This document shows positions 1 through 64,000 of a DNA stretch of 64,000 nt, in pieces. The stretch is from Chitinophaga oryzae. Its GTDB lineage: Bacteria; Bacteroidota; Bacteroidia; Chitinophagales; Chitinophagaceae. Each line of letters opens with the position of its first letter. Within the stretch, counting starts at the first letter, position 1. Under the pieces are notes generated by a model, which worked only from the letters and a program-made list of their open reading frames with translations, made no database searches and was not told the origin of the DNA. The translations under genes were made by a program, and so were the position numbers. The DNA lies in the NCBI RefSeq assembly GCF_012516375.2, contig NZ_CP051204.2, forward strand, positions 4,278,001 through 4,342,000, written 5' to 3'.

Positions 1-495
1 GCGGAGGAGGTAACTACCATCTTTGAGAAAATCATCCGGGAGCTGCATTCAGATTATGCTTATAAATATGAACTGATCAGGGCTTATGTAAGCGAACTGA
101 TCTACCTGGCCATGAAACTCCGGCCAGCCGGCAACAGGTATGCGCATCCCGATGCCGCGTCACGGATAACGGCCGTTTTCACCGAGCTGCTGGAGCGACA
201 GTTCCCTATTGAATCGGTGTCCCAGCGTTTTGAACTGCGCTCGCCGAAAGCCTTTGCAGACAGGCTCTCCGTTCATGTAAATTCACTCAACCGCGCCATC
301 AAAAAAACCACCGGACATACCACCACCGACCTTATTTTCGAGCGGCTGACGGCGGAAGCCAAAGCGCTGCTGAAACACACCACCTGGAACATCGCAGAGA
401 TCAGTTATGTGCTGGGATTTGAAGACCAGGCGCATTTCAACAATTTTTTCAGAAAACAGACCACTATGAGCCCTTCCGATTTCAGGCAGGTTTGA
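1..495 (+). CDS. AraC family transcriptional regulator, 5'-truncated by the window edge
   Basis: The reading frame is open from base 1, so the start lies outside the window; an internal ATG at 112 is not the true start. About 164 C-terminal residues are visible. The last ~90 residues carry the double helix-turn-helix of AraC/XylS regulators: a first helix pair around FADRLSVHVNSLNRAIKK, then the second-HTH signature IAEISYVLGFEDQAHFNNFF followed by the usual SPSDFR tail. The part upstream of the HTH (helical, rich in E, Y and L) would be the end of the ligand-sensing domain. The gene stops 74 bp before a short-chain dehydrogenase on the same strand. A neighbouring oxidoreductase is a common target of such regulators, so control of that gene is a reasonable inference but not shown. 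Family assignment is strong; the inducer is unknown. Confidence 0.9.
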   Translation, partial: AEEVTTIFEKIIRELHSDYAYKYELIRAYVSELIYLAMKLRPAGNRYAHPDAASRITAVFTELLERQFPIESVSQRFELRSPKAFADRLSVHVNSLNRAIKKTTGHTTTDLIFERLTAEAKALLKHTTWNIAEISYVLGFEDQAHFNNFFRKQTTMSPSDFRQV

Positions 496-498
496 ATT

Positions 499-554
499 TG
501 ACAAATAATGGTTTGTATACGACAAAAATACTGTCCGGCAGCGGGGTAATTTTG
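499..554 (+). promoter_or_regulatory. Candidate promoter/operator region of the SDR gene
   Basis: The 74-bp gap holds TAATTTTG at 547-554, which fits the Bacteroidota -7 consensus TAnnTTTG and lies 15 bp before the SDR start codon. I do not find a well-spaced -33 TTTG. Two copies of GACAAA followed by A/T-rich bases (starting near 500 and 521) are about two helical turns apart and could be a binding site for the upstream AraC protein. This is inference from pattern only. Confidence 0.3.
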
Positions 555-569
555 CTTAAAAAACAGATC

Positions 570-1403
570 ATGAGCCAAACAAAAACCTGGTATATCACCG
601 GTGCATCAAAAGGAATGGGGTTGTCCCTTGTAAAACAGTTGCTGGAAAAAGGCCAGCGTGTAGCCGCTACCTCGCGGTCAATAAGCGCGTTTGACGCATT
701 CAGGGAAAATGACAATTTCCTGCCGCTGGAAACAGACCTGAAAAGCGAGCCTGCTGTTGCAGCGTCGATAAGACAAGCCGTCGGGAAATTCGGCCGGCTG
801 GACGTTGTAGTCAATAATGCAGGGTATGGACTGGGCGGTGCGCTGGAAGAACTTACCGCAGAAGAGATCAACGAAAACTTTGAGATTAATTTCTTCGCAG
901 TAGTACGGGTGATACAGCAGGCATTACCCTATATGCGACAACAGCGGTCCGGCCATATCATTAACATTTCCTCCATCGCTGGTTTTGCGCCCGGCCTGGG
1001 CTGGGCGGTATACTGTGCGGCCAAATTCGCGGTGAGCGGCCTGAGTGCCGCGTTGACCAACGACCTGAAGCCGTTGGGTATCCATGTGACCAATGTTATG
1101 CCCGGCGCCTTCCGGACCAGTTTTGCCGCAGCAGACTCCATCGCCTTCAGCCGGCAAACCATTTCCGATTATGAACATTTGCGGGCGTCTCATGCCAAGC
1201 TGAGCAGTATGGACGGCGCGCAACCGGGTGACCCGGATAAGATGGCGGACATCTTCCTTCAACTCACTTCCAGTCCGGACCCCGCCACAGATCTTTTCCT
1301 GGGGAGCGATGCGTACCATCGGGCCACTGCCAGGATAGCGCAGTTACAGGCGCAGATGAATACATGGAAAGCAGCTTCCTTCGCCACCGATTTTAGTGCG
1401 TAG
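570..1403 (+). CDS. SDR family NAD(P)-dependent oxidoreductase
   Basis: Classical short-chain dehydrogenase/reductase of 277 aa. The Rossmann cofactor motif TGASKGMG is at residues 10-17, the structural NNAG motif at 82-85, and the catalytic Tyr148/Lys152 pair in YCAAK, preceded by a Ser-rich strand (NISS) that supplies the catalytic Ser. The start chosen is ATG 570; the frame is open further upstream to 492, but that extension would place about 26 unrelated residues before the first beta strand. The residue after the second cofactor strand (SRS) suggests NADP preference, as in many bacterial SDRs, but this is weak. The substrate cannot be read from the sequence. It lies downstream of an AraC regulator in the same direction and converges with a DUF3592 gene, with only 5 bp between the stop codons. 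Confidence 0.93.
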   Translation: MSQTKTWYITGASKGMGLSLVKQLLEKGQRVAATSRSISAFDAFRENDNFLPLETDLKSEPAVAASIRQAVGKFGRLDVVVNNAGYGLGGALEELTAEEINENFEINFFAVVRVIQQALPYMRQQRSGHIINISSIAGFAPGLGWAVYCAAKFAVSGLSAALTNDLKPLGIHVTNVMPGAFRTSFAAADSIAFSRQTISDYEHLRASHAKLSSMDGAQPGDPDKMADIFLQLTSSPDPATDLFLGSDAYHRATARIAQLQAQMNTWKAASFATDFSA

Positions 1404-1408
1404 GCCAG

Positions 1409-1819
1409 TTAAGCGCCAAAGTATTCGTGAAATACGAAATAGCCGCCGCCAATCAGCAGCAGGTCTATTGCCACCGCCAACAGCGTTAGCGGCCACCAGA
1501 AAATTGTTCCGTAATTGAGGAACCAAACCGTCTCCGGCCTGCCGGGATGAAATATAAAAGCGGCGGTCTCGCCTACCTGCCATTTTGCAGTAGAAGAGCC
1601 TGTCAGATGCTTATAAGTGATGACTTCATGCCGGCGGGTGGGGATATTGAAAACGGGATAGTAAAACGTACCGTCGTCCTCATTTTTCTCTACCAGCTCC
1701 ACAACGGTGCCCACGGCGCGCTCACCATTCTTCATAAATGCGAGCATGCGCCTGAGGCTTTTCAGGGCAAAGACTAACAGTAAAGCGCCAACGATGATAT
1801 AAATGGAATGTATGGTCAT
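1409..1819 (-). CDS. DUF3592 domain-containing membrane protein
   Basis: 136-aa protein with one hydrophobic segment at the N-terminus (IYIIVGALLLVFAL) and one near the C-terminus (about residues 105-128), separated by a soluble beta-rich middle. The middle has the DUF3592 pattern: GERAVGTVVELVE, a YPVFN strand, and a GETAAFIFHPGRPE turn. Function of the family is unknown. It is followed by a paralogue on the same strand that lies upstream in transcription order (16-bp gap), so the two probably form a two-gene operon. The start is ATG at 1819. Confidence 0.78.
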   Translation of the reverse strand: MTIHSIYIIVGALLLVFALKSLRRMLAFMKNGERAVGTVVELVEKNEDDGTFYYPVFNIPTRRHEVITYKHLTGSSTAKWQVGETAAFIFHPGRPETVWFLNYGTIFWWPLTLLAVAIDLLLIGGGYFVFHEYFGA

Positions 1820-1834
1820 AAGAATGTTATTGGG

Positions 1835-2254
1835 TTAATTCAGGGTATAGCTTTCCTGCGGCATTTCTATGAACCGGCGAAGCCAATAGTATCCTCCTCC
1901 CAGTATAATTAGCGGCATCCCAAGTGCCATGAAGACGATACTCCAGTTGAAAATCCAGAAATAACGCATCATCCGTACAGCGCCCGGATTAGCGGGATCG
2001 TACAGGAATACCGCCCGTTCGCCTACTTCCCAGCTCGCCGGCTTACTGGAGGCCGCATGGTGGTAATCGAGCTGCCGGCCGTCTTTTGTTGTCACGACAA
2101 AAACCGGTGAATACGAGTCATCATGCATTTCCAGCGAAGTGACAGTTCCGGTGGCCCGTTCACTGTTTCGGATAAAATCCAGGGACTCCTTCAATTTGTA
2201 CAGTGAAGCAGCCAGTAGCAGGCATCCGGCCAACAAACATATTTTGTACTTCAT
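1835..2254 (-). CDS. DUF3592 domain-containing membrane protein (paralogue)
   Basis: 139-aa protein with the same plan as its neighbour: N-terminal hydrophobic helix (ICLLAGCLLLAASLY), a soluble domain with SERATGTVTSLE, YSPVFVV and GERAVFLYDPANP, and a C-terminal hydrophobic helix (VFMALGMPLIILGGG). The matching motif order and the 16-bp spacing point to tandem duplication. It is the first gene of the pair in transcription order. The family's role is unknown; nothing in the neighbourhood suggests one. Confidence 0.77.
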   Translation of the reverse strand: MKYKICLLAGCLLLAASLYKLKESLDFIRNSERATGTVTSLEMHDDSYSPVFVVTTKDGRQLDYHHAASSKPASWEVGERAVFLYDPANPGAVRMMRYFWIFNWSIVFMALGMPLIILGGGYYWLRRFIEMPQESYTLN

Positions 2255-2563
2255 GATAGTCTGATCAGGCGTTCAATAAAGAAGTTTATTGTAAGATAAC
2301 AACAATAAGTTACCTATTCCCCATAAAAAAAACAACTGCAGCAGAAGCGCCAGTGGCAAAGATTTTCCTGATAATACTTTGGTCCTGTTTCAGAAAGTTT
2401 GCTTATCTTAATTATCTCAGAAAAATAACCTGTATCAATAACCCACTATGCCCTCATTTCCTTCGAACATACAACATCATCACCAGCTTCTTGCGCTGAA
2501 CATCCACCCCATGGCGCTACTCCACGTAAAAGACAGGGGAGGTCTGTACAAAAAATCAATGTT
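2255..2563. other. Intergenic region between divergent DUF3592 and lanthipeptide genes
   Basis: 309 bp, A/T-rich in the first half, must contain the promoters for the DUF3592 pair (minus) and the lanthipeptide precursors (plus). An A/T-rich 7-bp inverted repeat TTATTGT/ACAATAA lies at 2286-2308. I see no clean TAnnTTTG promoter. A 39-codon frame (2448-2567) overlaps the next ATG but has no recognisable content. Confidence 0.4.
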
Positions 2564-2740
2564 ATGAAAAAGAAAAACATCGATCTGAAGAAAAAACTGG
2601 TCCTCAAAAAAGAGGCGGTAACTACCCTCACCTCCTTCCAGCAGGCGCTTTTAGCCGGTGGTGCTGCACTTATAACCCGTACATTGGAATGTGAGACCCG
2701 TCCTATTACAGGAAGACCTGTATGTTATCTCTGCCCTTGA
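2564..2740 (+). CDS. Class I lanthipeptide-like precursor peptide 1
   Basis: 58-aa peptide. The leader begins MKKKNIDLKKKLVLKKEAVT, which matches the Bacteroidota class I lanthipeptide leader pattern (Lys-rich start, alternating K-L-x-L-K, then an acidic or hydrophobic helix) and ends at a Gly-Gly-type site (LLAGG). The core after GG is about 25 residues and carries Thr residues and three Cys (LECE, PVCYLCP), the raw material for (methyl)lanthionine rings. Pinensin-type precursors of Chitinophaga follow this plan. A second precursor follows 58 bp downstream. No LanB, LanC, protease or exporter is in the window, so any maturation must be in trans. Assignment rests on leader pattern and Cys/Thr content; modification is inferred. 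Confidence 0.68.
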   Translation: MKKKNIDLKKKLVLKKEAVTTLTSFQQALLAGGAALITRTLECETRPITGRPVCYLCP

Positions 2741-2798
2741 TCGCTGAGGTATAACAACAGGGATTGTCCCGCATTGTTACACACATCAAACCCGTAAA

Positions 2799-2984
2799 AT
2801 GAAAAAGAAAAAACTGTCTTTAAGCAAGAAATTGATGCTTCAGCGGGAGATTATTGCCCCTCTGAACAATCAGGCACAGTCTCAGTTAAACGGAGGCGGT
2901 ACCAGGACTACCTGGGGATGCCCTACCTGGTTACCTAACGAAGGTTGCTACACTGAAACAAACCCTCAAATTCTTTGCAATTAA
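2799..2984 (+). CDS. Class I lanthipeptide-like precursor peptide 2
   Basis: 61-aa peptide with leader MKKKKLSLSKKLMLQREIIA followed by PLNNQAQSQLNGG, a closer match to the class I lanthipeptide leader of Bacteroidota than its upstream neighbour. The leader ends in a double-glycine site. The ~28-residue core is rich in Thr and has three Cys at well-separated positions (WGCPTW, EGCYTET, ILCN), so up to three thioether rings are possible. The two peptides share the leader but not the core, the usual sign of a RiPP precursor pair under diversifying selection. Biosynthetic enzymes are absent from the window. Confidence 0.75.
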   Translation: MKKKKLSLSKKLMLQREIIAPLNNQAQSQLNGGGTRTTWGCPTWLPNEGCYTETNPQILCN

Positions 2985-3148
2985 TCCCGGCAGCTGCCGG
3001 ATGAATGCAGCGAATTATCATTGACGGACGACCTGCCGCACAAGCCGGCAGGTCGTTTCATCTAAGGTCGCTATGTCGGCAAGCCACGGCATTCTCTCTG
3101 CAGCAGCTGTCATTACTTTCATTATTCACCTTAAAATCTGTGGTTCAC

Positions 3149-3559
3149 ATGAAAAAAATACTGTTGTTTGTAGCCTTTGCGGTAGTAGGTATTACCGCTA
3201 CCACCCGTTCCACGTCCGGGGGAGACAAGCCCCACCTGCAAAGCACCGCCGTCGCCAGGGACGCGAAGTTTGCCACTACCTACTATCCGAGTAAATGGAG
3301 AGGCGTGGCCATTGATCCGGCAGATGAGGAATTTATGTATGCCTATACTTACCTGATTAACTATGCAAGTGGTACAGCCACGCTGATGAGTGGCCCCACT
3401 TATGCCATGTTTGCGCTCACCTCTTCCTGCAGAAGTGAATGGCTGAATTCAAACATCGACCCGTCCTGTACCTCCGGCTGCCGAACATGGTCTTACTACT
3501 ACACTCCCGCACCTGCCTTCACCTCAAATATTAACTATTTAGCGGTGGGCTGCCCGTGA
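3149..3559 (+). CDS. Small secreted Cys-containing protein (paralogue of the 12076 gene)
   Basis: 136-aa protein starting at ATG 3149 with a Sec signal peptide (MKKILLFVAFAVVGITATT). The frame is open upstream to 3005, but only the later start gives a signal peptide and matches the paralogue at 12076. The mature part has a conserved core: YYPSKWRG, a Tyr-rich YAYTYLINYASG stretch, then CRSEW, a DPSCTSGCRTWSYYY block and a final Cys, four Cys in all. I do not recognise the family. The block ATTCACCTTAAA just upstream (3124-3135) is also found before the paralogue, so the leader region is shared. Being next to RiPP precursors is suggestive but not proof of a functional link. Confidence 0.72.
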   Translation: MKKILLFVAFAVVGITATTRSTSGGDKPHLQSTAVARDAKFATTYYPSKWRGVAIDPADEEFMYAYTYLINYASGTATLMSGPTYAMFALTSSCRSEWLNSNIDPSCTSGCRTWSYYYTPAPAFTSNINYLAVGCP

Positions 3560-3574
3560 GACGGTTAAAAAACA

Positions 3575-3599
3575 AAACCCCGCGGCCAGCGCGGGGTTT
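3575..3599. terminator. Bidirectional intrinsic terminator
   Basis: Perfect 9-bp stem AAACCCCGC (3575-3583) / GCGGGGTTT (3591-3599) with a 7-nt loop, flanked by A-rich sequence on the left and T-rich on the right. It sits between the convergent secreted-protein gene and the TlpA-like gene and could serve both strands. Confidence 0.8.
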
Positions 3600-3606
3600 A
3601 AAACTT

Positions 3607-4724
3607 TTATTGTGCAAACAGCTCTTTTAGCTTTTTCTCTATTTCTCCATTTCCCTCTTCACCCATACCGATCTGCTTCATGAGTATTTTCCCATCCGGG
3701 CCGATCAGATAAGCAGTAGGAACAGCGGTTACCGCGAAGCTGTTCACCGACACCTTTTTTGTATCCAGTACCTGGGCCAGGGCAGCTCCTGCTTTTTCAG
3801 TTCATTGAGCCAGGCGGCCTTTTCCTGGTCAATGGAAATACCAACGATCTCAAACTTATCGCCACGATACTGCTGGTATAACTGTTTCATGTAAGGAAAG
3901 GAAGCTTTGCAGGGGCCGCACCAGCTCGCCCAAAAGTCAATCAACACGTATTTCCCCCGGAAACTGCTGAAGGTAATGGATTTATCTTCCGGCGAATCCA
4001 GTGTAAAATCAGTCACCTCAGCACCTGTAACTGCTTTTTTCATACCGTTCAGACGGGCGGCCACTTCTTTTGCCGGAGCGGAAGCTTTCTGCGCCGGGCC
4101 AAGTTTGTTGTAAAGCCGTTCAAGATCATCCGGCGGAAGGATCACCTGGTAACGGCCAAGAATAAACGCTCCGATGTAAGCGTCTGCATTCGTTTCAACA
4201 AAATTGGTAATATATGGAATCAGGCGCTGTTGCATTAACTGCAGGAAAGCCTTGTTACTGGTGGAATCGTTTTTGGGCTTGTCCCTGAAACGCTCGTTTA
4301 CCGCAGCTCTGAGATCCGTTTTTAACTGCTCCCTCCCCTCCTCGAATGCCTGGAAAGCTGTTGCGGAACGGTTTCCTCGAATGGCGCCGGAGCGAAGCCC
4401 TTTAGTCACATCGGCGAGATCGATATAAATAGTGCCGGGACCATCGACAACAACCGGGAACGCCGGTGGCCCCGATCTCATTTTGGCATCATACGCTGAG
4501 TAGAGATAAGGGATGGCATCTTTTACCCAGGGAATACTGATAGTGAAACGGCCATCTTTCATTTCAACAGAATCCTCTTTGATACCGTCTCCAAACACAT
4601 ATACTTTATGATATCCTTTCAGGTCCCCTCTGACGGCGCCTTTGATCACTATGTTTGACTGGGCTGCTGCGCCGGTGGCCAAACCCACCATCATTAATGC
4701 CGGTAATAACTTTCGCATATTCAT
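3607..4724 (-). pseudogene. TlpA-family thiol-disulfide oxidoreductase, interrupted by a -1 frameshift
   Basis: N-terminal signal peptide (MNMRKLLPALMMVGLATGAAAQ), a DUF4369-like beta domain, a helical middle, then a thioredoxin fold with WCGPC (Cys269, Cys272) in FWASWCGPCKASF. The annotated frame runs off into WPRYWIQKRCR and stops at 3744. In the next frame the missing C-terminus is intact: VLDTKKVSVNSFAVTAVPTA, then YLIGPDGKIL, ending KELFAQ with a stop at 3607-3609. Adding one C to the CCC run at plus-strand 3774-3776 restores the TlpA sequence, including the cis-Pro (AVPTA). So the gene has a single-base deletion, real or from sequencing. TTG 4727 precedes the ATG used here. It lies 9 bp after a SusD gene and is probably the last gene of that operon, a periplasmic redox partner as commonly found next to SusCD. 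Confidence 0.85.
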
Positions 4725-4736
4725 CAATTAATCGGT

Positions 4737-6257
4737 TTAAAAAGGACGGGTTTCGAGCGGAATACCCCAGTTGGGATTGAACCTGAGCACCACGTTGCTG
4801 ATGGGTACAATAAAATCCTTCGAGTCGATGGTGCCCTTGTAAGTCTGCCCCGCAATGTTGTGTGTAATCTGCGATTTTGACCAGGGTTTACCCTTATCGA
4901 GTGAAAAACGTTTCAAATCGAGAAATCTTTTGACGCCACCGATAGGCAGTTCCCGTCGTCTTTCCTGCAGCACCCATTGGAGGACTTCATCCTGTGTGCC
5001 ACCGGCCAGTGCCGGAGTACCGGTTTTAAACCGGAACCTGCGCAGGGTGTTAAGATCGACAAGCGCCAGGTCCGGCCGGTTCGTTCTGGCATACCCTTCT
5101 GCCCGCATGAGCAGAACTTCCGGCCAGGAGAAGCCATCTGTCACCTGCGTTTTGCGGCCACGGTAATTACCGATACGCATGCCGTCATCATATCCGCCGC
5201 CAACGGTTGTTTTGTATCCGGGGGCATTGATATAGAAAAAATTAAACCGGAGATCCGCCGCCTGATCGTACAGGGCTATCAGTTCTGAAGAAGGATATGA
5301 CAGTGCGATGCCCTGGCCGGCGTCTCTTTCGGACACTCTGTAGAACAACATTTCCCGGCTGTTGACAAGGTTGGTGTTGCCATCCTGGGAGGAAACAATC
5401 AGGGAGGTAACCGGCCTGGAAGGATCCACCAGTTTGAACTTATTAAAGTCATACAACACGCTTTCCGGGCTTCCTGCTGCCGTCCACGCGAGATTGGCAT
5501 AATACACCACGCTGTCGAACCGCTGGGTGAAGAGATGATAATACGCCAGCATGGCATGGCCGGTGGCCCTGTCGGCGCGGGAAGGCCAGCTGGACCTTAC
5601 CGGCAGATCAGGCAAGGCGGTATGCAGTTCACCGAGCACCCGGTTGGCTACTTCTGCCGAGGTAGATAAATCAGGAATGGGTTTGTTGATATCTACATCT
5701 ACCACATACGGAATGGTTTTAGTGCCGTTGTCCGTACCGGGTTTGTATACCGGCCCGTAAATCATATTGGCATGAAAATAACACCAGGCCCTCGCTACCA
5801 GTGCCTGCGCAACGGAAACTCTGCCCAGCTTTTCTTCCTCCGGCGATTTCTGGCTGATACCCCGGATCCCTTCAATAACATTGTTGAAGTACGATATCTG
5901 GGGATAAATTCCCATTGACCCTGAACTCCAGAACTGATCATCGAGATTGGGGTTCTTATAGGGCTGGCGGAAGATGTGCGCGTAATAACGTTCCAGGTTA
6001 GGATGACTGTTGAGCACAAAACCTACTTTGGACTGTCCTTCGGTCATTTCAAGATTATCTCCCAGGTAAGAGAGCAAAGACCCCCTGTTTCCATCCAGGA
6101 AATTGAATTCTATTGTACCGGTATTATCCAGCAGGTGGTCATAATCCGTTACCGATGAAGGAATGAGCTTTCCTTTGGGCTTCACATCGAGAAATCGTTT
6201 ACAGGAGCCCATCAGCAAAACGACAGCAATGAGTATAAAGTACTTTTGGTTGGTCAT
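4737..6257 (-). CDS. SusD/RagB family nutrient-binding outer membrane lipoprotein
   Basis: 506-aa protein with a lipoprotein signal (lipobox LMGSC, Cys19) followed by KRFLDVKPKGKLIP, the characteristic SusD start. The helical TPR-like core includes RAWCYFHANMIYGPVY and GHAMLAYYHLFTQRFDSVV. The C-terminal half has the conserved WPEVLLMRAEGYAR and QERRRELPIGGVKRFLDLKR motifs. It would sit on the cell surface as the lid of the SusC transporter encoded 10 bp upstream in transcription order. SusD partners bind glycans or other polymers; the substrate here is not evident because no glycoside hydrolase is adjacent. Probably transcribed with susC and under FecR/ECF sigma control. Confidence 0.95.
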   Translation of the reverse strand: MTNQKYFILIAVVLLMGSCKRFLDVKPKGKLIPSSVTDYDHLLDNTGTIEFNFLDGNRGSLLSYLGDNLEMTEGQSKVGFVLNSHPNLERYYAHIFRQPYKNPNLDDQFWSSGSMGIYPQISYFNNVIEGIRGISQKSPEEEKLGRVSVAQALVARAWCYFHANMIYGPVYKPGTDNGTKTIPYVVDVDINKPIPDLSTSAEVANRVLGELHTALPDLPVRSSWPSRADRATGHAMLAYYHLFTQRFDSVVYYANLAWTAAGSPESVLYDFNKFKLVDPSRPVTSLIVSSQDGNTNLVNSREMLFYRVSERDAGQGIALSYPSSELIALYDQAADLRFNFFYINAPGYKTTVGGGYDDGMRIGNYRGRKTQVTDGFSWPEVLLMRAEGYARTNRPDLALVDLNTLRRFRFKTGTPALAGGTQDEVLQWVLQERRRELPIGGVKRFLDLKRFSLDKGKPWSKSQITHNIAGQTYKGTIDSKDFIVPISNVVLRFNPNWGIPLETRPF

Positions 6258-6267
6258 AATAGTCAGG

Positions 6268-9200
6268 TTACAGGTTTACAGAAAATCCGATATAGAATTC
6301 GGGCCTCAGCGGCAATGTCCTTTTGATGGTCATATTCACGGACTGCTCAATTGTTTCGGGGTCTACCCCTACCTTGTTGGCCGTTAAAGTCCAGAGGTTG
6401 CGGCTCTGGAAATATATCCTCGCACCATTAAGCCCGGTGTTGCCCCATACTTTATTGTCAAGTTTATAGGACAGGGTGAGGTCCCGGAGTTTCAGGAAGT
6501 CTGATTTTTCAATCATCACTTCCGTATAGGGGAAATACCAGGCATCTGTGCTGAAAGCGGCCAGCTTGGGATAGATGGTATGATTTTCATCTCCCGGTTT
6601 ACGCCAGCGCAGGGCAACTTCCTTATGATCGATGTTGTCACCGTTGAACGCATCTCTGCGGAACACGGCCCCCATTTGGGCGATCATCATAAAGGAGAGG
6701 TCAAAACGTTTGTAACTGAAAGTATTGGTGAGGCTCAGGATGAATTTGGGCCGGGCTGTTCCTGCATACACCATGTCTTTCACGGCCAATTCGTTGCCGT
6801 ATATTTTTTCTTTCCCGTCGGAGTAGTACTGAGGAGTACCTGTGTTGTCCAGTCCGGCATACTGGTACGCGAAAATGGCATCGAGCGGATAACCTGTTCT
6901 CAGTACTGCCCCGCCGTTGCTTCCCAGCATCGTATTGGAATAGCTGAAGGTCAGGTAATTGGGATTGAGATAGTTATAGTTGAACTGCAATACCTTGCTC
7001 TTGTTGTAGCTGCCGTTAAAGAAGACGTTCCAGCCAAAGTGTTTTGTTTTCATCACATCCGATTCCAGGGAGAGTTCGATGCCGGTGTTCCTCGCCGACC
7101 CGGCATTCCTGGTAATCATGAACCTGCCGTAGGTAGGGTCGATAAAGTCGGGCGCCAGCAGGTCTTTGCTCATTTTGTTATAATAATCGATGGTCATGTT
7201 GAGCCGTCCTCCCATCAAACGTATATCCGTTCCGATATTGGTGATGAGGGTACGCTCCCAGCGCAGGTTATTGTCCGGCAGGGAAGCGATGGTATAGGGA
7301 ATGGCTCCTGTGGATGTGGAAAAGGCCCCTGGCGTAATCAACAGAAAAGGCCCCTGTGTGAAAGAGATATTTCCGTTGATACCATAGGAACCGCGGATGT
7401 CCAGTTTATCTATCCAGGAGACGTTAAAGAATTTTTCCTGTCCGAGTTTGTAGGTACCGCCAACAGACCAGTTGGGTTTATAGCGGTACTTCGGATTGGT
7501 GCCGAACAGGTTGCCCTGATCGATACGGGCGCTGCCACTCAGGATAAAACGATTGTTGTACTCATAGGAACCGTTGGCGTATACGGAAAAGAAGCGGTTG
7601 TCGCGCAGGGAATAGGACCCGTTGCTGACAGGGTTCATGCCATCGGGGAAGAGGAAATCCGTGTTATAGGCGAAGCTGTTAAAATCCAGGTAATTGAACG
7701 TAGCGAATGTTCCGGCCTGTTCGTTATACCCTACCCTGCTGGGTGCGGCGTTGTTGTCTATCAGGTCTTTATTCACTTCGCTGCCGGCGATAACGGAAAT
7801 GCGGTGAACTTTATTGAAAGTCTTTCCATAGTTGGCCTGTGCCCTGAAAGTATAGGCTTCGCTCTGACTGCGGGTTTCATTCAGGATGGCGCCTTCCGGC
7901 AGGTAGTGTTTGCCGGGATTGGACACCGACGAAGCGGCATTATAAAGCGAGCGCACAAAGAAAGAATTGGCATTGCGCAGGTTGCGCAAGATGCCGCTGC
8001 CCCTTGTCCATGAACCGCCTACTTCGGCACTCAGGCCATCGAGGATGTTTACAGCGATGCTGCCTCCCAATCTTGCCTGAAACGCCTGATTACTGGTAGT
8101 GGACATTCCGAGGTCATTCAGCGGATTGTATTCCATGGATTTAAGGCCGCCATATTCAATATAACGGTCAATGAGATCGGGCCTTACCGCTGGAATATCC
8201 TGCGGATTCCCCTGCTCGTCCACAATATTGTAGTAAGGCTTCATGATTTTCCAATTGGTGTAATCCAGCATATCCGCCGCGTCCATTGGTGTTTTGCTGT
8301 TATTGAAATTGATATTGGAAAACATTTTAACGGTTACCCGTTTCCCTGGCCGCCAGTCGTTCTTGAGGTCGAGGATCAGCCGGTCGTTGCTGTTACCTTT
8401 CATATTGCCCTGATTGGCGATATAGCGGACAGCCGCGTTGGTAGCGAATTTCTCCGTACCGGCGGCGATGGCGATATTATGTTGCTGGGTTAAACTTTTC
8501 CGGAAGAAATGCCGCTCCAGCTGGTCCTGGGTATTATTTTTTTTGAGATGTGCGAGTTCCGCATTTACTTCCGCTTCTGAAAGCAGTCCCTGCTCCTTCA
8601 TCACCATTAATTGCGTTACGCGGCCATAGAAGGTGGATGATTCATATTCCCAGAGCATATTGGCGGCATCGCTGTTATAGTAGTCCACTTCCGCGTCCAC
8701 AAAATCTGCGGCGCTGGATTTGTTGAGATAAGATAATTGGGGACGGAGCGTCATGCCGGTGCTGCCTTTGTAGCTTATCTGCAACCTTCCGGTCCTGGCC
8801 GTTTTGGTAGTGATAACGATGACGCCGTTGGAAGAACGGGCGCCATAAATGGAAGCAGCTACCGCGTCTTTCAATACGGTGATGGTTTCTATGTTGTCGA
8901 TGTTGACCGTTTCCAACCCACCGGGCGCCGGAAAACCGTCGACCACCACCAGCGGTTCCCCGTTGGCCAGGAAAGTGGAGCGTCCGCGCACTTCCACCTT
9001 ACCTTCTTTGGTAATGGCGACACCGGCAGCTTGTCCTTCCAGCATGGTCAGCAGGCTGGGTTGCAGTTTGCCTTCCAGTCGTTTTGTCTGCAGGGAGGAA
9101 TAGGCGCCTGTCATCCTTTCGCGGGAGATGGACTGGTAACCGGTATTGATGGTAACAGCCACCTCATCGAGTTTGGTGGATGCCCGGCTGAGTTTTACGA

Positions 9201-9834
9201 TGAGTGCGGGCCGTCCTTCTTTGAGCATATCTGCGGTCACCGTTATTTCGCGGGGAGTGAAGCCTACGTAGGTAAACCGGAGGGTATTTCCTTCGTTGAC
9301 GGCCACCGAAAAACTTCCATCAGCCGTGGTGGCTATGCCTTTCTGCGTTTCTTTCACATGGATGCTCACGCCGGGCAACGCAACGCCTTCCATGTCGGTC
9401 ACCCGGCCGGTGATCACCGTGGCCGCCGCAGGGGAAAATGGCGCAGGCGCGGGAGCCGTCGCAGGTTTTCCTGACAGGATAATGGTTTTGCCCTGCAGCA
9501 CATAATCCAGGTCCTGATCTTTCAGCACCAGGTCCAGTACCTTTTTTAAGGGAGCATCGACGACAGACAGGGAGACCGTTCCCGATCCCGAAAGCAATTC
9601 CTTGTTGCTAAACAGTACGTACCCTGTTTGTTTTTCGATGACTGAAAACACTTTTTTCAGTGAGAGATTTTTGCCGGAAAGCGTGACAGACTGGGCAGAA
9701 ACAGCCGCTTTCACGGAAACAAGGGCCGTGATCAAAAACACAGGTAGCAGCCTCATTACTTTTGAAATTTGTGCCGGGAGCCTGCTTCCCCGCAGCGCAG
9801 GGAAAGACAGGCCGCCATAAGCAGTTTTTTGCAT
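6268..9834 (-). CDS. SusC/RagA family TonB-linked outer membrane protein with STN domain
   Basis: TonB-dependent transporter of 1188 aa. I chose ATG 9834 (MQKTAYGG) because it gives the start typical of Chitinophaga SusC proteins with a late signal peptide (LLPVFLITALVSVKAAVSAQ); the frame extends 20 codons further upstream. Order: signal peptide, STN domain (LKKVFSVIEKQTGYVLFSN, residues ~55-120), carboxypeptidase-D-like plug extension (ITGRVTDMEGVALPGVSI), TonB plug with the DGFP and NIETITVLKDAVAASIYGAR motifs, then a long beta barrel ending in an aromatic-rich strand (FYIGFSVNL). The STN domain is the module that contacts the anti-sigma factor, which fits the FecR and ECF sigma genes upstream. 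It imports an unknown ligand together with the SusD lipoprotein. Confidence 0.94.
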   Translation of the reverse strand: MQKTAYGGLSFPALRGSRLPAQISKVMRLLPVFLITALVSVKAAVSAQSVTLSGKNLSLKKVFSVIEKQTGYVLFSNKELLSGSGTVSLSVVDAPLKKVLDLVLKDQDLDYVLQGKTIILSGKPATAPAPAPFSPAAATVITGRVTDMEGVALPGVSIHVKETQKGIATTADGSFSVAVNEGNTLRFTYVGFTPREITVTADMLKEGRPALIVKLSRASTKLDEVAVTINTGYQSISRERMTGAYSSLQTKRLEGKLQPSLLTMLEGQAAGVAITKEGKVEVRGRSTFLANGEPLVVVDGFPAPGGLETVNIDNIETITVLKDAVAASIYGARSSNGVIVITTKTARTGRLQISYKGSTGMTLRPQLSYLNKSSAADFVDAEVDYYNSDAANMLWEYESSTFYGRVTQLMVMKEQGLLSEAEVNAELAHLKKNNTQDQLERHFFRKSLTQQHNIAIAAGTEKFATNAAVRYIANQGNMKGNSNDRLILDLKNDWRPGKRVTVKMFSNINFNNSKTPMDAADMLDYTNWKIMKPYYNIVDEQGNPQDIPAVRPDLIDRYIEYGGLKSMEYNPLNDLGMSTTSNQAFQARLGGSIAVNILDGLSAEVGGSWTRGSGILRNLRNANSFFVRSLYNAASSVSNPGKHYLPEGAILNETRSQSEAYTFRAQANYGKTFNKVHRISVIAGSEVNKDLIDNNAAPSRVGYNEQAGTFATFNYLDFNSFAYNTDFLFPDGMNPVSNGSYSLRDNRFFSVYANGSYEYNNRFILSGSARIDQGNLFGTNPKYRYKPNWSVGGTYKLGQEKFFNVSWIDKLDIRGSYGINGNISFTQGPFLLITPGAFSTSTGAIPYTIASLPDNNLRWERTLITNIGTDIRLMGGRLNMTIDYYNKMSKDLLAPDFIDPTYGRFMITRNAGSARNTGIELSLESDVMKTKHFGWNVFFNGSYNKSKVLQFNYNYLNPNYLTFSYSNTMLGSNGGAVLRTGYPLDAIFAYQYAGLDNTGTPQYYSDGKEKIYGNELAVKDMVYAGTARPKFILSLTNTFSYKRFDLSFMMIAQMGAVFRRDAFNGDNIDHKEVALRWRKPGDENHTIYPKLAAFSTDAWYFPYTEVMIEKSDFLKLRDLTLSYKLDNKVWGNTGLNGARIYFQSRNLWTLTANKVGVDPETIEQSVNMTIKRTLPLRPEFYIGFSVNL

Positions 9835-9904
9835 AACTTGTGATCTAGTTTTGGTTGTGAATAAAAACGGTTCGCGAGACCTTTTATCAATCAACTAAAA
9901 TACC

Positions 9905-9932
9905 GCCGGGAACGAGGCCAATCGTTTCCGGC
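9905..9932. terminator. Hairpin between fecR and susC
   Basis: Eleven-base-pair stem with one G-U pair (GCCGGGAACGA 9905-9915 / TCGTTTCCGGC 9922-9932) and a 6-nt loop. Read on the minus strand it comes after fecR and before susC and is followed by GGTATTTTAG, a weak U-tract. It may be a terminator or attenuator separating the regulatory genes from the transporter operon, or an mRNA stabiliser. Confidence 0.5.
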
Positions 9933-9949
9933 TTTTTATTTTAGCGGTA

Positions 9950-11209
9950 TCAGGGCATGACAATCAGCGTTCGCCCTTCAAGACGAAAATGAACATTCGA
10001 TTTTTCCAGTGCAATCAACAATCCGCTCAGCGGTATATCCCGCGTCATTTTTCCGACAAATTCTATGTCAGGTACGCCAGACTCATATTTAACATCGATA
10101 TCGTACCATCTTTTCAACTGGCGCATTACCTCGTCGATCCTGGCGTCTTCAAAATCAAAAACACCATTTTTCCAGGCCATCACTTTTGCAATGTCACCGG
10201 GCCTCACCTGCACTTTTTCAACCACGTCGCCACGCATCGTGAGCGACGCCTGGTCACCGGGCTTTAATATGACCTGTTGCTTTCCCCCGCGCCCGTTCAT
10301 GGTAACCGCCACCTTACCCTCCAGCAGCGTGGTATTCAGGGACGGTTCATCCGGATAGGCGTTCACGTTAAAATGGGTGCCCATCACCGTTACCTCGAAC
10401 CTGTTACCGGCATTCACCACGAAAGGAACGGCTTTGCCTTCTTTTTTCATGGAAGCGGCTTCAAAGTAAACTTCCCCGGTAATCTCCACCCGGCGGACGT
10501 CCTGCGTAAACTGTGTGGGGAAGCGAATGGAGCTGGCTGCATTTAACCAGGCAGCGGTACCATCCGGCAGCACTATCCTGAATTGCCGGCCCCTGGGCGT
10601 GGCAAGGGTATTAAAGGTTTCTTCCGCAACAGTTTGACCTGCCTTTTTATACGCGAGCTGGCCGTCCTTCACCGACAGTTCCGCGCCGCCCTGGTGGCCG
10701 ACGATCCCGTTACCAACTGAATCCAGCAGGATGGTGGAACCATCCGCCAGCGTAAGCACTGCGCCATCCTGTCCCGGCATCACCTGTTGGGTTTCCTTTG
10801 CCACCGGTGTTGCAGCCGGTGTGGTATTTTCCGCCGGCCAAAAGTACCAGGCGCCCGCCGCCAGCAGCAGTACGGCTGCCGCGTAACGCGTCCAGGAACG
10901 GCGCAGGAATGAAATACGGGAGACAGGTCCGGCTGTTTCGGGCAGCTGCAGGCGTTGCTGGTGAAAGCTCTCCAGCGCTTCAGCCGCCGCTGCTTTAAAG
11001 TTGGCATACTCCTTCTGCAGCGCTGCAAGGTCTTCTCCATTGTTCAGCGAAGCCCGCCAGTCGTGGTGTTGTGCCTTTTGCTCCAGCCACTTCTCGAGCT
11101 CCTCCCTTTCTGCTGCCGGCAGCTGGTCCAGTTTTTCATAAGCCGCCAGCTTTGCTGCCCTCAGCAGGGCAAGCCATTCATCATCCGGTATATCGGGATC
11201 ATTTATCAT
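9950..11209 (-). CDS. FecR family anti-sigma factor
   Basis: 419-aa inner membrane protein. The first ~100 residues are the cytoplasmic helical anti-sigma part. A single transmembrane helix (YAAAVLLLAAGAWYFW, about residues 110-127) follows. The periplasmic part contains the FecR domain (TPRGRQFRIVLPDGTAAWLN, then RRVEITGEVYFEAA and VMGTHFNVNAYPDEPSLNTT) and ends in the DUF4974 secretin-like domain (MAWKNGVFDFEDARIDEVMR). It should hold the ECF sigma factor encoded 91 bp upstream and release it when the STN domain of the downstream SusC signals ligand. Length and domain order are standard. Confidence 0.95.
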   Translation of the reverse strand: MINDPDIPDDEWLALLRAAKLAAYEKLDQLPAAEREELEKWLEQKAQHHDWRASLNNGEDLAALQKEYANFKAAAAEALESFHQQRLQLPETAGPVSRISFLRRSWTRYAAAVLLLAAGAWYFWPAENTTPAATPVAKETQQVMPGQDGAVLTLADGSTILLDSVGNGIVGHQGGAELSVKDGQLAYKKAGQTVAEETFNTLATPRGRQFRIVLPDGTAAWLNAASSIRFPTQFTQDVRRVEITGEVYFEAASMKKEGKAVPFVVNAGNRFEVTVMGTHFNVNAYPDEPSLNTTLLEGKVAVTMNGRGGKQQVILKPGDQASLTMRGDVVEKVQVRPGDIAKVMAWKNGVFDFEDARIDEVMRQLKRWYDIDVKYESGVPDIEFVGKMTRDIPLSGLLIALEKSNVHFRLEGRTLIVMP

Positions 11210-11300
11210 CGTGCGATGTCTGTTTGTTATATGACAACAGTAGCAGGACGGATTTGACTTCCATCATGCTATTTTTTTAAAAAAAGGGTAAAATGAGGGA

Positions 11301-11885
11301 TTAATCCGCCAGGAGCAGGCAGATAAGCGCCATGCCGGGAACAATTTTTCCCCGCAGCAATCTTATAGCCCTGGCTTTCTGATGGCTGACCGCCGAAGGG
11401 GAAATGCCAAGTTGCAGGGCTATTTCGTTGGTACTGAGCCCTTCTATGTTTAACTGCACCACTTTGGTGCATTCTGGAGGCAGCGTTAAAATAGCTTCAT
11501 GCAGCATACGAACGACTTCGGCGTTAAAAACATCCTGCAGGATATCTTCATACGTCTTCTCTTCCAGCTGCCTTTCGTAGGCCAACTGTACTTTCTTTTC
11601 GTTGCGCTTCAGTTTTTTCAGGTGGTTCAGGGAGCGGTTACGGGTGGCTACGTACAAATAGGCGTTGACGCTTTTTACTTCATGCAAGAATTCCCTCGTT
11701 TTCCATAACTGAAGAAAAACCTCGGACACAATATCCTTTGCCGCAGATTCATCGCCTACGATCCTGTTTGACAGCAGGCAAAGCGCCGGATACATTGCCA
11801 GGAAAAGCTCGTCAAATGCCGCTGTGTCGCCGTCTTGTATGCTTACCATCAAATCCTGTTCACTATGTATCTCGCTATTTTGCAA
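11301..11885 (-). CDS. RNA polymerase ECF sigma factor (sigma-70 family, Bacteroidota expansion)
   Basis: 194 aa with region 2 (DIVSEVFLQLWKTREFL, core-binding and -10 recognition) and region 4 (LPPECTKVVQLNIEGLSTNE followed by IALQLGISPSAVSHQKARAI, the -35 HTH). The start is unusual. No in-frame ATG gives the full conserved N-terminus; TTG 11885 yields SEQDLMVSIQDGDTAAFDEL, matching the usual opening of this family, while the first ATG (11849) would delete most of it. An in-frame stop lies just upstream. I therefore prefer TTG. It heads the minus-strand module with FecR, SusC and SusD and should activate that operon on release from FecR. Confidence 0.92.
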   Translation of the reverse strand: MQNSEIHSEQDLMVSIQDGDTAAFDELFLAMYPALCLLSNRIVGDESAAKDIVSEVFLQLWKTREFLHEVKSVNAYLYVATRNRSLNHLKKLKRNEKKVQLAYERQLEEKTYEDILQDVFNAEVVRMLHEAILTLPPECTKVVQLNIEGLSTNEIALQLGISPSAVSHQKARAIRLLRGKIVPGMALICLLLAD

Positions 11886-12075
11886 TGCTCATATATTATT
11901 TTAGTCCATATATATCTTTCAAATATAGATTTTACTCCAAAATAATCCTAGCGGCCGACAGAAAAAGCCGGAAGGAGCATACGGCATACGGCATACAACA
12001 TTACCGAATGGCCGCCGGCATTACACCCGCGGTACTTATCGCTATATTCACCATTCACCTTAAATCCCGTATCAC

Positions 12076-12480
12076 ATGAAAAGAATACTGCTGTTTATTG
12101 CGCTCGTTGCCGCGGGTATCACAGCCACCCGCTTCACATCCGGCGCCCAAAGCGACAAACACAACCCGAAAGGCAATGCCGTCACACGGACTTACACGTA
12201 CTACCCCGGCTACTGGAGAGGCAACGCTATTCATCCGGACGACGCAGCGTTTATGTATCCTTACAGTTACCAGCTCGACTATGCCTCCGGGATCGCCACG
12301 CGGATGACCGGGCCCGCCTATTACATGCTGTCGGCAAGCGACTACTGCAGGGACATATGGCTTCAATCAAATGTCAACCCTTCCTGTACCACCGGCTGCA
12401 GGACCTGGTCTTACTACTACAGCGCTACATCTGTCTTCACTTCCGCTGTCAATTACCGGATTTTTGCCTGCCCGCTCTGA
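12076..12480 (+). CDS. Small secreted Cys-containing protein (paralogue of the 3149 gene)
   Basis: 134 aa with a Sec signal peptide (MKRILLFIALVAAGITATRF). It aligns along its full length with the 3149 protein: YYPGYWRGNAIHPDDAAFMY, the SYQLDYASG stretch, YCRDIW, NPSCTTGCRTWSYYY and a final Cys near the end. The untranslated leader also matches (ATTCACCTTAAA at 12053-12064, 12 bp before the ATG). The copies lie on the same strand and flank the minus-strand sigma/FecR/Sus module. Family and function unrecognised. The four conserved Cys suggest disulfides in the periplasm or outside the cell. Confidence 0.73.
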   Translation: MKRILLFIALVAAGITATRFTSGAQSDKHNPKGNAVTRTYTYYPGYWRGNAIHPDDAAFMYPYSYQLDYASGIATRMTGPAYYMLSASDYCRDIWLQSNVNPSCTTGCRTWSYYYSATSVFTSAVNYRIFACPL

Positions 12481-12492
12481 CGACCACGTTAT

Positions 12493-12539
12493 TTAATGCA
12501 ATACAACACCGGGAAGCTGCAGTCTTCCCGGTGCATTAA
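12493..12539. terminator. Strong hairpin after the secreted-protein gene
   Basis: Perfect 10-bp stem CACCGGGAAG (12507-12516) / CTTCCCGGTG (12524-12533) with a 7-nt loop, extended by an outer TTAATG/CATTAA pair across a small bulge. It starts 13 bp after the stop codon. There is no long U-tract, but position and stability favour a terminator. Confidence 0.65.
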
Positions 12540-12826
12540 CGTGTATACCTGCCATCGTCAGCCCGGAGAACGCGACCAGCATAGAAGCAGCGCGCTACTC
12601 CCAAACTTTTTTTTGTTAAAATGAAATAATTAACGAAGTTCGCTTACAAGACGACGATATTTTTAATCAACGGTCCTAACTATCACTTCCACCTATGAAA
12701 TCCTGATACACGGAATATCACTATCCATTCCGGACCAATCAGCAACGATATCCATCAGAACCGCATTAGCCAGACTCCCTCACTGGTTAGAACGATAGCT
12801 GTTAAAACTCGCGTACCCTCAAATCC
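12540..12826. other. Intergenic region upstream of locus A
   Basis: Together with the hairpin before it this makes a 346-bp gap. It should hold the locus A promoter. It is A/T-rich around 12600-12680 (a TTTTTTTTG run at about 12607-12615) but I find no well-spaced TAnnTTTG element and no open frame of interest. Confidence 0.35.
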
Positions 12827-14101
12827 ATGACTATGGCCATTGAAGCACAAATAAACACCGGCTACAACCCTCAGGGGAACATCTACCAAAAATACCGCCC
12901 GCTGGACCATGATAACCTTAAGATCGATGTTAATGCCGACAAGGACACTATCAAAAAAATCGCTACCGACCGGATAAATATTCTTAAAGATGACAACAGG
13001 AATATATACCTGCTGAAGTTCCGGGCCAAAAAAATGCAGCAGATACAGCAAACAGAAAAAGCAGCTGGCAGGAAACCGCCACTGGGCATTGTTTCATCGG
13101 GAAGAAGCGCCTGGATCAAAAAAATGTACGCAACAGGCCGAAGCATACTGGGGAACAACCAACGCTTTGCCGGTATCGATGACCTTACCCCCATTGCTAA
13201 CGGCGATAAGATCCCCGTTTATTTCCCCTATCGGCTTACTGCTGAAGATGCCGACCAGAGAGGATTCTACATTTTTGTTCAACAAAACGAATATCAAACC
13301 TACGTCACCGACCTTAAGGATACCGGTATTACCGTGATAGGGTATGAACTGGGGACGGAGTACAAGCCTATGCTGGGTTTCGGCGCCAGCCGCTATGCTG
13401 CAGTGAACTTCTTCAGCAATATCGGCGCATCAATGGCCTGGTTAATAGATGACAATGTACTCTACATTGCACGCCTCCATGAGTTCAGTTTTTTTGAAGC
13501 CAAAATGAACAGCACCCCCGGCTGCTGGGCGCTGGGAGGTACCGGACAGGCGATATACCAGACAGAGAAAAGTCTCCGGGATATCAGAAAAACGTCGGTT
13601 TATACCCCGCCAACAAATTTCATGGGCCCGGATTTCCTTCAACAGGCGGTATTGTGGAATATCAAACAATTCGTCGGTAACACTATCAACTTCAGCCCCT
13701 ACTTCATCTGCTCCGGCGAAGATGTCAGTATCTCCTACTTCCTGGGGAAAGACAAGTGCAAGGCGTTCTATGAATGTCTTATCTATAAAGGCTGTGACAG
13801 CAAGGCAGCAGCGAACAAACAACTTCAAAAGCTGAAAAACGGGATATACAATTTAATTGACGGCGTAGATCCTATACCTGTCAACGGCAACTCCACTCTC
13901 AGGAAACTACTGCAGTCAAATAAAAAATCCCTGAAGGGCGACCCGATCGAAATAGCCCGCATGAAAGCTTCGGAACAAATTCAGCTGAAATATATGTCCA
14001 ATGAAAACAGTATAACAACACGGACTGATCTTACTTCCAAGCTACTGCAGATCGTTTTTATCTTCAAAGGTAAATATGATGTTCAACTAATGAATGCATA
14101 A
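12827..14101 (+). CDS. Unrecognised 424-aa protein at the head of locus A, possibly glycosyltransferase-like
   Basis: No signal peptide or membrane segment. The N-terminal ~85 residues are charged and helical. The centre has a segment that reads like a nucleotide-sugar enzyme of GT-A type: LGFGASRYAAVNFFSNIGAS followed by MAWLIDDNVLYI, where a hydrophobic strand ends in Asp-Asp-Asn, placed like the metal-binding DxD of GT-A folds. The C-terminal part contains Cys residues (FICSGEDVS, KDKCKAFYECLIYKGC) and a Lys-rich tail. The glycosyltransferase idea is a guess from one motif. Start is ATG 12827, with a second ATG two codons later. The stop is 42 bp before the DUF6603 gene in the same direction, so it is probably the first gene of the locus A operon. 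I find no counterpart in locus B within the window. Confidence 0.55.
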   Translation: MTMAIEAQINTGYNPQGNIYQKYRPLDHDNLKIDVNADKDTIKKIATDRINILKDDNRNIYLLKFRAKKMQQIQQTEKAAGRKPPLGIVSSGRSAWIKKMYATGRSILGNNQRFAGIDDLTPIANGDKIPVYFPYRLTAEDADQRGFYIFVQQNEYQTYVTDLKDTGITVIGYELGTEYKPMLGFGASRYAAVNFFSNIGASMAWLIDDNVLYIARLHEFSFFEAKMNSTPGCWALGGTGQAIYQTEKSLRDIRKTSVYTPPTNFMGPDFLQQAVLWNIKQFVGNTINFSPYFICSGEDVSISYFLGKDKCKAFYECLIYKGCDSKAAANKQLQKLKNGIYNLIDGVDPIPVNGNSTLRKLLQSNKKSLKGDPIEIARMKASEQIQLKYMSNENSITTRTDLTSKLLQIVFIFKGKYDVQLMNA

Positions 14102-14143
14102 CTGATGGTACCGTTATCATCGCTTCCCGCTAAATAACCAACA

Positions 14144-17100
14144 ATGGATATCTCTGAACTGATCAGTAAACTCAGGGCAGACGCTTCAGCCGCCGGGCAG
14201 GTGGTGCTGAATACCGCCTACCTCAGCGATGCACAGGTGGCCACCATACAGGGCGTGCTTGGTATGGCTCCTACCCGATATATCACGATCAAAAACCTCC
14301 GGGCAGGAGACATCCCCGATGCCCAAAACAGCGCCGTCACCATTACCGCCGGGCAGGCAGATCTGTTAAATCAGAACAGCCTCCCCGTAAAGGAGTTGAT
14401 TTTCACGGTGGGAGCGGCACAGACGATAGACTTTATTCTCAATCTGGCGTTACCTTCCTCCTGGCAATGGACCAGTTCCTTCCCGGACCTCAGCCTGCCG
14501 CCCTTTACACTGCTTCCCGTATCGGACGGTTATTTCGTTTACACGACCACGTCACAAAGCGATTACCAGGTCAACGCCAATAGGAGTATCCCATTGTCTG
14601 CAGGCCTGAACTTTTCCTGCCTCACTGACGTCAGTAAAATACCTAAACTGGCTGCCATACTCGGCTCCGTCCCCTCCGGCAACCTGCCGCTGAGCGGTAC
14701 TGCCGACTTTAAAAACAACACTACCGCTTATCCGGCCACGACGTTACTGGTACCGCTCCTCTCCCAACTTCCGCTGACAAATAAATTTAAACTCAGCAAC
14801 CTGCAGCTGAAAATTGAAATTACCGACCCTGACGGGGCGGCACAGGACATCATTACGGGACTGTGGGCCACCGATCCTATGTTCAACCTGCTGTTTCTGC
14901 TGGACAATACCTCTTCGCTGATGATCGAAGTAGACTGTACGCCGCTCAGCAGTGCCGGCACTACCTTGGCCCAGCTGAGCTCCTGCAGTATTGCACAGGC
15001 GCTGATAGGATCTTCCTGGCATTTTGAAAACTTTGTCCCGGCCGCACTCAGCGGCGCATTTGGAAGCATCACCTTTGACGTGATCCTTTCACTTTCTTTT
15101 TCCGGCGGATTCAATGTTCGGGGCATTACATTCAGGGCCTATTCGGACAGCAGCCTGGGACTGGGATTATTTACGCTCAGCGGCTTCCAGCTCAACTTCA
15201 CCCTGGACAACCCGGGCGGCCAGGCAGCCGCCTATGTACACATGCTGATAGAGGCGAAAATTCCGTTGCAGACATTTAAGGGCAACTTTATCGGCACTAT
15301 TGACATCAGCACCAGCGATAATACCAATACCGGCAGCACCTGGAATATCGATACGATCACCGCAGCTTACCCTGATACCGTTTCTTTCACCGACCTCATA
15401 CAGGAACTGGATCCGGGAATTACCTTTCCGCAGGAACTGGCGGAGCTTACCTTCTCCGATTTCTCCCTGGAGGCAGACCCCGGCGGAAATTCGTATACCT
15501 GTGCCTGTTATGGCACGCTGGACATGCACCTGTTCGATGTAATGCTCAGTACACAATTCTCCCTGCTGATAACACACAATGGCAGCACCTCCTATGAGTT
15601 GAAGGCCGATACCATTGTCGGTGAGACTTTTCTGAACGCGGATCTTCAGCTAAACAACAATGAAATCGTTTTCACCGGTTCCGCCAAAGACATTCCCCTT
15701 ACCGACCTGCTGGCCAGTATTTTTTCCGATATCAACATCGATCTGACCATATTGCCGGAAATCACACTATCGGCAATATCCATCCAATACAACACGCCTT
15801 CAGTTGACACGCTTACCATTACCGGCTCGCTTGATTATAACGGCACCATGGGAGATTTCCAGCTCGTTGGCCAGAAAAGCAATAACCAGTGGCAGTTTGT
15901 GGCCATGGCCGGGTTTGACCTTAACCCTGCATTTGATATCGGCGCCCATATCCCGCTGGTAGGCGGTAAGCTGACCGGAGACCTGACATTGAAAAAAGGG
16001 TATCTGATCATCACCTCCAAGGCGCCGCAAGGGATTAAGTTTACCGGCCTGCCGCCCAACATTCCACCTGGTATTTCCTTCTATTTTGACCTGGAGCTGA
16101 GAGGAAAAGATACTCCTGTCACCCTCCCTGTGCTCGCCTACTCCGCCGATTTCAAAGCGGTCATGAACAGCTTTTACCTTGCTACCAGTGAAGCGGATAT
16201 CAGTTCCGGAAATACCGCCTATACCATCCAGATCGGGAAAAACCTCGGGCCGCTGTACGTTGATTCTCTCTCCCTGAGCTACAAGGACCAGGTCATCTAT
16301 TGCAATATCAACGCAACCATGAAGGTCGGACCGTTTGATGCGGCCCTGGACGGGCTGGGCATTGGCACGTCCCTCAGTGCGTTTACACCGTCGTTTAGCC
16401 TGAATGGTCTCAGCTTCGATTTCACAACAGCATCTTTCAGTATTGACGGGGCACTCATTCGCATACCGGACAGTCAGCTTGCACAGGGTGTTTCCCTTCA
16501 GTTCGACGGGGCGCTGATCGTCAAAATACAACAACTGGGACTTGCTGCGCTGGGCTCTTATGCTCAGCTAAGCGATGGCGAAGCATCGTTCTTCATCTTC
16601 CTGGAAGCCGATTTTCCGCCAGGCGGCCCGCCTTTCTTTATGGTCTCCGGGTTGATGGGAGGATTTGGCTTTAACAGAACGCTTGCGCTGCCCACCTTTG
16701 ATGAAGTACAGAACTTTCCGTTACTGGCCCTCGATGCGCCGCCAACGGGCAGTAAGAAAGATGTGGCCATGCATACGCTGCAGGTACTGGAAGGACAGAT
16801 ACCGGGAACTGACAATACGAAGCGGCAGTGGGCCAGCCCGCGCAGCGGCGACTACTGGATGGCGCTGGGCGTAGCATTCAACTCATTTGAGATCATTAAC
16901 GGAAAACTACTGCTGACAGCGGAATTAGGCCGGGAGACACAATTTTCGCTGCTGGGCCTCTCCTGGATGGCCTTACCACAGAAAGCGGTGGAGGGAGACA
17001 GACTGGTATTCGTGGAACTGCAGATGGCCGCAGTACTAAAACCGGAAGACGGCACGCTGCAGATTGGCGCAAGCCTCACCAGTAATTCATTCGTATTAAC

Positions 17101-18445
17101 CAAAGACTGTCATCTTACCGGAGGCTTTGCATTCTACCTGTGGTTCGGCGATAGTCCCGACGCCGGTCAGTTCGTACTGACTGCCGGCGGTTACCATCCC
17201 GCCTTTAAACCACCTGATTATTACCCTGAAGTAGCCCGGCTGGGATTCAACTGGCAGGTATCTGGCGATGTGTCCATCAAAGGCAGCTCCTACTTTGCCT
17301 TTACGCCATCCTGTGCCATGGCCGGCGGACGACTACAGGTACAGTTCCAGTCAGGTCCGCTGCGCGCCTGGTTCGACGCCGGCGCCAATTTCCTTGTCAC
17401 CTGGCATCCATTGACATTTACCGCCAGCATATGGGAAGAAATCGGCGTGTCGCTCACCGTAAAAGTGTGGTTTATCCATAAAACGCTCAGCGCCAGCGTA
17501 GGCGCCGCGGTGGATATGTGGGGACCGCCGATCGGCGGTATTGTAAGGGTGCATGTTGTCTTTGTCACCTTTAAAATCAGGATCGGTTCTGACGGTGCCC
17601 AGGACAAAAACAAACAGGTACTGGTATGGGATGAATTCAAAGAAATGTTACCGAAGCCCGAAGACCGCTGTACGATCATCGCCAACGACGGTTTGACCAA
17701 TATGCTGGAAAAGGACACCGTATCAGGTCAGATTATCTACAACGGTGACACTACCGGCAACCCCACTACGAAAGTTTGGTTCCTGCGGTCAGGCAGGCTA
17801 AGGTTCACCACCAAAAGCATGATCCCTGCCACCAGTCTGACTTATGGCAATGACAGCGGGCAACGCGTAAACGGCGCTTCCAACATCAGCATCCGTCCGA
17901 TGAATATTACCACTGCGACCGCCGTCCATAATCTATGTATCACGCAAAACAGCGCCAGCGGCGATCCTATCAGTGTTGACGGCTGGACGTTCACCGCCAA
18001 CTACGGGAATGTAGCCGCTACCTTATGGGGACAACCCATAACAGAAAACGGGCAGTTTGTACAGGCACCCTCCACCCCCTCAGCTGATACGGTAGGCAGT
18101 CAGCTCACCGGCTATACCGTAGAAGCGCCAGCCCCTCAACCCGGCTACACCTTCGGTATCGTGCAGATGCGATTGCTGCTGAACGAATATATCTGCCAGA
18201 CCGATAATCCGCAGAACCCGCTCAGCAAATCACATGCTTACAACAACGACTATACGCCGTCCGCCAGCGACACTACCCTCGCCGATATCAGCACTATCGG
18301 GACTACGCTAACGGCCGCCAGGAACGCGTTGTACGCAGAACTGCAACAGGACGGCCTTTATACCGGCAGCAATGACAGTATGCAACAGATGGGCGCCACC
18401 GCCAACGGCTTATTTGTTGACATTCCAATGGAACAATCCAACTGA
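14144..18445 (+). CDS. DUF6603 domain-containing large protein (locus A)
   Basis: 1433 aa, no signal peptide, dominated by alternating polar and hydrophobic beta strands. The DUF6603-type signature lies in the centre: PPGGPPFFMVSGLMGGFGFN (around residues 825-845), then RTLALPTFDEVQNFPLL, and later GGYHPAFKPPDYYPEVARLG and FTPSCAMAGGRLQVQF. The part before it consists of repeated strands of the type LTGDLTLKKGYLIITS and LSLSYKDQVIYCNIN. The C-terminal ~220 residues form a separate region (RFTTKSMIPATS) also found in the giant paralogue at 52254. Alignment of the motifs puts this whole protein against residues from about 1420 onwards of the 3204-aa locus B protein. The domain's role is unknown; an elongated beta scaffold is my inference. 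Next gene begins 2 bp after its stop. Confidence 0.8.
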   Translation: MDISELISKLRADASAAGQVVLNTAYLSDAQVATIQGVLGMAPTRYITIKNLRAGDIPDAQNSAVTITAGQADLLNQNSLPVKELIFTVGAAQTIDFILNLALPSSWQWTSSFPDLSLPPFTLLPVSDGYFVYTTTSQSDYQVNANRSIPLSAGLNFSCLTDVSKIPKLAAILGSVPSGNLPLSGTADFKNNTTAYPATTLLVPLLSQLPLTNKFKLSNLQLKIEITDPDGAAQDIITGLWATDPMFNLLFLLDNTSSLMIEVDCTPLSSAGTTLAQLSSCSIAQALIGSSWHFENFVPAALSGAFGSITFDVILSLSFSGGFNVRGITFRAYSDSSLGLGLFTLSGFQLNFTLDNPGGQAAAYVHMLIEAKIPLQTFKGNFIGTIDISTSDNTNTGSTWNIDTITAAYPDTVSFTDLIQELDPGITFPQELAELTFSDFSLEADPGGNSYTCACYGTLDMHLFDVMLSTQFSLLITHNGSTSYELKADTIVGETFLNADLQLNNNEIVFTGSAKDIPLTDLLASIFSDINIDLTILPEITLSAISIQYNTPSVDTLTITGSLDYNGTMGDFQLVGQKSNNQWQFVAMAGFDLNPAFDIGAHIPLVGGKLTGDLTLKKGYLIITSKAPQGIKFTGLPPNIPPGISFYFDLELRGKDTPVTLPVLAYSADFKAVMNSFYLATSEADISSGNTAYTIQIGKNLGPLYVDSLSLSYKDQVIYCNINATMKVGPFDAALDGLGIGTSLSAFTPSFSLNGLSFDFTTASFSIDGALIRIPDSQLAQGVSLQFDGALIVKIQQLGLAALGSYAQLSDGEASFFIFLEADFPPGGPPFFMVSGLMGGFGFNRTLALPTFDEVQNFPLLALDAPPTGSKKDVAMHTLQVLEGQIPGTDNTKRQWASPRSGDYWMALGVAFNSFEIINGKLLLTAELGRETQFSLLGLSWMALPQKAVEGDRLVFVELQMAAVLKPEDGTLQIGASLTSNSFVLTKDCHLTGGFAFYLWFGDSPDAGQFVLTAGGYHPAFKPPDYYPEVARLGFNWQVSGDVSIKGSSYFAFTPSCAMAGGRLQVQFQSGPLRAWFDAGANFLVTWHPLTFTASIWEEIGVSLTVKVWFIHKTLSASVGAAVDMWGPPIGGIVRVHVVFVTFKIRIGSDGAQDKNKQVLVWDEFKEMLPKPEDRCTIIANDGLTNMLEKDTVSGQIIYNGDTTGNPTTKVWFLRSGRLRFTTKSMIPATSLTYGNDSGQRVNGASNISIRPMNITTATAVHNLCITQNSASGDPISVDGWTFTANYGNVAATLWGQPITENGQFVQAPSTPSADTVGSQLTGYTVEAPAPQPGYTFGIVQMRLLLNEYICQTDNPQNPLSKSHAYNNDYTPSASDTTLADISTIGTTLTAARNALYAELQQDGLYTGSNDSMQQMGATANGLFVDIPMEQSN

Positions 18446-18447
18446 TT

Positions 18448-20736
18448 ATGAAAAACATAAAAGACCTGAATGACGATATCCCTGTGGGGGACATTAAGTT
18501 GTTCGACAACTATATTCCCTCCATCGAAGCCGGCAATTACTTCATAACTGTCCGGCAGCCGGTATACAACGACAGTACGCAGCTGGATACCGATGGCGTG
18601 GACGCCGTGCAGGAATTCACCGTAACAGCCCCGCAGTTCTTTATTGATAAAGCGCAGGTAGTAGGTATGTACCCTGCTCCCGGCAGCAGCGGTAAATACA
18701 GTGAAGTGCTACCCAACATTGTCCTGAAAGATGCGGGACTTCCCTGGGAAAGAGGTATGGACAAACCCGGTACGCCGTGGCTGGCGCTTATGGTATTCCA
18801 GGAAACCGAGCTGAATGACGGCGACGATACCGGCGACAAATCCACCACGACCACCGTAGCAGCATTTCAGCAGGGCCAGAGCGGCGTATTAATGCCCAAA
18901 ATTACCCGTGAAGATGACATAGACCCGAAAAGCAGCTGTAAAACAATCAGTATGAGTGTTGATGTTTTTCAGAAGATCGCGCCTGGGCTCGACGAGCTGT
19001 CCTATCTCTCCCATATCCGCAGGATCAACACCGACAACTGCGCTATCGGCGGCATCAATGAACACGGGCTCTTCTCCGTGGTGGCCGCTAACCGCTTCTG
19101 CCTGTCGCCCGAAAGCCAGCAAACCCAGCTAAAGAACATTGTACACCTGGTGTCGCTGGAGGGCATGGAGGAATACCTCCACCCAAAGGTTGACCTCAGC
19201 AGCTATTCAGGCGTAGTATTGCTAAGCCTGGCCAGCTGGACGTTCCAATCACAGGCAGACGGCTACAGCTTCCGTATGCTGGCTGAGAACCTGGTCAACT
19301 CGGAAAAAAACGGCAATGCCGTAGATCCGTCACTGTTATGGCTCCGGCTACCTGTGCCCGCAAACACCAACACGAATATGAATGCGGTCGTACGCCAGCG
19401 GATCAGTGACGGCTATGTTCCGCTCCCCTGGCAGACCCGCAGCGGCGAAAGCACCTTTGCCTGGTATCGCGGGCCATTGACTCCGTTGCTGCCGGCTCCC
19501 TCCACCACCCATTACCCAACAGCAGATGCAGCACTGATATTTGACAAAACACACGGCATATTTGACGTTGCACTGGCCGCTGCCTGGGAAACCGGCAGGG
19601 AGATAGCGCTGGCCGATGCGGCCTTCCTGCGCAAAGTAACGGACTTCCGGCAGCAAATGAACCTTATCGCCGACAAACTGATGCACCGCGCCACCTCGCC
19701 GCATTTCACGTCACAGGCGATAGCAGATACAGATCCCCGCTCCACCGTGCAGGAAAGGCTAAGATCTTTATTGACACCGCAACTGATAAAGGACATCGGC
19801 AATACCGCTTCACAGATGCCTGGCAAACGTGCGACGGTAACCAGGGCAAAAACCGCTGCACCGGACCCTCAACTGCAACTGAGCACATTCTTCGGGCGCA
19901 AAGACGTGCAGGAACGCCTGCAACAGCTGGCAGCGGACATTTCCGGAGAGTTGTCTGACTGGCTGGCAAAAGTAAAACTACTCTATCCTGTTCCATTCAG
20001 AAAGCTGATCGCAGACGAGCGGATGCTCCCCAACGAATCACTGCGTTTTTTTTATGTAGATCTCAATTGGCTGAATGCCGCTATCGACGGGGCCATGAGC
20101 TTCGGCATCACCTCCGGTAAAAACCAGCTGCTGCACGACATCGTGATGCCGGGAATCAGAGCCGCAGCACAGCAGAAAGCGGGTATGATACGGTCCCGGA
20201 TAACAGGGCGACAGACTGCCGACACACAGCCCCCGGACGTGATGAGCGGCTTCCTGCTGAGGTCCGACATGGTGAAGGCATGGCCCACACTGGTTATACG
20301 TGCCCGGGATGCCAGCGACAACTCCCTTAACATCATCCGGACAGACCACCTCGCCCCCAATGTATTGTTATGCATCTTCAGCGGGGTCCCCGACAACGTT
20401 ACCCTCAGCGAGCCTGCGGAAACGCTCTGCTTTGGCGTGGACGATGAAGGATATGCCGTTATCAGGAACATCGTTGCCGGCGATACCGCCCTGGGGCAAC
20501 AGCTGGGCACCGTGCAGGTCCGCGACCTCTCAGGAAAACAACAATACTGTATGCGCGCACCGGGCAGCCATGTGCTGAACATTGCACCGGAAGATCCTAA
20601 CGGCCTCGTACAAACGCTGCAGCGCTCCATGACCAGTTTAAAAACGCCGCCACCCAACGGTCAGTTAACCGCCGGCACACTGGCACTTCAGATGATGAAG
20701 TCTGCCGAAGCGGTGGTGTTCCAAAGTCAATCTTAA
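18448..20736 (+). CDS. Unrecognised 762-aa locus protein (fused form of two locus B genes)
   Basis: No signal peptide. Two regions can be told apart by comparison with locus B. Residues ~1-430 match the 61865 protein: the LPNIVLKDAGLPWERGM block, PGLDELSYLSHIRRINTD, and the long signature GYVPLPWQTRSGESTFAWYR followed by GPL and AAWETGREIALADAAF. Residues ~500-762 match the 63382 protein: LSDWLAKVKLLYPVPFRKLI, then ADERMLPNESLRFFYVDLNW and the DGAMSFGI tail. The second region is a compact, highly conserved block, so it probably carries the core function. I cannot name the family. The gene follows the DUF6603 gene by 2 bp and precedes the 1262-aa gene by 11 bp, so co-transcription is likely. 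Confidence 0.75.
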   Translation: MKNIKDLNDDIPVGDIKLFDNYIPSIEAGNYFITVRQPVYNDSTQLDTDGVDAVQEFTVTAPQFFIDKAQVVGMYPAPGSSGKYSEVLPNIVLKDAGLPWERGMDKPGTPWLALMVFQETELNDGDDTGDKSTTTTVAAFQQGQSGVLMPKITREDDIDPKSSCKTISMSVDVFQKIAPGLDELSYLSHIRRINTDNCAIGGINEHGLFSVVAANRFCLSPESQQTQLKNIVHLVSLEGMEEYLHPKVDLSSYSGVVLLSLASWTFQSQADGYSFRMLAENLVNSEKNGNAVDPSLLWLRLPVPANTNTNMNAVVRQRISDGYVPLPWQTRSGESTFAWYRGPLTPLLPAPSTTHYPTADAALIFDKTHGIFDVALAAAWETGREIALADAAFLRKVTDFRQQMNLIADKLMHRATSPHFTSQAIADTDPRSTVQERLRSLLTPQLIKDIGNTASQMPGKRATVTRAKTAAPDPQLQLSTFFGRKDVQERLQQLAADISGELSDWLAKVKLLYPVPFRKLIADERMLPNESLRFFYVDLNWLNAAIDGAMSFGITSGKNQLLHDIVMPGIRAAAQQKAGMIRSRITGRQTADTQPPDVMSGFLLRSDMVKAWPTLVIRARDASDNSLNIIRTDHLAPNVLLCIFSGVPDNVTLSEPAETLCFGVDDEGYAVIRNIVAGDTALGQQLGTVQVRDLSGKQQYCMRAPGSHVLNIAPEDPNGLVQTLQRSMTSLKTPPPNGQLTAGTLALQMMKSAEAVVFQSQS

Positions 20737-20747
20737 AATCAATCCGT

Positions 20748-23700
20748 ATGAACTCCCCCGTTATAGTACCCATGGAACTGGATGTGCTGCTCGCCAATAC
20801 CGCCCTGATGGACAGGGACCAGTTCAGGCTGTGGTATTACAGTTATGCTTCCATGAGAAACAAAACATGGTCGGACCCTGAACCTCCGGCTTTTACCGAT
20901 GGTCATGCCATGCCAGGCACAGGGGCTTACCTGCACTGGACCTTACCGCGCTCGCTGCGTGTTGGCAAAGCCGACAGCACCAGCGACTTTCCGCTTATTC
21001 CCAATCGTTGGCTTATTGTACGCATATACCGTGACGCCGGTGGACAAAATGTACAGCAAACATGGATGCTGGAAGCTGACTGCCCCAATCCCGACAACGA
21101 CCCCAACAGCTGCTATTTTATTGTCAACGATACCGTAAAAAACAACTGGGCCGGCAGCGGCGACACGAACAGAAGCGGCGCGTTCCTGATACCTTTTGAC
21201 CAGGGAGATAATTCCGATACGCAGTCCTATTATCTTAGTATAGGACGGGCCTTTGATTTGTCCGGTTGGAAGGAGGCCTATCCTGAAAACATGTTTATCA
21301 CGGCCCTGGGCCCGGGCAATGCGGAGTTCTGCGGCTACATAGGGTTTAACCTGGGTGTATTGTCTTTCTACGACAGTCTTGCGGGCGTACCGGACACCAC
21401 GTCACTCAGCTATATGGTTACAGGCTGGTATGCAGACCCCGGCAGCGATATCCTTGTTACAGGCAATACCGGTTTTACGGGCGCAGCGACCGCAGATGCC
21501 GTATTAACTGCCTTAAACTGGCAACTGGCACAGGGACAAAGCGCCGGTGACAGCAATATTACGCTGTACAGCGGAATGTCATTTAATCTTCCCTGGAATG
21601 CTACCGCTGAGCAGCCACCGGCTAATGACGAGCTGCAAAAACTACGGGATTCCCGGCACATGTCGGTTTGTGTGGCCAACACTGGCCTGGAAGCCTTCAG
21701 TACGCTGGTGGCCACGCAACTGGAAAACATGCAGGGGTACACAGACCCGGGTAAAACACTTGAATTGCTGCGCGCCTTCCAGTTCGACCTGTTGCCCGAA
21801 CTCAATAACGTAAATGGCACCCAGCTCGTAAACGAAAGAATACAACAGGCCTGGTTCAACGCCCATTTTGGCGGCAACCGCTGGAAGATTGTCCCCTCCA
21901 CCGAAAACCAGCAGGCCGCAGGCTATCAGATTTCCGCCGGCGATGCCGCCTGGCTGCAACAGCTGAACCAGGACCAACAGGCCCTTGATGAAGCGCTCAC
22001 GCAGCTTTTAAGCCTGCAATGGGACCTGAACGCGGTATGGTGGAAATATCATTCCCTTCAGCGTACATTTTACAATGCTGACCAGAACTGGCCGAAGATA
22101 TCCGCCGATCAGCTGAAACCCTACCTCGACCCGGATGACCCGAAGAGCACAATGGGACAGGTACTGGCACAGCTGAAAGTAGTAAACGACCTGCTTCCCA
22201 AAGTACCACAGCCACAAAAAGGAGTCGCCAATCAACAGGATGCATTACAGCAGGGCATTGCCACTTTCGCCCAAAGTAAACAGATCAGCGCAGGCTATGT
22301 GTTAAAAGCCGTGGCGCAACCCCGTTACTGGCTCCCCAACAACCCCAATATCATCGTCTCCGGCGTATCTCTTGATCCGCTTGGCGATCCGGAAACAGCC
22401 CTCCAGGTAAGGCTGCCCTCACAACTGATACAGTCGTTTACCATAGACAATCAGCAAATCAGCGCTTCAACACTGGGAAATATCATCCCTTCGTTAACCA
22501 GCGCTCAACCGTTGCCGGCAAACGTACAGGATATTTATACGGAATTCTTCCTGCTGGACCCGGCAAACGCAGCACAGATAGCACAAAAAACAGGCTTATC
22601 GCCGGATGATGTGTATAATGCGATGAACGCCCATGAAACCACCTGTTATACCACAGGCGTACTGCCGGCATTTGACCTGAGCGAATGGCAGCAGCAATGG
22701 AGTCCTTTGTTTATGGAATGGCAGATGACGCACACGCCTGTTCCTTTTGCATGGCAAAACACGCCCAACTGGACCTTCGATGGTACCGACTATAAAATGA
22801 CCGCTTCTCCCCAGGGACAGGGAACGCCTTACATTATTTCGGGCAGGGCGGCCCTGAGCACCCATACCCAAATGACTTTCGGCGCGCGCCTCAAAGCCTT
22901 TGCCCGGCAATATAACGACGGAGATCTGAATGACCTGTGGAAGGAAATTAACGATACGGACCAGTGGCGCTTTCTATCCCAGGAACTGGCGGACACCAAT
23001 GACTACCTCGCCCAGCGTGACAAAAGACTTTACCGCAAACCCGGCCACGCTGCGTTTACCTATCAAAACCAACAGCTGACATACTCTAAGATCATGGGAT
23101 ATCCCGATGATACCAACATATATCCTTTTGATACTCCTTCTTTTGCACAGGGGCTGGTGAACACGCTCCCCGCTGTTAACAAAGATGGTCCCAGCGAATT
23201 TCCCTTTCACCAGGTCAGAGGAGGCGAATTTTATTTCACACAGCTGGTCATATACGATAAGTTCGGCAGGATCCTGGAGTTGGTACAGCCTGCCGACGGC
23301 GGCGTATTTGACGCAGACAGTTTTCCGCTGATGGTGGATACCGCCTTTGCCGTGGAACATAAGCTATCAGCCGGTATCAATGCTCCGTTCCAGGTGCCGC
23401 CGCGGGTACTGCAGCCATCGCGGCTAAATATGCTGCTGGCAGATTACCGGGACAAAAGCAATGTACTGGGCATCACTTCCGATGTTAATCCCATATGCGG
23501 ATGGGTGGTCGTCAATCATGTCGACAAGTCGCTCCTGCTGTTCTTCCCTGACGGCAGCAACGCCGGTGAAATACTCCTGCTGGCAGATACGAACGGGATG
23601 CATATCCAGTGGACGCCTCCTCCCAACAACAACCTGGTATCCCTGGCAGACGTAGGTAACCGGTCGAAACAGCTGGGCGCTTTTGCCACAGCGCTGATAG

Positions 23701-24536
23701 CCAAAACACCGACTGCATTCGACGCTTTCCTGAAAGCCATTGACAGCACCTTATGGACAGTAGATCCCCTGGGCAAACGCACCGACCAGGACCTTTCGCT
23801 GTTCATCGGACGACCGCTGGCGCTGGTGGCCCTCACGTTGCAACTGAAACTGAACGGTCAGGTGTTAAAAAGTGAGGACTGGCCTTTTCCGTTGCAGGAT
23901 GTGCCACCGGACCCGCATGTTCCCTCACTGGGCGCCTGTGTTTTTGACGTACGTTTCGGCGACCAGGCGTCCCGGGAAGACGGTGTCATCGGTTATTTCG
24001 AAGCAGAAAACTACGACCTGTTCAACTGTGTGGTCACGCCGGACAGCTCGGATAATTACCTGCAGCAGATAGGGCCGCTGGACAGTGATAACGGGAATTA
24101 CGTACAGCTGTCGTTTGACGACGCCGACCCTGTATATCTCACCGTATTGGCCGACCCACGGGCATCCATACACGCTTTTACCGGTATACTGCCGGTGAAG
24201 GAAGTGAAGTTACCGGAAGAATTTGTAGAAAAGCCATTATCCTCGCTGGACATCACTTTCAGGGCGGGACCGGTATTGTCTGCCATTCAGCCCTCAGACC
24301 AGATGGCCGGACAACCGCTACATGCCGATGCACTCACCTATCTGCCCGTGAGCGCCAAATTCGGCGTCTGGAGCTGGTGGCAAAACACGGTGGCCGATCC
24401 CGGAACTTCATCCGCCAGTTTCTCCTGGCAGGGATATACACTGACCAAAGCAACCACCACAGCAGACTTCAACAAGTACACCTCCAGCCTGCACGATGGA
24501 TATCTGCAATTTATCACCGATCAGGATTCTAAATAA
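20748..24536 (+). CDS. Unrecognised 1262-aa locus protein
   Basis: No signal peptide or transmembrane segment. Notable blocks: GTGAYLHWTLPRSLRV (about residues 58-73) followed by FPLIPNRWLIVRIYRD (~83-98); a helical, possibly coiled-coil stretch with QLNQDQQALDEALTQLLSLQ (~405-430); HQVRGGEFYFTQLVIYDKFG (~820); PPRVLQPSRLNML; CGWVVVNHVDKSLLLFFPDG; and LFIGRPLALVALTLQL (~1015). The first ~100 and last ~450 residues look most conserved in character, the middle more variable and Gln/Asp-rich. I do not recognise a named family. A counterpart would be expected in locus B just past the window end, because the genes before it are collinear. It is followed by the first fibre-like gene after 14 bp. 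Confidence 0.74.
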   Translation: MNSPVIVPMELDVLLANTALMDRDQFRLWYYSYASMRNKTWSDPEPPAFTDGHAMPGTGAYLHWTLPRSLRVGKADSTSDFPLIPNRWLIVRIYRDAGGQNVQQTWMLEADCPNPDNDPNSCYFIVNDTVKNNWAGSGDTNRSGAFLIPFDQGDNSDTQSYYLSIGRAFDLSGWKEAYPENMFITALGPGNAEFCGYIGFNLGVLSFYDSLAGVPDTTSLSYMVTGWYADPGSDILVTGNTGFTGAATADAVLTALNWQLAQGQSAGDSNITLYSGMSFNLPWNATAEQPPANDELQKLRDSRHMSVCVANTGLEAFSTLVATQLENMQGYTDPGKTLELLRAFQFDLLPELNNVNGTQLVNERIQQAWFNAHFGGNRWKIVPSTENQQAAGYQISAGDAAWLQQLNQDQQALDEALTQLLSLQWDLNAVWWKYHSLQRTFYNADQNWPKISADQLKPYLDPDDPKSTMGQVLAQLKVVNDLLPKVPQPQKGVANQQDALQQGIATFAQSKQISAGYVLKAVAQPRYWLPNNPNIIVSGVSLDPLGDPETALQVRLPSQLIQSFTIDNQQISASTLGNIIPSLTSAQPLPANVQDIYTEFFLLDPANAAQIAQKTGLSPDDVYNAMNAHETTCYTTGVLPAFDLSEWQQQWSPLFMEWQMTHTPVPFAWQNTPNWTFDGTDYKMTASPQGQGTPYIISGRAALSTHTQMTFGARLKAFARQYNDGDLNDLWKEINDTDQWRFLSQELADTNDYLAQRDKRLYRKPGHAAFTYQNQQLTYSKIMGYPDDTNIYPFDTPSFAQGLVNTLPAVNKDGPSEFPFHQVRGGEFYFTQLVIYDKFGRILELVQPADGGVFDADSFPLMVDTAFAVEHKLSAGINAPFQVPPRVLQPSRLNMLLADYRDKSNVLGITSDVNPICGWVVVNHVDKSLLLFFPDGSNAGEILLLADTNGMHIQWTPPPNNNLVSLADVGNRSKQLGAFATALIAKTPTAFDAFLKAIDSTLWTVDPLGKRTDQDLSLFIGRPLALVALTLQLKLNGQVLKSEDWPFPLQDVPPDPHVPSLGACVFDVRFGDQASREDGVIGYFEAENYDLFNCVVTPDSSDNYLQQIGPLDSDNGNYVQLSFDDADPVYLTVLADPRASIHAFTGILPVKEVKLPEEFVEKPLSSLDITFRAGPVLSAIQPSDQMAGQPLHADALTYLPVSAKFGVWSWWQNTVADPGTSSASFSWQGYTLTKATTTADFNKYTSSLHDGYLQFITDQDSK

Positions 24537-24550
24537 AAAAGTATACTACT

Positions 24551-26122
24551 ATGCAAACAGACACCAAACCGGAGCTGCTGCTCGACTATAATGTCACCCC
24601 CCTTCCTTCTCCCCTTGTGCCCGGCCAAAGTGGAAAGGTTAAAATCACGGTAGAAGACAGTCCCTACTACTGCGACCAGATACAATTCAGCGTACCGTGC
24701 GGGGATGATCCAGCCGATATATTCGCCACACCGCCGCCCAAGCCGTCACTCTGCATCTCCAATAACCACTGGACAACCGGCGATCCTAAACCTATACATA
24801 ATACAGAAGGAGGACCTCATTATTACCAATGGACAGTCAGCAATGCGGAGAACAACTACGCAGTGATCAAGACAGACTTCACCTTTACCGGCAATGTTAA
24901 TGCCCTGGGTGGACAGGCGCAGATAATCATTGATGAGGACTCCGGCACCAACCCGGGAGACCTTGAAGGAAGAGAAGGCTACCGTAGTGTGACGAAAAGC
25001 GACAAACCGTTGTTTTACCTCCGCAATCTTTTAGCCATCGACCACCTGTCACCCGGATTCCCCTGCGGGGCATTCAAATTGGGGTATCCCATAGAAATAA
25101 CCTGGGAAGGCAATGGCACCTCCTACGATCTTTACCAGAGTGGCATCAGCAAAGCGATATACAGCGGGCAGGATACCAACTATACTCTCGAACAAGGCAT
25201 TACCGATATCACCACCTTTTGCTGCGTGGCCCATAACGCCAATGGAGACAAACTGTATGAATGTCTCACGCTGACGGTGACCAATCCGGCCATTACCGCA
25301 CAAACAGTGACTTCCGCCGGACAAGAAGAAGTAGATGGAGACATGACCACCAACCAGGCTACCTGCAATACTTTAAGCCTGAGCAGCAACCCGACCGTAA
25401 TGGCGGCCCCGCCTCCAAATGCCAGTAACCTGATTGACAATGCATCCGCCTTTCGTCTGAACGGTGATTTCAAAGTAGGTGGTGACGCCTCCTTCACCGG
25501 CCCCCTCACCTGCGACAGCATCAACACAGACAACCTTACCATACAGCAGTCGCTAACGTTGAACACCCAGCAGGAATCGTTATTCGGCGCTCCCATACTC
25601 GTTACCTCCGGCATCGACATCGGTTTTGGTATTGTACCAGCAGTTTCGGATGGTTACGCCGTGGTTACCGTATCAGGACCTATCCTTCCCATCACCGAAT
25701 CTGCCGCTTATGGTGCGCTTGGCATCGCCGGTGTGCTGGACTGGATTTATACCTACGGGGGAAATTCAGGTTTACAATATATGTCAGAGACGGACGGGTA
25801 CCTGATGCTTCCGGTACCGGCAGGCAGTAGCTGGATGTACCAGGGTGCAAACATTATTGCTTCCGCACCAATAAGCTTTATCAGTGTGTACTGGATCCCT
25901 GTAGGGAAGGCAGGTAGTGAGCAAAGCGTCGGCTTTAAAACGCCCCCGCCTTCCGGGAAAAATATCCCTGATGACAAGCATCCCCGTGCACACTTTGAGC
26001 GATATCTGGCAGCAAAAAGGAAACGGCGCAGCGAGTTGATCGCGTCCATGGAAACAATGCTGGAAACAACGTTCGATGCTGCTCAAAAGGAAGAGATGAT
26101 TGAGCAGCTCATGAAACTCTGA
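24551..26122 (+). CDS. Fibre-like protein 1 with Ig-like module (locus A)
   Basis: 523 aa, no signal peptide. Three parts can be seen. Residues ~1-165 are a beta domain unique to this member (SGKVKITVEDSPYYCDQIQF, several Cys). Residues ~175-255 are an Ig-like module shared with the next two genes: GYPIEITWEGNGTSYDLY, LEQGITDITTF, GDKLYECLTLTVTNPAIT. A stalk of short beta repeats follows (FKVGGDASFTGPLTCDSINT, LTIQQSLTL), and then a head ending FISVYWIPVGKAG. The last ~55 residues form a charged helix rich in Lys, Arg and Glu. The layout resembles trimeric adhesins or phage tail fibres, but that is by analogy only. Confidence 0.7.
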   Translation: MQTDTKPELLLDYNVTPLPSPLVPGQSGKVKITVEDSPYYCDQIQFSVPCGDDPADIFATPPPKPSLCISNNHWTTGDPKPIHNTEGGPHYYQWTVSNAENNYAVIKTDFTFTGNVNALGGQAQIIIDEDSGTNPGDLEGREGYRSVTKSDKPLFYLRNLLAIDHLSPGFPCGAFKLGYPIEITWEGNGTSYDLYQSGISKAIYSGQDTNYTLEQGITDITTFCCVAHNANGDKLYECLTLTVTNPAITAQTVTSAGQEEVDGDMTTNQATCNTLSLSSNPTVMAAPPPNASNLIDNASAFRLNGDFKVGGDASFTGPLTCDSINTDNLTIQQSLTLNTQQESLFGAPILVTSGIDIGFGIVPAVSDGYAVVTVSGPILPITESAAYGALGIAGVLDWIYTYGGNSGLQYMSETDGYLMLPVPAGSSWMYQGANIIASAPISFISVYWIPVGKAGSEQSVGFKTPPPSGKNIPDDKHPRAHFERYLAAKRKRRSELIASMETMLETTFDAAQKEEMIEQLMKL

Positions 26123-26152
26123 CAGATTCTTCAGCATTTCAAAATTATTAAT

Positions 26153-27103
26153 ATGGACCACTACATTTCAAAAGGGCAATCAGACCAGGAGCCATTGTCT
26201 CTGGCCAGCTTCATTTCTTATCCCTATCAGAACTTCCAGGGAGTGCCGGTTACGCAGTTTACCGCAGGCAGCCCGTTTAGCGTCAGATGGGACAGCAATG
26301 GCACTAATTTTAATTTATATGTGAGTGGCAATCCCCAGCCATTGCACACAGGGGCTGGTACTTCCGCCGATCTGCCACAGGGACTGCAAACCAACACTAC
26401 CCTGATACTGGAAGCAGACAATAATGTGGACAAGCGATATGCTTTCCTGACCATTATTATCAGCAATCCTGTGCTAACGCCGGAAACCATCTGGCATGAC
26501 ACCGGGAATATGACCAACGCAGGCACACTGAACGTGGAAGGAAGCCTGTACAATACTACGCTTACTTTTGGCAGCGAAGGTGTCCTGAACATGGGCGATA
26601 ACGGTTTCTTTCAGGACTTAACGGTGAGCCAGACTTCAAAAATCAGCGGCACCGCTTTCTCCAACGGCCTGCAAAGCCCCACCAGCAATATCAACAGCCT
26701 CACTATTACCAATAATCTGAAGACAGACGGCACAACCATCGCAATGATCGGAGGAGGGCATCTTCTCAAGTTCGGTATCGCTTTCGATATCCTGGAGGTA
26801 ACGGCAAAGACAGATGGTTTCGCCATTATTACAATAAACCCTAAGGACTGCGACACCAACGTAGCATCCAGCTGTACTATCACCTATGGCCTTCAGCAGT
26901 ATACCGTCAACGGCATGGTGCTGGAAGAAGACAGTACCGCAGACATTCCCCAATCCGGATACTGTTGTATTCCCATCCGGAACGGAGACACGTGGAGCTG
27001 CAGCGGGAGCAACAGCGGAGGCGACAAAGTGCCGCTGATCTCCGTTTTTTGGGTCCCCCTTGGCGGTGGTAGTGATTCGTACACCACGTCAGGAGGAAAT
27101 TAA
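26153..27103 (+). CDS. Fibre-like protein 2 with Ig-like module (locus A)
   Basis: 316 aa, no signal peptide. It starts almost directly with the Ig-like module (GSPFSVRWDSNGTNFNLYVS, then LPQGLQTNTTLILEADN and DKRYAFLTIIISNPVLTPET), followed by a repeat stalk (GTLNVEGSLYNTTLTFGSEG, LTVSQTSKISG, INSLTITNNLKTDG) and a head domain ending LISVFWVPLGGG. It lacks the charged C-terminal helix of its two neighbours. The shared motif order makes it a clear paralogue of the 24551 and 27126 genes. The gap after the previous gene is 30 bp. Function unknown; adhesin or fibre subunit is the best reading. Confidence 0.7.
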   Translation: MDHYISKGQSDQEPLSLASFISYPYQNFQGVPVTQFTAGSPFSVRWDSNGTNFNLYVSGNPQPLHTGAGTSADLPQGLQTNTTLILEADNNVDKRYAFLTIIISNPVLTPETIWHDTGNMTNAGTLNVEGSLYNTTLTFGSEGVLNMGDNGFFQDLTVSQTSKISGTAFSNGLQSPTSNINSLTITNNLKTDGTTIAMIGGGHLLKFGIAFDILEVTAKTDGFAIITINPKDCDTNVASSCTITYGLQQYTVNGMVLEEDSTADIPQSGYCCIPIRNGDTWSCSGSNSGGDKVPLISVFWVPLGGGSDSYTTSGGN

Positions 27104-27125
27104 TTACCACATAAATCACCTCACT

Positions 27126-28274
27126 ATGTCTTCTCCATCTTCGCAAGACCTTACACCCGGATTCACTATTTCTTATCTGCTCATGAGTCAGAACGGCACT
27201 CCTTCGACCGTCTTTGAAGCCGGCAGCGCCATCGACTTCTCCTGGGAAAGCACCGGCGACTATTTCCTGTTGTATGAAGGCAACAATACCACTCCCATCT
27301 TTCAGGGCAATGGTAAAAGCACTACGATAGCCCAGGGACCATCGGTAGATACCACTTTTACCCTGGAAGCCCAATCCGGCGGCGACAAACTGTATAAGGC
27401 AGTTACCGCCATCATTACCAATCCAACCCTGACGCCCAGTAGCATGACCGTTACCGGCGCCCATACCGATAAAAGTGACCTGATCGTGGTTGGTAATTCT
27501 ACATTCAATCAACTGGACGTAAAAGGCAAAGTAGCGTTTCCCGACCCTGACAATCCCGACTTCCAGATCAGCGGTTATCTGCAAACCAACTGCGCCATTA
27601 ATGTGTCAGGCGATACTATCGTCAAGGGAACTTTAAACGCAGACGGCGCCACCACACAAAACATTACCGTGAACAACAGCCTGACGGCGCTCCAATGTGC
27701 AGTAACGTTGTTCAGCGACAGCGTCTCTGTTTATAATGGTAACGATGCCGTCACCCAGACATTTACCGCTAACTGTGACGGCTATCTGATGGCTTACATA
27801 CTGCCGGATTTCAACGTTTGGAGTAAGATAACGCTGACACTGGGCAAATATTCCTTCGCGGTATCAGGCGGCCATATCATCAATGCCTACGGCAAGGATG
27901 TCACTTCCAACTCGCTGTTGTTACCTGTCGCCAACGGTACATCATTAACCTACGCTACCTCCTATAAGCCGTCCAGGCCTCTGGCATTTACCCTGCTTTG
28001 GTATCCCATCGGCAAAAGCGCTTCGGAGAAAGATACATTTGCAGTCAGGGATACCCGGCCGGAGGAATTGCCGGCACCAGTGCCGGACATGGCGGCGATC
28101 CAGGCGGCAAGAGAAGCCGCCTGGGTGGAAACTGCCAATGCCTTCATTCAAAACGTTGAACGGGCCAGTAACAAAGAAATCGGTGAAGACATGAAGCGGT
28201 TATTGAATGAAAAACTAATGGCGTTGCGGCAGGCAGGGTTATCTGCCGCTAACCGGCTACCAAACCGGCTTTGA
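27126..28274 (+). CDS. Fibre-like protein 3 with Ig-like module (locus A)
   Basis: 382 aa from ATG 27126; the frame is open back to 27060, overlapping the previous gene, but the later start fits the spacing (22 bp) and the Ser-rich N-terminus seen. The Ig-like module is GSAIDFSWESTGDYFLLYEG, IAQGPSVDTTFTLEAQSGGD, KLYKAVTAIITNPTLTP. The stalk is a run of beta repeats (LIVVGNSTFNQLDVKGKVAF, CAINVSGDTIVKGTLNADGA). The head ends AFTLLWYPIGKS. A charged C-terminal helix with NKEIGEDMKRLLNEKLMALR matches the one in fibre 1. Last gene of locus A; its 3' end overlaps the convergent Old Yellow Enzyme gene by 26 bp. Confidence 0.7.
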   Translation: MSSPSSQDLTPGFTISYLLMSQNGTPSTVFEAGSAIDFSWESTGDYFLLYEGNNTTPIFQGNGKSTTIAQGPSVDTTFTLEAQSGGDKLYKAVTAIITNPTLTPSSMTVTGAHTDKSDLIVVGNSTFNQLDVKGKVAFPDPDNPDFQISGYLQTNCAINVSGDTIVKGTLNADGATTQNITVNNSLTALQCAVTLFSDSVSVYNGNDAVTQTFTANCDGYLMAYILPDFNVWSKITLTLGKYSFAVSGGHIINAYGKDVTSNSLLLPVANGTSLTYATSYKPSRPLAFTLLWYPIGKSASEKDTFAVRDTRPEELPAPVPDMAAIQAAREAAWVETANAFIQNVERASNKEIGEDMKRLLNEKLMALRQAGLSAANRLPNRL

Positions 28275-29367
28275 TCACCTCGTTCGTATGCCGGATAGTG
28301 GCTTCCGGCCAGAGCATATCCGGATGAAAAGCACGCGGCGGTGTCCCGGTCAGCGTGTGCAAAGGCCAGGCAGGGTCAGCCAGGGCAGCCTTTCCTATAG
28401 AGACGAGGTCGGCATGCGATTCTTTGAGGGCCCTGGCGGCCCTTGTCAGCTGGTGCATGCCACCGTTGGCGATGATCACCCTGCCTGTTATCTGTTTGGC
28501 CAGTGCGGCATATGAAGCGCCGTTGCTGTAAAAACTGTCCCGTTCCCACTCGCCGCTTTGAACGGCAATATGAATAAAATCAGGAGCAGCTTTGCTGACT
28601 TCTTCCAATACTTCAACGGCCATGGCAGCCCCGTCCTTCCAGCGGTATCGGAGGTCGTTCACTTTCCCTTCAGACAGCCGTATACCGACCAGGAAATGTG
28701 CCGGCGCCACCGCCCTGATGGCCTGGATAATTTCCGCGACGATCCGGAAACGGTTGCCGGTGCTGCCTCCGTATGGATCGTCACGAACATTCAGTTCGGG
28801 GGTAAGAAACTGATCGAGCAGGTAACCGTTGGCCGCGTGTAGCTCCACTCCATCAAAACCGGCCTGCAGAGCGATCCGGGCGGCGTTCACAAAACCCTCT
28901 TTAGCAGCATGGATGTCTTCCAGGCTCATGGCTTTCGGAAAGGGAAAAGCACCTGTACCGCCATACTGCGCCATCTTAACGCCTACAGGCTGTATAGCGG
29001 AAGGGGCGATCGTTTCCTGGTAGTACTGGGACAGCGCCCCTGCATGCATCAGCTGAGCAATCATCAACGCGCCATGTGTTTTTACCTGTTTCACTACCGG
29101 TCGCCAGGAGGCTGCGTGCGCATTGGTGGTGAGCCCGGGCTGATGCGGATACCCTTTGGCGGCTACCTCGTCCGTATAGTTGCCTTCTGTGATGATCATA
29201 GAGAAACCGCCCCGGGCAAAAGCGGTGTAATAGGCTTCCATCTCCGCGGTGGCCAGTCCTTCGGCGGTGGCGCTTACGCGCGACATAGGCGCTACCACCA
29301 GCCTGTTTTTCAGTGGATGTGCGGACCATGGCAACGGGTGAAATATGGGATGCTTTGCAGTGTTCAT
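28249..29367 (-). CDS. NADH:flavin oxidoreductase, Old Yellow Enzyme family
   Basis: 372-aa TIM-barrel flavoprotein. The FMN-binding N-terminal strand (KNRLVVAPMSRVSATAEG), the substrate-side loop (MIAQLMHAGALSQ) and the family signature GVELHAANGYLLDQFLTPEL, then NVRDDPYGGSTGNRFR are intact. The C-terminal phosphate-binding strand is VIIANGGMH with DLVSIGKAALADP. These enzymes reduce activated C=C bonds using NAD(P)H in the cytoplasm. It is the only minus-strand gene between locus A and the next genes. Its 3' end overlaps the last locus A gene. An 11-bp direct repeat upstream suggests specific regulation. Confidence 0.93.
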   Translation of the reverse strand: MNTAKHPIFHPLPWSAHPLKNRLVVAPMSRVSATAEGLATAEMEAYYTAFARGGFSMIITEGNYTDEVAAKGYPHQPGLTTNAHAASWRPVVKQVKTHGALMIAQLMHAGALSQYYQETIAPSAIQPVGVKMAQYGGTGAFPFPKAMSLEDIHAAKEGFVNAARIALQAGFDGVELHAANGYLLDQFLTPELNVRDDPYGGSTGNRFRIVAEIIQAIRAVAPAHFLVGIRLSEGKVNDLRYRWKDGAAMAVEVLEEVSKAAPDFIHIAVQSGEWERDSFYSNGASYAALAKQITGRVIIANGGMHQLTRAARALKESHADLVSIGKAALADPAWPLHTLTGTPPRAFHPDMLWPEATIRHTNEVIKAGLVAG

Positions 29368-29386
29368 ATGTGATAAATTATGAACA

Positions 29387-29449
29387 CAAAACTACAGAGC
29401 GGGTTTTCGTTGTAAGTTAAAGTAGTATAATAAAGGGCGTTAAAGTAGT
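29387..29449 (-). promoter_or_regulatory. Promoter and direct-repeat operator of the Old Yellow Enzyme gene
   Basis: On the minus strand, TAGTTTTG (29394-29387) fits the TAnnTTTG -7 consensus 20 bp before the ATG. Upstream, over the -33 position, two exact 11-bp copies of GTTAAAGTAGT (plus-strand 29416-29426 and 29439-29449) lie 23 bp apart, two helical turns. This is the layout of an operator for a dimeric or AraC/HxlR-type regulator. No regulator gene is adjacent. Confidence 0.5.
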
Positions 29450-29506
29450 TTAATTTTGAGGGGTTTAACACTGCAGAAAAAAATCCTGCTTTGGACAGGC
29501 AGCTAT

Positions 29507-29962
29507 CTACATTGGCCTGCCGGCATGGTAAATCTCCACCATATCCTTTGGACGGTTTATCCTGAAGAAAAGCAGCCAGGCGTATTTTTTGTCAACGATG
29601 CAAAACTCCCGTTCATCCTGTCCGGAAGACAGATATATCAACTCTCTCAATGCCTGGTATCGACAGTCGTATACCTGGAAGTCTGCACCCATTGGGATCT
29701 TGACAAACAGCACCCAGTAGTTGCGTCCATTGTCCAACATGGGTAATTCCTCATTGTATAATTGTTTGAGCGTGCAGCGCCTGGTGAGGGAGCCATGTTT
29801 TAACAGGCCAGCCCTGTTTTCGGATGTAATAAAATTCAGCAGGGTGGTTTTAAACAAGCGCGTGACTATTTTCTCAAATATCTCAGGGCCGGCCCGGAAT
29901 GGATCCTTGAATCCATCGGGGAACCTCTTTTTTATCAAGTCCAGTTTTTCGTTCCAATACAT
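29507..29962 (-). CDS. Hypothetical protein, possibly DUF6756-like
   Basis: 151 aa, soluble, no signal peptide. The N-terminal half is helical and basic (KKRFPDGFKDPF, IFEKIVTRLFKTTLLNFIT). The C-terminal half is alpha/beta, with NYWVLFVKIPMGADFQVYDC and REFCIVDKKYAWLLFFRINR. The last stretch resembles small DUF6756-type proteins (a 'VDKKYxWLL' strand near the end), but I hold this loosely. No obvious operon partner: the OYE gene lies downstream on the same strand with its own promoter-like region. Confidence 0.5.
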   Translation of the reverse strand: MYWNEKLDLIKKRFPDGFKDPFRAGPEIFEKIVTRLFKTTLLNFITSENRAGLLKHGSLTRRCTLKQLYNEELPMLDNGRNYWVLFVKIPMGADFQVYDCRYQALRELIYLSSGQDEREFCIVDKKYAWLLFFRINRPKDMVEIYHAGRPM

Positions 29963-30206
29963 GTTTACGGATTGTTTACAGTCACTTCACCCGTTTGCGC
30001 CAGGCAGGTTACCTGGCTTGCGGCGGTTTTAATCTGGCTTATTGCCTGGTAAATTTAAATTATACATATTTGTGAAATAAAAACAATTTTAATCAGCTTT
30101 TTTATGGCGATATATATTGTAAGTGACCTGCTGAATGCAAGAGCCGGGATATATAAATGGCCATTTAAATTCAAGTTGATGCCCGAAATCAAAATAAGCA
30201 TTTTGC

Positions 30207-30767
30207 ATGAAGAGAACATTTACATTAATTACAATTGTAATATTTTCAATTATCGCCCTCTCAGCCCTGGTGTATTACGTTAGAATGGACGGCTTCGCAT
30301 TCGCGTGGGCGTTGAGCTTCCTGCTGATGCTATGTGTTTCCGTTTTCACGGATGCGCTGAAAAGTCCTCTTGATTCCCCTTACTATGAGCCAAAAGAATG
30401 GGAACGGAAAGGAAAAATATACGAGCGCTTTGGCATCAATTTCTTCAGAAAACTATTGGTCTGGATCGGTTGGGAAAAAGTCATCCGGAAAACTTTCCCG
30501 ATAGAAAATAACACCAGCGCCTTAACGAAATTATATTATCAAACAAAAAAATCTGAGCTGGACCACCTGATTATACTGGTCGTGGTCCTCGGATTTAACG
30601 TTTTTGTGGCTGTCAGGTTTGGTATTGTCAAATCTTTATGGTTGCTGGGATTGAACGTCTTCATGAACCTCTATCCTGTTTTTCTCCAACGATATAATCG
30701 CCCGCGCGTGAAGAGAGCGATGAATTTGAGTAAACGGAGAAAAACTTCCGACAGTCTGGTGGATTGA
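30207..30767 (+). CDS. CrtO-like membrane acyltransferase-family protein
   Basis: 186 aa with two N-terminal hydrophobic helices (FTLITIVIFSIIALSALVYY and FAWALSFLLMLCVSVFTDAL) and two more in the second half (LIILVVVLGFNVFVAV, LWLLGLNVFMNLYPVFL). Between them is a motif set that resembles the family of glycosyl-4,4'-diaponeurosporenoate acyltransferase (CrtO): YEPKEWERKGKIYERFGINF, a QTKKSELDH segment, and a closing FLQRYNRPRVKR. No carotenoid genes are nearby, so the substrate need not be a carotenoid. The basic tail should be cytoplasmic. Family placement is from motif memory and is moderate. Confidence 0.55.
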   Translation: MKRTFTLITIVIFSIIALSALVYYVRMDGFAFAWALSFLLMLCVSVFTDALKSPLDSPYYEPKEWERKGKIYERFGINFFRKLLVWIGWEKVIRKTFPIENNTSALTKLYYQTKKSELDHLIILVVVLGFNVFVAVRFGIVKSLWLLGLNVFMNLYPVFLQRYNRPRVKRAMNLSKRRKTSDSLVD

Positions 30768-30857
30768 TAGTATAGTAGCATAAAGTTACCCCTGGCAGTC
30801 AGGGAGATTTTACTATCTTACACCCACACTCGTTTTAACCCGAAAAATGTCTACCGA

Positions 30858-31817
30858 ATGTTCAACACACTGGTACCCCTCATGGGATCTGCTATTGATT
30901 CCGCAGCCATCATTACTTTTTTGGAGCAGCACGGATTCAAATATCCCAAAAAGCCTTTTATATCCAATCGCGCCACAGATACATCCTACTGGATTGAAAA
31001 CAAGAAACTAGGAATTGACCTGCTGTTTAATGCTCAGCCATATCTTGAAATATACCCGCTGATACAGGGAGCCAAAAAAGGAATATTTGTCCCACGACTG
31101 GTAACTGCCAGGTGGTATAACAATAAATCGTCGACCATCTTTCCGGGGCAGGTAGACTTCCATGACTCCTTTGAGCGCCTGAATACGGCCCTCGGCGCCC
31201 CTACGCTTAAAAGCAGCGAGATATCACCTGTATGGTTAAACGATGACGGCAGCGAAAGCTTCTACCGCTGGCGTATTCCGGTAGATAAACAGAGACAGAT
31301 AAGCTGGGGGCCCGAATTCACTGACGAACAACTTGTTAAAGATATTGTGCTAGGGCTGGATTACAGGAATCCACTATTTCATCTGTACAACGAAATGACA
31401 TACGGTACATTTGATCAGTTTGCGAAGGAACAAAGCTATTATAAGACCTCTTACCTCATATTCCTGCAATGGGCGCTGGATAGAAAACTTATTGCCGGCG
31501 CTGGCTTTACCTCCGCATTGGATTGGGTACAACACCTGAACAGAGGTTACGTTACGGAGGAGGATTTTGCGGCTGAACATAGATTTATCAGTGCTTATAT
31601 TAATAACCTCAGCGGACACGATGTGCTTTACAACCGCGACCTGGCACATACTTTCCTGGAAGAACCTGCACTAAAGGACAATTACATGGGCGCAGCGGCT
31701 AAAACGGTATTGGACGCTATACCATTCGACCGGAAACACACCGATATCGTTACCCCGCTGCTGGACCGCCGGCTGAAAGAGTACCAGGAGCATGCATTTG
31801 CCAGGAGCAGGCCCTGA
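30858..31817 (+). CDS. Hypothetical protein (319 aa)
   Basis: Soluble, no signal peptide. The first half is alpha/beta with LEQHGFKYPKKPFISN, IENKKLGIDLLFNAQPYLEI and a ruler-like RLNTALGAP motif; the second half is helical (SYLIFLQWALDRKLIAGAGF, FISAYINNLSGHDVLY). The general look, an isolated acidic and aromatic-rich cytoplasmic protein, is similar to immunity-type or housekeeping proteins of Bacteroidota, but I do not recognise a family. An out-of-frame ATG lies 11 bp upstream of the start used. Confidence 0.55.
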   Translation: MFNTLVPLMGSAIDSAAIITFLEQHGFKYPKKPFISNRATDTSYWIENKKLGIDLLFNAQPYLEIYPLIQGAKKGIFVPRLVTARWYNNKSSTIFPGQVDFHDSFERLNTALGAPTLKSSEISPVWLNDDGSESFYRWRIPVDKQRQISWGPEFTDEQLVKDIVLGLDYRNPLFHLYNEMTYGTFDQFAKEQSYYKTSYLIFLQWALDRKLIAGAGFTSALDWVQHLNRGYVTEEDFAAEHRFISAYINNLSGHDVLYNRDLAHTFLEEPALKDNYMGAAAKTVLDAIPFDRKHTDIVTPLLDRRLKEYQEHAFARSRP

Positions 31818-31982
31818 CTTGCTGCAGCCATAAAATACCCGCATGAATAGACGTTTAATGGCGATCGTCTTTATGATACTATGAAGTAGGTGCTATCCCA
31901 TTCTTTGAGTTTCACAATTATTCCTTTGATAACACCAACCGGCCAACAGCAGGAGGTAATAGCTTTGTATCATCAAAATTCA

Positions 31983-32396
31983 ATGGTACATCATATGAAA
32001 ACTCAGGCACACAAAGGTGACGCAAAAGACGAAAAACAGCTGATACTGCTTACGCTGAACAATTATCTCCAGGGACGTCCGGTGCTGGATACCGAAAGGC
32101 TTCGGGCAGCCTTCCATCCCGATGCATACATCCGGACCATCATAGAAGGAAAGCTGGTCCAATGGACACTGCCACAATACCTTGACCTGGTTGCCCGGGC
32201 CACCGTACAGGAATGCCAACCCGAACTGCTTTCCTTCTCCTGGGATGGAGACACCGGTTCTGCGCATGTCCAACTGACTTTTGACACCTTCCGGTTCATT
32301 GACCGGTTTAACCTGGTAAAGTTAGACGGCCAATGGCAGATCGTGGACAAGGTCTCCTACCGGGAGGAGCTTCCAAAAGAAACCGTTGAGGCATAG
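31983..32396 (+). CDS. Nuclear transport factor 2 family protein (putative lumazine-binding/SnoaL-like)
   Basis: 137 aa from ATG 31983. The open frame begins at a GTG (31890), but residues before the ATG do not fit the fold. The NTF2 cone is recognisable: an N-terminal helix (KQLILLTLNNYLQGRP), LRAAFHPDAYIRTII, the LPQYLDLVARA helix, and a curved beta sheet ending in FNLVKLDGQWQIVDKVSY, the most typical element. Proteins of this type are small enzymes or ligand-binding domains with no fixed reaction. It converges with the heme-binding dehydrogenase gene (13 bp between stops). Confidence 0.75.
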   Translation: MVHHMKTQAHKGDAKDEKQLILLTLNNYLQGRPVLDTERLRAAFHPDAYIRTIIEGKLVQWTLPQYLDLVARATVQECQPELLSFSWDGDTGSAHVQLTFDTFRFIDRFNLVKLDGQWQIVDKVSYREELPKETVEA

Positions 32397-32409
32397 TGAT
32401 GCACACCAA

Positions 32410-35400
32410 CTATTTCTTCATGATATAGGAAAAGATGTCCCGTACTTCCTGGTCGGACAAATGATCGAGTATCCTCTCCGGCATCACTGACACCTGCTGC
32501 GCCTTCATGTCCTTTATCCGCGCCGCAGGAAGAACAATATCCTTACCCCCTACAGGCTGAAGGGTAATTGCGTCGCCGTTACGGGATACAATCTTTCCTT
32601 CCAGGGTACGGCCATCCGTAGTCACTACGCGGTGAATGACATACCCTTCCCTGATATCTGCATTTGGATCGATAATATTCAGCAGCATGCTGTTGATATT
32701 GTTCCTGTCATAACCGGTGAGCTCCGGCCCAATCGTTCCACCTGCGTCAAATAAACGATGACATGCACCACAATTATTAGCAAACAGCACTTTCCCTTTT
32801 TCCATATTGCCGGAACCTGACCTGATGATTTTCATATACCTGGCAATCCGCTCATTCTTTTCTTCAGAAGTAGCCAGCTTCACATTCGGCCATAACCGGT
32901 TCACTCTTTCTCCCATCTGCGGATCTTTGAGCAATTTAAACCGGCGGGCGGCAGCTTCAGTAACGTCTGCCTTATTGATCACCTTGGTTTTTTCGATCGC
33001 ATCCAGGAATGTATTCGCCCACACTGCCCTGCTGGACACCAGGTCTATCGCCGCGTTCCGCACCCCTTCATCACCCCGGTACTGCGGATATGCAGCCACC
33101 ACGCTGCTGCCTATCTCAGGATTATCAAAATACTGTAATGCCTGTATAGCGGTTTGCCTCAACGCTCCTGATGAGCTGCCAGCCCCTACCACTTTTAATA
33201 AGATGGGGACCGCCTTTTTCTGGCCGGTTTCACCCATTATTTTGATATAAGCCAAACGGTGCTGCATATCTGCTTTCGTATCCGCAACAACCTTAATGGC
33301 CTGGTCCACCACTGCAGGATCGCTCTGCCGGAGCCCTAACGCCAAAGGGCCTCCGAAAAGCTCATTCTGATAAGGCTGTATGGCTTTGGTAAGCGCCGGC
33401 GACAAACCAACCAGGTCACGCCCGCGAAGCCCCTCGCGTAACCCATCGATCAACAGTTTCGCTACCTGCCGGGAAGGCGCCATTTTAATTAAACGGGCTA
33501 CTGCTGCAAAATTCGCTTCGCCGCCCGCCATAGTATACCGTTGCACCAGCCGTTTTAATATCGTCTGCTGAACGGTCTTTCGCTGCCAGATTTGCGGCTG
33601 CCGGAACATCGCCAGCACACGGTCTCTATCCGTTTCTGCTTTATCTCCTATTGCCCACCAGGTCAGTAACGGAATATCTGCATCCGTGGCGTCATCATGG
33701 CTTTTCAGCAGTCCTTCGATCATAGATACAGCCAGATCGCTTTTCAATCGTTTTGCAGTGCAGGCAATCTGGCTCCTTACTTCCGGGTCCTGCTCTGAAG
33801 CTGCCAGCCGGACCAACCGTTTGGCCACCTGCGGGGATACCGCTCCCCCGTCGCCGGATAATCGCACCGCCCAGTTCCTCACATAAGGATCTTTATGCCC
33901 CAGCGCAACGATAGCTATTTCATCGTTCCATCCCCCGCACCCGTTGATGGCCCATAATGCCTCCAGCGCGACCTGCCCGTCACCGGATTGAAGCAATGGC
34001 AATAATGCAGGCAGGATGGATTTGTCTTTACGGTTGGCAAACTGTAACTGCGCCTGCTGGCGGAACCATTTATTCTCCCCTTTTAATAATTGTATCAGCT
34101 GACCGCCGGAATATTTGCTCAGGTCAAACTTCGGCGGTACCGGCGTATGCGCCTTATTACGCAGGCGGTACACCCTTCCCGATGTTTTATGCCAGGTATC
34201 ATGCGGATCCACATGCGACAAACGGCTATCGTACCAATCGGCGATGTACACATTGCCATCGGGTCCTGCTTTAATGTTAACAGGCCGGAACCAATGATCA
34301 TCCGTTTTGATGATCTGCTGTTCATCCACATTGGAGAAGGTAGATCCGGAGGGTTCGAAACGGGTAAGCTGTACATAGTTCAGCAGCGGGTTAAGGGCGA
34401 TCATTTTGCCTTTATATCTATCAGGCAGACTGGTTTCCTCGTACCTGATCAGGGAGTGTGTAAACCGTTTTCTTTCTCCGGTGAGTTTCATACTGGGCAG
34501 ATTCCCGAACGTATAGGCGCTGGTGTAAGGACCATGTTTTCCCAAACTCTTCTGATAGTAGGCGCCCTGTTTAAAATTCGGGCCCCTGTCATACCCGTTG
34601 TCCCCGGAATACAGCCGCCCCTTGCTGTCGAACTCCACATTGAAGGTATTTCCTCCGCCTTCCGCAAACACTTCAAACACCTTTGTATCTATATTATAGC
34701 GCCAGATAGCCTGGCCCTGGAAGGCAACATGCTTTGACACTGCAGAACTGATATCGGCCGTGGTGGTGCTTCCCTGGGCGCCATACAACCAGCCGTCGGG
34801 TCCCCAACGTAAACTGTTGGCCACTGCGTGCGTATCTTCCAGGCCGAATCCCTGTAGATGCACTTCCGGGTTTCCATCCGGCATACCGTCGTTGTCCGCA
34901 TCGGGATAGGCCAGCAGGTAAGGCGGGTTCAGTACCCAGATCTTTCCTCTTCCCGTTATCACGCTGGTGGCTATGTTCAATCCCTGTATAGCATCGGTGG
35001 ACTTATCATAAACGCCGTCTCCATCCGTGTCTTCAAACACCGTAATCTTGTCCGCTCCCTTCGCGCCTGCCGGCGGAGCAGCCGGTACTTTATCAAACTT
35101 CACCCGCAGGTAATTATCGATGCTCACTACTTTCAGTCCCTGTGGGAAAGGATACTGATGATACTGCACTACCCAAAGCCGGCCGCGGTGATCGAAGCTC
35201 AGTTCCACCGGCTGTACCACCTGCGGCTCAGATAATACCAGGTCCAGCGCCAGGTCGTCCGGACATTTGAAATGTTTCAGCGTCTCCCTGGGTAGCGTGG
35301 GCTGCGAAGAATCCGTCAGCGCACCTACCCCTTTAAATGATTCCATATAACGGGCCACATCTTCATTGTCGCTTACCGGCAATTGTGTATTTTCCTTTTT

Positions 35401-35478
35401 GGGATGTTGCTGATTACAGGCAGCGATTATCACCATCATACCTATACCCGTAAACCAAACTTTTATTCCTGTATTCAT
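32410..35478 (-). CDS. PVC-type heme-binding dehydrogenase lipoprotein with HEAT repeats and cytochrome c domain
   Basis: 1022 aa. A lipoprotein signal ends at IIAAC (Cys21). The N-terminal ~430 residues are a beta-propeller of the PVC 'membrane-bound dehydrogenase' type (HRGRLWVVQYHQYPFPQGLK, VFEDTDGDGVYDKSTDAI, LRWGPDGWLYGAQGSTTTAD, NVYIADWYDSRLSHVDPHDT). A HEAT-repeat region follows (residues ~490-850). The C-terminal domain binds one c-type heme through CGACH (Cys903-His907), with IGPELTGYDRNN and a candidate Met ligand in VSVMPERI. Such proteins probably oxidise sugars or sugar derivatives in the periplasm. It is the last gene of the PL8 polysaccharide operon (30 bp after the lyase gene), which supports a role in processing the released product. 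Confidence 0.88.
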   Translation of the reverse strand: MNTGIKVWFTGIGMMVIIAACNQQHPKKENTQLPVSDNEDVARYMESFKGVGALTDSSQPTLPRETLKHFKCPDDLALDLVLSEPQVVQPVELSFDHRGRLWVVQYHQYPFPQGLKVVSIDNYLRVKFDKVPAAPPAGAKGADKITVFEDTDGDGVYDKSTDAIQGLNIATSVITGRGKIWVLNPPYLLAYPDADNDGMPDGNPEVHLQGFGLEDTHAVANSLRWGPDGWLYGAQGSTTTADISSAVSKHVAFQGQAIWRYNIDTKVFEVFAEGGGNTFNVEFDSKGRLYSGDNGYDRGPNFKQGAYYQKSLGKHGPYTSAYTFGNLPSMKLTGERKRFTHSLIRYEETSLPDRYKGKMIALNPLLNYVQLTRFEPSGSTFSNVDEQQIIKTDDHWFRPVNIKAGPDGNVYIADWYDSRLSHVDPHDTWHKTSGRVYRLRNKAHTPVPPKFDLSKYSGGQLIQLLKGENKWFRQQAQLQFANRKDKSILPALLPLLQSGDGQVALEALWAINGCGGWNDEIAIVALGHKDPYVRNWAVRLSGDGGAVSPQVAKRLVRLAASEQDPEVRSQIACTAKRLKSDLAVSMIEGLLKSHDDATDADIPLLTWWAIGDKAETDRDRVLAMFRQPQIWQRKTVQQTILKRLVQRYTMAGGEANFAAVARLIKMAPSRQVAKLLIDGLREGLRGRDLVGLSPALTKAIQPYQNELFGGPLALGLRQSDPAVVDQAIKVVADTKADMQHRLAYIKIMGETGQKKAVPILLKVVGAGSSSGALRQTAIQALQYFDNPEIGSSVVAAYPQYRGDEGVRNAAIDLVSSRAVWANTFLDAIEKTKVINKADVTEAAARRFKLLKDPQMGERVNRLWPNVKLATSEEKNERIARYMKIIRSGSGNMEKGKVLFANNCGACHRLFDAGGTIGPELTGYDRNNINSMLLNIIDPNADIREGYVIHRVVTTDGRTLEGKIVSRNGDAITLQPVGGKDIVLPAARIKDMKAQQVSVMPERILDHLSDQEVRDIFSYIMKK

Positions 35479-35508
35479 TTTTTATACTTTAAAAGACAAA
35501 ATTTCACG

Positions 35509-38500
35509 TCAGTATTTTACAAAAACCCCTCTCTCCTGCACAGTTCCCCCTGTGAGCTGGAGAATATAGGTGCCCGGCGTTAATCCGGAAATATTTAACG
35601 AAGCCTGATTCCGGCCTTTGTTTACCTGCATCTTTTCCGAGCGCAGAACAGTGCCCTGCATCGTCATGATTTTCTGCACGGCAACGCCTGCGCTGGCCGC
35701 CATAAACACGATTTCTATCTGGCTGCCGGCTGGATTGGGGAAGATGATAAACTGCCTTGTTTTATCAGCGGCAGCTTTCATCGCTTCCGGTTTACTCATC
35801 ATCGCCGCAACGGAATCCCGCGCCGGCTCTTCTATGTGTTTCACCAGTTTGATGGTTTTGGAAAATCCGTGCTCCAGGTTAAACGATGCCGTCAGCGTAG
35901 TTCCCTGGCTGGTAATACTCACATTGGAGGGATTTTCCTGCACATCCCAGTTCCCGTTAAGGACCATGCTGACCGTCCTTGGATTAGCCAGCCAGTAATA
36001 ATTAAAGGCTGTTTCCGTCGTGATATTCATGTCCGGGGAGTTCACCGTTACTGTCAGCGTATCGCCGCTTTCTCTTAACCCTGCCATGGATACGGCTGAC
36101 ACGCTTTTTACATAACCAATATTGACGTTATTATTGGATGTAAAAAAGACATATGAGGTAAGCGACGAGGGATTATATCTTACCACGTGCAGGGAGTCCG
36201 TTTGCTTTAGAATACTATAGGGCATAGCGGTGGCAAATTCCGCGGCCAGCGTTTGCATGCCCTGCGGCGTTGTACCCGGAACTACCACATAATGATAGCT
36301 GGCCTTGTTGGGCATTATGCCATGGTTCATCCAGGCTTTACTGGCGTAGGCAGTATCAAAGGAATTTGGAAGGCTCTGATCGGTGACAGACTCCCGGGGA
36401 GTAGCCTGCCGCGTTCTCACAACGCGCACGGGCGCATTGCCGGCCGGGATGTAATAACCGGTTGATTGCGCATTCAGGAGCCATAAGGGGGTTGTGGCTG
36501 TACTGATGGTTTCATCATAGTTCGCATTTGTAACAGCGGCAGATGAATTAACATAAATGGGCGCATGGGTGGTCTTATTGATGGCCTGGAAAAGATTGGT
36601 AGCTACATTCCCTAAACCGTATTGCGTGGTAATTCCACTCCCCAGACAAACCAAAATGCTGTCAAACGCAAAGACCGTTTTCCTGAATACCAGGCGGGAG
36701 GGGTTATAATTTCCATTTGCCTTTTCAGAAAAATTTAAACCGAAAATACCATGCTGCCCAAGGGATAACGCCCCTGCGAAATTGAAATTCTGAAACTCCA
36801 TCGCCGTACCTGCCCTGGAGGGCTGCAATCCTCCATACCCCTCGAAGTGCACGGTAGTGGTACCAGGCATTACATTCCAATCCCATCCGCGGCCGTTGAG
36901 TACATACCCGGTGGCGGCGAGGGTGCCGTCATACAATACCTCCAGCGTACCGTAACTCTGGTAACGGCCATACCGGTTCTCCGTCTTATATATTTCCGCT
37001 CCGAATATTTTACTCGTAAACCCTCTCATCACCGCCACCCAGTTGCTCTTCCGCTGAATTCCCAATGCGCCGTAGTTATACTGATGAAAACCTTTCAGGG
37101 AGTTAACCGGTACGGGATATTTATTGACGCCTGTCACGTCGTTATAGATCCCTCCCATTACCGGGTCGGCATCAACCCCTTTAATATCGCCTCCTATTTC
37201 GACGAATTTTTCAAAGCGGTCAGGTGTTACCGGTAACTTATCGGGGAATGGATTTCTCCCGGACTCAGCATGCGCATACAACACGCCTTTGGATGATCCG
37301 GCCAGCAGATAAGTCAATCCCTTGCTCAGATTCTCATACGCACTGAGACTTATTTTATAAACCGTCCCTTTTAAATAATAGGCATAGTCGATCCATCTTA
37401 ACCACGCCCCCATGTAACTGGTATGCTGTGACCCGTGATGGTAACCGACGCCGTCGGGCTTCATCCCGTCCCTGCCACCCAGTCCGGGTACCGTGTTCCG
37501 CTCCAGGAAACGTTTCAGCAACTTCAGGTCACGGACGGCGGTGTTTGCGTCCTGCTCCAGGATGGCCAGGTCAAAAAGCAAGGGCATTTTTATATTGAGA
37601 AAGTCTACGCTGTAGCCCTCCTGGAAAGTGGCGCCATATAACACGGCATACTCGTTAGACCATTTCAGCATCTTTATCACCTCTTCCCGCATAGCCGGTG
37701 AATAATAGGGCAGCGCCAATAAAAATCCCAACGGGAAATTTCTTGCCGGCGTATAAGAATTGGTTTGAAACACAATTCTGCCACCTTCCGCCATGCCTTC
37801 ACTCAGCAAATACTCCGTAAACAATAATAACTTCGATAAAGCATCCGCATCACCAGCCGCTGCTCTTGCCAGTGACCCGCAATAGGACGATACCTTCACT
37901 AAAGTATCAGGATGGTAAATACTGCGAATGCCGGTGCCGTTGATACTGCCATCGCTGTTATAATGGATATTAAGGGAACGCACATAGTTTTTGGCGACGT
38001 TTAATAAAGTATCAGTGCCGGGTACTTTTATAAGACGGTTTTTTACCGTCTGCAAATCCGCCAGCTCCGTTGCCGTTGCCGCTACCACCGGCAGGTCCGG
38101 GCCGTTCTTCCAATTTTCCAGCACATCCAGATAAGGAGCGTTCGTCACATTCTTCCTGAAATAGGGATAGTCGGGATATACATGCGGACCGGGAATACGA
38201 ACATCCGTATTGCCAATGATGGTGGCTTCGTCAATATAGACCACACAGCTATTAGCCGCATTGGACGGCTTATAGGTAATTTTCATTTCGGTCAGGGCAA
38301 AAGTGTCCGGAACAGATCCGGTGAGGGGATAGTCGTAATAATAAGACCGGTGAAATTCCATCCATCCTTTATAATTCAACAGCATCCTTCCCTGTCTTTT
38401 TACCACCCCCTCTTCATCAAGGAACTGGAATAGCAGCGTATCAGTGGTGATTGCCTGGCTATAGATAAACATTTGCGCAGCGGCGGATGCAGCCTTTGTA

Positions 38501-38736
38501 ATTTCCGAATCCGGAATGGCCAGGTTGGTTGCCCGGATGAAATCCCCGTTTTGCGCGGCCCATTTCAGCGAGCCGGCACCTCCCTTGAGGTGTTCGGTGC
38601 AGGACGATAACGCCCCTGGTTTGTTACTTTGCCAGTTGCCGGGAATACCGGTGTCAAAAGAAACAAAGCGTTGCTGAGACCTAAGCCCGCTAAGGCCTGC
38701 CAAAAACATCAAAACAAGTAGTAAAATTTTGTTCAT
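35509..38736 (-). CDS. Polysaccharide lyase family 8 (chondroitinase-type) with T9SS sorting domain
   Basis: 1075 aa with a Sec signal peptide (ILLLVLMFLAGLSGLRSQ). Residues ~20-190 are a carbohydrate-binding-like beta domain as in chondroitinase ABC. The helical toroid contains the catalytic stretch GMKPDGVGYHHGSQHTSYMG, where His and Tyr lie seven residues apart as in chondroitinase ABC, and ENRYGRYQSYGTLEVLYDG supplies the conserved Arg/Asn neighbourhood. The beta-sandwich half follows. The last ~80 residues are a type IX secretion sorting domain (FPNPAGSQIEIVF, GLTPGTYILQL), so the enzyme is exported to the surface or medium. Predicted activity: beta-elimination on a uronate polymer such as chondroitin sulfate or hyaluronan. 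The exact substrate is not determined by sequence. Confidence 0.88.
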   Translation of the reverse strand: MNKILLLVLMFLAGLSGLRSQQRFVSFDTGIPGNWQSNKPGALSSCTEHLKGGAGSLKWAAQNGDFIRATNLAIPDSEITKAASAAAQMFIYSQAITTDTLLFQFLDEEGVVKRQGRMLLNYKGWMEFHRSYYYDYPLTGSVPDTFALTEMKITYKPSNAANSCVVYIDEATIIGNTDVRIPGPHVYPDYPYFRKNVTNAPYLDVLENWKNGPDLPVVAATATELADLQTVKNRLIKVPGTDTLLNVAKNYVRSLNIHYNSDGSINGTGIRSIYHPDTLVKVSSYCGSLARAAAGDADALSKLLLFTEYLLSEGMAEGGRIVFQTNSYTPARNFPLGFLLALPYYSPAMREEVIKMLKWSNEYAVLYGATFQEGYSVDFLNIKMPLLFDLAILEQDANTAVRDLKLLKRFLERNTVPGLGGRDGMKPDGVGYHHGSQHTSYMGAWLRWIDYAYYLKGTVYKISLSAYENLSKGLTYLLAGSSKGVLYAHAESGRNPFPDKLPVTPDRFEKFVEIGGDIKGVDADPVMGGIYNDVTGVNKYPVPVNSLKGFHQYNYGALGIQRKSNWVAVMRGFTSKIFGAEIYKTENRYGRYQSYGTLEVLYDGTLAATGYVLNGRGWDWNVMPGTTTVHFEGYGGLQPSRAGTAMEFQNFNFAGALSLGQHGIFGLNFSEKANGNYNPSRLVFRKTVFAFDSILVCLGSGITTQYGLGNVATNLFQAINKTTHAPIYVNSSAAVTNANYDETISTATTPLWLLNAQSTGYYIPAGNAPVRVVRTRQATPRESVTDQSLPNSFDTAYASKAWMNHGIMPNKASYHYVVVPGTTPQGMQTLAAEFATAMPYSILKQTDSLHVVRYNPSSLTSYVFFTSNNNVNIGYVKSVSAVSMAGLRESGDTLTVTVNSPDMNITTETAFNYYWLANPRTVSMVLNGNWDVQENPSNVSITSQGTTLTASFNLEHGFSKTIKLVKHIEEPARDSVAAMMSKPEAMKAAADKTRQFIIFPNPAGSQIEIVFMAASAGVAVQKIMTMQGTVLRSEKMQVNKGRNQASLNISGLTPGTYILQLTGGTVQERGVFVKY

Positions 38737-38793
38737 AACTGATGTGATTTATGGTTTATGGTATAGCAGGAAACGGCAACCGGAAACATTTAC

Positions 38794-40178
38794 TCAATGA
38801 GGTTGCTGAATAATTTCCCGGTAGTGCGGCGACGGCAGGAATATGCCCCCGCTTTGCTGATAGAAGTCTTCATTTAACTCGAATACCCCATTCTTAGGCT
38901 GCGTCCAGGAAGCACCTGCCAACGGATGATAGCCCTGCATATTTTTCCAGTTGCGGTAATTCATATCCCCATTCGTTTCCATGAACCCCATCCCCACGCC
39001 GGGGAAAGACATCAGGCGTGCGGCAAGGTTTTTATTCCAGTCAATTAAAACAGGGTTTACGGTCAGGTCTGCACAGATACAGGGAATTTGTTTTTCAGCA
39101 GCCAGCGCCGCTATCTTCATCGACATACTCAGGGTTTTGGCAATGCCTTTCAACACCATGGCCTTGTAGCCCTGTTCTATTCTCCTGATCGCGGAGGTTT
39201 CATTGTGCACACTTTCATCGGCGGCAATGGTAATACCGGTGTCGGATACATCTTCTTCATTCTGTTCTGCCAGTGGTTCTTCATAAAACAGGATATGCTC
39301 AAAAGCGCCGATCTTCCTGGCATGGTCCAGGTAGCGCATCAGCCATTCCTTTTTTTCATAACGACCGTTGGCGTCCATTGTGTAAATCAGTTTACCGTTC
39401 GGGGTTTGCGCTGTACGCAGGTCTTTCAGCGCATGATGCACCTGGGTAAGCCTGGCCATGTCCTTTTCCAGCATCTCTGCCGTGGTTCCCGGGTAACCCG
39501 TCTTTATTTTAAATACAAAATAGCCGGCGGCGGCGGCCTGCTGTAAGTCCTGTACCGGCATACCGTACGGCACCTGGTACATGATGGCTACCTTATTGTT
39601 TTTATGCGACAGTCCTTTTTTGTAAGCGGCAGGAATCATCTCATCAAAGGTGGAGAAGTTATTCTCTGCCGCGTATAACAGCCAGGCGGCATTGTCGGCA
39701 CTCACCAACGCATTGTATACAAAATTGGTATTCAGATCTGTTTTACCGGTTAATTGCTTTGCTGCTGCCAGCAGCCGGGGAAGATCGCATCCAGCAACCT
39801 TACAGGATCGCGGAACGGTGTTTTTTTAATCAGTTTCAATGCATGGCCTGCCACCAGATACATCAGGGCATTCCCTTCTGTTTCCGAATGGGCGGCAAAC
39901 AGGTCTGCATCTCCGTATAATACACTCTGAGTGGCAATGCCGGTTTTCTTTACCCCCGATGCCGTTTCCAACCTGGAAGCCACCTGCCAGAGCTCTGTCA
40001 GGTAAGCTCCTTTAAAACCAAATGGCCGTACCAGCTTTTCGCGCTCAAAATCCGACCCTGTTTGAATAACCTCAATATTTTTCATAGTATGTGTTCCATA
40101 GCCTTTCAGCTGACCCAGGTCCATCCCTGTGAATGCAGCTATCAGGCCCGTATTTTTGATAAATTGTCTCCTGTGCAT
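38794..40178 (-). pseudogene. Enolase-superfamily (mandelate racemase/epimerase-like) enzyme, interrupted by a -1 frameshift
   Basis: The N-terminal fragment begins MHRRQFIKNTGLIAAFTG (Tat- or Sec-like signal) and runs to DAIFPGCWQQQSN, stopping at 39750. In the next frame the sequence continues without loss as LLAAAKQLTGKTDLNTNFVY and NALVSADNAAWLLY. One extra C in the CCCC run (plus-strand 39777-39780) gives a continuous ~461-aa protein. The active site is intact: FKIKTG (Lys acid/base pair), MDANGRY (Asp), YEEPLAE (Glu), ADESVH (Asp), and LKGIAKTLS (second Lys). These are the metal ligands and bases of the mandelate racemase/dipeptide epimerase group. The intact active site suggests a very recent mutation or a sequencing error. 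In the operon it may epimerise or dehydrate sugar acids released by the PL8 lyase. Confidence 0.83.
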
Positions 40179-40202
40179 TGTAATGGTAGTTGTCCCGGAT
40201 GA

Positions 40203-40595
40203 TCAGTCGGTAACAGTGACGGTTATAGCCCTTACGACCTCCTTCCCTGCATATATGCTGACATTCTTCGCTACAAAAAAAGCTTTATAGGTGCCTTTTT
40301 CTGCGTAGGTATAGGTGAACTTTGTGAGCCTGGCATCTGAATATCCTTTTACGGCAACCGATTTGTTAACGCCGGCGGCAGCTCCTTCCGGCCCGTACTC
40401 AAACCCGGCTTCCCCGGAATAAAATGAGATAATACCTGCTGTTCCTGCAAAATCAAACTGACCTTCTTTTCCCGCTTCAAAAGTGACGGATGAGGAGGTA
40501 AGGTTAAAATCCGGCGTATCCAGCGTTGGTTCTTTTTTGCAGGACACGGTCATCGTTAATAAGGATAATACGATCAATACTGCTTTCATATGCAT
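40203..40595 (-). CDS. DUF5017-like surface lipoprotein
   Basis: 130 aa with a lipobox (TMTVSC, Cys19 from ATG 40595; the second ATG at 40589 may be the true start). The mature protein is a beta sandwich with FNLTSSSVTFEAGKEGQFDF and GIISFYSGEAGFEYGPEG, the pattern of the DUF5017 module often seen after SusD in polysaccharide loci. It ends right after the fold, so the usual C-terminal binding domain is missing. Probably a surface glycan-binding protein. It lies 13 bp after susD and 24 bp before the enolase gene. Confidence 0.75.
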   Translation of the reverse strand: MHMKAVLIVLSLLTMTVSCKKEPTLDTPDFNLTSSSVTFEAGKEGQFDFAGTAGIISFYSGEAGFEYGPEGAAAGVNKSVAVKGYSDARLTKFTYTYAEKGTYKAFFVAKNVSIYAGKEVVRAITVTVTD

Positions 40596-40608
40596 ATCGG
40601 TTTATAAA

Positions 40609-42456
40609 TTACCAGCCCGGGTTTTGTGTTAATGCCTTATTTAAAGTCAGCTCCCTTGTAGGAATAGGCCAAAGCCGGTTCCTGTCTGATATGTTAGGCC
40701 CAAACCCCTTGATAAAAAGATTCAGGTAAGCAGGTGTAGTGGAAGTACCGAGGTCCCGTTCAATGGTAGCGGAAAGCGCATGCATGCGCTCTACAAAAAT
40801 CCCCCAGCGGATCAGATCTGCTTTGCGGTAGGTTTCCCCACTCAGCTCCCTTGATCTTTCATCCTGGATAAACCTGCGAAATGCGTCCTTACCGGCGGTT
40901 GCTTCTACCGGCATATCTGCATCGGCAGTGGTGTAAATGGTAGCAATGGCGCTGGCGCCGGCGCCATTGCCCCCGGTGAACGTAATGGAAGGCGCAGCCG
41001 TATATCCCACGCCGCGGGCTGTTCCATACACCGCATCGGGGGCAAATGTTATCCCTGTAACCTGACCACCCGACATGACCGCAGTGGCCGAAATACCGGA
41101 GCCTCCCCCGCCTGTAAAGGTTACGGCGGGTGCAGTCGTATAACCCGCGCCTCCACTGGTGATGGTCACCGTCTTAATACCGGTGCACCATCCTCTTCTT
41201 CTCACCTTGTTGACCGCTTCTATGGCTGCTGCGGTAGGTCCGGACACTTCATTTTCCGCTTCAGCAAACATCAGCAATACATCCGCGTAACGCATCAGGG
41301 GACAGTTGGTGGGCGTACCTGTATTATTTTTAGGCAGTACCACTTCATATTCCCTTCTGTATTTCCCGGGAAACCTGTTGTAAGCCGTGTTACGGCTAAC
41401 AGAAGTGAAGAAAATCTTATGATTGGCGGGCTGGCTGGCGGTACCGTAATTAAAAGTGGAGATAGACCAGTCTCTTCTGATGTCTCCTTCCTGGTAACGG
41501 TAGTACATGTCTGCCGTTGCTTTAATGCCCGCATAGGCGAAGCCGGTTTGTGTATTCTGTGTGGCATTGCCATTCACATCTCCCAGAGAGCCTGTTTCCG
41601 TATAGGCGTCAGATTTATTGCCCCAGTACTCTACCTCCCATAAACTTTCTTTGATATCATACTTATCCGATACCAGGTTGATGAATACGCCGGAATAGGA
41701 AGGGTTTAATGCGTGCCCCGCTTCCCCGTCGTCCATCACTTTCTTCGCCCAGTTACGGGCATCTTTATATTTGCTGATATCCCTGACAGGATAACCGGCC
41801 ATATGCAGGCATACACGTGCGAGCACGCCTCTTACGGCCGACTTGTTCACCCTGCCGCCAAAGCCCAGCTGTTTAATAGACGCCACCAATCCCTCTGCTT
41901 CGGTCATATCTGCGATGATGCGGTCATATACTTCTTTCGCAGTGGCACGCGGCGCATCTACCTGTTCAACCGATACAGGAGGCGTCAGGATCAATGGAAC
42001 GCCCCCAAAACTCTGCACCAGCATAAAATAATAATAGGCTCTTAAAAACAAGGCTTCGCCTTTTACCCTGGCACGGGCAGCCGAATCAAGGGCGGGATTA
42101 TTATCCAGGTTGGCCAGCAGATAATTGGCACGGCCAATACCAATATACAGGTTACTCCAGAAACTCTGAAAATCAGGATGGGCAGCGGTATAATCATAAA
42201 TATGAAGCCCGCTCAGGGGAGAACTCTTTACATACCAGTGCTCATCGCCCTCAAACCCGAACCGGAAGTGGATGGGATTGGAATACAATACACCGAGATT
42301 ATCATATACGCCATTCAATGCAATGTTCAGCTGTTCTACCGTGCGGTAGTAATCAGAAGGCTGCAGAAAGTCTTTGGGTTTGCTATCCAGTTTCTTTACA
42401 CAGGCGTTCAGACTGGTGAGAAGAAACAGGGATAATAATAAATAGCTGTACTTCAT
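40609..42456 (-). CDS. SusD/RagB family lipoprotein with a Gly-rich repeat insertion
   Basis: 615 aa with lipobox TSLNAC (Cys19) and the usual [16 protein letters not shown] opening. SusD motifs follow: [79 protein letters not shown], then [20 protein letters not shown]. Between VNKVRRRG and the ERSREL motif is an insertion of about 75-80 residues made of two glycine-rich repeats (see the repeat entry), which makes the protein longer than usual. It pairs with the SusC encoded 24 bp upstream in the operon and should bind the polymer cut by the PL8 lyase. Confidence 0.93.
40935..41172 (-). repeat. Two Gly-rich protein repeats inserted in SusD
   Basis: The coding sequence holds two ~40-residue repeats of the form [20 protein letters not shown] and [20 protein letters not shown], joined by [20 protein letters not shown]. 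The shared pattern is G-x-GYT-x-AP-x-(V/I)TFTGG followed by a Gly/Ala run. Such repeats are not part of the SusD fold and probably form a separate surface beta structure. Confidence 0.7.
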
Positions 42457-42480
42457 GTTGTATGTTATGAGCGTCAGGAA

Positions 42481-45400
42481 TTAAAAGATGGCATTGAGTC
42501 CAAAAACAACGGTCCTTGCGATCGGGTAAGCCGAAAAGTCAAATCCGGGCGTCAGTACCGAACTACGAACGGACACTTCCGGGTCCATACCGGTGTAACT
42601 GGTAAATGTGAGCAGGTTTTGTGCGGCCACTGTGAGCCTTAGTTTACTGAAGTGTAAAGCACGCAGGTATCTTTCCGGGAGATTATAACCAAATGAAACG
42701 GTTTTCAGCCGCAGGTAAGAACCATCTTCAATTACTCTTGATGAATAGCTGCCTATGGTCCCCTGGCCGCCGGCTTTAAAGTTTTTGTTGGTGGGATTGG
42801 TTTCACTCCAGCGATCTTCATAGCTGGCGAACTGGTTCAGGCTGAGTCTTATATTGCCGTTACCTTCAAACATGTACCGGTTGGCGTTCATAATATCATT
42901 TCCGTACGACCATTGCAGGAATACGCCGAGATCAAATCCTTTGTAAGTAAAGTTATTGGAGAAACCGCCTGTATGGAGTGGTTGTCCGCGTCCTATGACG
43001 GTCAGGTCTGCCGTACTGATGTTGCCGTCCCCGTTCAGGTCCCGGTACTTAATATGCCCGGGCTGGGCAGCAGCGCCGTTATTGGTTACACCGGGCTTCA
43101 GCGTATACACGCCGGATGCCGATTTGTCAAAATCATCCAGCTGATAAACGCCGTCAAAAATATATCCGTAAAACATGCCGGCCGGCTGCCCTACCTGCGA
43201 AATATAGGGAGGGTTGTTGTTGTACTGGGTTTCAAAGTTCACGGTTGAATACAGCGCATCCTGTCCTCTTACCAGTTCCAGTATTTTGTTCTGATTAAAG
43301 CTGATGTTAAAATTGCTGGTCCATTCAAACGCCTTCGTTCTGACATTCACTGTTTTAAGGCTCAGTTCCACGCCCTGGTTCTGAATTTTACCGATGTTCT
43401 GTTGTGCGCTCAGCAGGCCCATGGTGGAGGGAAGGTCTGCATTCAGCAACAAGTCGCGCGTGATTTTCCGGTACCATTCGGCGGTAAACTCAATCCTGTC
43501 TTTAAACAACCCCAGGTCATAACCGATATTGAATTGCGTGGTGGTTTCCCATTTCAGGTTAGCATTGCCAATACCACTAATAATAGCGCCCTTGCCTGGG
43601 GTGGCATTATTAAACGAGTAGGAGTTCGCCACGGGAAAGCTTAACCCGGAATACGCATCATAATTACCTACCCGGTTGTTGCCGGTACTTCCGTAGCTAA
43701 GCCGCAGCTTTGAGTTGGATATCACCCGCGATCCTTTCATAAATTCTTCTTCCTGCATATTCCAGGCAAACGAGCCCGAGGGAAAATATCCCCACTTATG
43801 GCCTTTGGCGAACTTGGAGGAACCGTCGCCCCGGAAGGTCACTTCGAAAAGGTACTTTGACTGGTAGTTATAAGTCAGGCGGCTGAAGAAAGATGTCATA
43901 AAACTTTCACCGGCGCTGGCATAACCGGCATAAGGGATACCTTCATCCAGGCCGGGCATTTCCAGTTGCTCGTTCGGCAGGTTCTGGGCGGCATAACCAT
44001 AGGTTTCGGCTTTGTAGTTCTGAAACGAAACGCCTCCCAGTACGGTTATTTTATGGTCCTTGTTAAAAGTGGTGTTATAGGTAACGGTATTATCGTTGGA
44101 CCAGATGTTTGTTTCCGAATAGATCACAGAGCCATGCTGCCCTCTGGAGTTCCGCGGGTTCAGGGGGCTTCCCTGCACGGTTTTGGAGTTAAAGAAGAGA
44201 TCTCCCCTCTTTTGCCTGCCGGAGACGGAGCCGGAAAACCGGAACACCAGGTTACTCACCGGTGCATAGGAGATATAACCATTGGCCAGCAGGTCCGATG
44301 TTTTACTGATATTATGTTCATTGTTACTGGTGATGATGGGGTTTAGACGGATATCGTACTGGTTGAGAAAATCCATATCGCCTTCTTCTTCCGTGAGGTC
44401 CGAATTTGGATTACCGGATACCGGCCGGTATCCCCAGGCCCTGGATAACAGGTAGGTGGTGAAGGAAGGACCGTTTCCTTCAGACAGCGGCTGCCCTGAC
44501 GTGGTGATTTTACTGTAGTTGGCGGTGATGCCGGCTTTCAGCTTTTTGCCGATGCCCTGATCAATAGCCACCCTGCCCTGGTAGCGGTTATACCCCGAAT
44601 TGATGACGATTCCTTTCTGATCGTAGACTGAACCGGAAATGGAATACTTCGTTTGACCGGTACCTCCTCTTAAAGCGATGTTACTGATAGTGACGGGCGA
44701 CTGGCGGAATATCTGGTCCTGCCAGTTGATCCCTTCCATATCTTTGTAGGACTCCAACGTTCTTCCATTCGTAAAATAGGTGGCAGCGGCGGATGTTTTA
44801 TTGAGTTCCGTCTGGTATTTTACAAACTCGTAGGCGTCCATCACCGGTATTTTTTTCTGGACCTGTTGTATGCCATAGGAAGCATTAAAGGAAACAACGG
44901 GTTTTCCAATTTTACCTTTTTTTGTTTCTACCAGTATCACACCGTTAGCGGCCCTTGATCCATAAATAGCGGTAGCTGAGGCATCTTTCAGGATATTGAT
45001 CGTTTCTATATCATCCGGGTTGAGCATGCCGTCTTCCGGATCTTCGATCGGGAACCCATCGATCACATACAGCGGAGAATTACTTTGCGTTAATGAGTTA
45101 GCGCCCCTGATGACGATGCCCATTCCTTTCCCGGGTTGCCCGTCCTGGGAGGAAACCTGTACGCCGGCGATACGTCCGGCCAGCGCTTCGCTAAACGAAG
45201 CCACGGGCGCCTTTGCGATGTCAGTCATGTTTACCTGGCCTACCGAACCGGTAAGATCTGTTTTCTTAACGGTGCCATAAGCCACTACAATCACTTCAGA
45301 AAGATTGGAAACAGACTTGCTGAGCATTACATTCAATACCGCTCCTTTCGTAACGTTGAGCGTCTTTGAAGTATAACCCATCGCGGAAAAGGTGAGGATA

Positions 45401-45624
45401 TCGGCGTCATTTGCCTTAATGGTGTATTTACCGTTTGCATCTGTTTTTACAACAACGCCCGTCTGTTTTGCCCTGATGATGACAGTTGGTACGGGCTCAC
45501 CTGTTTCTGCATCTGTAACAGCGCCTGTAATGCTTTTAGGCTGCTGTGCATAGATTTTCACCGACGCAAGGAAAAACAACAAGAGCAGCATGACAAGCGC
45601 AGGCCTTGAATGATAGATATTCAT
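42481..45624 (-). CDS. SusC/RagA family TonB-linked outer membrane protein
   Basis: 1047 aa. Signal peptide (LVMLLLLFFLASVKIYAQ), then a carboxypeptidase-D-like domain (ITGAVTDAETGEPVPTVIIR), TonB plug (VIVVAYGTVKKTDLTGSVGQ, YVIDGFPIEDPEDGML, ETINILKDASATAIYGSRAA), and a 22-stranded-type barrel with SusC motifs such as FRQSPVTISNIALRGGTGQT and YGSTGNNRVGNYDAY. Unlike the SusC at 6268 it has no STN domain, so it is not expected to signal through an anti-sigma factor. It is the first gene of the six-gene polysaccharide operon and imports oligosaccharides with the SusD partner. Confidence 0.95.
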   Translation of the reverse strand: MNIYHSRPALVMLLLLFFLASVKIYAQQPKSITGAVTDAETGEPVPTVIIRAKQTGVVVKTDANGKYTIKANDADILTFSAMGYTSKTLNVTKGAVLNVMLSKSVSNLSEVIVVAYGTVKKTDLTGSVGQVNMTDIAKAPVASFSEALAGRIAGVQVSSQDGQPGKGMGIVIRGANSLTQSNSPLYVIDGFPIEDPEDGMLNPDDIETINILKDASATAIYGSRAANGVILVETKKGKIGKPVVSFNASYGIQQVQKKIPVMDAYEFVKYQTELNKTSAAATYFTNGRTLESYKDMEGINWQDQIFRQSPVTISNIALRGGTGQTKYSISGSVYDQKGIVINSGYNRYQGRVAIDQGIGKKLKAGITANYSKITTSGQPLSEGNGPSFTTYLLSRAWGYRPVSGNPNSDLTEEEGDMDFLNQYDIRLNPIITSNNEHNISKTSDLLANGYISYAPVSNLVFRFSGSVSGRQKRGDLFFNSKTVQGSPLNPRNSRGQHGSVIYSETNIWSNDNTVTYNTTFNKDHKITVLGGVSFQNYKAETYGYAAQNLPNEQLEMPGLDEGIPYAGYASAGESFMTSFFSRLTYNYQSKYLFEVTFRGDGSSKFAKGHKWGYFPSGSFAWNMQEEEFMKGSRVISNSKLRLSYGSTGNNRVGNYDAYSGLSFPVANSYSFNNATPGKGAIISGIGNANLKWETTTQFNIGYDLGLFKDRIEFTAEWYRKITRDLLLNADLPSTMGLLSAQQNIGKIQNQGVELSLKTVNVRTKAFEWTSNFNISFNQNKILELVRGQDALYSTVNFETQYNNNPPYISQVGQPAGMFYGYIFDGVYQLDDFDKSASGVYTLKPGVTNNGAAAQPGHIKYRDLNGDGNISTADLTVIGRGQPLHTGGFSNNFTYKGFDLGVFLQWSYGNDIMNANRYMFEGNGNIRLSLNQFASYEDRWSETNPTNKNFKAGGQGTIGSYSSRVIEDGSYLRLKTVSFGYNLPERYLRALHFSKLRLTVAAQNLLTFTSYTGMDPEVSVRSSVLTPGFDFSAYPIARTVVFGLNAIF

Positions 45625-45688
45625 TTTAATAATTTTGGCTGATAGATGTTGGTTTCAATAATTGTTATTCATCATAGTTGCATAAAAA

Positions 45689-45702
45689 CGTGTACGCACA
45701 CG
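45689..45702. promoter_or_regulatory. GTACG-type operator, site 1
   Basis: CGTGTACGCACACG, an inverted repeat of CGTGT/ACACG around ACGC, 65 bp upstream of the susC start. It matches the 46008 palindrome at 11 of 14 positions. The core resembles the GTACGTAC centre known for GntR-type regulators such as AraR. Confidence 0.45.
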
Positions 45703-46007
45703 AATGGTGACTGGCGTATACATCCAATAGAAACAGTTACTCTTTGCAAGAGTAGATTTTGGCTATCGTTTAACCGCTATATTTTTGTTTGCTTTAAAAT
45801 TCAGACAATCCTTCAATATACGCTTAACCCTCATGTGCCGGGGCAACGAGGAATTTTCCATACGTGAATAACATTAACTCCGGGAGGCCAGGTTTTTTTG
45901 GTTTTCGGCAGCATTATCGTACGTCCATGAATTACAAGCCTACGCTGTTTTTTTTGACAACGTTTCCCTTTCCGATTAGTATAAAAAAGACCCTTTATCT
46001 AAAAAAC

Positions 46008-46021
46008 CGGGTACGTACCCG
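46008..46021. promoter_or_regulatory. GTACG-type operator, site 2
   Basis: CGGGTACGTACCCG, a perfect 14-bp palindrome 212 bp upstream of the CE6 esterase and 383 bp upstream of susC. Together with site 1 and two half-matches (GTACGTCC 45919-45926, GTACGCAG 46176-46183) it suggests a regulator acting on both divergent units. Confidence 0.5.
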
Positions 46022-46233
46022 AAATTATAAAACAATTATTATAAAGCAAATTTTTTAAGCTAATATTTGCGCATAAATTCAGGGAAAAACACAGAAGATA
46101 ATCAAGTGAGTGAGGATTCCTTATTTACCTACTTACAAACTGGTATTTTCATCTCCCTGTAAACAGGTATTCGATGTACGCAGGAATTTTTCCGACATCA
46201 TTATTCAATCATATTCACTAAAAACTACAGCAA

Positions 46234-47031
46234 ATGAAATGTACTTTCACCATTCTGTTACTAACGATTTCTTTGACAATTTTTATCTATCCTTCCTGTG
46301 CGCAGTCATCTGTTCACCCACCAGATCAGGACTTTCATTTATACCTGTTGATCGGTCAATCCAATATGGCTGGCAGGGGAAAAACAGATACTACCCGGAA
46401 ACCAGCAGACACACGGATCCTTATGCTTGATAGTACGGGAAAGTTTGTTCCTGCTACCGATCCTGTTCATTACGATAAAAAGGAAGCGGGCGTGGGACCC
46501 GGAATCAGTTTTGCACAGCATATGCTGGCAGCTAACCCGAAAATAAAAATCGGCCTTATTCCCGCAGCAGTGGGCGGCACTTCCATCCAGCGCTGGGTAC
46601 CCGGAGGATATGACAGCGTCACCCACACCCATCCATATGATGATGCCATGGCCCGTGCGAAAGAAGCGATGAAATATGGGGTGCTGAAAGGTATACTCTG
46701 GCATCAGGGCGAGGCTAATTCGTCTGACTTCCAGGACAGTCCCGGCTATATTTTTTTACTGAGGCAGCTGATACAAAGTATAAGAACAACATTCCATATG
46801 CCGCAACTACCGGTAACAATAGGTGAACTGGGATATTTCCGCCCGGCTTTCGTGAACTTTAACGCCATGCTAAAGGCGGTCCCTGACAGCATTTCCTTTA
46901 CAAATATAGTCAGCGCCAAAGGTCTTCAACATAAGGGAGACAACACCCACTTCAATGCAGAAAGCGCCAGGGCGTTGGGAAAAAGATTTGCAGCAGGAAT
47001 GAAAGCGTTACAACAAATAAATCGAAAGTAA
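46234..47031 (+). CDS. Secreted SGNH esterase, carbohydrate esterase family 6 / sialate O-acetylesterase-like
   Basis: 265 aa with a signal peptide (MKCTFTILLLTISLTIFIYP, cleavage near SCAQ). SGNH blocks are present: catalytic Ser43 in LLIGQSNMAGRG (block I), AAVGGTSIQRW (block II Gly), WHQGEANS (block III), and the catalytic Asp236/His239 pair in DNTHFNAES. This set is typical of CE6 acetylxylan esterases and related sialate O-acetylesterases. It would remove acetyl groups from a glycan in the periplasm or outside. It is divergent from the PL8 operon across a shared regulatory region, so it may deacetylate the same substrate. Confidence 0.9.
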   Translation: MKCTFTILLLTISLTIFIYPSCAQSSVHPPDQDFHLYLLIGQSNMAGRGKTDTTRKPADTRILMLDSTGKFVPATDPVHYDKKEAGVGPGISFAQHMLAANPKIKIGLIPAAVGGTSIQRWVPGGYDSVTHTHPYDDAMARAKEAMKYGVLKGILWHQGEANSSDFQDSPGYIFLLRQLIQSIRTTFHMPQLPVTIGELGYFRPAFVNFNAMLKAVPDSISFTNIVSAKGLQHKGDNTHFNAESARALGKRFAAGMKALQQINRK

Positions 47032-47690
47032 AATCAAATATCAATCAGAAGCGTAGGCTCAAAGCAGATAAGCCGCATAAATCCTGTGATGTAAGCGGCT
47101 TTTCCGCTTTGATTTTCACTCCCATCGCAGGCTTCGATAAAAGATATTCTACCAGCAATTTCGTTTTCCTGCTAAGCCTGGTAACAGCAACCGGGTGTTT
47201 TTCCCGTTTTTCAAATTATTTTATCCTCGCCACACTTTAATTAAAATAGATGCGACTACGCAACCTTCTGTATTGACAATAAAATTAATTTTTAAACACA
47301 TATAAAATTAATACACGTAAAAAATTCGCGCCGGCGACCCTGTTGACGAAATGATTTTTTTATTTATTTTCGATCACACAAAAGTTATTGTTTTACCATT
47401 TTTCACCACTCTAAACCTCAAATAACTATAATACAAACGCTGTGGAATACCCTCAAAAGGCCGTCCGGTATTATTTTTCCCTTCACTATTCATTTCAGTA
47501 GCACTTCTTTTTTATACAGCCGGAATTTTTCCTGATGCAGTGGTATCTCCAATCCGGTCGTTCCATTTTATGAATAACAGTACCCCTGTTTTTCGAATGA
47601 CACATCCTCTGATAACTTAGCCTGGAGCAACTTCGGGCAGGGCAGCTACTAGCCGTAATATTTCTTTATTCCATAAAATGAAATACTCTT
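47032..47690. other. Intergenic region upstream of locus B
   Basis: 659 bp, A/T-rich between 47230 and 47420. Apart from the hairpin at its left end I see no gene, repeat or clean promoter. It should hold the promoter and any long leader of locus B. Short, unbroken A/T stretches here resemble the region upstream of locus A. Confidence 0.4.
47070..47101 (+). terminator. Terminator-like hairpin after the esterase gene
   Basis: Stem AAGCCGC (47070-47076) / GCGGCTT (47095-47101) with an 18-nt loop, followed by TTCC. It lies 38 bp after the stop codon. The loop is long and the T-tract short, so this is a weak candidate. Confidence 0.4.
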
Positions 47691-48302
47691 ATGAACACGC
47701 TCACACAAGCACAGAAAAACAATCATGCATCCGTTAATCAACGTCTGGGATTGGCGCCAGATGCGCACCTCACACTCAGCAAACAAATTAAAAGTATCCA
47801 ACAGCAAAAAAAGAACCTGGTATTTTCTTCCGATCCACTTGAATCTGACGTCCCTCCGGTTCATGTAAGTGTCGGATCTATCGCCGAATTTAAAAAAATG
47901 GTAGGTGTACCTGATGACCAGGACGACGGCCACATCAACTATCCTTCTCCTTTGGCGGATCATCATCGCCAGCTGATGGCCAGTGTGGGTTCCAAAGCAG
48001 AATTATTGGGCAGGATGGATGAAGACCTCCACAATAAAATGCGACAGGCTGCTTATGCTTATGTGATGGGAGATTCCCGTAAAGTGCAGGAATACGAGCC
48101 ACTGATTAACTCTCTCATGTTCCCTGGCAGGATAGCCGTATTCACCGGCGAAGACCTGGATATCCCTGCTGGCGAAACGTACACCATTAAAGGAGAAGAT
48201 CCTGTTGTAATGAATTTCGAAGAAATTACGGAAGGCCAGAATGCAGAAATTATGATTACTACCAATTGTTCACTGCATACACAATACTTCACCCAGCAAT
48301 AG
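47691..48302 (+). CDS. Unrecognised 203-aa protein at the head of locus B
   Basis: No signal peptide. The N-terminal ~60 residues are helical and polar (LTLSKQIKSIQQQKKNLVFS). The middle is helical (LLGRMDEDLHNKMRQAAYAY). The C-terminal ~55 residues are a beta module (FTGEDLDIPAGETYTIKGED, VVMNFEEITEGQNAEIMITT). The last part may be a small jelly-roll or beta-helix cap. I do not recognise a family and find no counterpart in locus A. It is 138 bp before the first glycine-rich gene in the same direction and probably begins the locus B transcript. Confidence 0.6.
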   Translation: MNTLTQAQKNNHASVNQRLGLAPDAHLTLSKQIKSIQQQKKNLVFSSDPLESDVPPVHVSVGSIAEFKKMVGVPDDQDDGHINYPSPLADHHRQLMASVGSKAELLGRMDEDLHNKMRQAAYAYVMGDSRKVQEYEPLINSLMFPGRIAVFTGEDLDIPAGETYTIKGEDPVVMNFEEITEGQNAEIMITTNCSLHTQYFTQQ

Positions 48303-48440
48303 TACGTTCAGTACCGGCATTATTCACCGTATCCGGAAATTCTCCTATGGGAACCAGATCGCGCGGAAAATCGTGGTGCTGCTTCACAAATTATTGTACG
48401 TCCTGTTACAGGAAAATAATCGGTTACAAAAACTATTCGT

Positions 48441-49112
48441 ATGACAACCTTCTTAATTACAGGAGAACCTTATACGAGTGCTGCCTCTTCTGGTAGCATG
48501 GGTTCCACCGGCTCCACTGGTGCAAGGGGCGTGGATGGCGCCGTTGCCGTGGAAAACAGCAATATCGTTTGTTCCAGGAAGCCTGGCAACGGGCAGGTAG
48601 GAAACAGCGGTTCTACCGGTTCCACCGGTACAGCCGGCGCTAAAGGTCGCCCTGCTCCTCCCAGTACTGTTCACTTAGGCGTGGTCACCGGTACTGTCAC
48701 TATTAAAGCAGGTGGCGGCACCGGCCAGGATGGCGGCCAGGGTGGTACTGGCGGTACTGGCGGCCAGGGTGGCCAACCAGGTAATAATCCGCCATTCAAT
48801 TTCCCTCCTCCCTTTCATATTCCACCTGTATATCCTTGTACAGCCGGGGTACCAGGAGCGCAGGGCCCCGGCGGAAAAGGCGGCAATGGCGGCAATGCAG
48901 GCAATGGCGGAGACGGTGCTACCATCATGGCGTTTTATACATCCTTCAACGATGGTGAAATTGAACCTGTTACTTTTTACGGCACACCCGGAACTCCCGG
49001 CCCTGGCGGTAATGGCGGCAGTAGCAGTAACAGTAACCTGGGCCCCGGCAACCCCGGCGCTCCCGGAAATCCCGGCACCGCCTCCAGCATCATCATACGT
49101 CAGGAATCCTGA
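48441..49112 (+). CDS. Glycine-rich collagen-like protein 1 (locus B)
   Basis: 223 aa, no signal peptide. It starts MTTFLITGEPYTSAASSG, the N-terminus shared by all three members. Two long Gly-rich tracts follow, with Gly at every second or third position (GSTGSTGARGVDGAVA; GGTGQDGGQGGTGGTGGQGG; GGKGGNGGNAGNGGDG), separated by ordinary beta strands (VHLGVVTGTVTIKAGGG; IMAFYTSFNDGEIEPVTFYG). It ends NLGPGNPGAPGNPGTASS plus IIIRQES. A few Cys are conserved. The composition suggests polyglycine-II or collagen-like helices packed on a small beta core. Function unknown. Confidence 0.68.
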   Translation: MTTFLITGEPYTSAASSGSMGSTGSTGARGVDGAVAVENSNIVCSRKPGNGQVGNSGSTGSTGTAGAKGRPAPPSTVHLGVVTGTVTIKAGGGTGQDGGQGGTGGTGGQGGQPGNNPPFNFPPPFHIPPVYPCTAGVPGAQGPGGKGGNGGNAGNGGDGATIMAFYTSFNDGEIEPVTFYGTPGTPGPGGNGGSSSNSNLGPGNPGAPGNPGTASSIIIRQES

Positions 49113-49161
49113 CAAAAACACATATCTATTCAATCTCATCCAAACAAAAAAATATTTAATC

Positions 49162-49803
49162 ATGCCTACTATCATCATTACCGGAGAGCCTTATACCAGT
49201 CCTGCCCCCAATGGCGGGAATGGCAGCACCGGCACACAAGGCAGCCCTGGCACTGCCGGCGAAACCTGCTACAAAGACAGTGATTGTACTTATTACTGCT
49301 GTTCATATCCTTCCAATGGCGGGCAGGGCGGTCAGGGAACAACTGGTATCAACGGATCTGCCGGCGCTAAAGGACGTCCTGCTCCTCCCACTACCCTGAA
49401 TCTTGGTATAGTAACCGATAACATGATCATTCGCGTGGGTGGCGGAAGAGGCCAGGATGGCGGTAAAGGAGGCAGTGGCGGCAATGGCGGCCCTGGCGGT
49501 CCTGCCGGCGCTTTGGACCCTAAAGGGAAATGTACACCTGCCAGCCAGGGTCCGCAAGGCCGGGGAGGAACCGGCGGCAACGGTGGTAAAGCCGGCGATG
49601 GTGGCGATGGCACCACCGTAACCGTCAATTACAACAGGATCTCCGGCGGTTCTATCACACCGGATATTTTCCTCGGAGACCCGGGAACTCCTGGTGGCTT
49701 AGGCAATGGTGGATCAGGAAATCCTTCCGGCGCCAATGGCAACAATGGCCCTTCCGGCGCCAAAGGCAGCACATCGCAAGTGAATATTCGTCAAGTACCA
49801 TAA
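49162..49803 (+). CDS. Glycine-rich collagen-like protein 2 (locus B)
   Basis: 213 aa from ATG 49162; the frame stays open far upstream through the shadow of gene 1, but MPTIIITGEPYTSPAPNGG matches the family start. Gly-rich tracts include GGNGSTGTQGSPGTAGE, GGQGGQGTTGINGSAGAKG, GGGRGQDGGKGGSGGNGG and GGTGGNGGKAGDGGDG. A Cys-rich patch (CYKDSDCTYYCC) and a later Cys in KGKCTPASQGPQG are also found in gene 3. The conserved LNLGIVTDNMIIRVGGG strand links the tracts. It ends VNIRQVP. Confidence 0.68.
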   Translation: MPTIIITGEPYTSPAPNGGNGSTGTQGSPGTAGETCYKDSDCTYYCCSYPSNGGQGGQGTTGINGSAGAKGRPAPPTTLNLGIVTDNMIIRVGGGRGQDGGKGGSGGNGGPGGPAGALDPKGKCTPASQGPQGRGGTGGNGGKAGDGGDGTTVTVNYNRISGGSITPDIFLGDPGTPGGLGNGGSGNPSGANGNNGPSGAKGSTSQVNIRQVP

Positions 49804-49816
49804 AATGTAAAATAGT

Positions 49817-50461
49817 ATGCCTTCAATTTTAATTATCGGCGCACCTTATACAAGTCCTGCTCAGACGGGAGCTAAAGGGATTGCCGGCAACATAGGTAAC
49901 CAGGGAGCTGCCGGCCAATATGGTTACAACAGTACCAACTGTACCTACTACTGTCAAACTCCCCCTGCCAATGGCTCAATGGGTACTACCGGCAACACAG
50001 GCGGTACTGGTACCGGAGGTGCCAAAGGCAACCCTATGCCGCTGGATGATATTCATCTCGGCATCGTTACAGGTGAATGCACGGTAGCAGCTGGTGGTGG
50101 CGATGGCCAAACTGGTGGCGCCGGAGGCGTAGGGGGAGACGGCGGTCCGGGCGGACCTCCGGGAGCCCTTGACAGCAAAAATACATGCACGCCTGCTTCA
50201 TACGGCCCGCAGGGCATCGGTGGCAAGGGCGGCAATGGCGGACGCGGTGGCGACGGGGGTAATGGCGATACGCTCATGGTATACTACAAAGACCTTGGGG
50301 CCAACGGCAAAATCATCGCCAAGGAATTTAATGGCGCCCCCGGCCGACCCGGTACTGCCGGCCAGCCAGGCGGCAGCAGCAGTGGGAATCTTGGCCCCGG
50401 AAATCCAGGCGGCCCCGGAAACCCGGGCGCACCTTCAAGTATCATCGTACGCAAAGAATAA
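49817..50461 (+). CDS. Glycine-rich collagen-like protein 3 (locus B)
   Basis: 214 aa. Start MPSILIIGAPYTSPAQTG aligns with the other two. It has the CTYYCQTPP patch, NTCTPASYGPQGIGG and Gly tracts (GGDGQTGGAGGVGGDGG; GGKGGNGGRGGDGGNGD). The C-terminus GNLGPGNPGGPGNPG, followed by SSIIVRKE, is nearly that of gene 1. The intergenic gap to gene 2 is only 13 bp, so the three are a tandem array produced by duplication. A strong terminator follows. Confidence 0.68.
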   Translation: MPSILIIGAPYTSPAQTGAKGIAGNIGNQGAAGQYGYNSTNCTYYCQTPPANGSMGTTGNTGGTGTGGAKGNPMPLDDIHLGIVTGECTVAAGGGDGQTGGAGGVGGDGGPGGPPGALDSKNTCTPASYGPQGIGGKGGNGGRGGDGGNGDTLMVYYKDLGANGKIIAKEFNGAPGRPGTAGQPGGSSSGNLGPGNPGGPGNPGAPSSIIVRKE

Positions 50462-50502
50462 CACCTGCAAATATTTTCGTCCAACAGCAAATCAACAATG
50501 GT

Positions 50503-50544
50503 CCGGTCCCGCTAATGACTCATGACAAATCCGGGACCGGTTTT
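50503..50544 (+). terminator. Intrinsic terminator after the glycine-rich genes
   Basis: Perfect 9-bp stem CCGGTCCCG (50503-50511) / CGGGACCGG (50532-50540) followed by TTTT. It lies between glycine-rich gene 3 and the lipase gene, so the lipase and later genes may have their own promoter or depend on read-through. Confidence 0.7.
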
Positions 50545-50617
50545 CTGATCAATTCTTCCATTACCTGTCTGAGGAACAACAGGAGATTTGTTCTCCAGAC
50601 GTAAAACGCTTCCTACA

Positions 50618-52210
50618 ATGGCACAGACTAATTCCGCTCCTGAAGCAACTGCGCTGGCTACCAGTATCGATGTTCCTCTCGCCAGCCTGGAAATGATTGC
50701 GGCACAGGCAAACATTTATGATTTATTCGACGATGGTCCCAGCCTGCCTCCCGGATGGGATGTCATCATACAACCATTCAGAAATGATCCCGCTACCGAT
50801 AAAGTCGTTCCTATCCCCTCTCAGGGATACATGGTCAAAATAACCGTTCAGGATGGCGAATACAATAATGTCCAGGTAGATATCCTGGCTGTCGGCATCT
50901 CCTGGCTGAAATTTTTACTCTACCAATACGATGGTGCTTTTAACATGGAGACCTTACCCGCCGACATTGCCGGAAAATCCATTCCGGCAACAGCACAGGT
51001 ACTCTCAATGTACTCCATCGCCTATCAATTCCTGCGCAGACCGATATGGAATGCGGTTACCAAAAGAGAAGATCCTTCCCGTCCGCTGTATATCTGCGGA
51101 TATGGATTAGGTGCGCCACTCGCACAGATAGCTGCATTGGACCTGCGTATCGGCAACCAGGGCCCTGCCGATCCCAATACGGGCATCAAACCCAATGCGC
51201 CCTCAACGCCTACTCCCTGTTATACTTTCACCAATGCCAGCTTCGCGAACAGCGGCATGGCTGCTTATTATACCAATACCATCACTGCGCCTGTAACAGT
51301 TACCAGGGCAGGCAACGCCGGCAATGATGTAGATCAGTGGCCCAACTCTCCTTCCGGTTTCTCCTTACTGGGCACCTACAACCCGGTGAATGCCAGTCTT
51401 GATCCAAATGCAGATGACCCATGGTGGGAAAGAGCCACTATATATTATACCCAAACGCTGAATGGCAGCCCGATTCCGAATGATCCTGAACCGGTAAATA
51501 TTAATCCTCCCGCAGGATTCTCCAGAGACATGGCTTTCTCCCTATCCAAGCTTGCCATGCTCTCCTATCACTGGGCTCAGCACCCCGACAGCAGCGGTGG
51601 TAATGCCCCTGCCAATTATCAGTATGTAACAAAAATTGATAGTAACGGCAGCACCTGGGCTTATCTCTTTAAAGGAGACACCAATAACTCCATTGTGGTC
51701 GTATTCCGTGGAGAAATCAACTGGACAGAGTTTAATACCTGCACTGCCCTCACCGGCTTTACCATGCCACCATGGAGCCCGATGGGCTCCGCGCAGGTGA
51801 ATATAGGTGCATATAACATTTATGCAGGCCTTGCCAATGCGCTCCAAACTGCATTGCAACCTTACAGCACAAGAGATCTCTACTTCACAGGCCACAGTCT
51901 TGGTGGTGCTATCGCCAATATTGCCGCCTCCAATTATGCCATCTCCAAAATTCAAAAGGTGAAAGCAGTGTACACTTTTGGTGCCTTAATGTCGGCCAAC
52001 GCTGATTTCTCCACTGTATTCAATAATGCGCTTGGCAGCAACAGCTACCAGATAAGACGACCGGATGATATTCTCGCCATCGGATTTATGAGCATCGGGT
52101 ATTACGAAGTGAATACGCCCGTGCTGCTACAGGGACAATTGAAATATGAAGATCCGGATTATCACAATCTGCTCAACTACATGAAACTACTGGACACAGC
52201 ACGCGTATAA
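50618..52210 (+). CDS. Class 3 lipase with a degenerate N-terminal alpha/beta-hydrolase half (locus B)
   Basis: 530 aa from ATG 50618; the open frame starts 10 codons earlier, but MAQTNSAPEA is the more usual opening. No signal peptide. The C-terminal half (from ~residue 300) is a complete class 3 lipase: oxyanion/strand region SIVVVFRGEINW, nucleophile Ser427 in TGHSLGGAIA, acid residue Asp483 or Asp484 in RRPDDILA, and His516 in DYHNLLNYM. The N-terminal half repeats the fold in outline: YICGYGLGAPLAQIAALDLR has Gly163 where the Ser should be, followed by CYTFTNASFANSG and VDQWP. It therefore looks like an ancient tandem duplication with an inactive first copy. Predicted activity: ester hydrolysis on lipids or polyesters. 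No transport signal is visible. Confidence 0.85.
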   Translation: MAQTNSAPEATALATSIDVPLASLEMIAAQANIYDLFDDGPSLPPGWDVIIQPFRNDPATDKVVPIPSQGYMVKITVQDGEYNNVQVDILAVGISWLKFLLYQYDGAFNMETLPADIAGKSIPATAQVLSMYSIAYQFLRRPIWNAVTKREDPSRPLYICGYGLGAPLAQIAALDLRIGNQGPADPNTGIKPNAPSTPTPCYTFTNASFANSGMAAYYTNTITAPVTVTRAGNAGNDVDQWPNSPSGFSLLGTYNPVNASLDPNADDPWWERATIYYTQTLNGSPIPNDPEPVNINPPAGFSRDMAFSLSKLAMLSYHWAQHPDSSGGNAPANYQYVTKIDSNGSTWAYLFKGDTNNSIVVVFRGEINWTEFNTCTALTGFTMPPWSPMGSAQVNIGAYNIYAGLANALQTALQPYSTRDLYFTGHSLGGAIANIAASNYAISKIQKVKAVYTFGALMSANADFSTVFNNALGSNSYQIRRPDDILAIGFMSIGYYEVNTPVLLQGQLKYEDPDYHNLLNYMKLLDTARV

Positions 52211-52253
52211 TGCCAGGTGATTTCCGGTTTTCCTGACCCTCAAATCATTGAAG

Positions 52254-55200
52254 ATGATTAATGAAATAAGCGCCGCTATACCAGCCAGACATACACAGGC
52301 GATGGCCGGCATCGGAGATAATGGTTTGACTTTTACCGGCCTGGATCCGGTACTCGCCAGCATGGGGATACTGATAGGTTTACTCACCCAGCCCGATCCC
52401 CAACAGGAAGTCTATCAGCTAAACCCCAATTGGTTCGCCAACCCTATCAATAATACCCAGCAGGGTATTACTGCCAATCCGGAACAATTCGAGAAGCTGC
52501 TAACTTCCATACTGGGCAAAATCGGAGGCAATGCCCTGGGCATTCCCATACAGGATGCGGCGCTTCTCGGCACCTGGTACCCCATTAAAAACGGTAACGA
52601 CCCTACGGGGTTTTACCTCGTAAGCTATCAGAAAGAAAACAATGGCTTAAAAGAAACGGTACTGGGCCTGGGTGTCCTGCATACCTGGAAAGTGCCTCCC
52701 GGCTCCCCGCTCCTTACAGTAGAAGTATGGGGCTTAATGCCTTTCGTAGCCATTGGTAACGGCAGCTTTAAAATTACGTTTACCGATCAGGGTTACCCCA
52801 TCAGCCTGGGTGTAGCCACCCAGGGCGGCGATCCCAAACTCCCGCTGGTGGATATCAACGGCATCTCTTTCGACGGCGTGAAATTCAGCGCCATGATAGA
52901 CGTTGCCGCCAGTGATCCTTTTAGCGTATCTCTGGAAGTATTATCGTTAAAGATCGGTAGCGCTCCTCCTGCCAATAAATCCCTCGCAGACCTGCTGGCC
53001 ATCAGCGGACAGGAAATGCTGGAAATAGCCACAAACCTGTTTATGGGAGCACTTAGCTACGTCTTCCCGAATCAACAGCAATACCTCAATTATATCACGC
53101 CTTTACTGGGACTCACCTCGCAGGTGCCCAATCTGCCCGATGTCACCCTTCCTGTAATGGAGTGGTATAACCTGTTTGAGGTAGCTTCCAATCCCGCGAA
53201 ATATCCGGAAGGCGTTAAGACGCTGTTCTTTAACTGGTTCAATGCGCTGTGTACAGACCCTGATGCGCTGAAAGGATGGATCTCCGCGCTCTCCGGCTTC
53301 CTCGGCAACTCCAATCTGCAAATAACCGGAACCGGTACACGCATGAATCCGTTCCGGTTGGCCATCCTGAATGTCAGCAGTATAGGGCAACTGGATTTCT
53401 CCGTGGCCACCACGGTAGATGAAGGGGGCATCCGCTACTTTTACCCCGGTTTTTCCTTCGCCGGCAGCAATGTGCCTTTAGGCAGCTCCCCTGCTGTATT
53501 CACCGCCCAGGCCAACCTGGAACTGGGACAATTCGGGCTCAGCGCGCAGGCAGTTACCGCCTCTCCCGAAATAAATTTCCAGTTTCAGTTCGCGCTGCAA
53601 AATAAAACGACCGGTCAGCCGCTGGTATCCTATGACGGCAACAGCGTAGGTTCCCTCACAGCAGGACTGGTCCTGGGCTCCGACGGAAAAATCGTTCCTG
53701 ATTTTTCCCTGAACCAGGTGGTTACCACTGCTACTTCTTTTGATAAAGTAAACCTCTTATCTCCCGGCGAACTGGCGGAAGCCGGCGCGGCTGCGCTCAG
53801 TGCAGCGCTGGGCACCCTCATCGGTATCGGCACCAGCAATTTTGCCGATAACATAGGGGCACTGATCGGATTAATCACACCTGCCAGTGCGAAAAGTAAC
53901 TGGCCAACTACACTTCCGGCACCATTCTCCGGCACGCAGATGGCCCACTCCATCCTTAACCCGGTGAAGGCCTGGGCAGATTACTATCTGGCAGTATTGC
54001 AATATGCCAACCCGGTAGACGGCAAGGCGGCATTTGCGTATATCATCCAGGAAATGGCGCTTTTACTGCAACAAACTGTATCAGGACTGAATGTAACCGT
54101 TACAGGAAGCGGTACCAAAGACGATCCCTGGATGGCCGGTATTGCGCTGAGCAGCAGTAGTCTCCCAGCCTACCTGACGGCCTTCAAACAGGCAAATACA
54201 GACAACAGCATCGATTTGGTGATGGGTCTGACGCTCCAGCCTACGATTACGGTGGCTGGTGTAGACATTGCGCCATCGCTGAACATGGAAGCACTTGCGC
54301 TGCATTTCCCTGCCAACGGCGCTGGTATAGACGCATCCTGGCTGCCCGCAGTCAGTGCCCGGTTACAGCTGCCAAACGGATTCATGACCCCGGACCTTGG
54401 CGGTGTAGTCGTTAGCGTTAGTAAATCACAGCTCTCGGCCGAATGGGACCGCCAGCGCGGATGGGGATGGTCCATGTTTGTGGATTCGCCGAAACTCATC
54501 ATCAACGGACAGGATATTATCCTCGGACAGAACCTGAATTTCGATCAGCAAACCAACCTGAAAGACCTGGTATTAAATGCTGTACCGGCTTTCAGCCCTT
54601 TCCTGGTAGGGGCGCTCGGTGCTTTACTGATGCGCGTGGAAAACAGGGCCGCCCTCTTCGCCATTGGTGCACTGGGCCTGATACCGGATATTACCAAATC
54701 GCCGGTATTCCCGGCAGGTCTGAGCTGGACCGGTTTCCAACAACTCAAGCTCAACAGCCTGAGTAATCCCTGGCCGGACCTGCGTAACTACCTGTCGGCC
54801 ACCTTCGGCACTGCAGCTAATGCCAAAAGCCTGCTCTCCCTGCTCTCCTATGTGGTCAACACGCAGATTGAAGCAGCTCCCGCCACTGGTGGCGCCGGCA
54901 CATTCGACGATCCATGGACGTTCCCGCTGCCGGCAGGTTTTGAAGGAATCGCCTGGTATGAAGGAGCCGGACAGATATTAGGCCTGGGCGCAGGCAGGTC
55001 CAATTCCTGGCAATATCAGATCACTAATGGCAACGACACTACGAAATTTGGCTTCAATTTACTCGCCCGCGCAAACGCACTGAAATATAATCTTTCCACC
55101 GGTACCCTTCTCTTCGATGGGCAGGTGCCTTCATTCAGCCTGACAGGAATGCTTTACAACCCGGATGGCATGCTGGTTAATTTACCGGCATCACTGGGAA

Positions 55201-58200
55201 GCGTAGAAAAAGTGATCGTTGGCTGCAATCTCTCTTACGATACCACCAACAAGTCATTTCATTTCGAACCCGTTGTAACGCTGATCAACGTCACCCTGCC
55301 CGGCCAGCAGCCAAAAGCACAACTGACCTTGCAGGACTTCCTGGACCCGGGCTTTACCGCTGCGTTCCAAAATGGCTTTATGGTATTGCTGAATGCCGGT
55401 CTGCAAGCGGCATTTGAACAGGTAAAAGCCAAACCGCTCTTCCAGCAGGCCTACAGCCTCTTGTCCATGCTGGGGCTAACGATGACGCCCGACGGAGAAA
55501 CAGATATCCGCAATATACAGCTATACAATATCACAGACGGTTTGCTCGGTATCAACGCCGCAGGCTGGAACGGACTACTCGCCAATTTCGACACTTACAT
55601 ACAAACGCAATTCAATAGCCTGCTGGCCATAAAGGAACAGCGCAGCCTGCTCTTCAACTTCCTGTCAGAGATCTTCGGCATACAGTTCCCGAACTTCCCT
55701 GAGCCAGTGCTGCAGCTGTTACAGGGCATGGGCATCTGCGGACCTGCTGACGAAGGATATACCGTATATCCGTATGTGTTACTGGACTTGATCAGCAATC
55801 CCTACAAAACATTCCAACAACTTTATCAGCAACTGTTTGATATTGCAAACGTCGCCAACCTGAAACAACTGGCGGCGCATCTGTCCAGGAACCTGGGCCC
55901 CTACAAAACCGGCAGCTGGACCTTCAGCACCGATTCAAACGGCGTTATATCCTTTGGTATTCTACCGGCCGACGCATTCCAACTGGGCTCCTTCCTCCTT
56001 ACCAGTGGCGGCATACAGCTGGACCTCAGCAACGAAAAGCTGGAAGGAACAATGGATATTTACTGCGCAAACGTAGGTATAACGCTCAGATGTGGATTTA
56101 CGCTGAAGCTGGAAGCCGGCGTACTGAAACCTGCATTTACGGCATCCGCAGTATGGGGAGACGGCAGCAAACCAGCCGCTCAGGCTCTCCAACTTATACC
56201 GTTTAACACCAGCGACTTCCTCAACAACGTTGCTGACCTGGCCCCGGCTTTTACCCTCAATATTGTCCTCAACGCTATTTTTGAAGAACAGCTGCTGAAA
56301 AAATATCCGCTCGTCCAGCAGATTTTTATCGGACTGGGATTGGGAGAACAAATGCCAACGGAAAGCCTGGCAGTACAAAAATCGGTGAACAGACGGCATG
56401 CCGCTGCTACATCTGTTGCCGATCAGCAGTGGCAGATGCCAGCCCTCATGGGCATCCTCGAAAATCCGCTGGGATGGATCCTCTCCGACGATGTATTAGG
56501 TATTAACGGCAGATTCAGTATCTCAAAACTGGTGCAGATGCTCAGTCATCTGCCGGCAGTGCAAGCCTCCAATGGCATCAAAGTTACGCCTGACACCAAA
56601 GGGATGACTATCAGCGGCATGCCTTATGGCTTTGAAATTTCCATGAGTGGAGAAAATGAAGTAGCCACTTTCGGTTTTGATACCAAAGACCTTGTTATCA
56701 GCAACGAGTGGGGCACGTTGAACCTGCTGTCTTTCCAGATGAGCGTGGATAGTAATTACCAGCCCTCTTTCGCTGGTGAACTTACCGTTTCCACCGGCTC
56801 AAAAATAACCGTTCCATTTTTTGTCAACACCGGATATAACAAGGACTTTTTCCTCAACATCGCGCAGGGCAAACCAGGCACCCCGGATGGACTCGCGCTG
56901 CAATTACTGCCTTTCCTTGGATGGGGCACACTGGCCGAACAGGCAGCCCGGCTCGCAGCGGCGGCAGTTTTGAAGAATCTTGTTCCGATTGTATTACAGA
57001 AATTATCCGACAGCGGCGCTAAAGCATTCGTAGACAAACTCATTGCATTTGGCGATGCTGTCAATACCACAGCACTGGTAGACAACATCATCAAAGTATT
57101 GACACCATCTGCATTTGCGACTACTTCACAGCAGGACCTGCTCCAACAGATTGAACAGGTCGCGCTGGCGTGGTTACAGGAAAAATTCACGCCGGCGGGC
57201 GCTCCTGTAACGGTGCAGGGTTTAATTACTTTGCTCAAAGACGTAATGCCGGGTGTGTCTGCACAGGGCGGCAGATTAGCATTTACACCGGACAGTAAGA
57301 TACCGATCACCATTCTCGCAGGACTGAATGACAATGGGTTCTTAGGGCTGTGGGCTGCCTTCACCCTCCCCGACACACAGGTATTGAAAATACAAATTGC
57401 GGAAACCGGCGTTGGTGTAAAACTGGATGGAACCCTTGATTTCTCTTTTGCCCTGGACATGCTGATCCCTGTAGATGATAACAGCGGACCAGGTTTAACG
57501 TTTGCCTATGATTTAAACAAAGGATTCAATCTCGTATTCGACCCAACCAGCGATAGCACGGATTTCTCCAAACATTCAGATCTGGCAGTAGAACTGTTAC
57601 CGGATTTCTTCAGCAATCCTGCCGCTGATCCGGGCGCCATGCAACAGAGCGTAACCGATTGGTTATTGCAGGTGGTAAAAGTAGTGCTGCCACGATATGT
57701 TTCCCTCCTGGTGCTCAACATTCAAAAAGTGAAAGACTGGCTGGAAGCACCTATCGTGACTTCTGTTGCCGGTGCGCCTACACCTGCTGCACTGTTGACA
57801 GCGACGTCCCTCATCCTGAAGAACAATGGAAAATATGAACTGAACAGTATCGACAATCTTATCAAGCTAACACCATCCGGTTTCTTTGGCAACCTGTTCT
57901 ACACGCTGATGCAGACAGAATTAACCCTGTTGCAATTCGGCGATAAGAACAGTGGCAAAATCACCGTAGGCCCACGTGCAGGCAAGCAGGATTACTATGG
58001 CGTAAGAGTGGCGGCGCCTAACCTTAAACTCACTGCCCTGCCTAATCTCGTAGTGCAAATAGGTGCAGACGATACCGAATGGATCGATAAATCCAGTACC
58101 AATAAAATCACCGGAGAACCGGGCATAGGCTTCTACCTGCCTATTACTAAGTCGGGCAATAATGAACTGAATGTTGACTTCTCCCTGTTCAATTTATTGT

Positions 58201-61200
58201 TGTATAATCTCGGTTTTGATGTCGTTGGCACCAATGGCAAGCCTATTGTGGACCAGCCGCGGTTTAAAATTGGCGCAGTGCAGCCGAGAACGGTATTTGA
58301 ACTGGATTTCAAAGGCAATGCAAAACCTGGCCTGCAATTCGGCGCAGGCGTCACTTTGGCGAACATCGGATTATCGCTCGCGCCGGATAAACTGGCAGGT
58401 TCCGCAGGCACCAATCCCATTGCCAATAACATCCTCGGTTCAGGCAGTACAGCTGGTAACCCGCCTGTAAATCCCGAATTTTCCGTCAGCACCGCTTATA
58501 CCGACAAACTGTGGGTAAATCTGAAATCCAATACCGGTAACGGTTCGCAGGTAATCGTACCGATAGAACGATCTTTTGGCCCATTGTATATTGACAGCCT
58601 GGGCCTGGGTTGGGAAGACACAAATAAACTCCTTGACTTCCTGTTCTCCGGAAATGTGGCCCTGGCAGGCCTTAAAGCATCCGTGGTAGGTTTAACGGTA
58701 GGCGTTCCCGTTACTGACCCTACGAACTTCAGTTTATATAAGGCAGACCTCCAGGGATTGGACATCAGTTTCAACGGAGGGGCTGTTGCCATCAATGGCG
58801 GGTTCCTGAAAACAGAAACCATTGTCAATAATGCGAAGGTTATTATGTACAATGGTGTAGCGGTGATTAAAGCAGGCACCTTCTCGCTGATGGCGCTGGG
58901 CTCATACGCGGAAGTGCCGGTATCTCCCGCCCCGGGTGCACCCACCATGCCTTCCCTGTTCATATTCGCTGTGCTGAATTCGCCATTGGGCGGTCCTCCA
59001 TTCCTGTTTATTACAGGTATCGCGGCGGGCTTTAGTTTTAACCGTTCGCTGGTGATCCCTGATATTACCCAGGTACAGGACTTCCCGCTGTTGAAAGGCC
59101 TCGTGGATGGTACTTTTGCAGAAGGTGAAGATCCGGGCAAGGCGCTGGAACAACTGAGTTCGGTAGTGCATCCGGAAATAGGACAATACTGGCTGGCAGC
59201 AGGTGTGAAGTTTACTTCCTTCGAACTGCTGACCACCTCCGCCCTGCTGTTCCTCAGCTTTGGCAAGGAATGGGAAGTCAATTTGCTGGGGCTCAGCTTT
59301 ACCTCCCTGCCGCCAAAGATCCCAAGAAATCTGGCGCTGGCTTACTTCGAGCTGGCTATCAAAATATCCTTCCTTCCGGGAGATGGAATACTCTCCGCAG
59401 AAGCGCAACTGACACCCAACTCATTCGTATTATCGAAAGATGTGAAAGTGACCGGAGGGTTTGCCTTCTTCCTATGGTTTAAAAATATCAAAACGTCCAC
59501 CTACACTATACCTGCCGGTGATTTCGTCATCTCATTGGGTGGCTACCATCCTGATTTCAATAAGCCGGCATGGTACCCTACTGTTCCACGACTCGGGATG
59601 CAGTGGAAGATGGATATCTCCGTAGGCAGCATCAGTATTGCCGGAGGCGCCTACTTTGCATTATGCCCCACGGCTGTTATGGCGGGCGGATATCTCAACG
59701 TAGCCTATGAACTGGGCCCGTTGAAAGCATGGCTGAACGCATCTGCAGATTTCCTCATCGAATGGAATCCGTTCTACTTCAATGTAGGCATCAGCATCAC
59801 AGTGGGCGCATCTTTCGGAACAACTATCCTCGGTGTATCCATCACCATCCGCGCAGAACTTGGTGCTACTCTCCACCTGGAAGGCCCGCCAACACATGGT
59901 TATGTGAAAGTGGACTGGTACGTTATTTCCTTCACCATCCCTGTGGGCTCAGGAGAAACTGCCACCACCGACAAGAATATCACCTGGAAAGCGTTTGCCG
60001 ACGCCTTCCTGCCTCCCCCTGCATTACCGGGAAGCACGATGGGCAATGCCAAACGGAAAGTGAAGGCAGCAGATGAAGTGCCTGTGCAACAGGTCGTGAA
60101 ACTCAACCCGGACTATGGGCTGCTGAGCGATGATAACAGCCTCTGGACCATTCAACCCTATCCATTCACCCTTAGCGCCAAATCGTCGATTCCTGCATCC
60201 AATGTGGCTGTCACCAGCAGCAACTTCAGTCAGAAAGGCGTTCCTGTTGGGGTACGGCCAATGGGCTATGTCGATAACCTGAATGCTGCGCTGGTGATTA
60301 CGCTGACAGACAGCAAAGGTAATCCGGTAGATCTGTCGGCCCGCAAAATCAAAATGATCGTGGACACCAACGGCGCGCCATCCGCGATGTGGTCCCAGGA
60401 TCCGCTGGACCGCAACAAGCCGCCACAGAGCGATGATATGCTCATCCCTGGCGCTTCTTTCGGTATCATACTGGATGGTGATGAATACAATTACCTCGGT
60501 AATGTACCTGCATTCAACATAGAAAATCTCAAATACGATATTGGCGCGTACCGCATGCTGCCTTATAAGGCGGTTATCAAATTCCCGCCGGCAGCAAGAT
60601 ATCCGGCAAGCGATCAAAATAACGCCTATCACGTGATCATGCATTCCATCATGAGTGACCCTGTTATCATTCAGCGTAATAAGATCCTGGAAGGCATCGC
60701 TGCCAGCAACATACTGGCGCCGCTCAATCCGGACCTCAGTGTGATGGCCTCTTCCGCAGACATGATCCTGCAGGCGCTTCCTGTGATTGCACGACTGGCT
60801 GTCTTCCAAAACAATGGTGAACTGGAAGCTGCAAAGAAAATACAGCCGCCTGCAAGACCGCTGGCTGCAGCAAGTAGCGTCAAAAAGCTGAAAGCGCCGC
60901 AGCTGGTAGGTTTGGTGAAGAGGTATAAAGTGAACCGTAACCAGGCCTCCAAATCAGGTAATCCTCAGACTACCGTCAGGAGCCAGTATCAGGCGGTCAA
61001 CGACATTACCAGTAAAACGAAACGGCCGGCGATTGGCAGAGCAGCCGCTGAAGCCCTGGGCACCACCAAAATGTTATACGATGGAACGTCCGTTCTCTGG
61101 ACAGTGGATCATCGGGCTGCCACTACGCTACATCTGAAAGGAGATCTGCCGCTGCGCGTTGTTAGCTTCGACCGTCATGGCCGGCTCACCGGCATACACG

Positions 61201-61868
61201 CAGTAGTGGGCGAACAAAACATAAGCTTGGCCGAAGGTACCGCACAGGTGGCCGTTCAGGGTTATGAAGCCACCGGAGAAGGATTCATCGGCTGGGAAAT
61301 CAATTCACAGCTATTTAAGACCAACACCGTATGGGCGCTCGGCGATGCTGCCATGGTAAGGGTACAGAACAGTCAGCGTATACGCGTTCGCGGTACCCGT
61401 GCCCATACCGGGCTGATAGATGCGGCTGATCTGCTGTCACGCAACCAGGCAACAGACATCAACCAAAATACCCGTAGCGGCTGGATACAATCTGTATTCC
61501 CTGCAGACATCAGCTACATCGGCGTATTGCTGGAAGAGCAGACAGGTGCAGAAAGACTCGATGTGGCTATTGCTGCCGGCACTATCCCTTTGCAGGGCGC
61601 CAATCTGCCACCGGCACAGGTATACGAAACAGAGAAAGGCACGCTGCTGGTTTACCCTTGTACACCATCGGACAGTTACAATGCCATTCTGGCCATACCA
61701 AAAGATAATAAAGTGAAGATACTCGGTATGTATGGCTTGCCGGCATTACCGGCAGACAAGCGGACCATCAGCAACTTTACGCATCTGCGCAATGCAGGAC
61801 TGGATCTTACCAACTCAGTTGTAAAATCCGCTGTTGTTAGTATTCATTCCAAAAACCAGGCACTATGA
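52254..61868 (+). CDS. Giant DUF6603 domain-containing protein (locus B, 3204 aa)
   Basis: Start ATG 52254; a TTG at 52248 would add two residues. No signal peptide. The first ~1420 residues have no counterpart in locus A. They contain at least three repeats of ~260 residues marked by GTGTRMNPF, GSGTKDDPW and GAGTFDDPW (near 357, 613 and 876). From about residue 1420 the protein matches the 1433-aa locus A protein: the DUF6603 signature SPLGGPPFLFITGIAAGFSF (from ~2243), SLVIPDITQVQDFPLL, GGYHPDFNKPAWYPTVPRLG (~2430) and CPTAVMAGGYLNVAY. The C-terminal ~350 residues after this form a Lys/Gln-rich linker (RPLAAASSVKKLKAPQLV) and a beta domain. Composition is strongly beta; elongated shape is inferred. 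The stop overlaps the next start by ATGA. Confidence 0.8.
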   Translation: MINEISAAIPARHTQAMAGIGDNGLTFTGLDPVLASMGILIGLLTQPDPQQEVYQLNPNWFANPINNTQQGITANPEQFEKLLTSILGKIGGNALGIPIQDAALLGTWYPIKNGNDPTGFYLVSYQKENNGLKETVLGLGVLHTWKVPPGSPLLTVEVWGLMPFVAIGNGSFKITFTDQGYPISLGVATQGGDPKLPLVDINGISFDGVKFSAMIDVAASDPFSVSLEVLSLKIGSAPPANKSLADLLAISGQEMLEIATNLFMGALSYVFPNQQQYLNYITPLLGLTSQVPNLPDVTLPVMEWYNLFEVASNPAKYPEGVKTLFFNWFNALCTDPDALKGWISALSGFLGNSNLQITGTGTRMNPFRLAILNVSSIGQLDFSVATTVDEGGIRYFYPGFSFAGSNVPLGSSPAVFTAQANLELGQFGLSAQAVTASPEINFQFQFALQNKTTGQPLVSYDGNSVGSLTAGLVLGSDGKIVPDFSLNQVVTTATSFDKVNLLSPGELAEAGAAALSAALGTLIGIGTSNFADNIGALIGLITPASAKSNWPTTLPAPFSGTQMAHSILNPVKAWADYYLAVLQYANPVDGKAAFAYIIQEMALLLQQTVSGLNVTVTGSGTKDDPWMAGIALSSSSLPAYLTAFKQANTDNSIDLVMGLTLQPTITVAGVDIAPSLNMEALALHFPANGAGIDASWLPAVSARLQLPNGFMTPDLGGVVVSVSKSQLSAEWDRQRGWGWSMFVDSPKLIINGQDIILGQNLNFDQQTNLKDLVLNAVPAFSPFLVGALGALLMRVENRAALFAIGALGLIPDITKSPVFPAGLSWTGFQQLKLNSLSNPWPDLRNYLSATFGTAANAKSLLSLLSYVVNTQIEAAPATGGAGTFDDPWTFPLPAGFEGIAWYEGAGQILGLGAGRSNSWQYQITNGNDTTKFGFNLLARANALKYNLSTGTLLFDGQVPSFSLTGMLYNPDGMLVNLPASLGSVEKVIVGCNLSYDTTNKSFHFEPVVTLINVTLPGQQPKAQLTLQDFLDPGFTAAFQNGFMVLLNAGLQAAFEQVKAKPLFQQAYSLLSMLGLTMTPDGETDIRNIQLYNITDGLLGINAAGWNGLLANFDTYIQTQFNSLLAIKEQRSLLFNFLSEIFGIQFPNFPEPVLQLLQGMGICGPADEGYTVYPYVLLDLISNPYKTFQQLYQQLFDIANVANLKQLAAHLSRNLGPYKTGSWTFSTDSNGVISFGILPADAFQLGSFLLTSGGIQLDLSNEKLEGTMDIYCANVGITLRCGFTLKLEAGVLKPAFTASAVWGDGSKPAAQALQLIPFNTSDFLNNVADLAPAFTLNIVLNAIFEEQLLKKYPLVQQIFIGLGLGEQMPTESLAVQKSVNRRHAAATSVADQQWQMPALMGILENPLGWILSDDVLGINGRFSISKLVQMLSHLPAVQASNGIKVTPDTKGMTISGMPYGFEISMSGENEVATFGFDTKDLVISNEWGTLNLLSFQMSVDSNYQPSFAGELTVSTGSKITVPFFVNTGYNKDFFLNIAQGKPGTPDGLALQLLPFLGWGTLAEQAARLAAAAVLKNLVPIVLQKLSDSGAKAFVDKLIAFGDAVNTTALVDNIIKVLTPSAFATTSQQDLLQQIEQVALAWLQEKFTPAGAPVTVQGLITLLKDVMPGVSAQGGRLAFTPDSKIPITILAGLNDNGFLGLWAAFTLPDTQVLKIQIAETGVGVKLDGTLDFSFALDMLIPVDDNSGPGLTFAYDLNKGFNLVFDPTSDSTDFSKHSDLAVELLPDFFSNPAADPGAMQQSVTDWLLQVVKVVLPRYVSLLVLNIQKVKDWLEAPIVTSVAGAPTPAALLTATSLILKNNGKYELNSIDNLIKLTPSGFFGNLFYTLMQTELTLLQFGDKNSGKITVGPRAGKQDYYGVRVAAPNLKLTALPNLVVQIGADDTEWIDKSSTNKITGEPGIGFYLPITKSGNNELNVDFSLFNLLLYNLGFDVVGTNGKPIVDQPRFKIGAVQPRTVFELDFKGNAKPGLQFGAGVTLANIGLSLAPDKLAGSAGTNPIANNILGSGSTAGNPPVNPEFSVSTAYTDKLWVNLKSNTGNGSQVIVPIERSFGPLYIDSLGLGWEDTNKLLDFLFSGNVALAGLKASVVGLTVGVPVTDPTNFSLYKADLQGLDISFNGGAVAINGGFLKTETIVNNAKVIMYNGVAVIKAGTFSLMALGSYAEVPVSPAPGAPTMPSLFIFAVLNSPLGGPPFLFITGIAAGFSFNRSLVIPDITQVQDFPLLKGLVDGTFAEGEDPGKALEQLSSVVHPEIGQYWLAAGVKFTSFELLTTSALLFLSFGKEWEVNLLGLSFTSLPPKIPRNLALAYFELAIKISFLPGDGILSAEAQLTPNSFVLSKDVKVTGGFAFFLWFKNIKTSTYTIPAGDFVISLGGYHPDFNKPAWYPTVPRLGMQWKMDISVGSISIAGGAYFALCPTAVMAGGYLNVAYELGPLKAWLNASADFLIEWNPFYFNVGISITVGASFGTTILGVSITIRAELGATLHLEGPPTHGYVKVDWYVISFTIPVGSGETATTDKNITWKAFADAFLPPPALPGSTMGNAKRKVKAADEVPVQQVVKLNPDYGLLSDDNSLWTIQPYPFTLSAKSSIPASNVAVTSSNFSQKGVPVGVRPMGYVDNLNAALVITLTDSKGNPVDLSARKIKMIVDTNGAPSAMWSQDPLDRNKPPQSDDMLIPGASFGIILDGDEYNYLGNVPAFNIENLKYDIGAYRMLPYKAVIKFPPAARYPASDQNNAYHVIMHSIMSDPVIIQRNKILEGIAASNILAPLNPDLSVMASSADMILQALPVIARLAVFQNNGELEAAKKIQPPARPLAAASSVKKLKAPQLVGLVKRYKVNRNQASKSGNPQTTVRSQYQAVNDITSKTKRPAIGRAAAEALGTTKMLYDGTSVLWTVDHRAATTLHLKGDLPLRVVSFDRHGRLTGIHAVVGEQNISLAEGTAQVAVQGYEATGEGFIGWEINSQLFKTNTVWALGDAAMVRVQNSQRIRVRGTRAHTGLIDAADLLSRNQATDINQNTRSGWIQSVFPADISYIGVLLEEQTGAERLDVAIAAGTIPLQGANLPPAQVYETEKGTLLVYPCTPSDSYNAILAIPKDNKVKILGMYGLPALPADKRTISNFTHLRNAGLDLTNSVVKSAVVSIHSKNQAL

Positions 61869-63385
61869 CATCCCGTTTTGATACCAATCCCGGCACTATC
61901 GGCCCGGGTATGATACGCTTCTACGATGCGATCCTTAATCCGCTGGAAGCCGGCGAATATACCCTCAAAGCCGAGCAGCAGGTTAAAGACCTGCCGGGAG
62001 AAACGCCACCGCCCTATGTGGCCACACAACAGCTGGTCGTGGACGGTCCCAGGTATAATATCAGCCCTGCCGACATCCACATGGTATATCCTCCGGCTAA
62101 CCAGGAAGGCCTCTATGATACCGTGATGCCCAATATGGTATTTACCAACTTTGCACTGCCCTGGGCCAGAGACATCGACCCTGCGGTAAAAACAAACAGT
62201 AATCTCTCCGCCAAAGACGGCGATGGAAACCCCATTCCATGGATTGGATTATTAACCATATACCCCGATGAACTGGCTGGCAGCGGCGGCACTGCAAAAG
62301 CAGGCGCGCCGCAAACCGTAACCGTGTCTGAACTGGTTCATCCTAAAGATCCGAAAATACTTCCACCCGCGCTGGGCGATTTATTCGGCGCAGAAGATAC
62401 GCAGGTATCTGTAGTAGACCTAGACATCGCCTATTTCCAGTCCATCTGCCCCAGCATCGATGAGCTACCCTTTCTGGCCCATGCCCGGGAAGTAAATACG
62501 GATGGGAAAATTCTGCTGGGCATGGATGACGATGGCTGCTTTTCACTTGTATTCAGCAACAGGCTGCCGGTGGCCCCCGGGCAGAATACCATGTACCTTG
62601 TGTCTTATGAAGGACACCAGGCACATCTTCATGGCAGCACTATCAGCGGGGACTATACGAAAATACGGCTGGTATTATTGGGGACCTGGCAGTTTAAGGC
62701 CCTGGATGCACAAGGCAGTTTCATCCAGTTGATGGCCAATCTTTGTTTACCAGGCAGAGGTGGGGTAAAACTGCTCCAGATGCCCCTTTCAGACGAAACC
62801 GGGCAGATATCCGAAGACGCGCAGAAAGCCATCCAGATGGGTTATGTGCCCATACAGAATAACATGCGGCAGGGAGAAGAAAGCACCTCCTGGTACAGAG
62901 GACCATTCGTACCCTCTCCGACCAAACGCGATTTCTCCTATGGCCCCTATCATTACAGCGACCATGCCATTCATTATGATCCGGAAAACGGATTGTTTAA
63001 TCATGCCTATAGCAGTGCATGGCAGACAGGCCGTTTGCTGGCATTGTCCGATTCCAATTTTTCGTCCGCCATGTTCAACTGGAGAAATAATTATCTCAAC
63101 AGCATCGTCAACTCCACGAAACAACTGGATGGGGAAAAAATGATGGCCATTGCCGGAGAGGCGCATGGCATGATGCCGGCAGCGCATGCGCGGGCAGCAG
63201 TGGGTATGCTGCTGGCAGGCGGCTTCAGTAAGGTAAAATGGCCACAGATTCTGAGCCGCACAGAAAGGGTGTTACAGGAAGGACTACCCGGCGTACTGAG
63301 TGAAGAAGAGAAAATCGCCATTGTGGAAAACGACGCAGATCCATTATTAATGCTTGTTAAAAAAATAAAAGGAGAACCGCTATGA
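61865..63385 (+). CDS. Locus B protein matching the N-terminal part of the 762-aa locus A protein
   Basis: 506 aa, no signal peptide. It aligns with residues ~1-430 of the 18448 protein: YDTVMPNMVFTNFALPWARD, CPSIDELPFLAHAREVNTDG, LVSYEGHQAHLHG, GYVPIQNNMRQGEESTSWYR then GPF, and SSAWQTGRLLALSDSNF. The remaining ~80 residues are helical and partly charged (GMLLAGGFSKVKWPQ, LSEEEKIAIVENDADPLL). It overlaps the DUF6603 gene by 4 bp (ATGA) and the next gene by 4 bp (ATGA), so translation of all three is probably coupled. Family unrecognised. Confidence 0.75.
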   Translation: MTSRFDTNPGTIGPGMIRFYDAILNPLEAGEYTLKAEQQVKDLPGETPPPYVATQQLVVDGPRYNISPADIHMVYPPANQEGLYDTVMPNMVFTNFALPWARDIDPAVKTNSNLSAKDGDGNPIPWIGLLTIYPDELAGSGGTAKAGAPQTVTVSELVHPKDPKILPPALGDLFGAEDTQVSVVDLDIAYFQSICPSIDELPFLAHAREVNTDGKILLGMDDDGCFSLVFSNRLPVAPGQNTMYLVSYEGHQAHLHGSTISGDYTKIRLVLLGTWQFKALDAQGSFIQLMANLCLPGRGGVKLLQMPLSDETGQISEDAQKAIQMGYVPIQNNMRQGEESTSWYRGPFVPSPTKRDFSYGPYHYSDHAIHYDPENGLFNHAYSSAWQTGRLLALSDSNFSSAMFNWRNNYLNSIVNSTKQLDGEKMMAIAGEAHGMMPAAHARAAVGMLLAGGFSKVKWPQILSRTERVLQEGLPGVLSEEEKIAIVENDADPLLMLVKKIKGEPL

Positions 63386-64000
63386 AATCATGGGGAAACA
63401 GAGATGCCGTCATCACAGACGTAACAAGGAAATTGTTGGCTGCCAGGGAAGGAAACTATCCTTTTCCCGATTTGCCGGACAACCTGACTAACTGGCTGGC
63501 CCAACTCACCCTGCTGTACGGCGTACCGGTAGAATACATGGTAGCAGATAATCGCATGCTGCCACTGGAATCCATGCGGTTCTTTTACATAGACAGGAAC
63601 TGGCTGGACCGGCTGGTAGACGGCGCCCTCAGCGTAGGCGTGCTTTCATCCAGGGAGCAGGTGTTTAACGAAACTTTCTACGAAGACATCTATGCCCAGA
63701 TAGACGTACGGCAAATGCAGCTGCGCGCCAATCTGCGAAATGAAACACCTCCGGCTGTAACGGCCGCCGGTGGCGGCATGACAGGCGTGATATTTCGCTC
63801 CGTTGTAGTGTCGGGATGGCCGGGGCTGGAAATAGAAGCGTATAAAGACAAAGTGCTGCTGAAAATACTGCGTATGGACCGCCTGTCTGACAACACCATG
63901 CTTTGTATCTGGGAAGACCTTCCGGATACCGTAAATTTCATAGAGCCTTCCGAAGGGCTGCATTTTGGCGTTATCATGGACCCGGGCGCCGATACCTTCA
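63382..64000 (+). CDS. Locus B protein matching the C-terminal part of the 762-aa locus A protein, 3'-truncated
   Basis: Open from ATG 63382 to the window end, 206 residues visible. LTNWLAQLTLLYGVPVEYMV, ADNRMLPLESMRFFYIDRNW and LDRLVDGALSVGV align with LSDWLAKVKLLYPVPFRKLI, ADERMLPNESLRFFYVDLNW and DGAMSFGI of the 18448 protein, followed by TGVIFRSVVVSGWPGLEI (versus SGFLLRSDMVKAWPTLVI) and EGLHFGVIMDPG. The block is highly conserved between loci. A GGAG motif at 63371 gives a plausible ribosome site, unusual for this organism. In locus A this module is fused to the previous one, so the two proteins probably interact. Confidence 0.78.
   Translation, partial: MKSWGNRDAVITDVTRKLLAAREGNYPFPDLPDNLTNWLAQLTLLYGVPVEYMVADNRMLPLESMRFFYIDRNWLDRLVDGALSVGVLSSREQVFNETFYEDIYAQIDVRQMQLRANLRNETPPAVTAAGGGMTGVIFRSVVVSGWPGLEIEAYKDKVLLKILRMDRLSDNTMLCIWEDLPDTVNFIEPSEGLHFGVIMDPGADTF

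What the first reader, a model, noticed from the sequence alone, without database searches (positions are those of the whole stretch)
12827..64000. Two related DUF6603-centred loci may define an undescribed multi-protein system
Seen: locus A (12827-28274) and locus B (47691-64000+) share a DUF6603 protein, then the same two modules in the same order, in tight operons with 2-bp gaps or ATGA overlaps. Known: DUF6603 is a domain of unknown function. Inference: the shared core is a conserved assembly, while the flanking genes (Ig/fibre proteins in A; polyglycine proteins and a lipase in B) are interchangeable accessories such as adhesins and effectors. Two copies within 50 kb argue for functional specialisation rather than decay, since all frames are open.
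Basis: partly seen in the sequence, partly recalled or inferred. Interest (0 to 1): 0.85.

Follow-up and report, generated by a model that had tools for sequence, protein, structure and literature searches.

The report
Widespread undescribed DUF6603 protein-assembly system
Two gene clusters in this bacterium share a set of large, unexplained proteins that recurs in the same order in very different bacteria, often beside changing enzyme genes, which suggests an undescribed machine that may carry or deliver those enzymes.

Summary
The finding is real and larger than stated. The core (DUF6603, "762" and "1262" proteins) is a conserved operon: of 80 loci from 12 phyla plus SAR324, 71 hold all three genes, 71 of 71 in the same order; of 58 with full flanks, 57. 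An Ig/fibre family accompanies 62 of 80. Only DUF6603 has a credible family match; none has a solved relative. No paper in the library searched names DUF6603. Locus B runs on to ~78.6 kb; its 762-type gene is split. A and B are old separate lineages; B is missing at the same site in Chitinophaga eiseniae. In A-like loci the gene before DUF6603 is hypervariable: related in 5% of locus pairs, against 99-100% for the core. In the B-like clade lipase, c14 and polyketide-synthase genes recur together. The predicted DUF6603 fold is a long amphipathic sheet resembling outer-membrane barrels and ApoB100's lipid belt. Best guess: a Sec-independent, membrane-active complex carrying an exchangeable enzyme. 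The mechanism is inference.

The parts
12827..14101 (+). A1: 'slot' gene before DUF6603, 424 aa, possibly a GT-A-like glycosyltransferase
   Evidence: Weak TAGT match E=0.0025, below cut-off; homologues in the same slot in 5 other loci; invariant DD pair, read as a GT-A-like motif from memory
14144..18445 (+). A2: DUF6603 protein, 1433 aa
   Evidence: PF20248 497 bits, residues 697-1224; AF2 model of residues 590-1433
18448..20736 (+). A3: 762-type core protein (fused N and C halves)
   Evidence: No Pfam or NCBIfam match, weak PHROGs match of unknown function E=0.0089; AF2 pLDDT 85, no clear PDB fold
20748..24536 (+). A4: 1262-type core protein
   Evidence: No match above a cut-off; homologue in 79 of 80 loci
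24551..26122 (+). A5: Ig/fibre protein, family c0
   Evidence: Cluster c0; middle of the N half conserved, C end variable
26153..27103 (+). A6: second fibre-type protein
   Evidence: BLAST relatives of the c0 family (clustering, sequence)
27126..28274 (+). A7: third fibre-type protein
   Evidence: BLAST relative of c0 members; ATG inside the listed ORF 27060-28274
47691..48302 (+). B1: family c14 protein, 203 aa
   Evidence: tblastn relatives in 13 of 16 loci of the B-like clade
48441..49112 (+). B2: glycine-rich protein
   Evidence: Sequence; glycine-rich genes between c14 and lipase in other loci
49162..49803 (+). B3: glycine-rich protein
   Evidence: Sequence
49817..50461 (+). B4: glycine-rich protein
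   Evidence: Sequence
50588..52210 (+). B5: class 3 lipase in the slot before DUF6603
   Evidence: PF01764 E=2.4e-20; GHSLG motif
52248..61868 (+). B6: long DUF6603 protein, 3206 aa
   Evidence: PF20248 446 bits, residues 2107-2615
61865..63385 (+). B7: N half of the 762-type protein, 506 aa
   Evidence: 29% identity to A3 over 410 residues
63382..64000 (+). B8: C half of the 762-type protein, 303 aa; runs on to 64293 outside the window
   Evidence: Outside the window the cluster continues to 78593

Best explanation
A and B are two lineages of one undescribed system. It makes a soluble multi-protein complex from DUF6603, the 762-type and the 1262-type proteins, with fibre proteins whose variable C ends choose the target. 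DUF6603 supplies an amphipathic beta-sheet that binds lipid or inserts into the target membrane. The complex carries the enzyme encoded just before DUF6603 (glycosyltransferase-like in A, lipase in B) to another cell. It leaves the producer without a Sec signal, perhaps by lysis. Shown: gene content and order, conservation, hypervariable slot gene, fibre pattern, no signal peptide by heuristic. Predicted: the sheet. Inferred: complex formation, release, membrane action, delivery.
For: Core in fixed order in 71 of 71 complete loci, from 11 phyla plus SAR324. Related locus pairs: DUF6603 561/561, 762-type 376/378, 1262-type 496/496, first fibre 147/300, slot gene 30/561. Slot ORFs lie a median 14 bp before DUF6603 in the 35 of 41 loci that have one. 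Pfam matches above cut-off just before DUF6603: lipase, Exo_endo_phos, DUF4135, two metallo-beta-lactamase fold, two subtilase; below cut-off: TAGT, RIP, M91, a second Exo_endo_phos, LCAT. Fibre family: mean alignment coverage 0.80-0.86 in deciles 2-5, 0.21 in the last. Signal-peptide-like starts: DUF6603 0/59, 762-type 0/76, C half 0/34, fibre 0/87, 1262-type 3/83; five of six other long window genes have one. Amphipathic strands.
Against: No assembly, translocation or toxicity was tested. 14 of 28 scanned upstream proteins have no useful match and two (RecG, M16) look like unrelated neighbours. 6 of 41 loci had no slot ORF by the script's rule; of the 35, five overlap a longer opposite ORF and one (L092) is itself a fibre. 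No immunity-type gene was sought. The biosynthetic genes of the B-like clade are more than a simple toxin complex needs. L104 has about 8 kb before its 762-type gene and no DUF6603 there. In 3 of 9 phylum sites the 1262-type gene lies upstream. The signal-peptide test is a hydropathy heuristic, and 19 of 59 DUF6603 proteins hold an internal TM-like window.
Confidence: 0.37

Rival explanations
1. Lipoprotein-like particle: DUF6603 wraps a lipid core as ApoB does, and the B-like cluster makes and edits that lipid with its own polyketide synthase, lipase and hydroxylase. Enzyme and fibres ride on it.
Against: TM-scores are low (0.14), and outer-membrane barrels score as well. A-like loci lack these lipid genes nearby. 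No sequence relation to ApoB.
Confidence: 0.2
2. Cell-surface or matrix structure: the proteins form a coat, fibre network or S-layer-like array, and the enzymes modify it.
Against: No signal peptides by heuristic; slot genes change between loci; present in phyla with and without an outer membrane.
Confidence: 0.17
3. Scaffold for secondary metabolism: the large proteins hold biosynthetic enzymes in the cytoplasm, and the slot enzymes tailor the product.
For: Polyketide synthase and hydroxylase in the B-like clade; DUF4135 (LanM-type, recalled) and glycosyltransferase-like genes in A-like slots; no signal peptides.
Against: Fibre-like family with variable ends; slot matches such as subtilase, DNase-fold and RIP-like do not look like tailoring enzymes; ketosynthase in 0 of the 64 other loci.
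Confidence: 0.15
4. Accessory of a contractile injection system elsewhere in the genome.
For: The Pvc16_N marker is in 7 of 17 DUF6603 genomes against 70 of 378 others in the phylum sample.
Against: Not linked here: the marker lies about 880 kb away. Three of the 7 belong to one family in which the marker is common; 10 of 17 lack it. No contractile-system match in the scanned cluster proteins.
Confidence: 0.06

Closest known systems
Extracellular contractile injection systems (eCIS)
   Same: Mobile multi-gene cassette without signal peptides, with fibre-like proteins and exchangeable toxin-like enzymes (eCIS features recalled; PMC8213781 and PMC11297309 seen only as a search listing with the start of the abstract)
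   Different: No sheath, tube, baseplate or ATPase match among the scanned cluster proteins
Tc (ABC) toxin complexes
   Same: Very large proteins in one operon, no signal peptide, cargo enzyme (recalled)
   Different: No Tc-type Pfam domain in the scanned core proteins; different gene count and order
ApoB100 / large lipid transfer proteins
   Same: Long amphipathic beta-sheet
   Different: No sequence relation, low TM-score, prokaryotic, part of a multi-gene operon
Outer-membrane beta-barrels (porins, SlpA, FimD)
   Different: No signal peptide by heuristic; present in Paenibacillus and Actinomycetota, which lack a Gram-negative outer membrane (general knowledge)

Membership tests
Pfam DUF6603 (PF20248) | Score above the curated cut-off of 27 bits | tested here: met
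   500.1 and 450.4 bits in this genome
eCIS / type VI-like contractile systems | Sheath, tube and baseplate genes in the locus | tested here: not met
   No such match in the scanned proteins (Pfam; PHROGs). B's 303-, 1331- and 164-aa proteins were not scanned
eCIS / type VI-like contractile systems | Pvc16_N marker linked to the locus | tested here: not met
   One marker in this genome, about 880 kb away
Tc toxin complex | TcA/TcB/TcC-type domains | tested here: not met
   No Pfam match of that kind in the scanned core proteins
Tc toxin complex | Complex that injects a cargo enzyme | not testable with these tools
   Needs biochemistry
ApoB / large lipid transfer protein family | Sequence homology over the family's domains | tested here: not met
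   No Pfam match above cut-off other than DUF6603 in A2 and B6
ApoB / large lipid transfer protein family | Amphipathic beta-belt fold | tested here: inconclusive
Outer-membrane beta-barrel | Sec signal peptide | tested here: not met
   0 of 59 DUF6603 proteins by hydropathy heuristic
Outer-membrane beta-barrel | Closed barrel | not testable with these tools
   Model coordinates were not in the Python box
Phage tail or tailocin | Relatives of the 762-type protein in phage genomes | tested here: not met
   No match in 50,697 phage records; 16 viral-contig stretches matched the pattern, none confirmed
Anti-phage defence systems (PADLOC) | Match to a defence model | tested here: not met
   0 matches at E <= 0.01 for 9 proteins

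The most novel reading that the evidence does not exclude
Prokaryotes build a lipoprotein-like particle: DUF6603 is an ApoB-like belt around a lipid core, the B-like clusters make and trim that lipid themselves (acyl-activating polyketide synthase, class 3 lipase, hydroxylase), and the particle bears fibres and a swappable enzyme cargo for delivery to other cells.
Probability: 0.13. Interest if true: 0.96.

Novelty: categorically new. Interest (0 to 1): 0.82.

Why it matters
A core without recognised relatives, kept in order from Bacteroidota to Actinomycetota, Paenibacillus and one archaeal MAG, moving between phyla beside changing enzyme genes, is the pattern of a system nobody has named. 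If it delivers enzymes it adds a new class of delivery machine; if it carries lipid it would be a bacterial counterpart of a lipoprotein particle. Both readings can be tested directly, because one lineage has exchangeable and the other recurrent partners.
Full report
What is there. The window is part of an 8.36-Mb single-contig genome; locus A is closest to Chitinophaga eiseniae. Locus A is a seven-gene run, 12827-28274: a 424-aa gene, DUF6603 (1433 aa), the 762-aa protein, the 1262-aa protein and three Ig/fibre-type proteins. Locus B runs from 47691 past the window end to 78593: family c14 (203 aa), three glycine-rich proteins, a class 3 lipase, a 3206-aa DUF6603 protein, the 762-type protein as two genes (506 + 303 aa, ATGA overlap), a 1331-aa relative of the 1262 protein, a 484-aa fibre-type protein, two 164-aa ORFs, a 2332-aa polyketide synthase (AMP-binding, KS, AT, KR, ACP, TE) and a hydroxylase-type gene. 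The last was placed by clustering with L100, whose protein matches PF05118 at 3.9e-46. This genome has two DUF6603 genes.

Is the core conserved? I aligned the C half of the 762-type protein from 10 loci and scanned one genome for each of 84,980 species: 282 stretches matched the peptide pattern, 275 encode a relative, the best 80 were kept. Six-frame profile searches over these 80 found the 1262-type protein in 79, DUF6603 in 72, all three in 71, in the same order in 71 of 71; among the 58 with at least 9 kb on both sides, 57. The 762 profile was built partly from fused proteins, so its 80 of 80 is not independent of the search anchor. The full-flank miss (L133) has 1262-type, fibre and synthase genes on its other side, read the other way (L140). 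The eight other misses have a short flank on one side; seven of them lack the room for DUF6603, but L104 has about 8 kb before its 762-type gene and none there, a real exception. Median gaps between core ORFs are 1-2 bp. Seven gaps in that count come from 762-type ORFs that my simple ORF picker missed (compare).

A second anchor gives the same answer with nuance. PF20248 occurs in 17 of 395 genomes of the phylum, 16 over the cut-off, and in 7 of 249 of the phylum of a Paracoccus genome, the centre included. I fetched 16 sites, leaving out the sub-threshold G108 and this window. Nine hold the core by BLAST; in three of them (G065a, G065b, G308) the 1262-type gene lies before DUF6603. Seven hold a remote class: DUF6603, then X, Y, Z. 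X relates to the 762 protein by profile comparison (probability 84%, E 7.6e-6); Y and Z show no relation.

Who has it and how it moves. The tree of the C half mixes phyla: 12 groups need 29 changes of label where 11 would be the least; a Vibrio sits with two Bacteroidota (quick method, SH-aLRT only, midpoint root). Complete cores come from 11 phyla plus SAR324, since the only Verrucomicrobiota contig is cut. The archaeal and several other members are MAGs and may be binning errors. win_A groups with C. eiseniae, C. solisilvae and C. dinghuensis, win_B with other Chitinophaga on a separate branch. C. eiseniae has one DUF6603 gene, C. dinghuensis three on three contigs. Aligned with C. eiseniae, the window is collinear to 47031, then jumps to position 86132: a 39-kb stretch with all of B is missing there and 4 kb of other DNA stands in its place. 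In another Chitinophaga (L101) the match to B ends at 78575, near the end of the hydroxylase gene. So B behaves as a movable cassette of about 31 kb. Eight plasmid records carry a relative of the 762 protein; on one P. polymyxa plasmid an annotated DUF6603 gene precedes it. No phage record does, and no viral contig was confirmed.

Two lineages with different partners. 'A-like' is a working label for loci with a short DUF6603 gene that starts inside the fetched stretch; it is not a clade. Of 41 such loci, 35 have a same-strand ORF ending within -200 to +400 bp of DUF6603, median gap 14 bp, in 20 BLAST groups. Five of the 35 overlap a longer opposite ORF and one (L092) is a fibre. In the 34 loci outside the window, slot genes are related in 30 of 561 pairs, DUF6603 in 561 of 561, 762-type in 376 of 378 (28 loci), 1262-type in 496 of 496 (32 loci) and the first fibre in 147 of 300 (25 loci). 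I scanned 28 upstream proteins with Pfam, some from loci outside the 41. Above cut-off: lipase (B5), Exo_endo_phos (L085), DUF4135 (L118; a LanM dehydratase domain, recalled), metallo-beta-lactamase fold (two phylum sites), subtilase (two remote-class sites), and RecG and M16, which look like unrelated neighbours. Suggestive but below cut-off: TAGT (A1), RIP (L068), M91 (L107), Exo_endo_phos (L066), LCAT (L065). Fourteen had no useful match. A1 and its five relatives share an invariant DD pair.

The B-like clade of the tree holds win_B and 16 other rows (support 84; an inner set of 14 rows has 99). By tblastn over the 80 loci and 19 upstream stretches, ketosynthase is in 12 of 16 and in none of the other 64; lipase in 13 of 16 and two others (L096, L103); c14 in 13 of 16 and one other (L096); the hydroxylase in 6 of 16 and one other (L061). 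Three further loci (L095, L100, L114) carry a synthase ORF cut by the end of the stretch, in nine the stretch ends inside the synthase so that a hydroxylase could not be seen, and one contig (L093) ends inside the core. Upstream stretches were fetched unevenly: of 18 long ones, 13 have the lipase before DUF6603, directly or with one ORF between (L140, L145); 10 of these 13 also have a glycine-rich gene. Three loci (L117, L130, L133) have separate KS-type genes instead of one large synthase.

How it most likely works. Conserved core, half-variable fibres, hypervariable slot gene, no Sec signal and transfer between phyla fit a released delivery complex best. DUF6603 is the obvious membrane- or lipid-binding part. 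The B-like clade adds acyl or polyketide chemistry and a lipase, which a plain toxin complex does not explain and a lipid particle does. I rank delivery first (0.37) and the lipid particle second (0.2); the mechanism stays open.

Limits. The protein database was switched off, so eukaryotic relatives could not be checked; that DUF6603 also occurs in fungi is recollection only. 80 of 275 loci were used. Two structures could be predicted. Absence from print rests in open-licence papers.

Noticed in passing
L003:18716-20000 and L004:96-5594 (about 78.7-83.6 kb in window coordinates, outside the window): After locus B lie minus-strand genes that look like a VgrG-type protein (700 aa) with amidase-like and CHAP-like genes, read from sequence without a family search; part of the stretch missing in C. 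eiseniae.
   Followed up: no
L035-L042, L045-L050 (G384, G211, G217, G033, G371, G111, G080): A third, remote class: DUF6603 (about 1150 aa, 2203 in G111), X, Y, Z genes in fixed order; a subtilase precedes DUF6603 in two of the four upstream genes scanned.
   Followed up: partly
window 48441-50461: Three tandem glycine-rich proteins with a shared start (G-x-PYTS) and GxGGxGG blocks, possibly polyglycine-II tips like those of some phage adhesins (recalled).
   Followed up: no
L117 with L145, L130, L133 with L140: Loci with separate KS-type genes and the hydroxylase in place of one large polyketide synthase (L130 also a short-chain-dehydrogenase-type gene), as if the same chemistry had been supplied twice.
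   Followed up: partly
L118:14859-18389 (and its near twin in L125): Fibre-cluster protein of 1176 aa that carries a lactonase-type beta-propeller (PF10282, 8.6e-12, L118 only scanned).
   Followed up: no
window 47031 onwards; C. eiseniae 54014-58045 of the joined stretch: Insertion point of B: 4 kb of other DNA sits there in C. eiseniae, so the site may be a hotspot.
   Followed up: no
L097 (Acidobacteriota MAG) and L098 (Sedimenticola MAG): Nearly identical C domains in MAGs of two phyla; recent transfer or a binning error.
   Followed up: no
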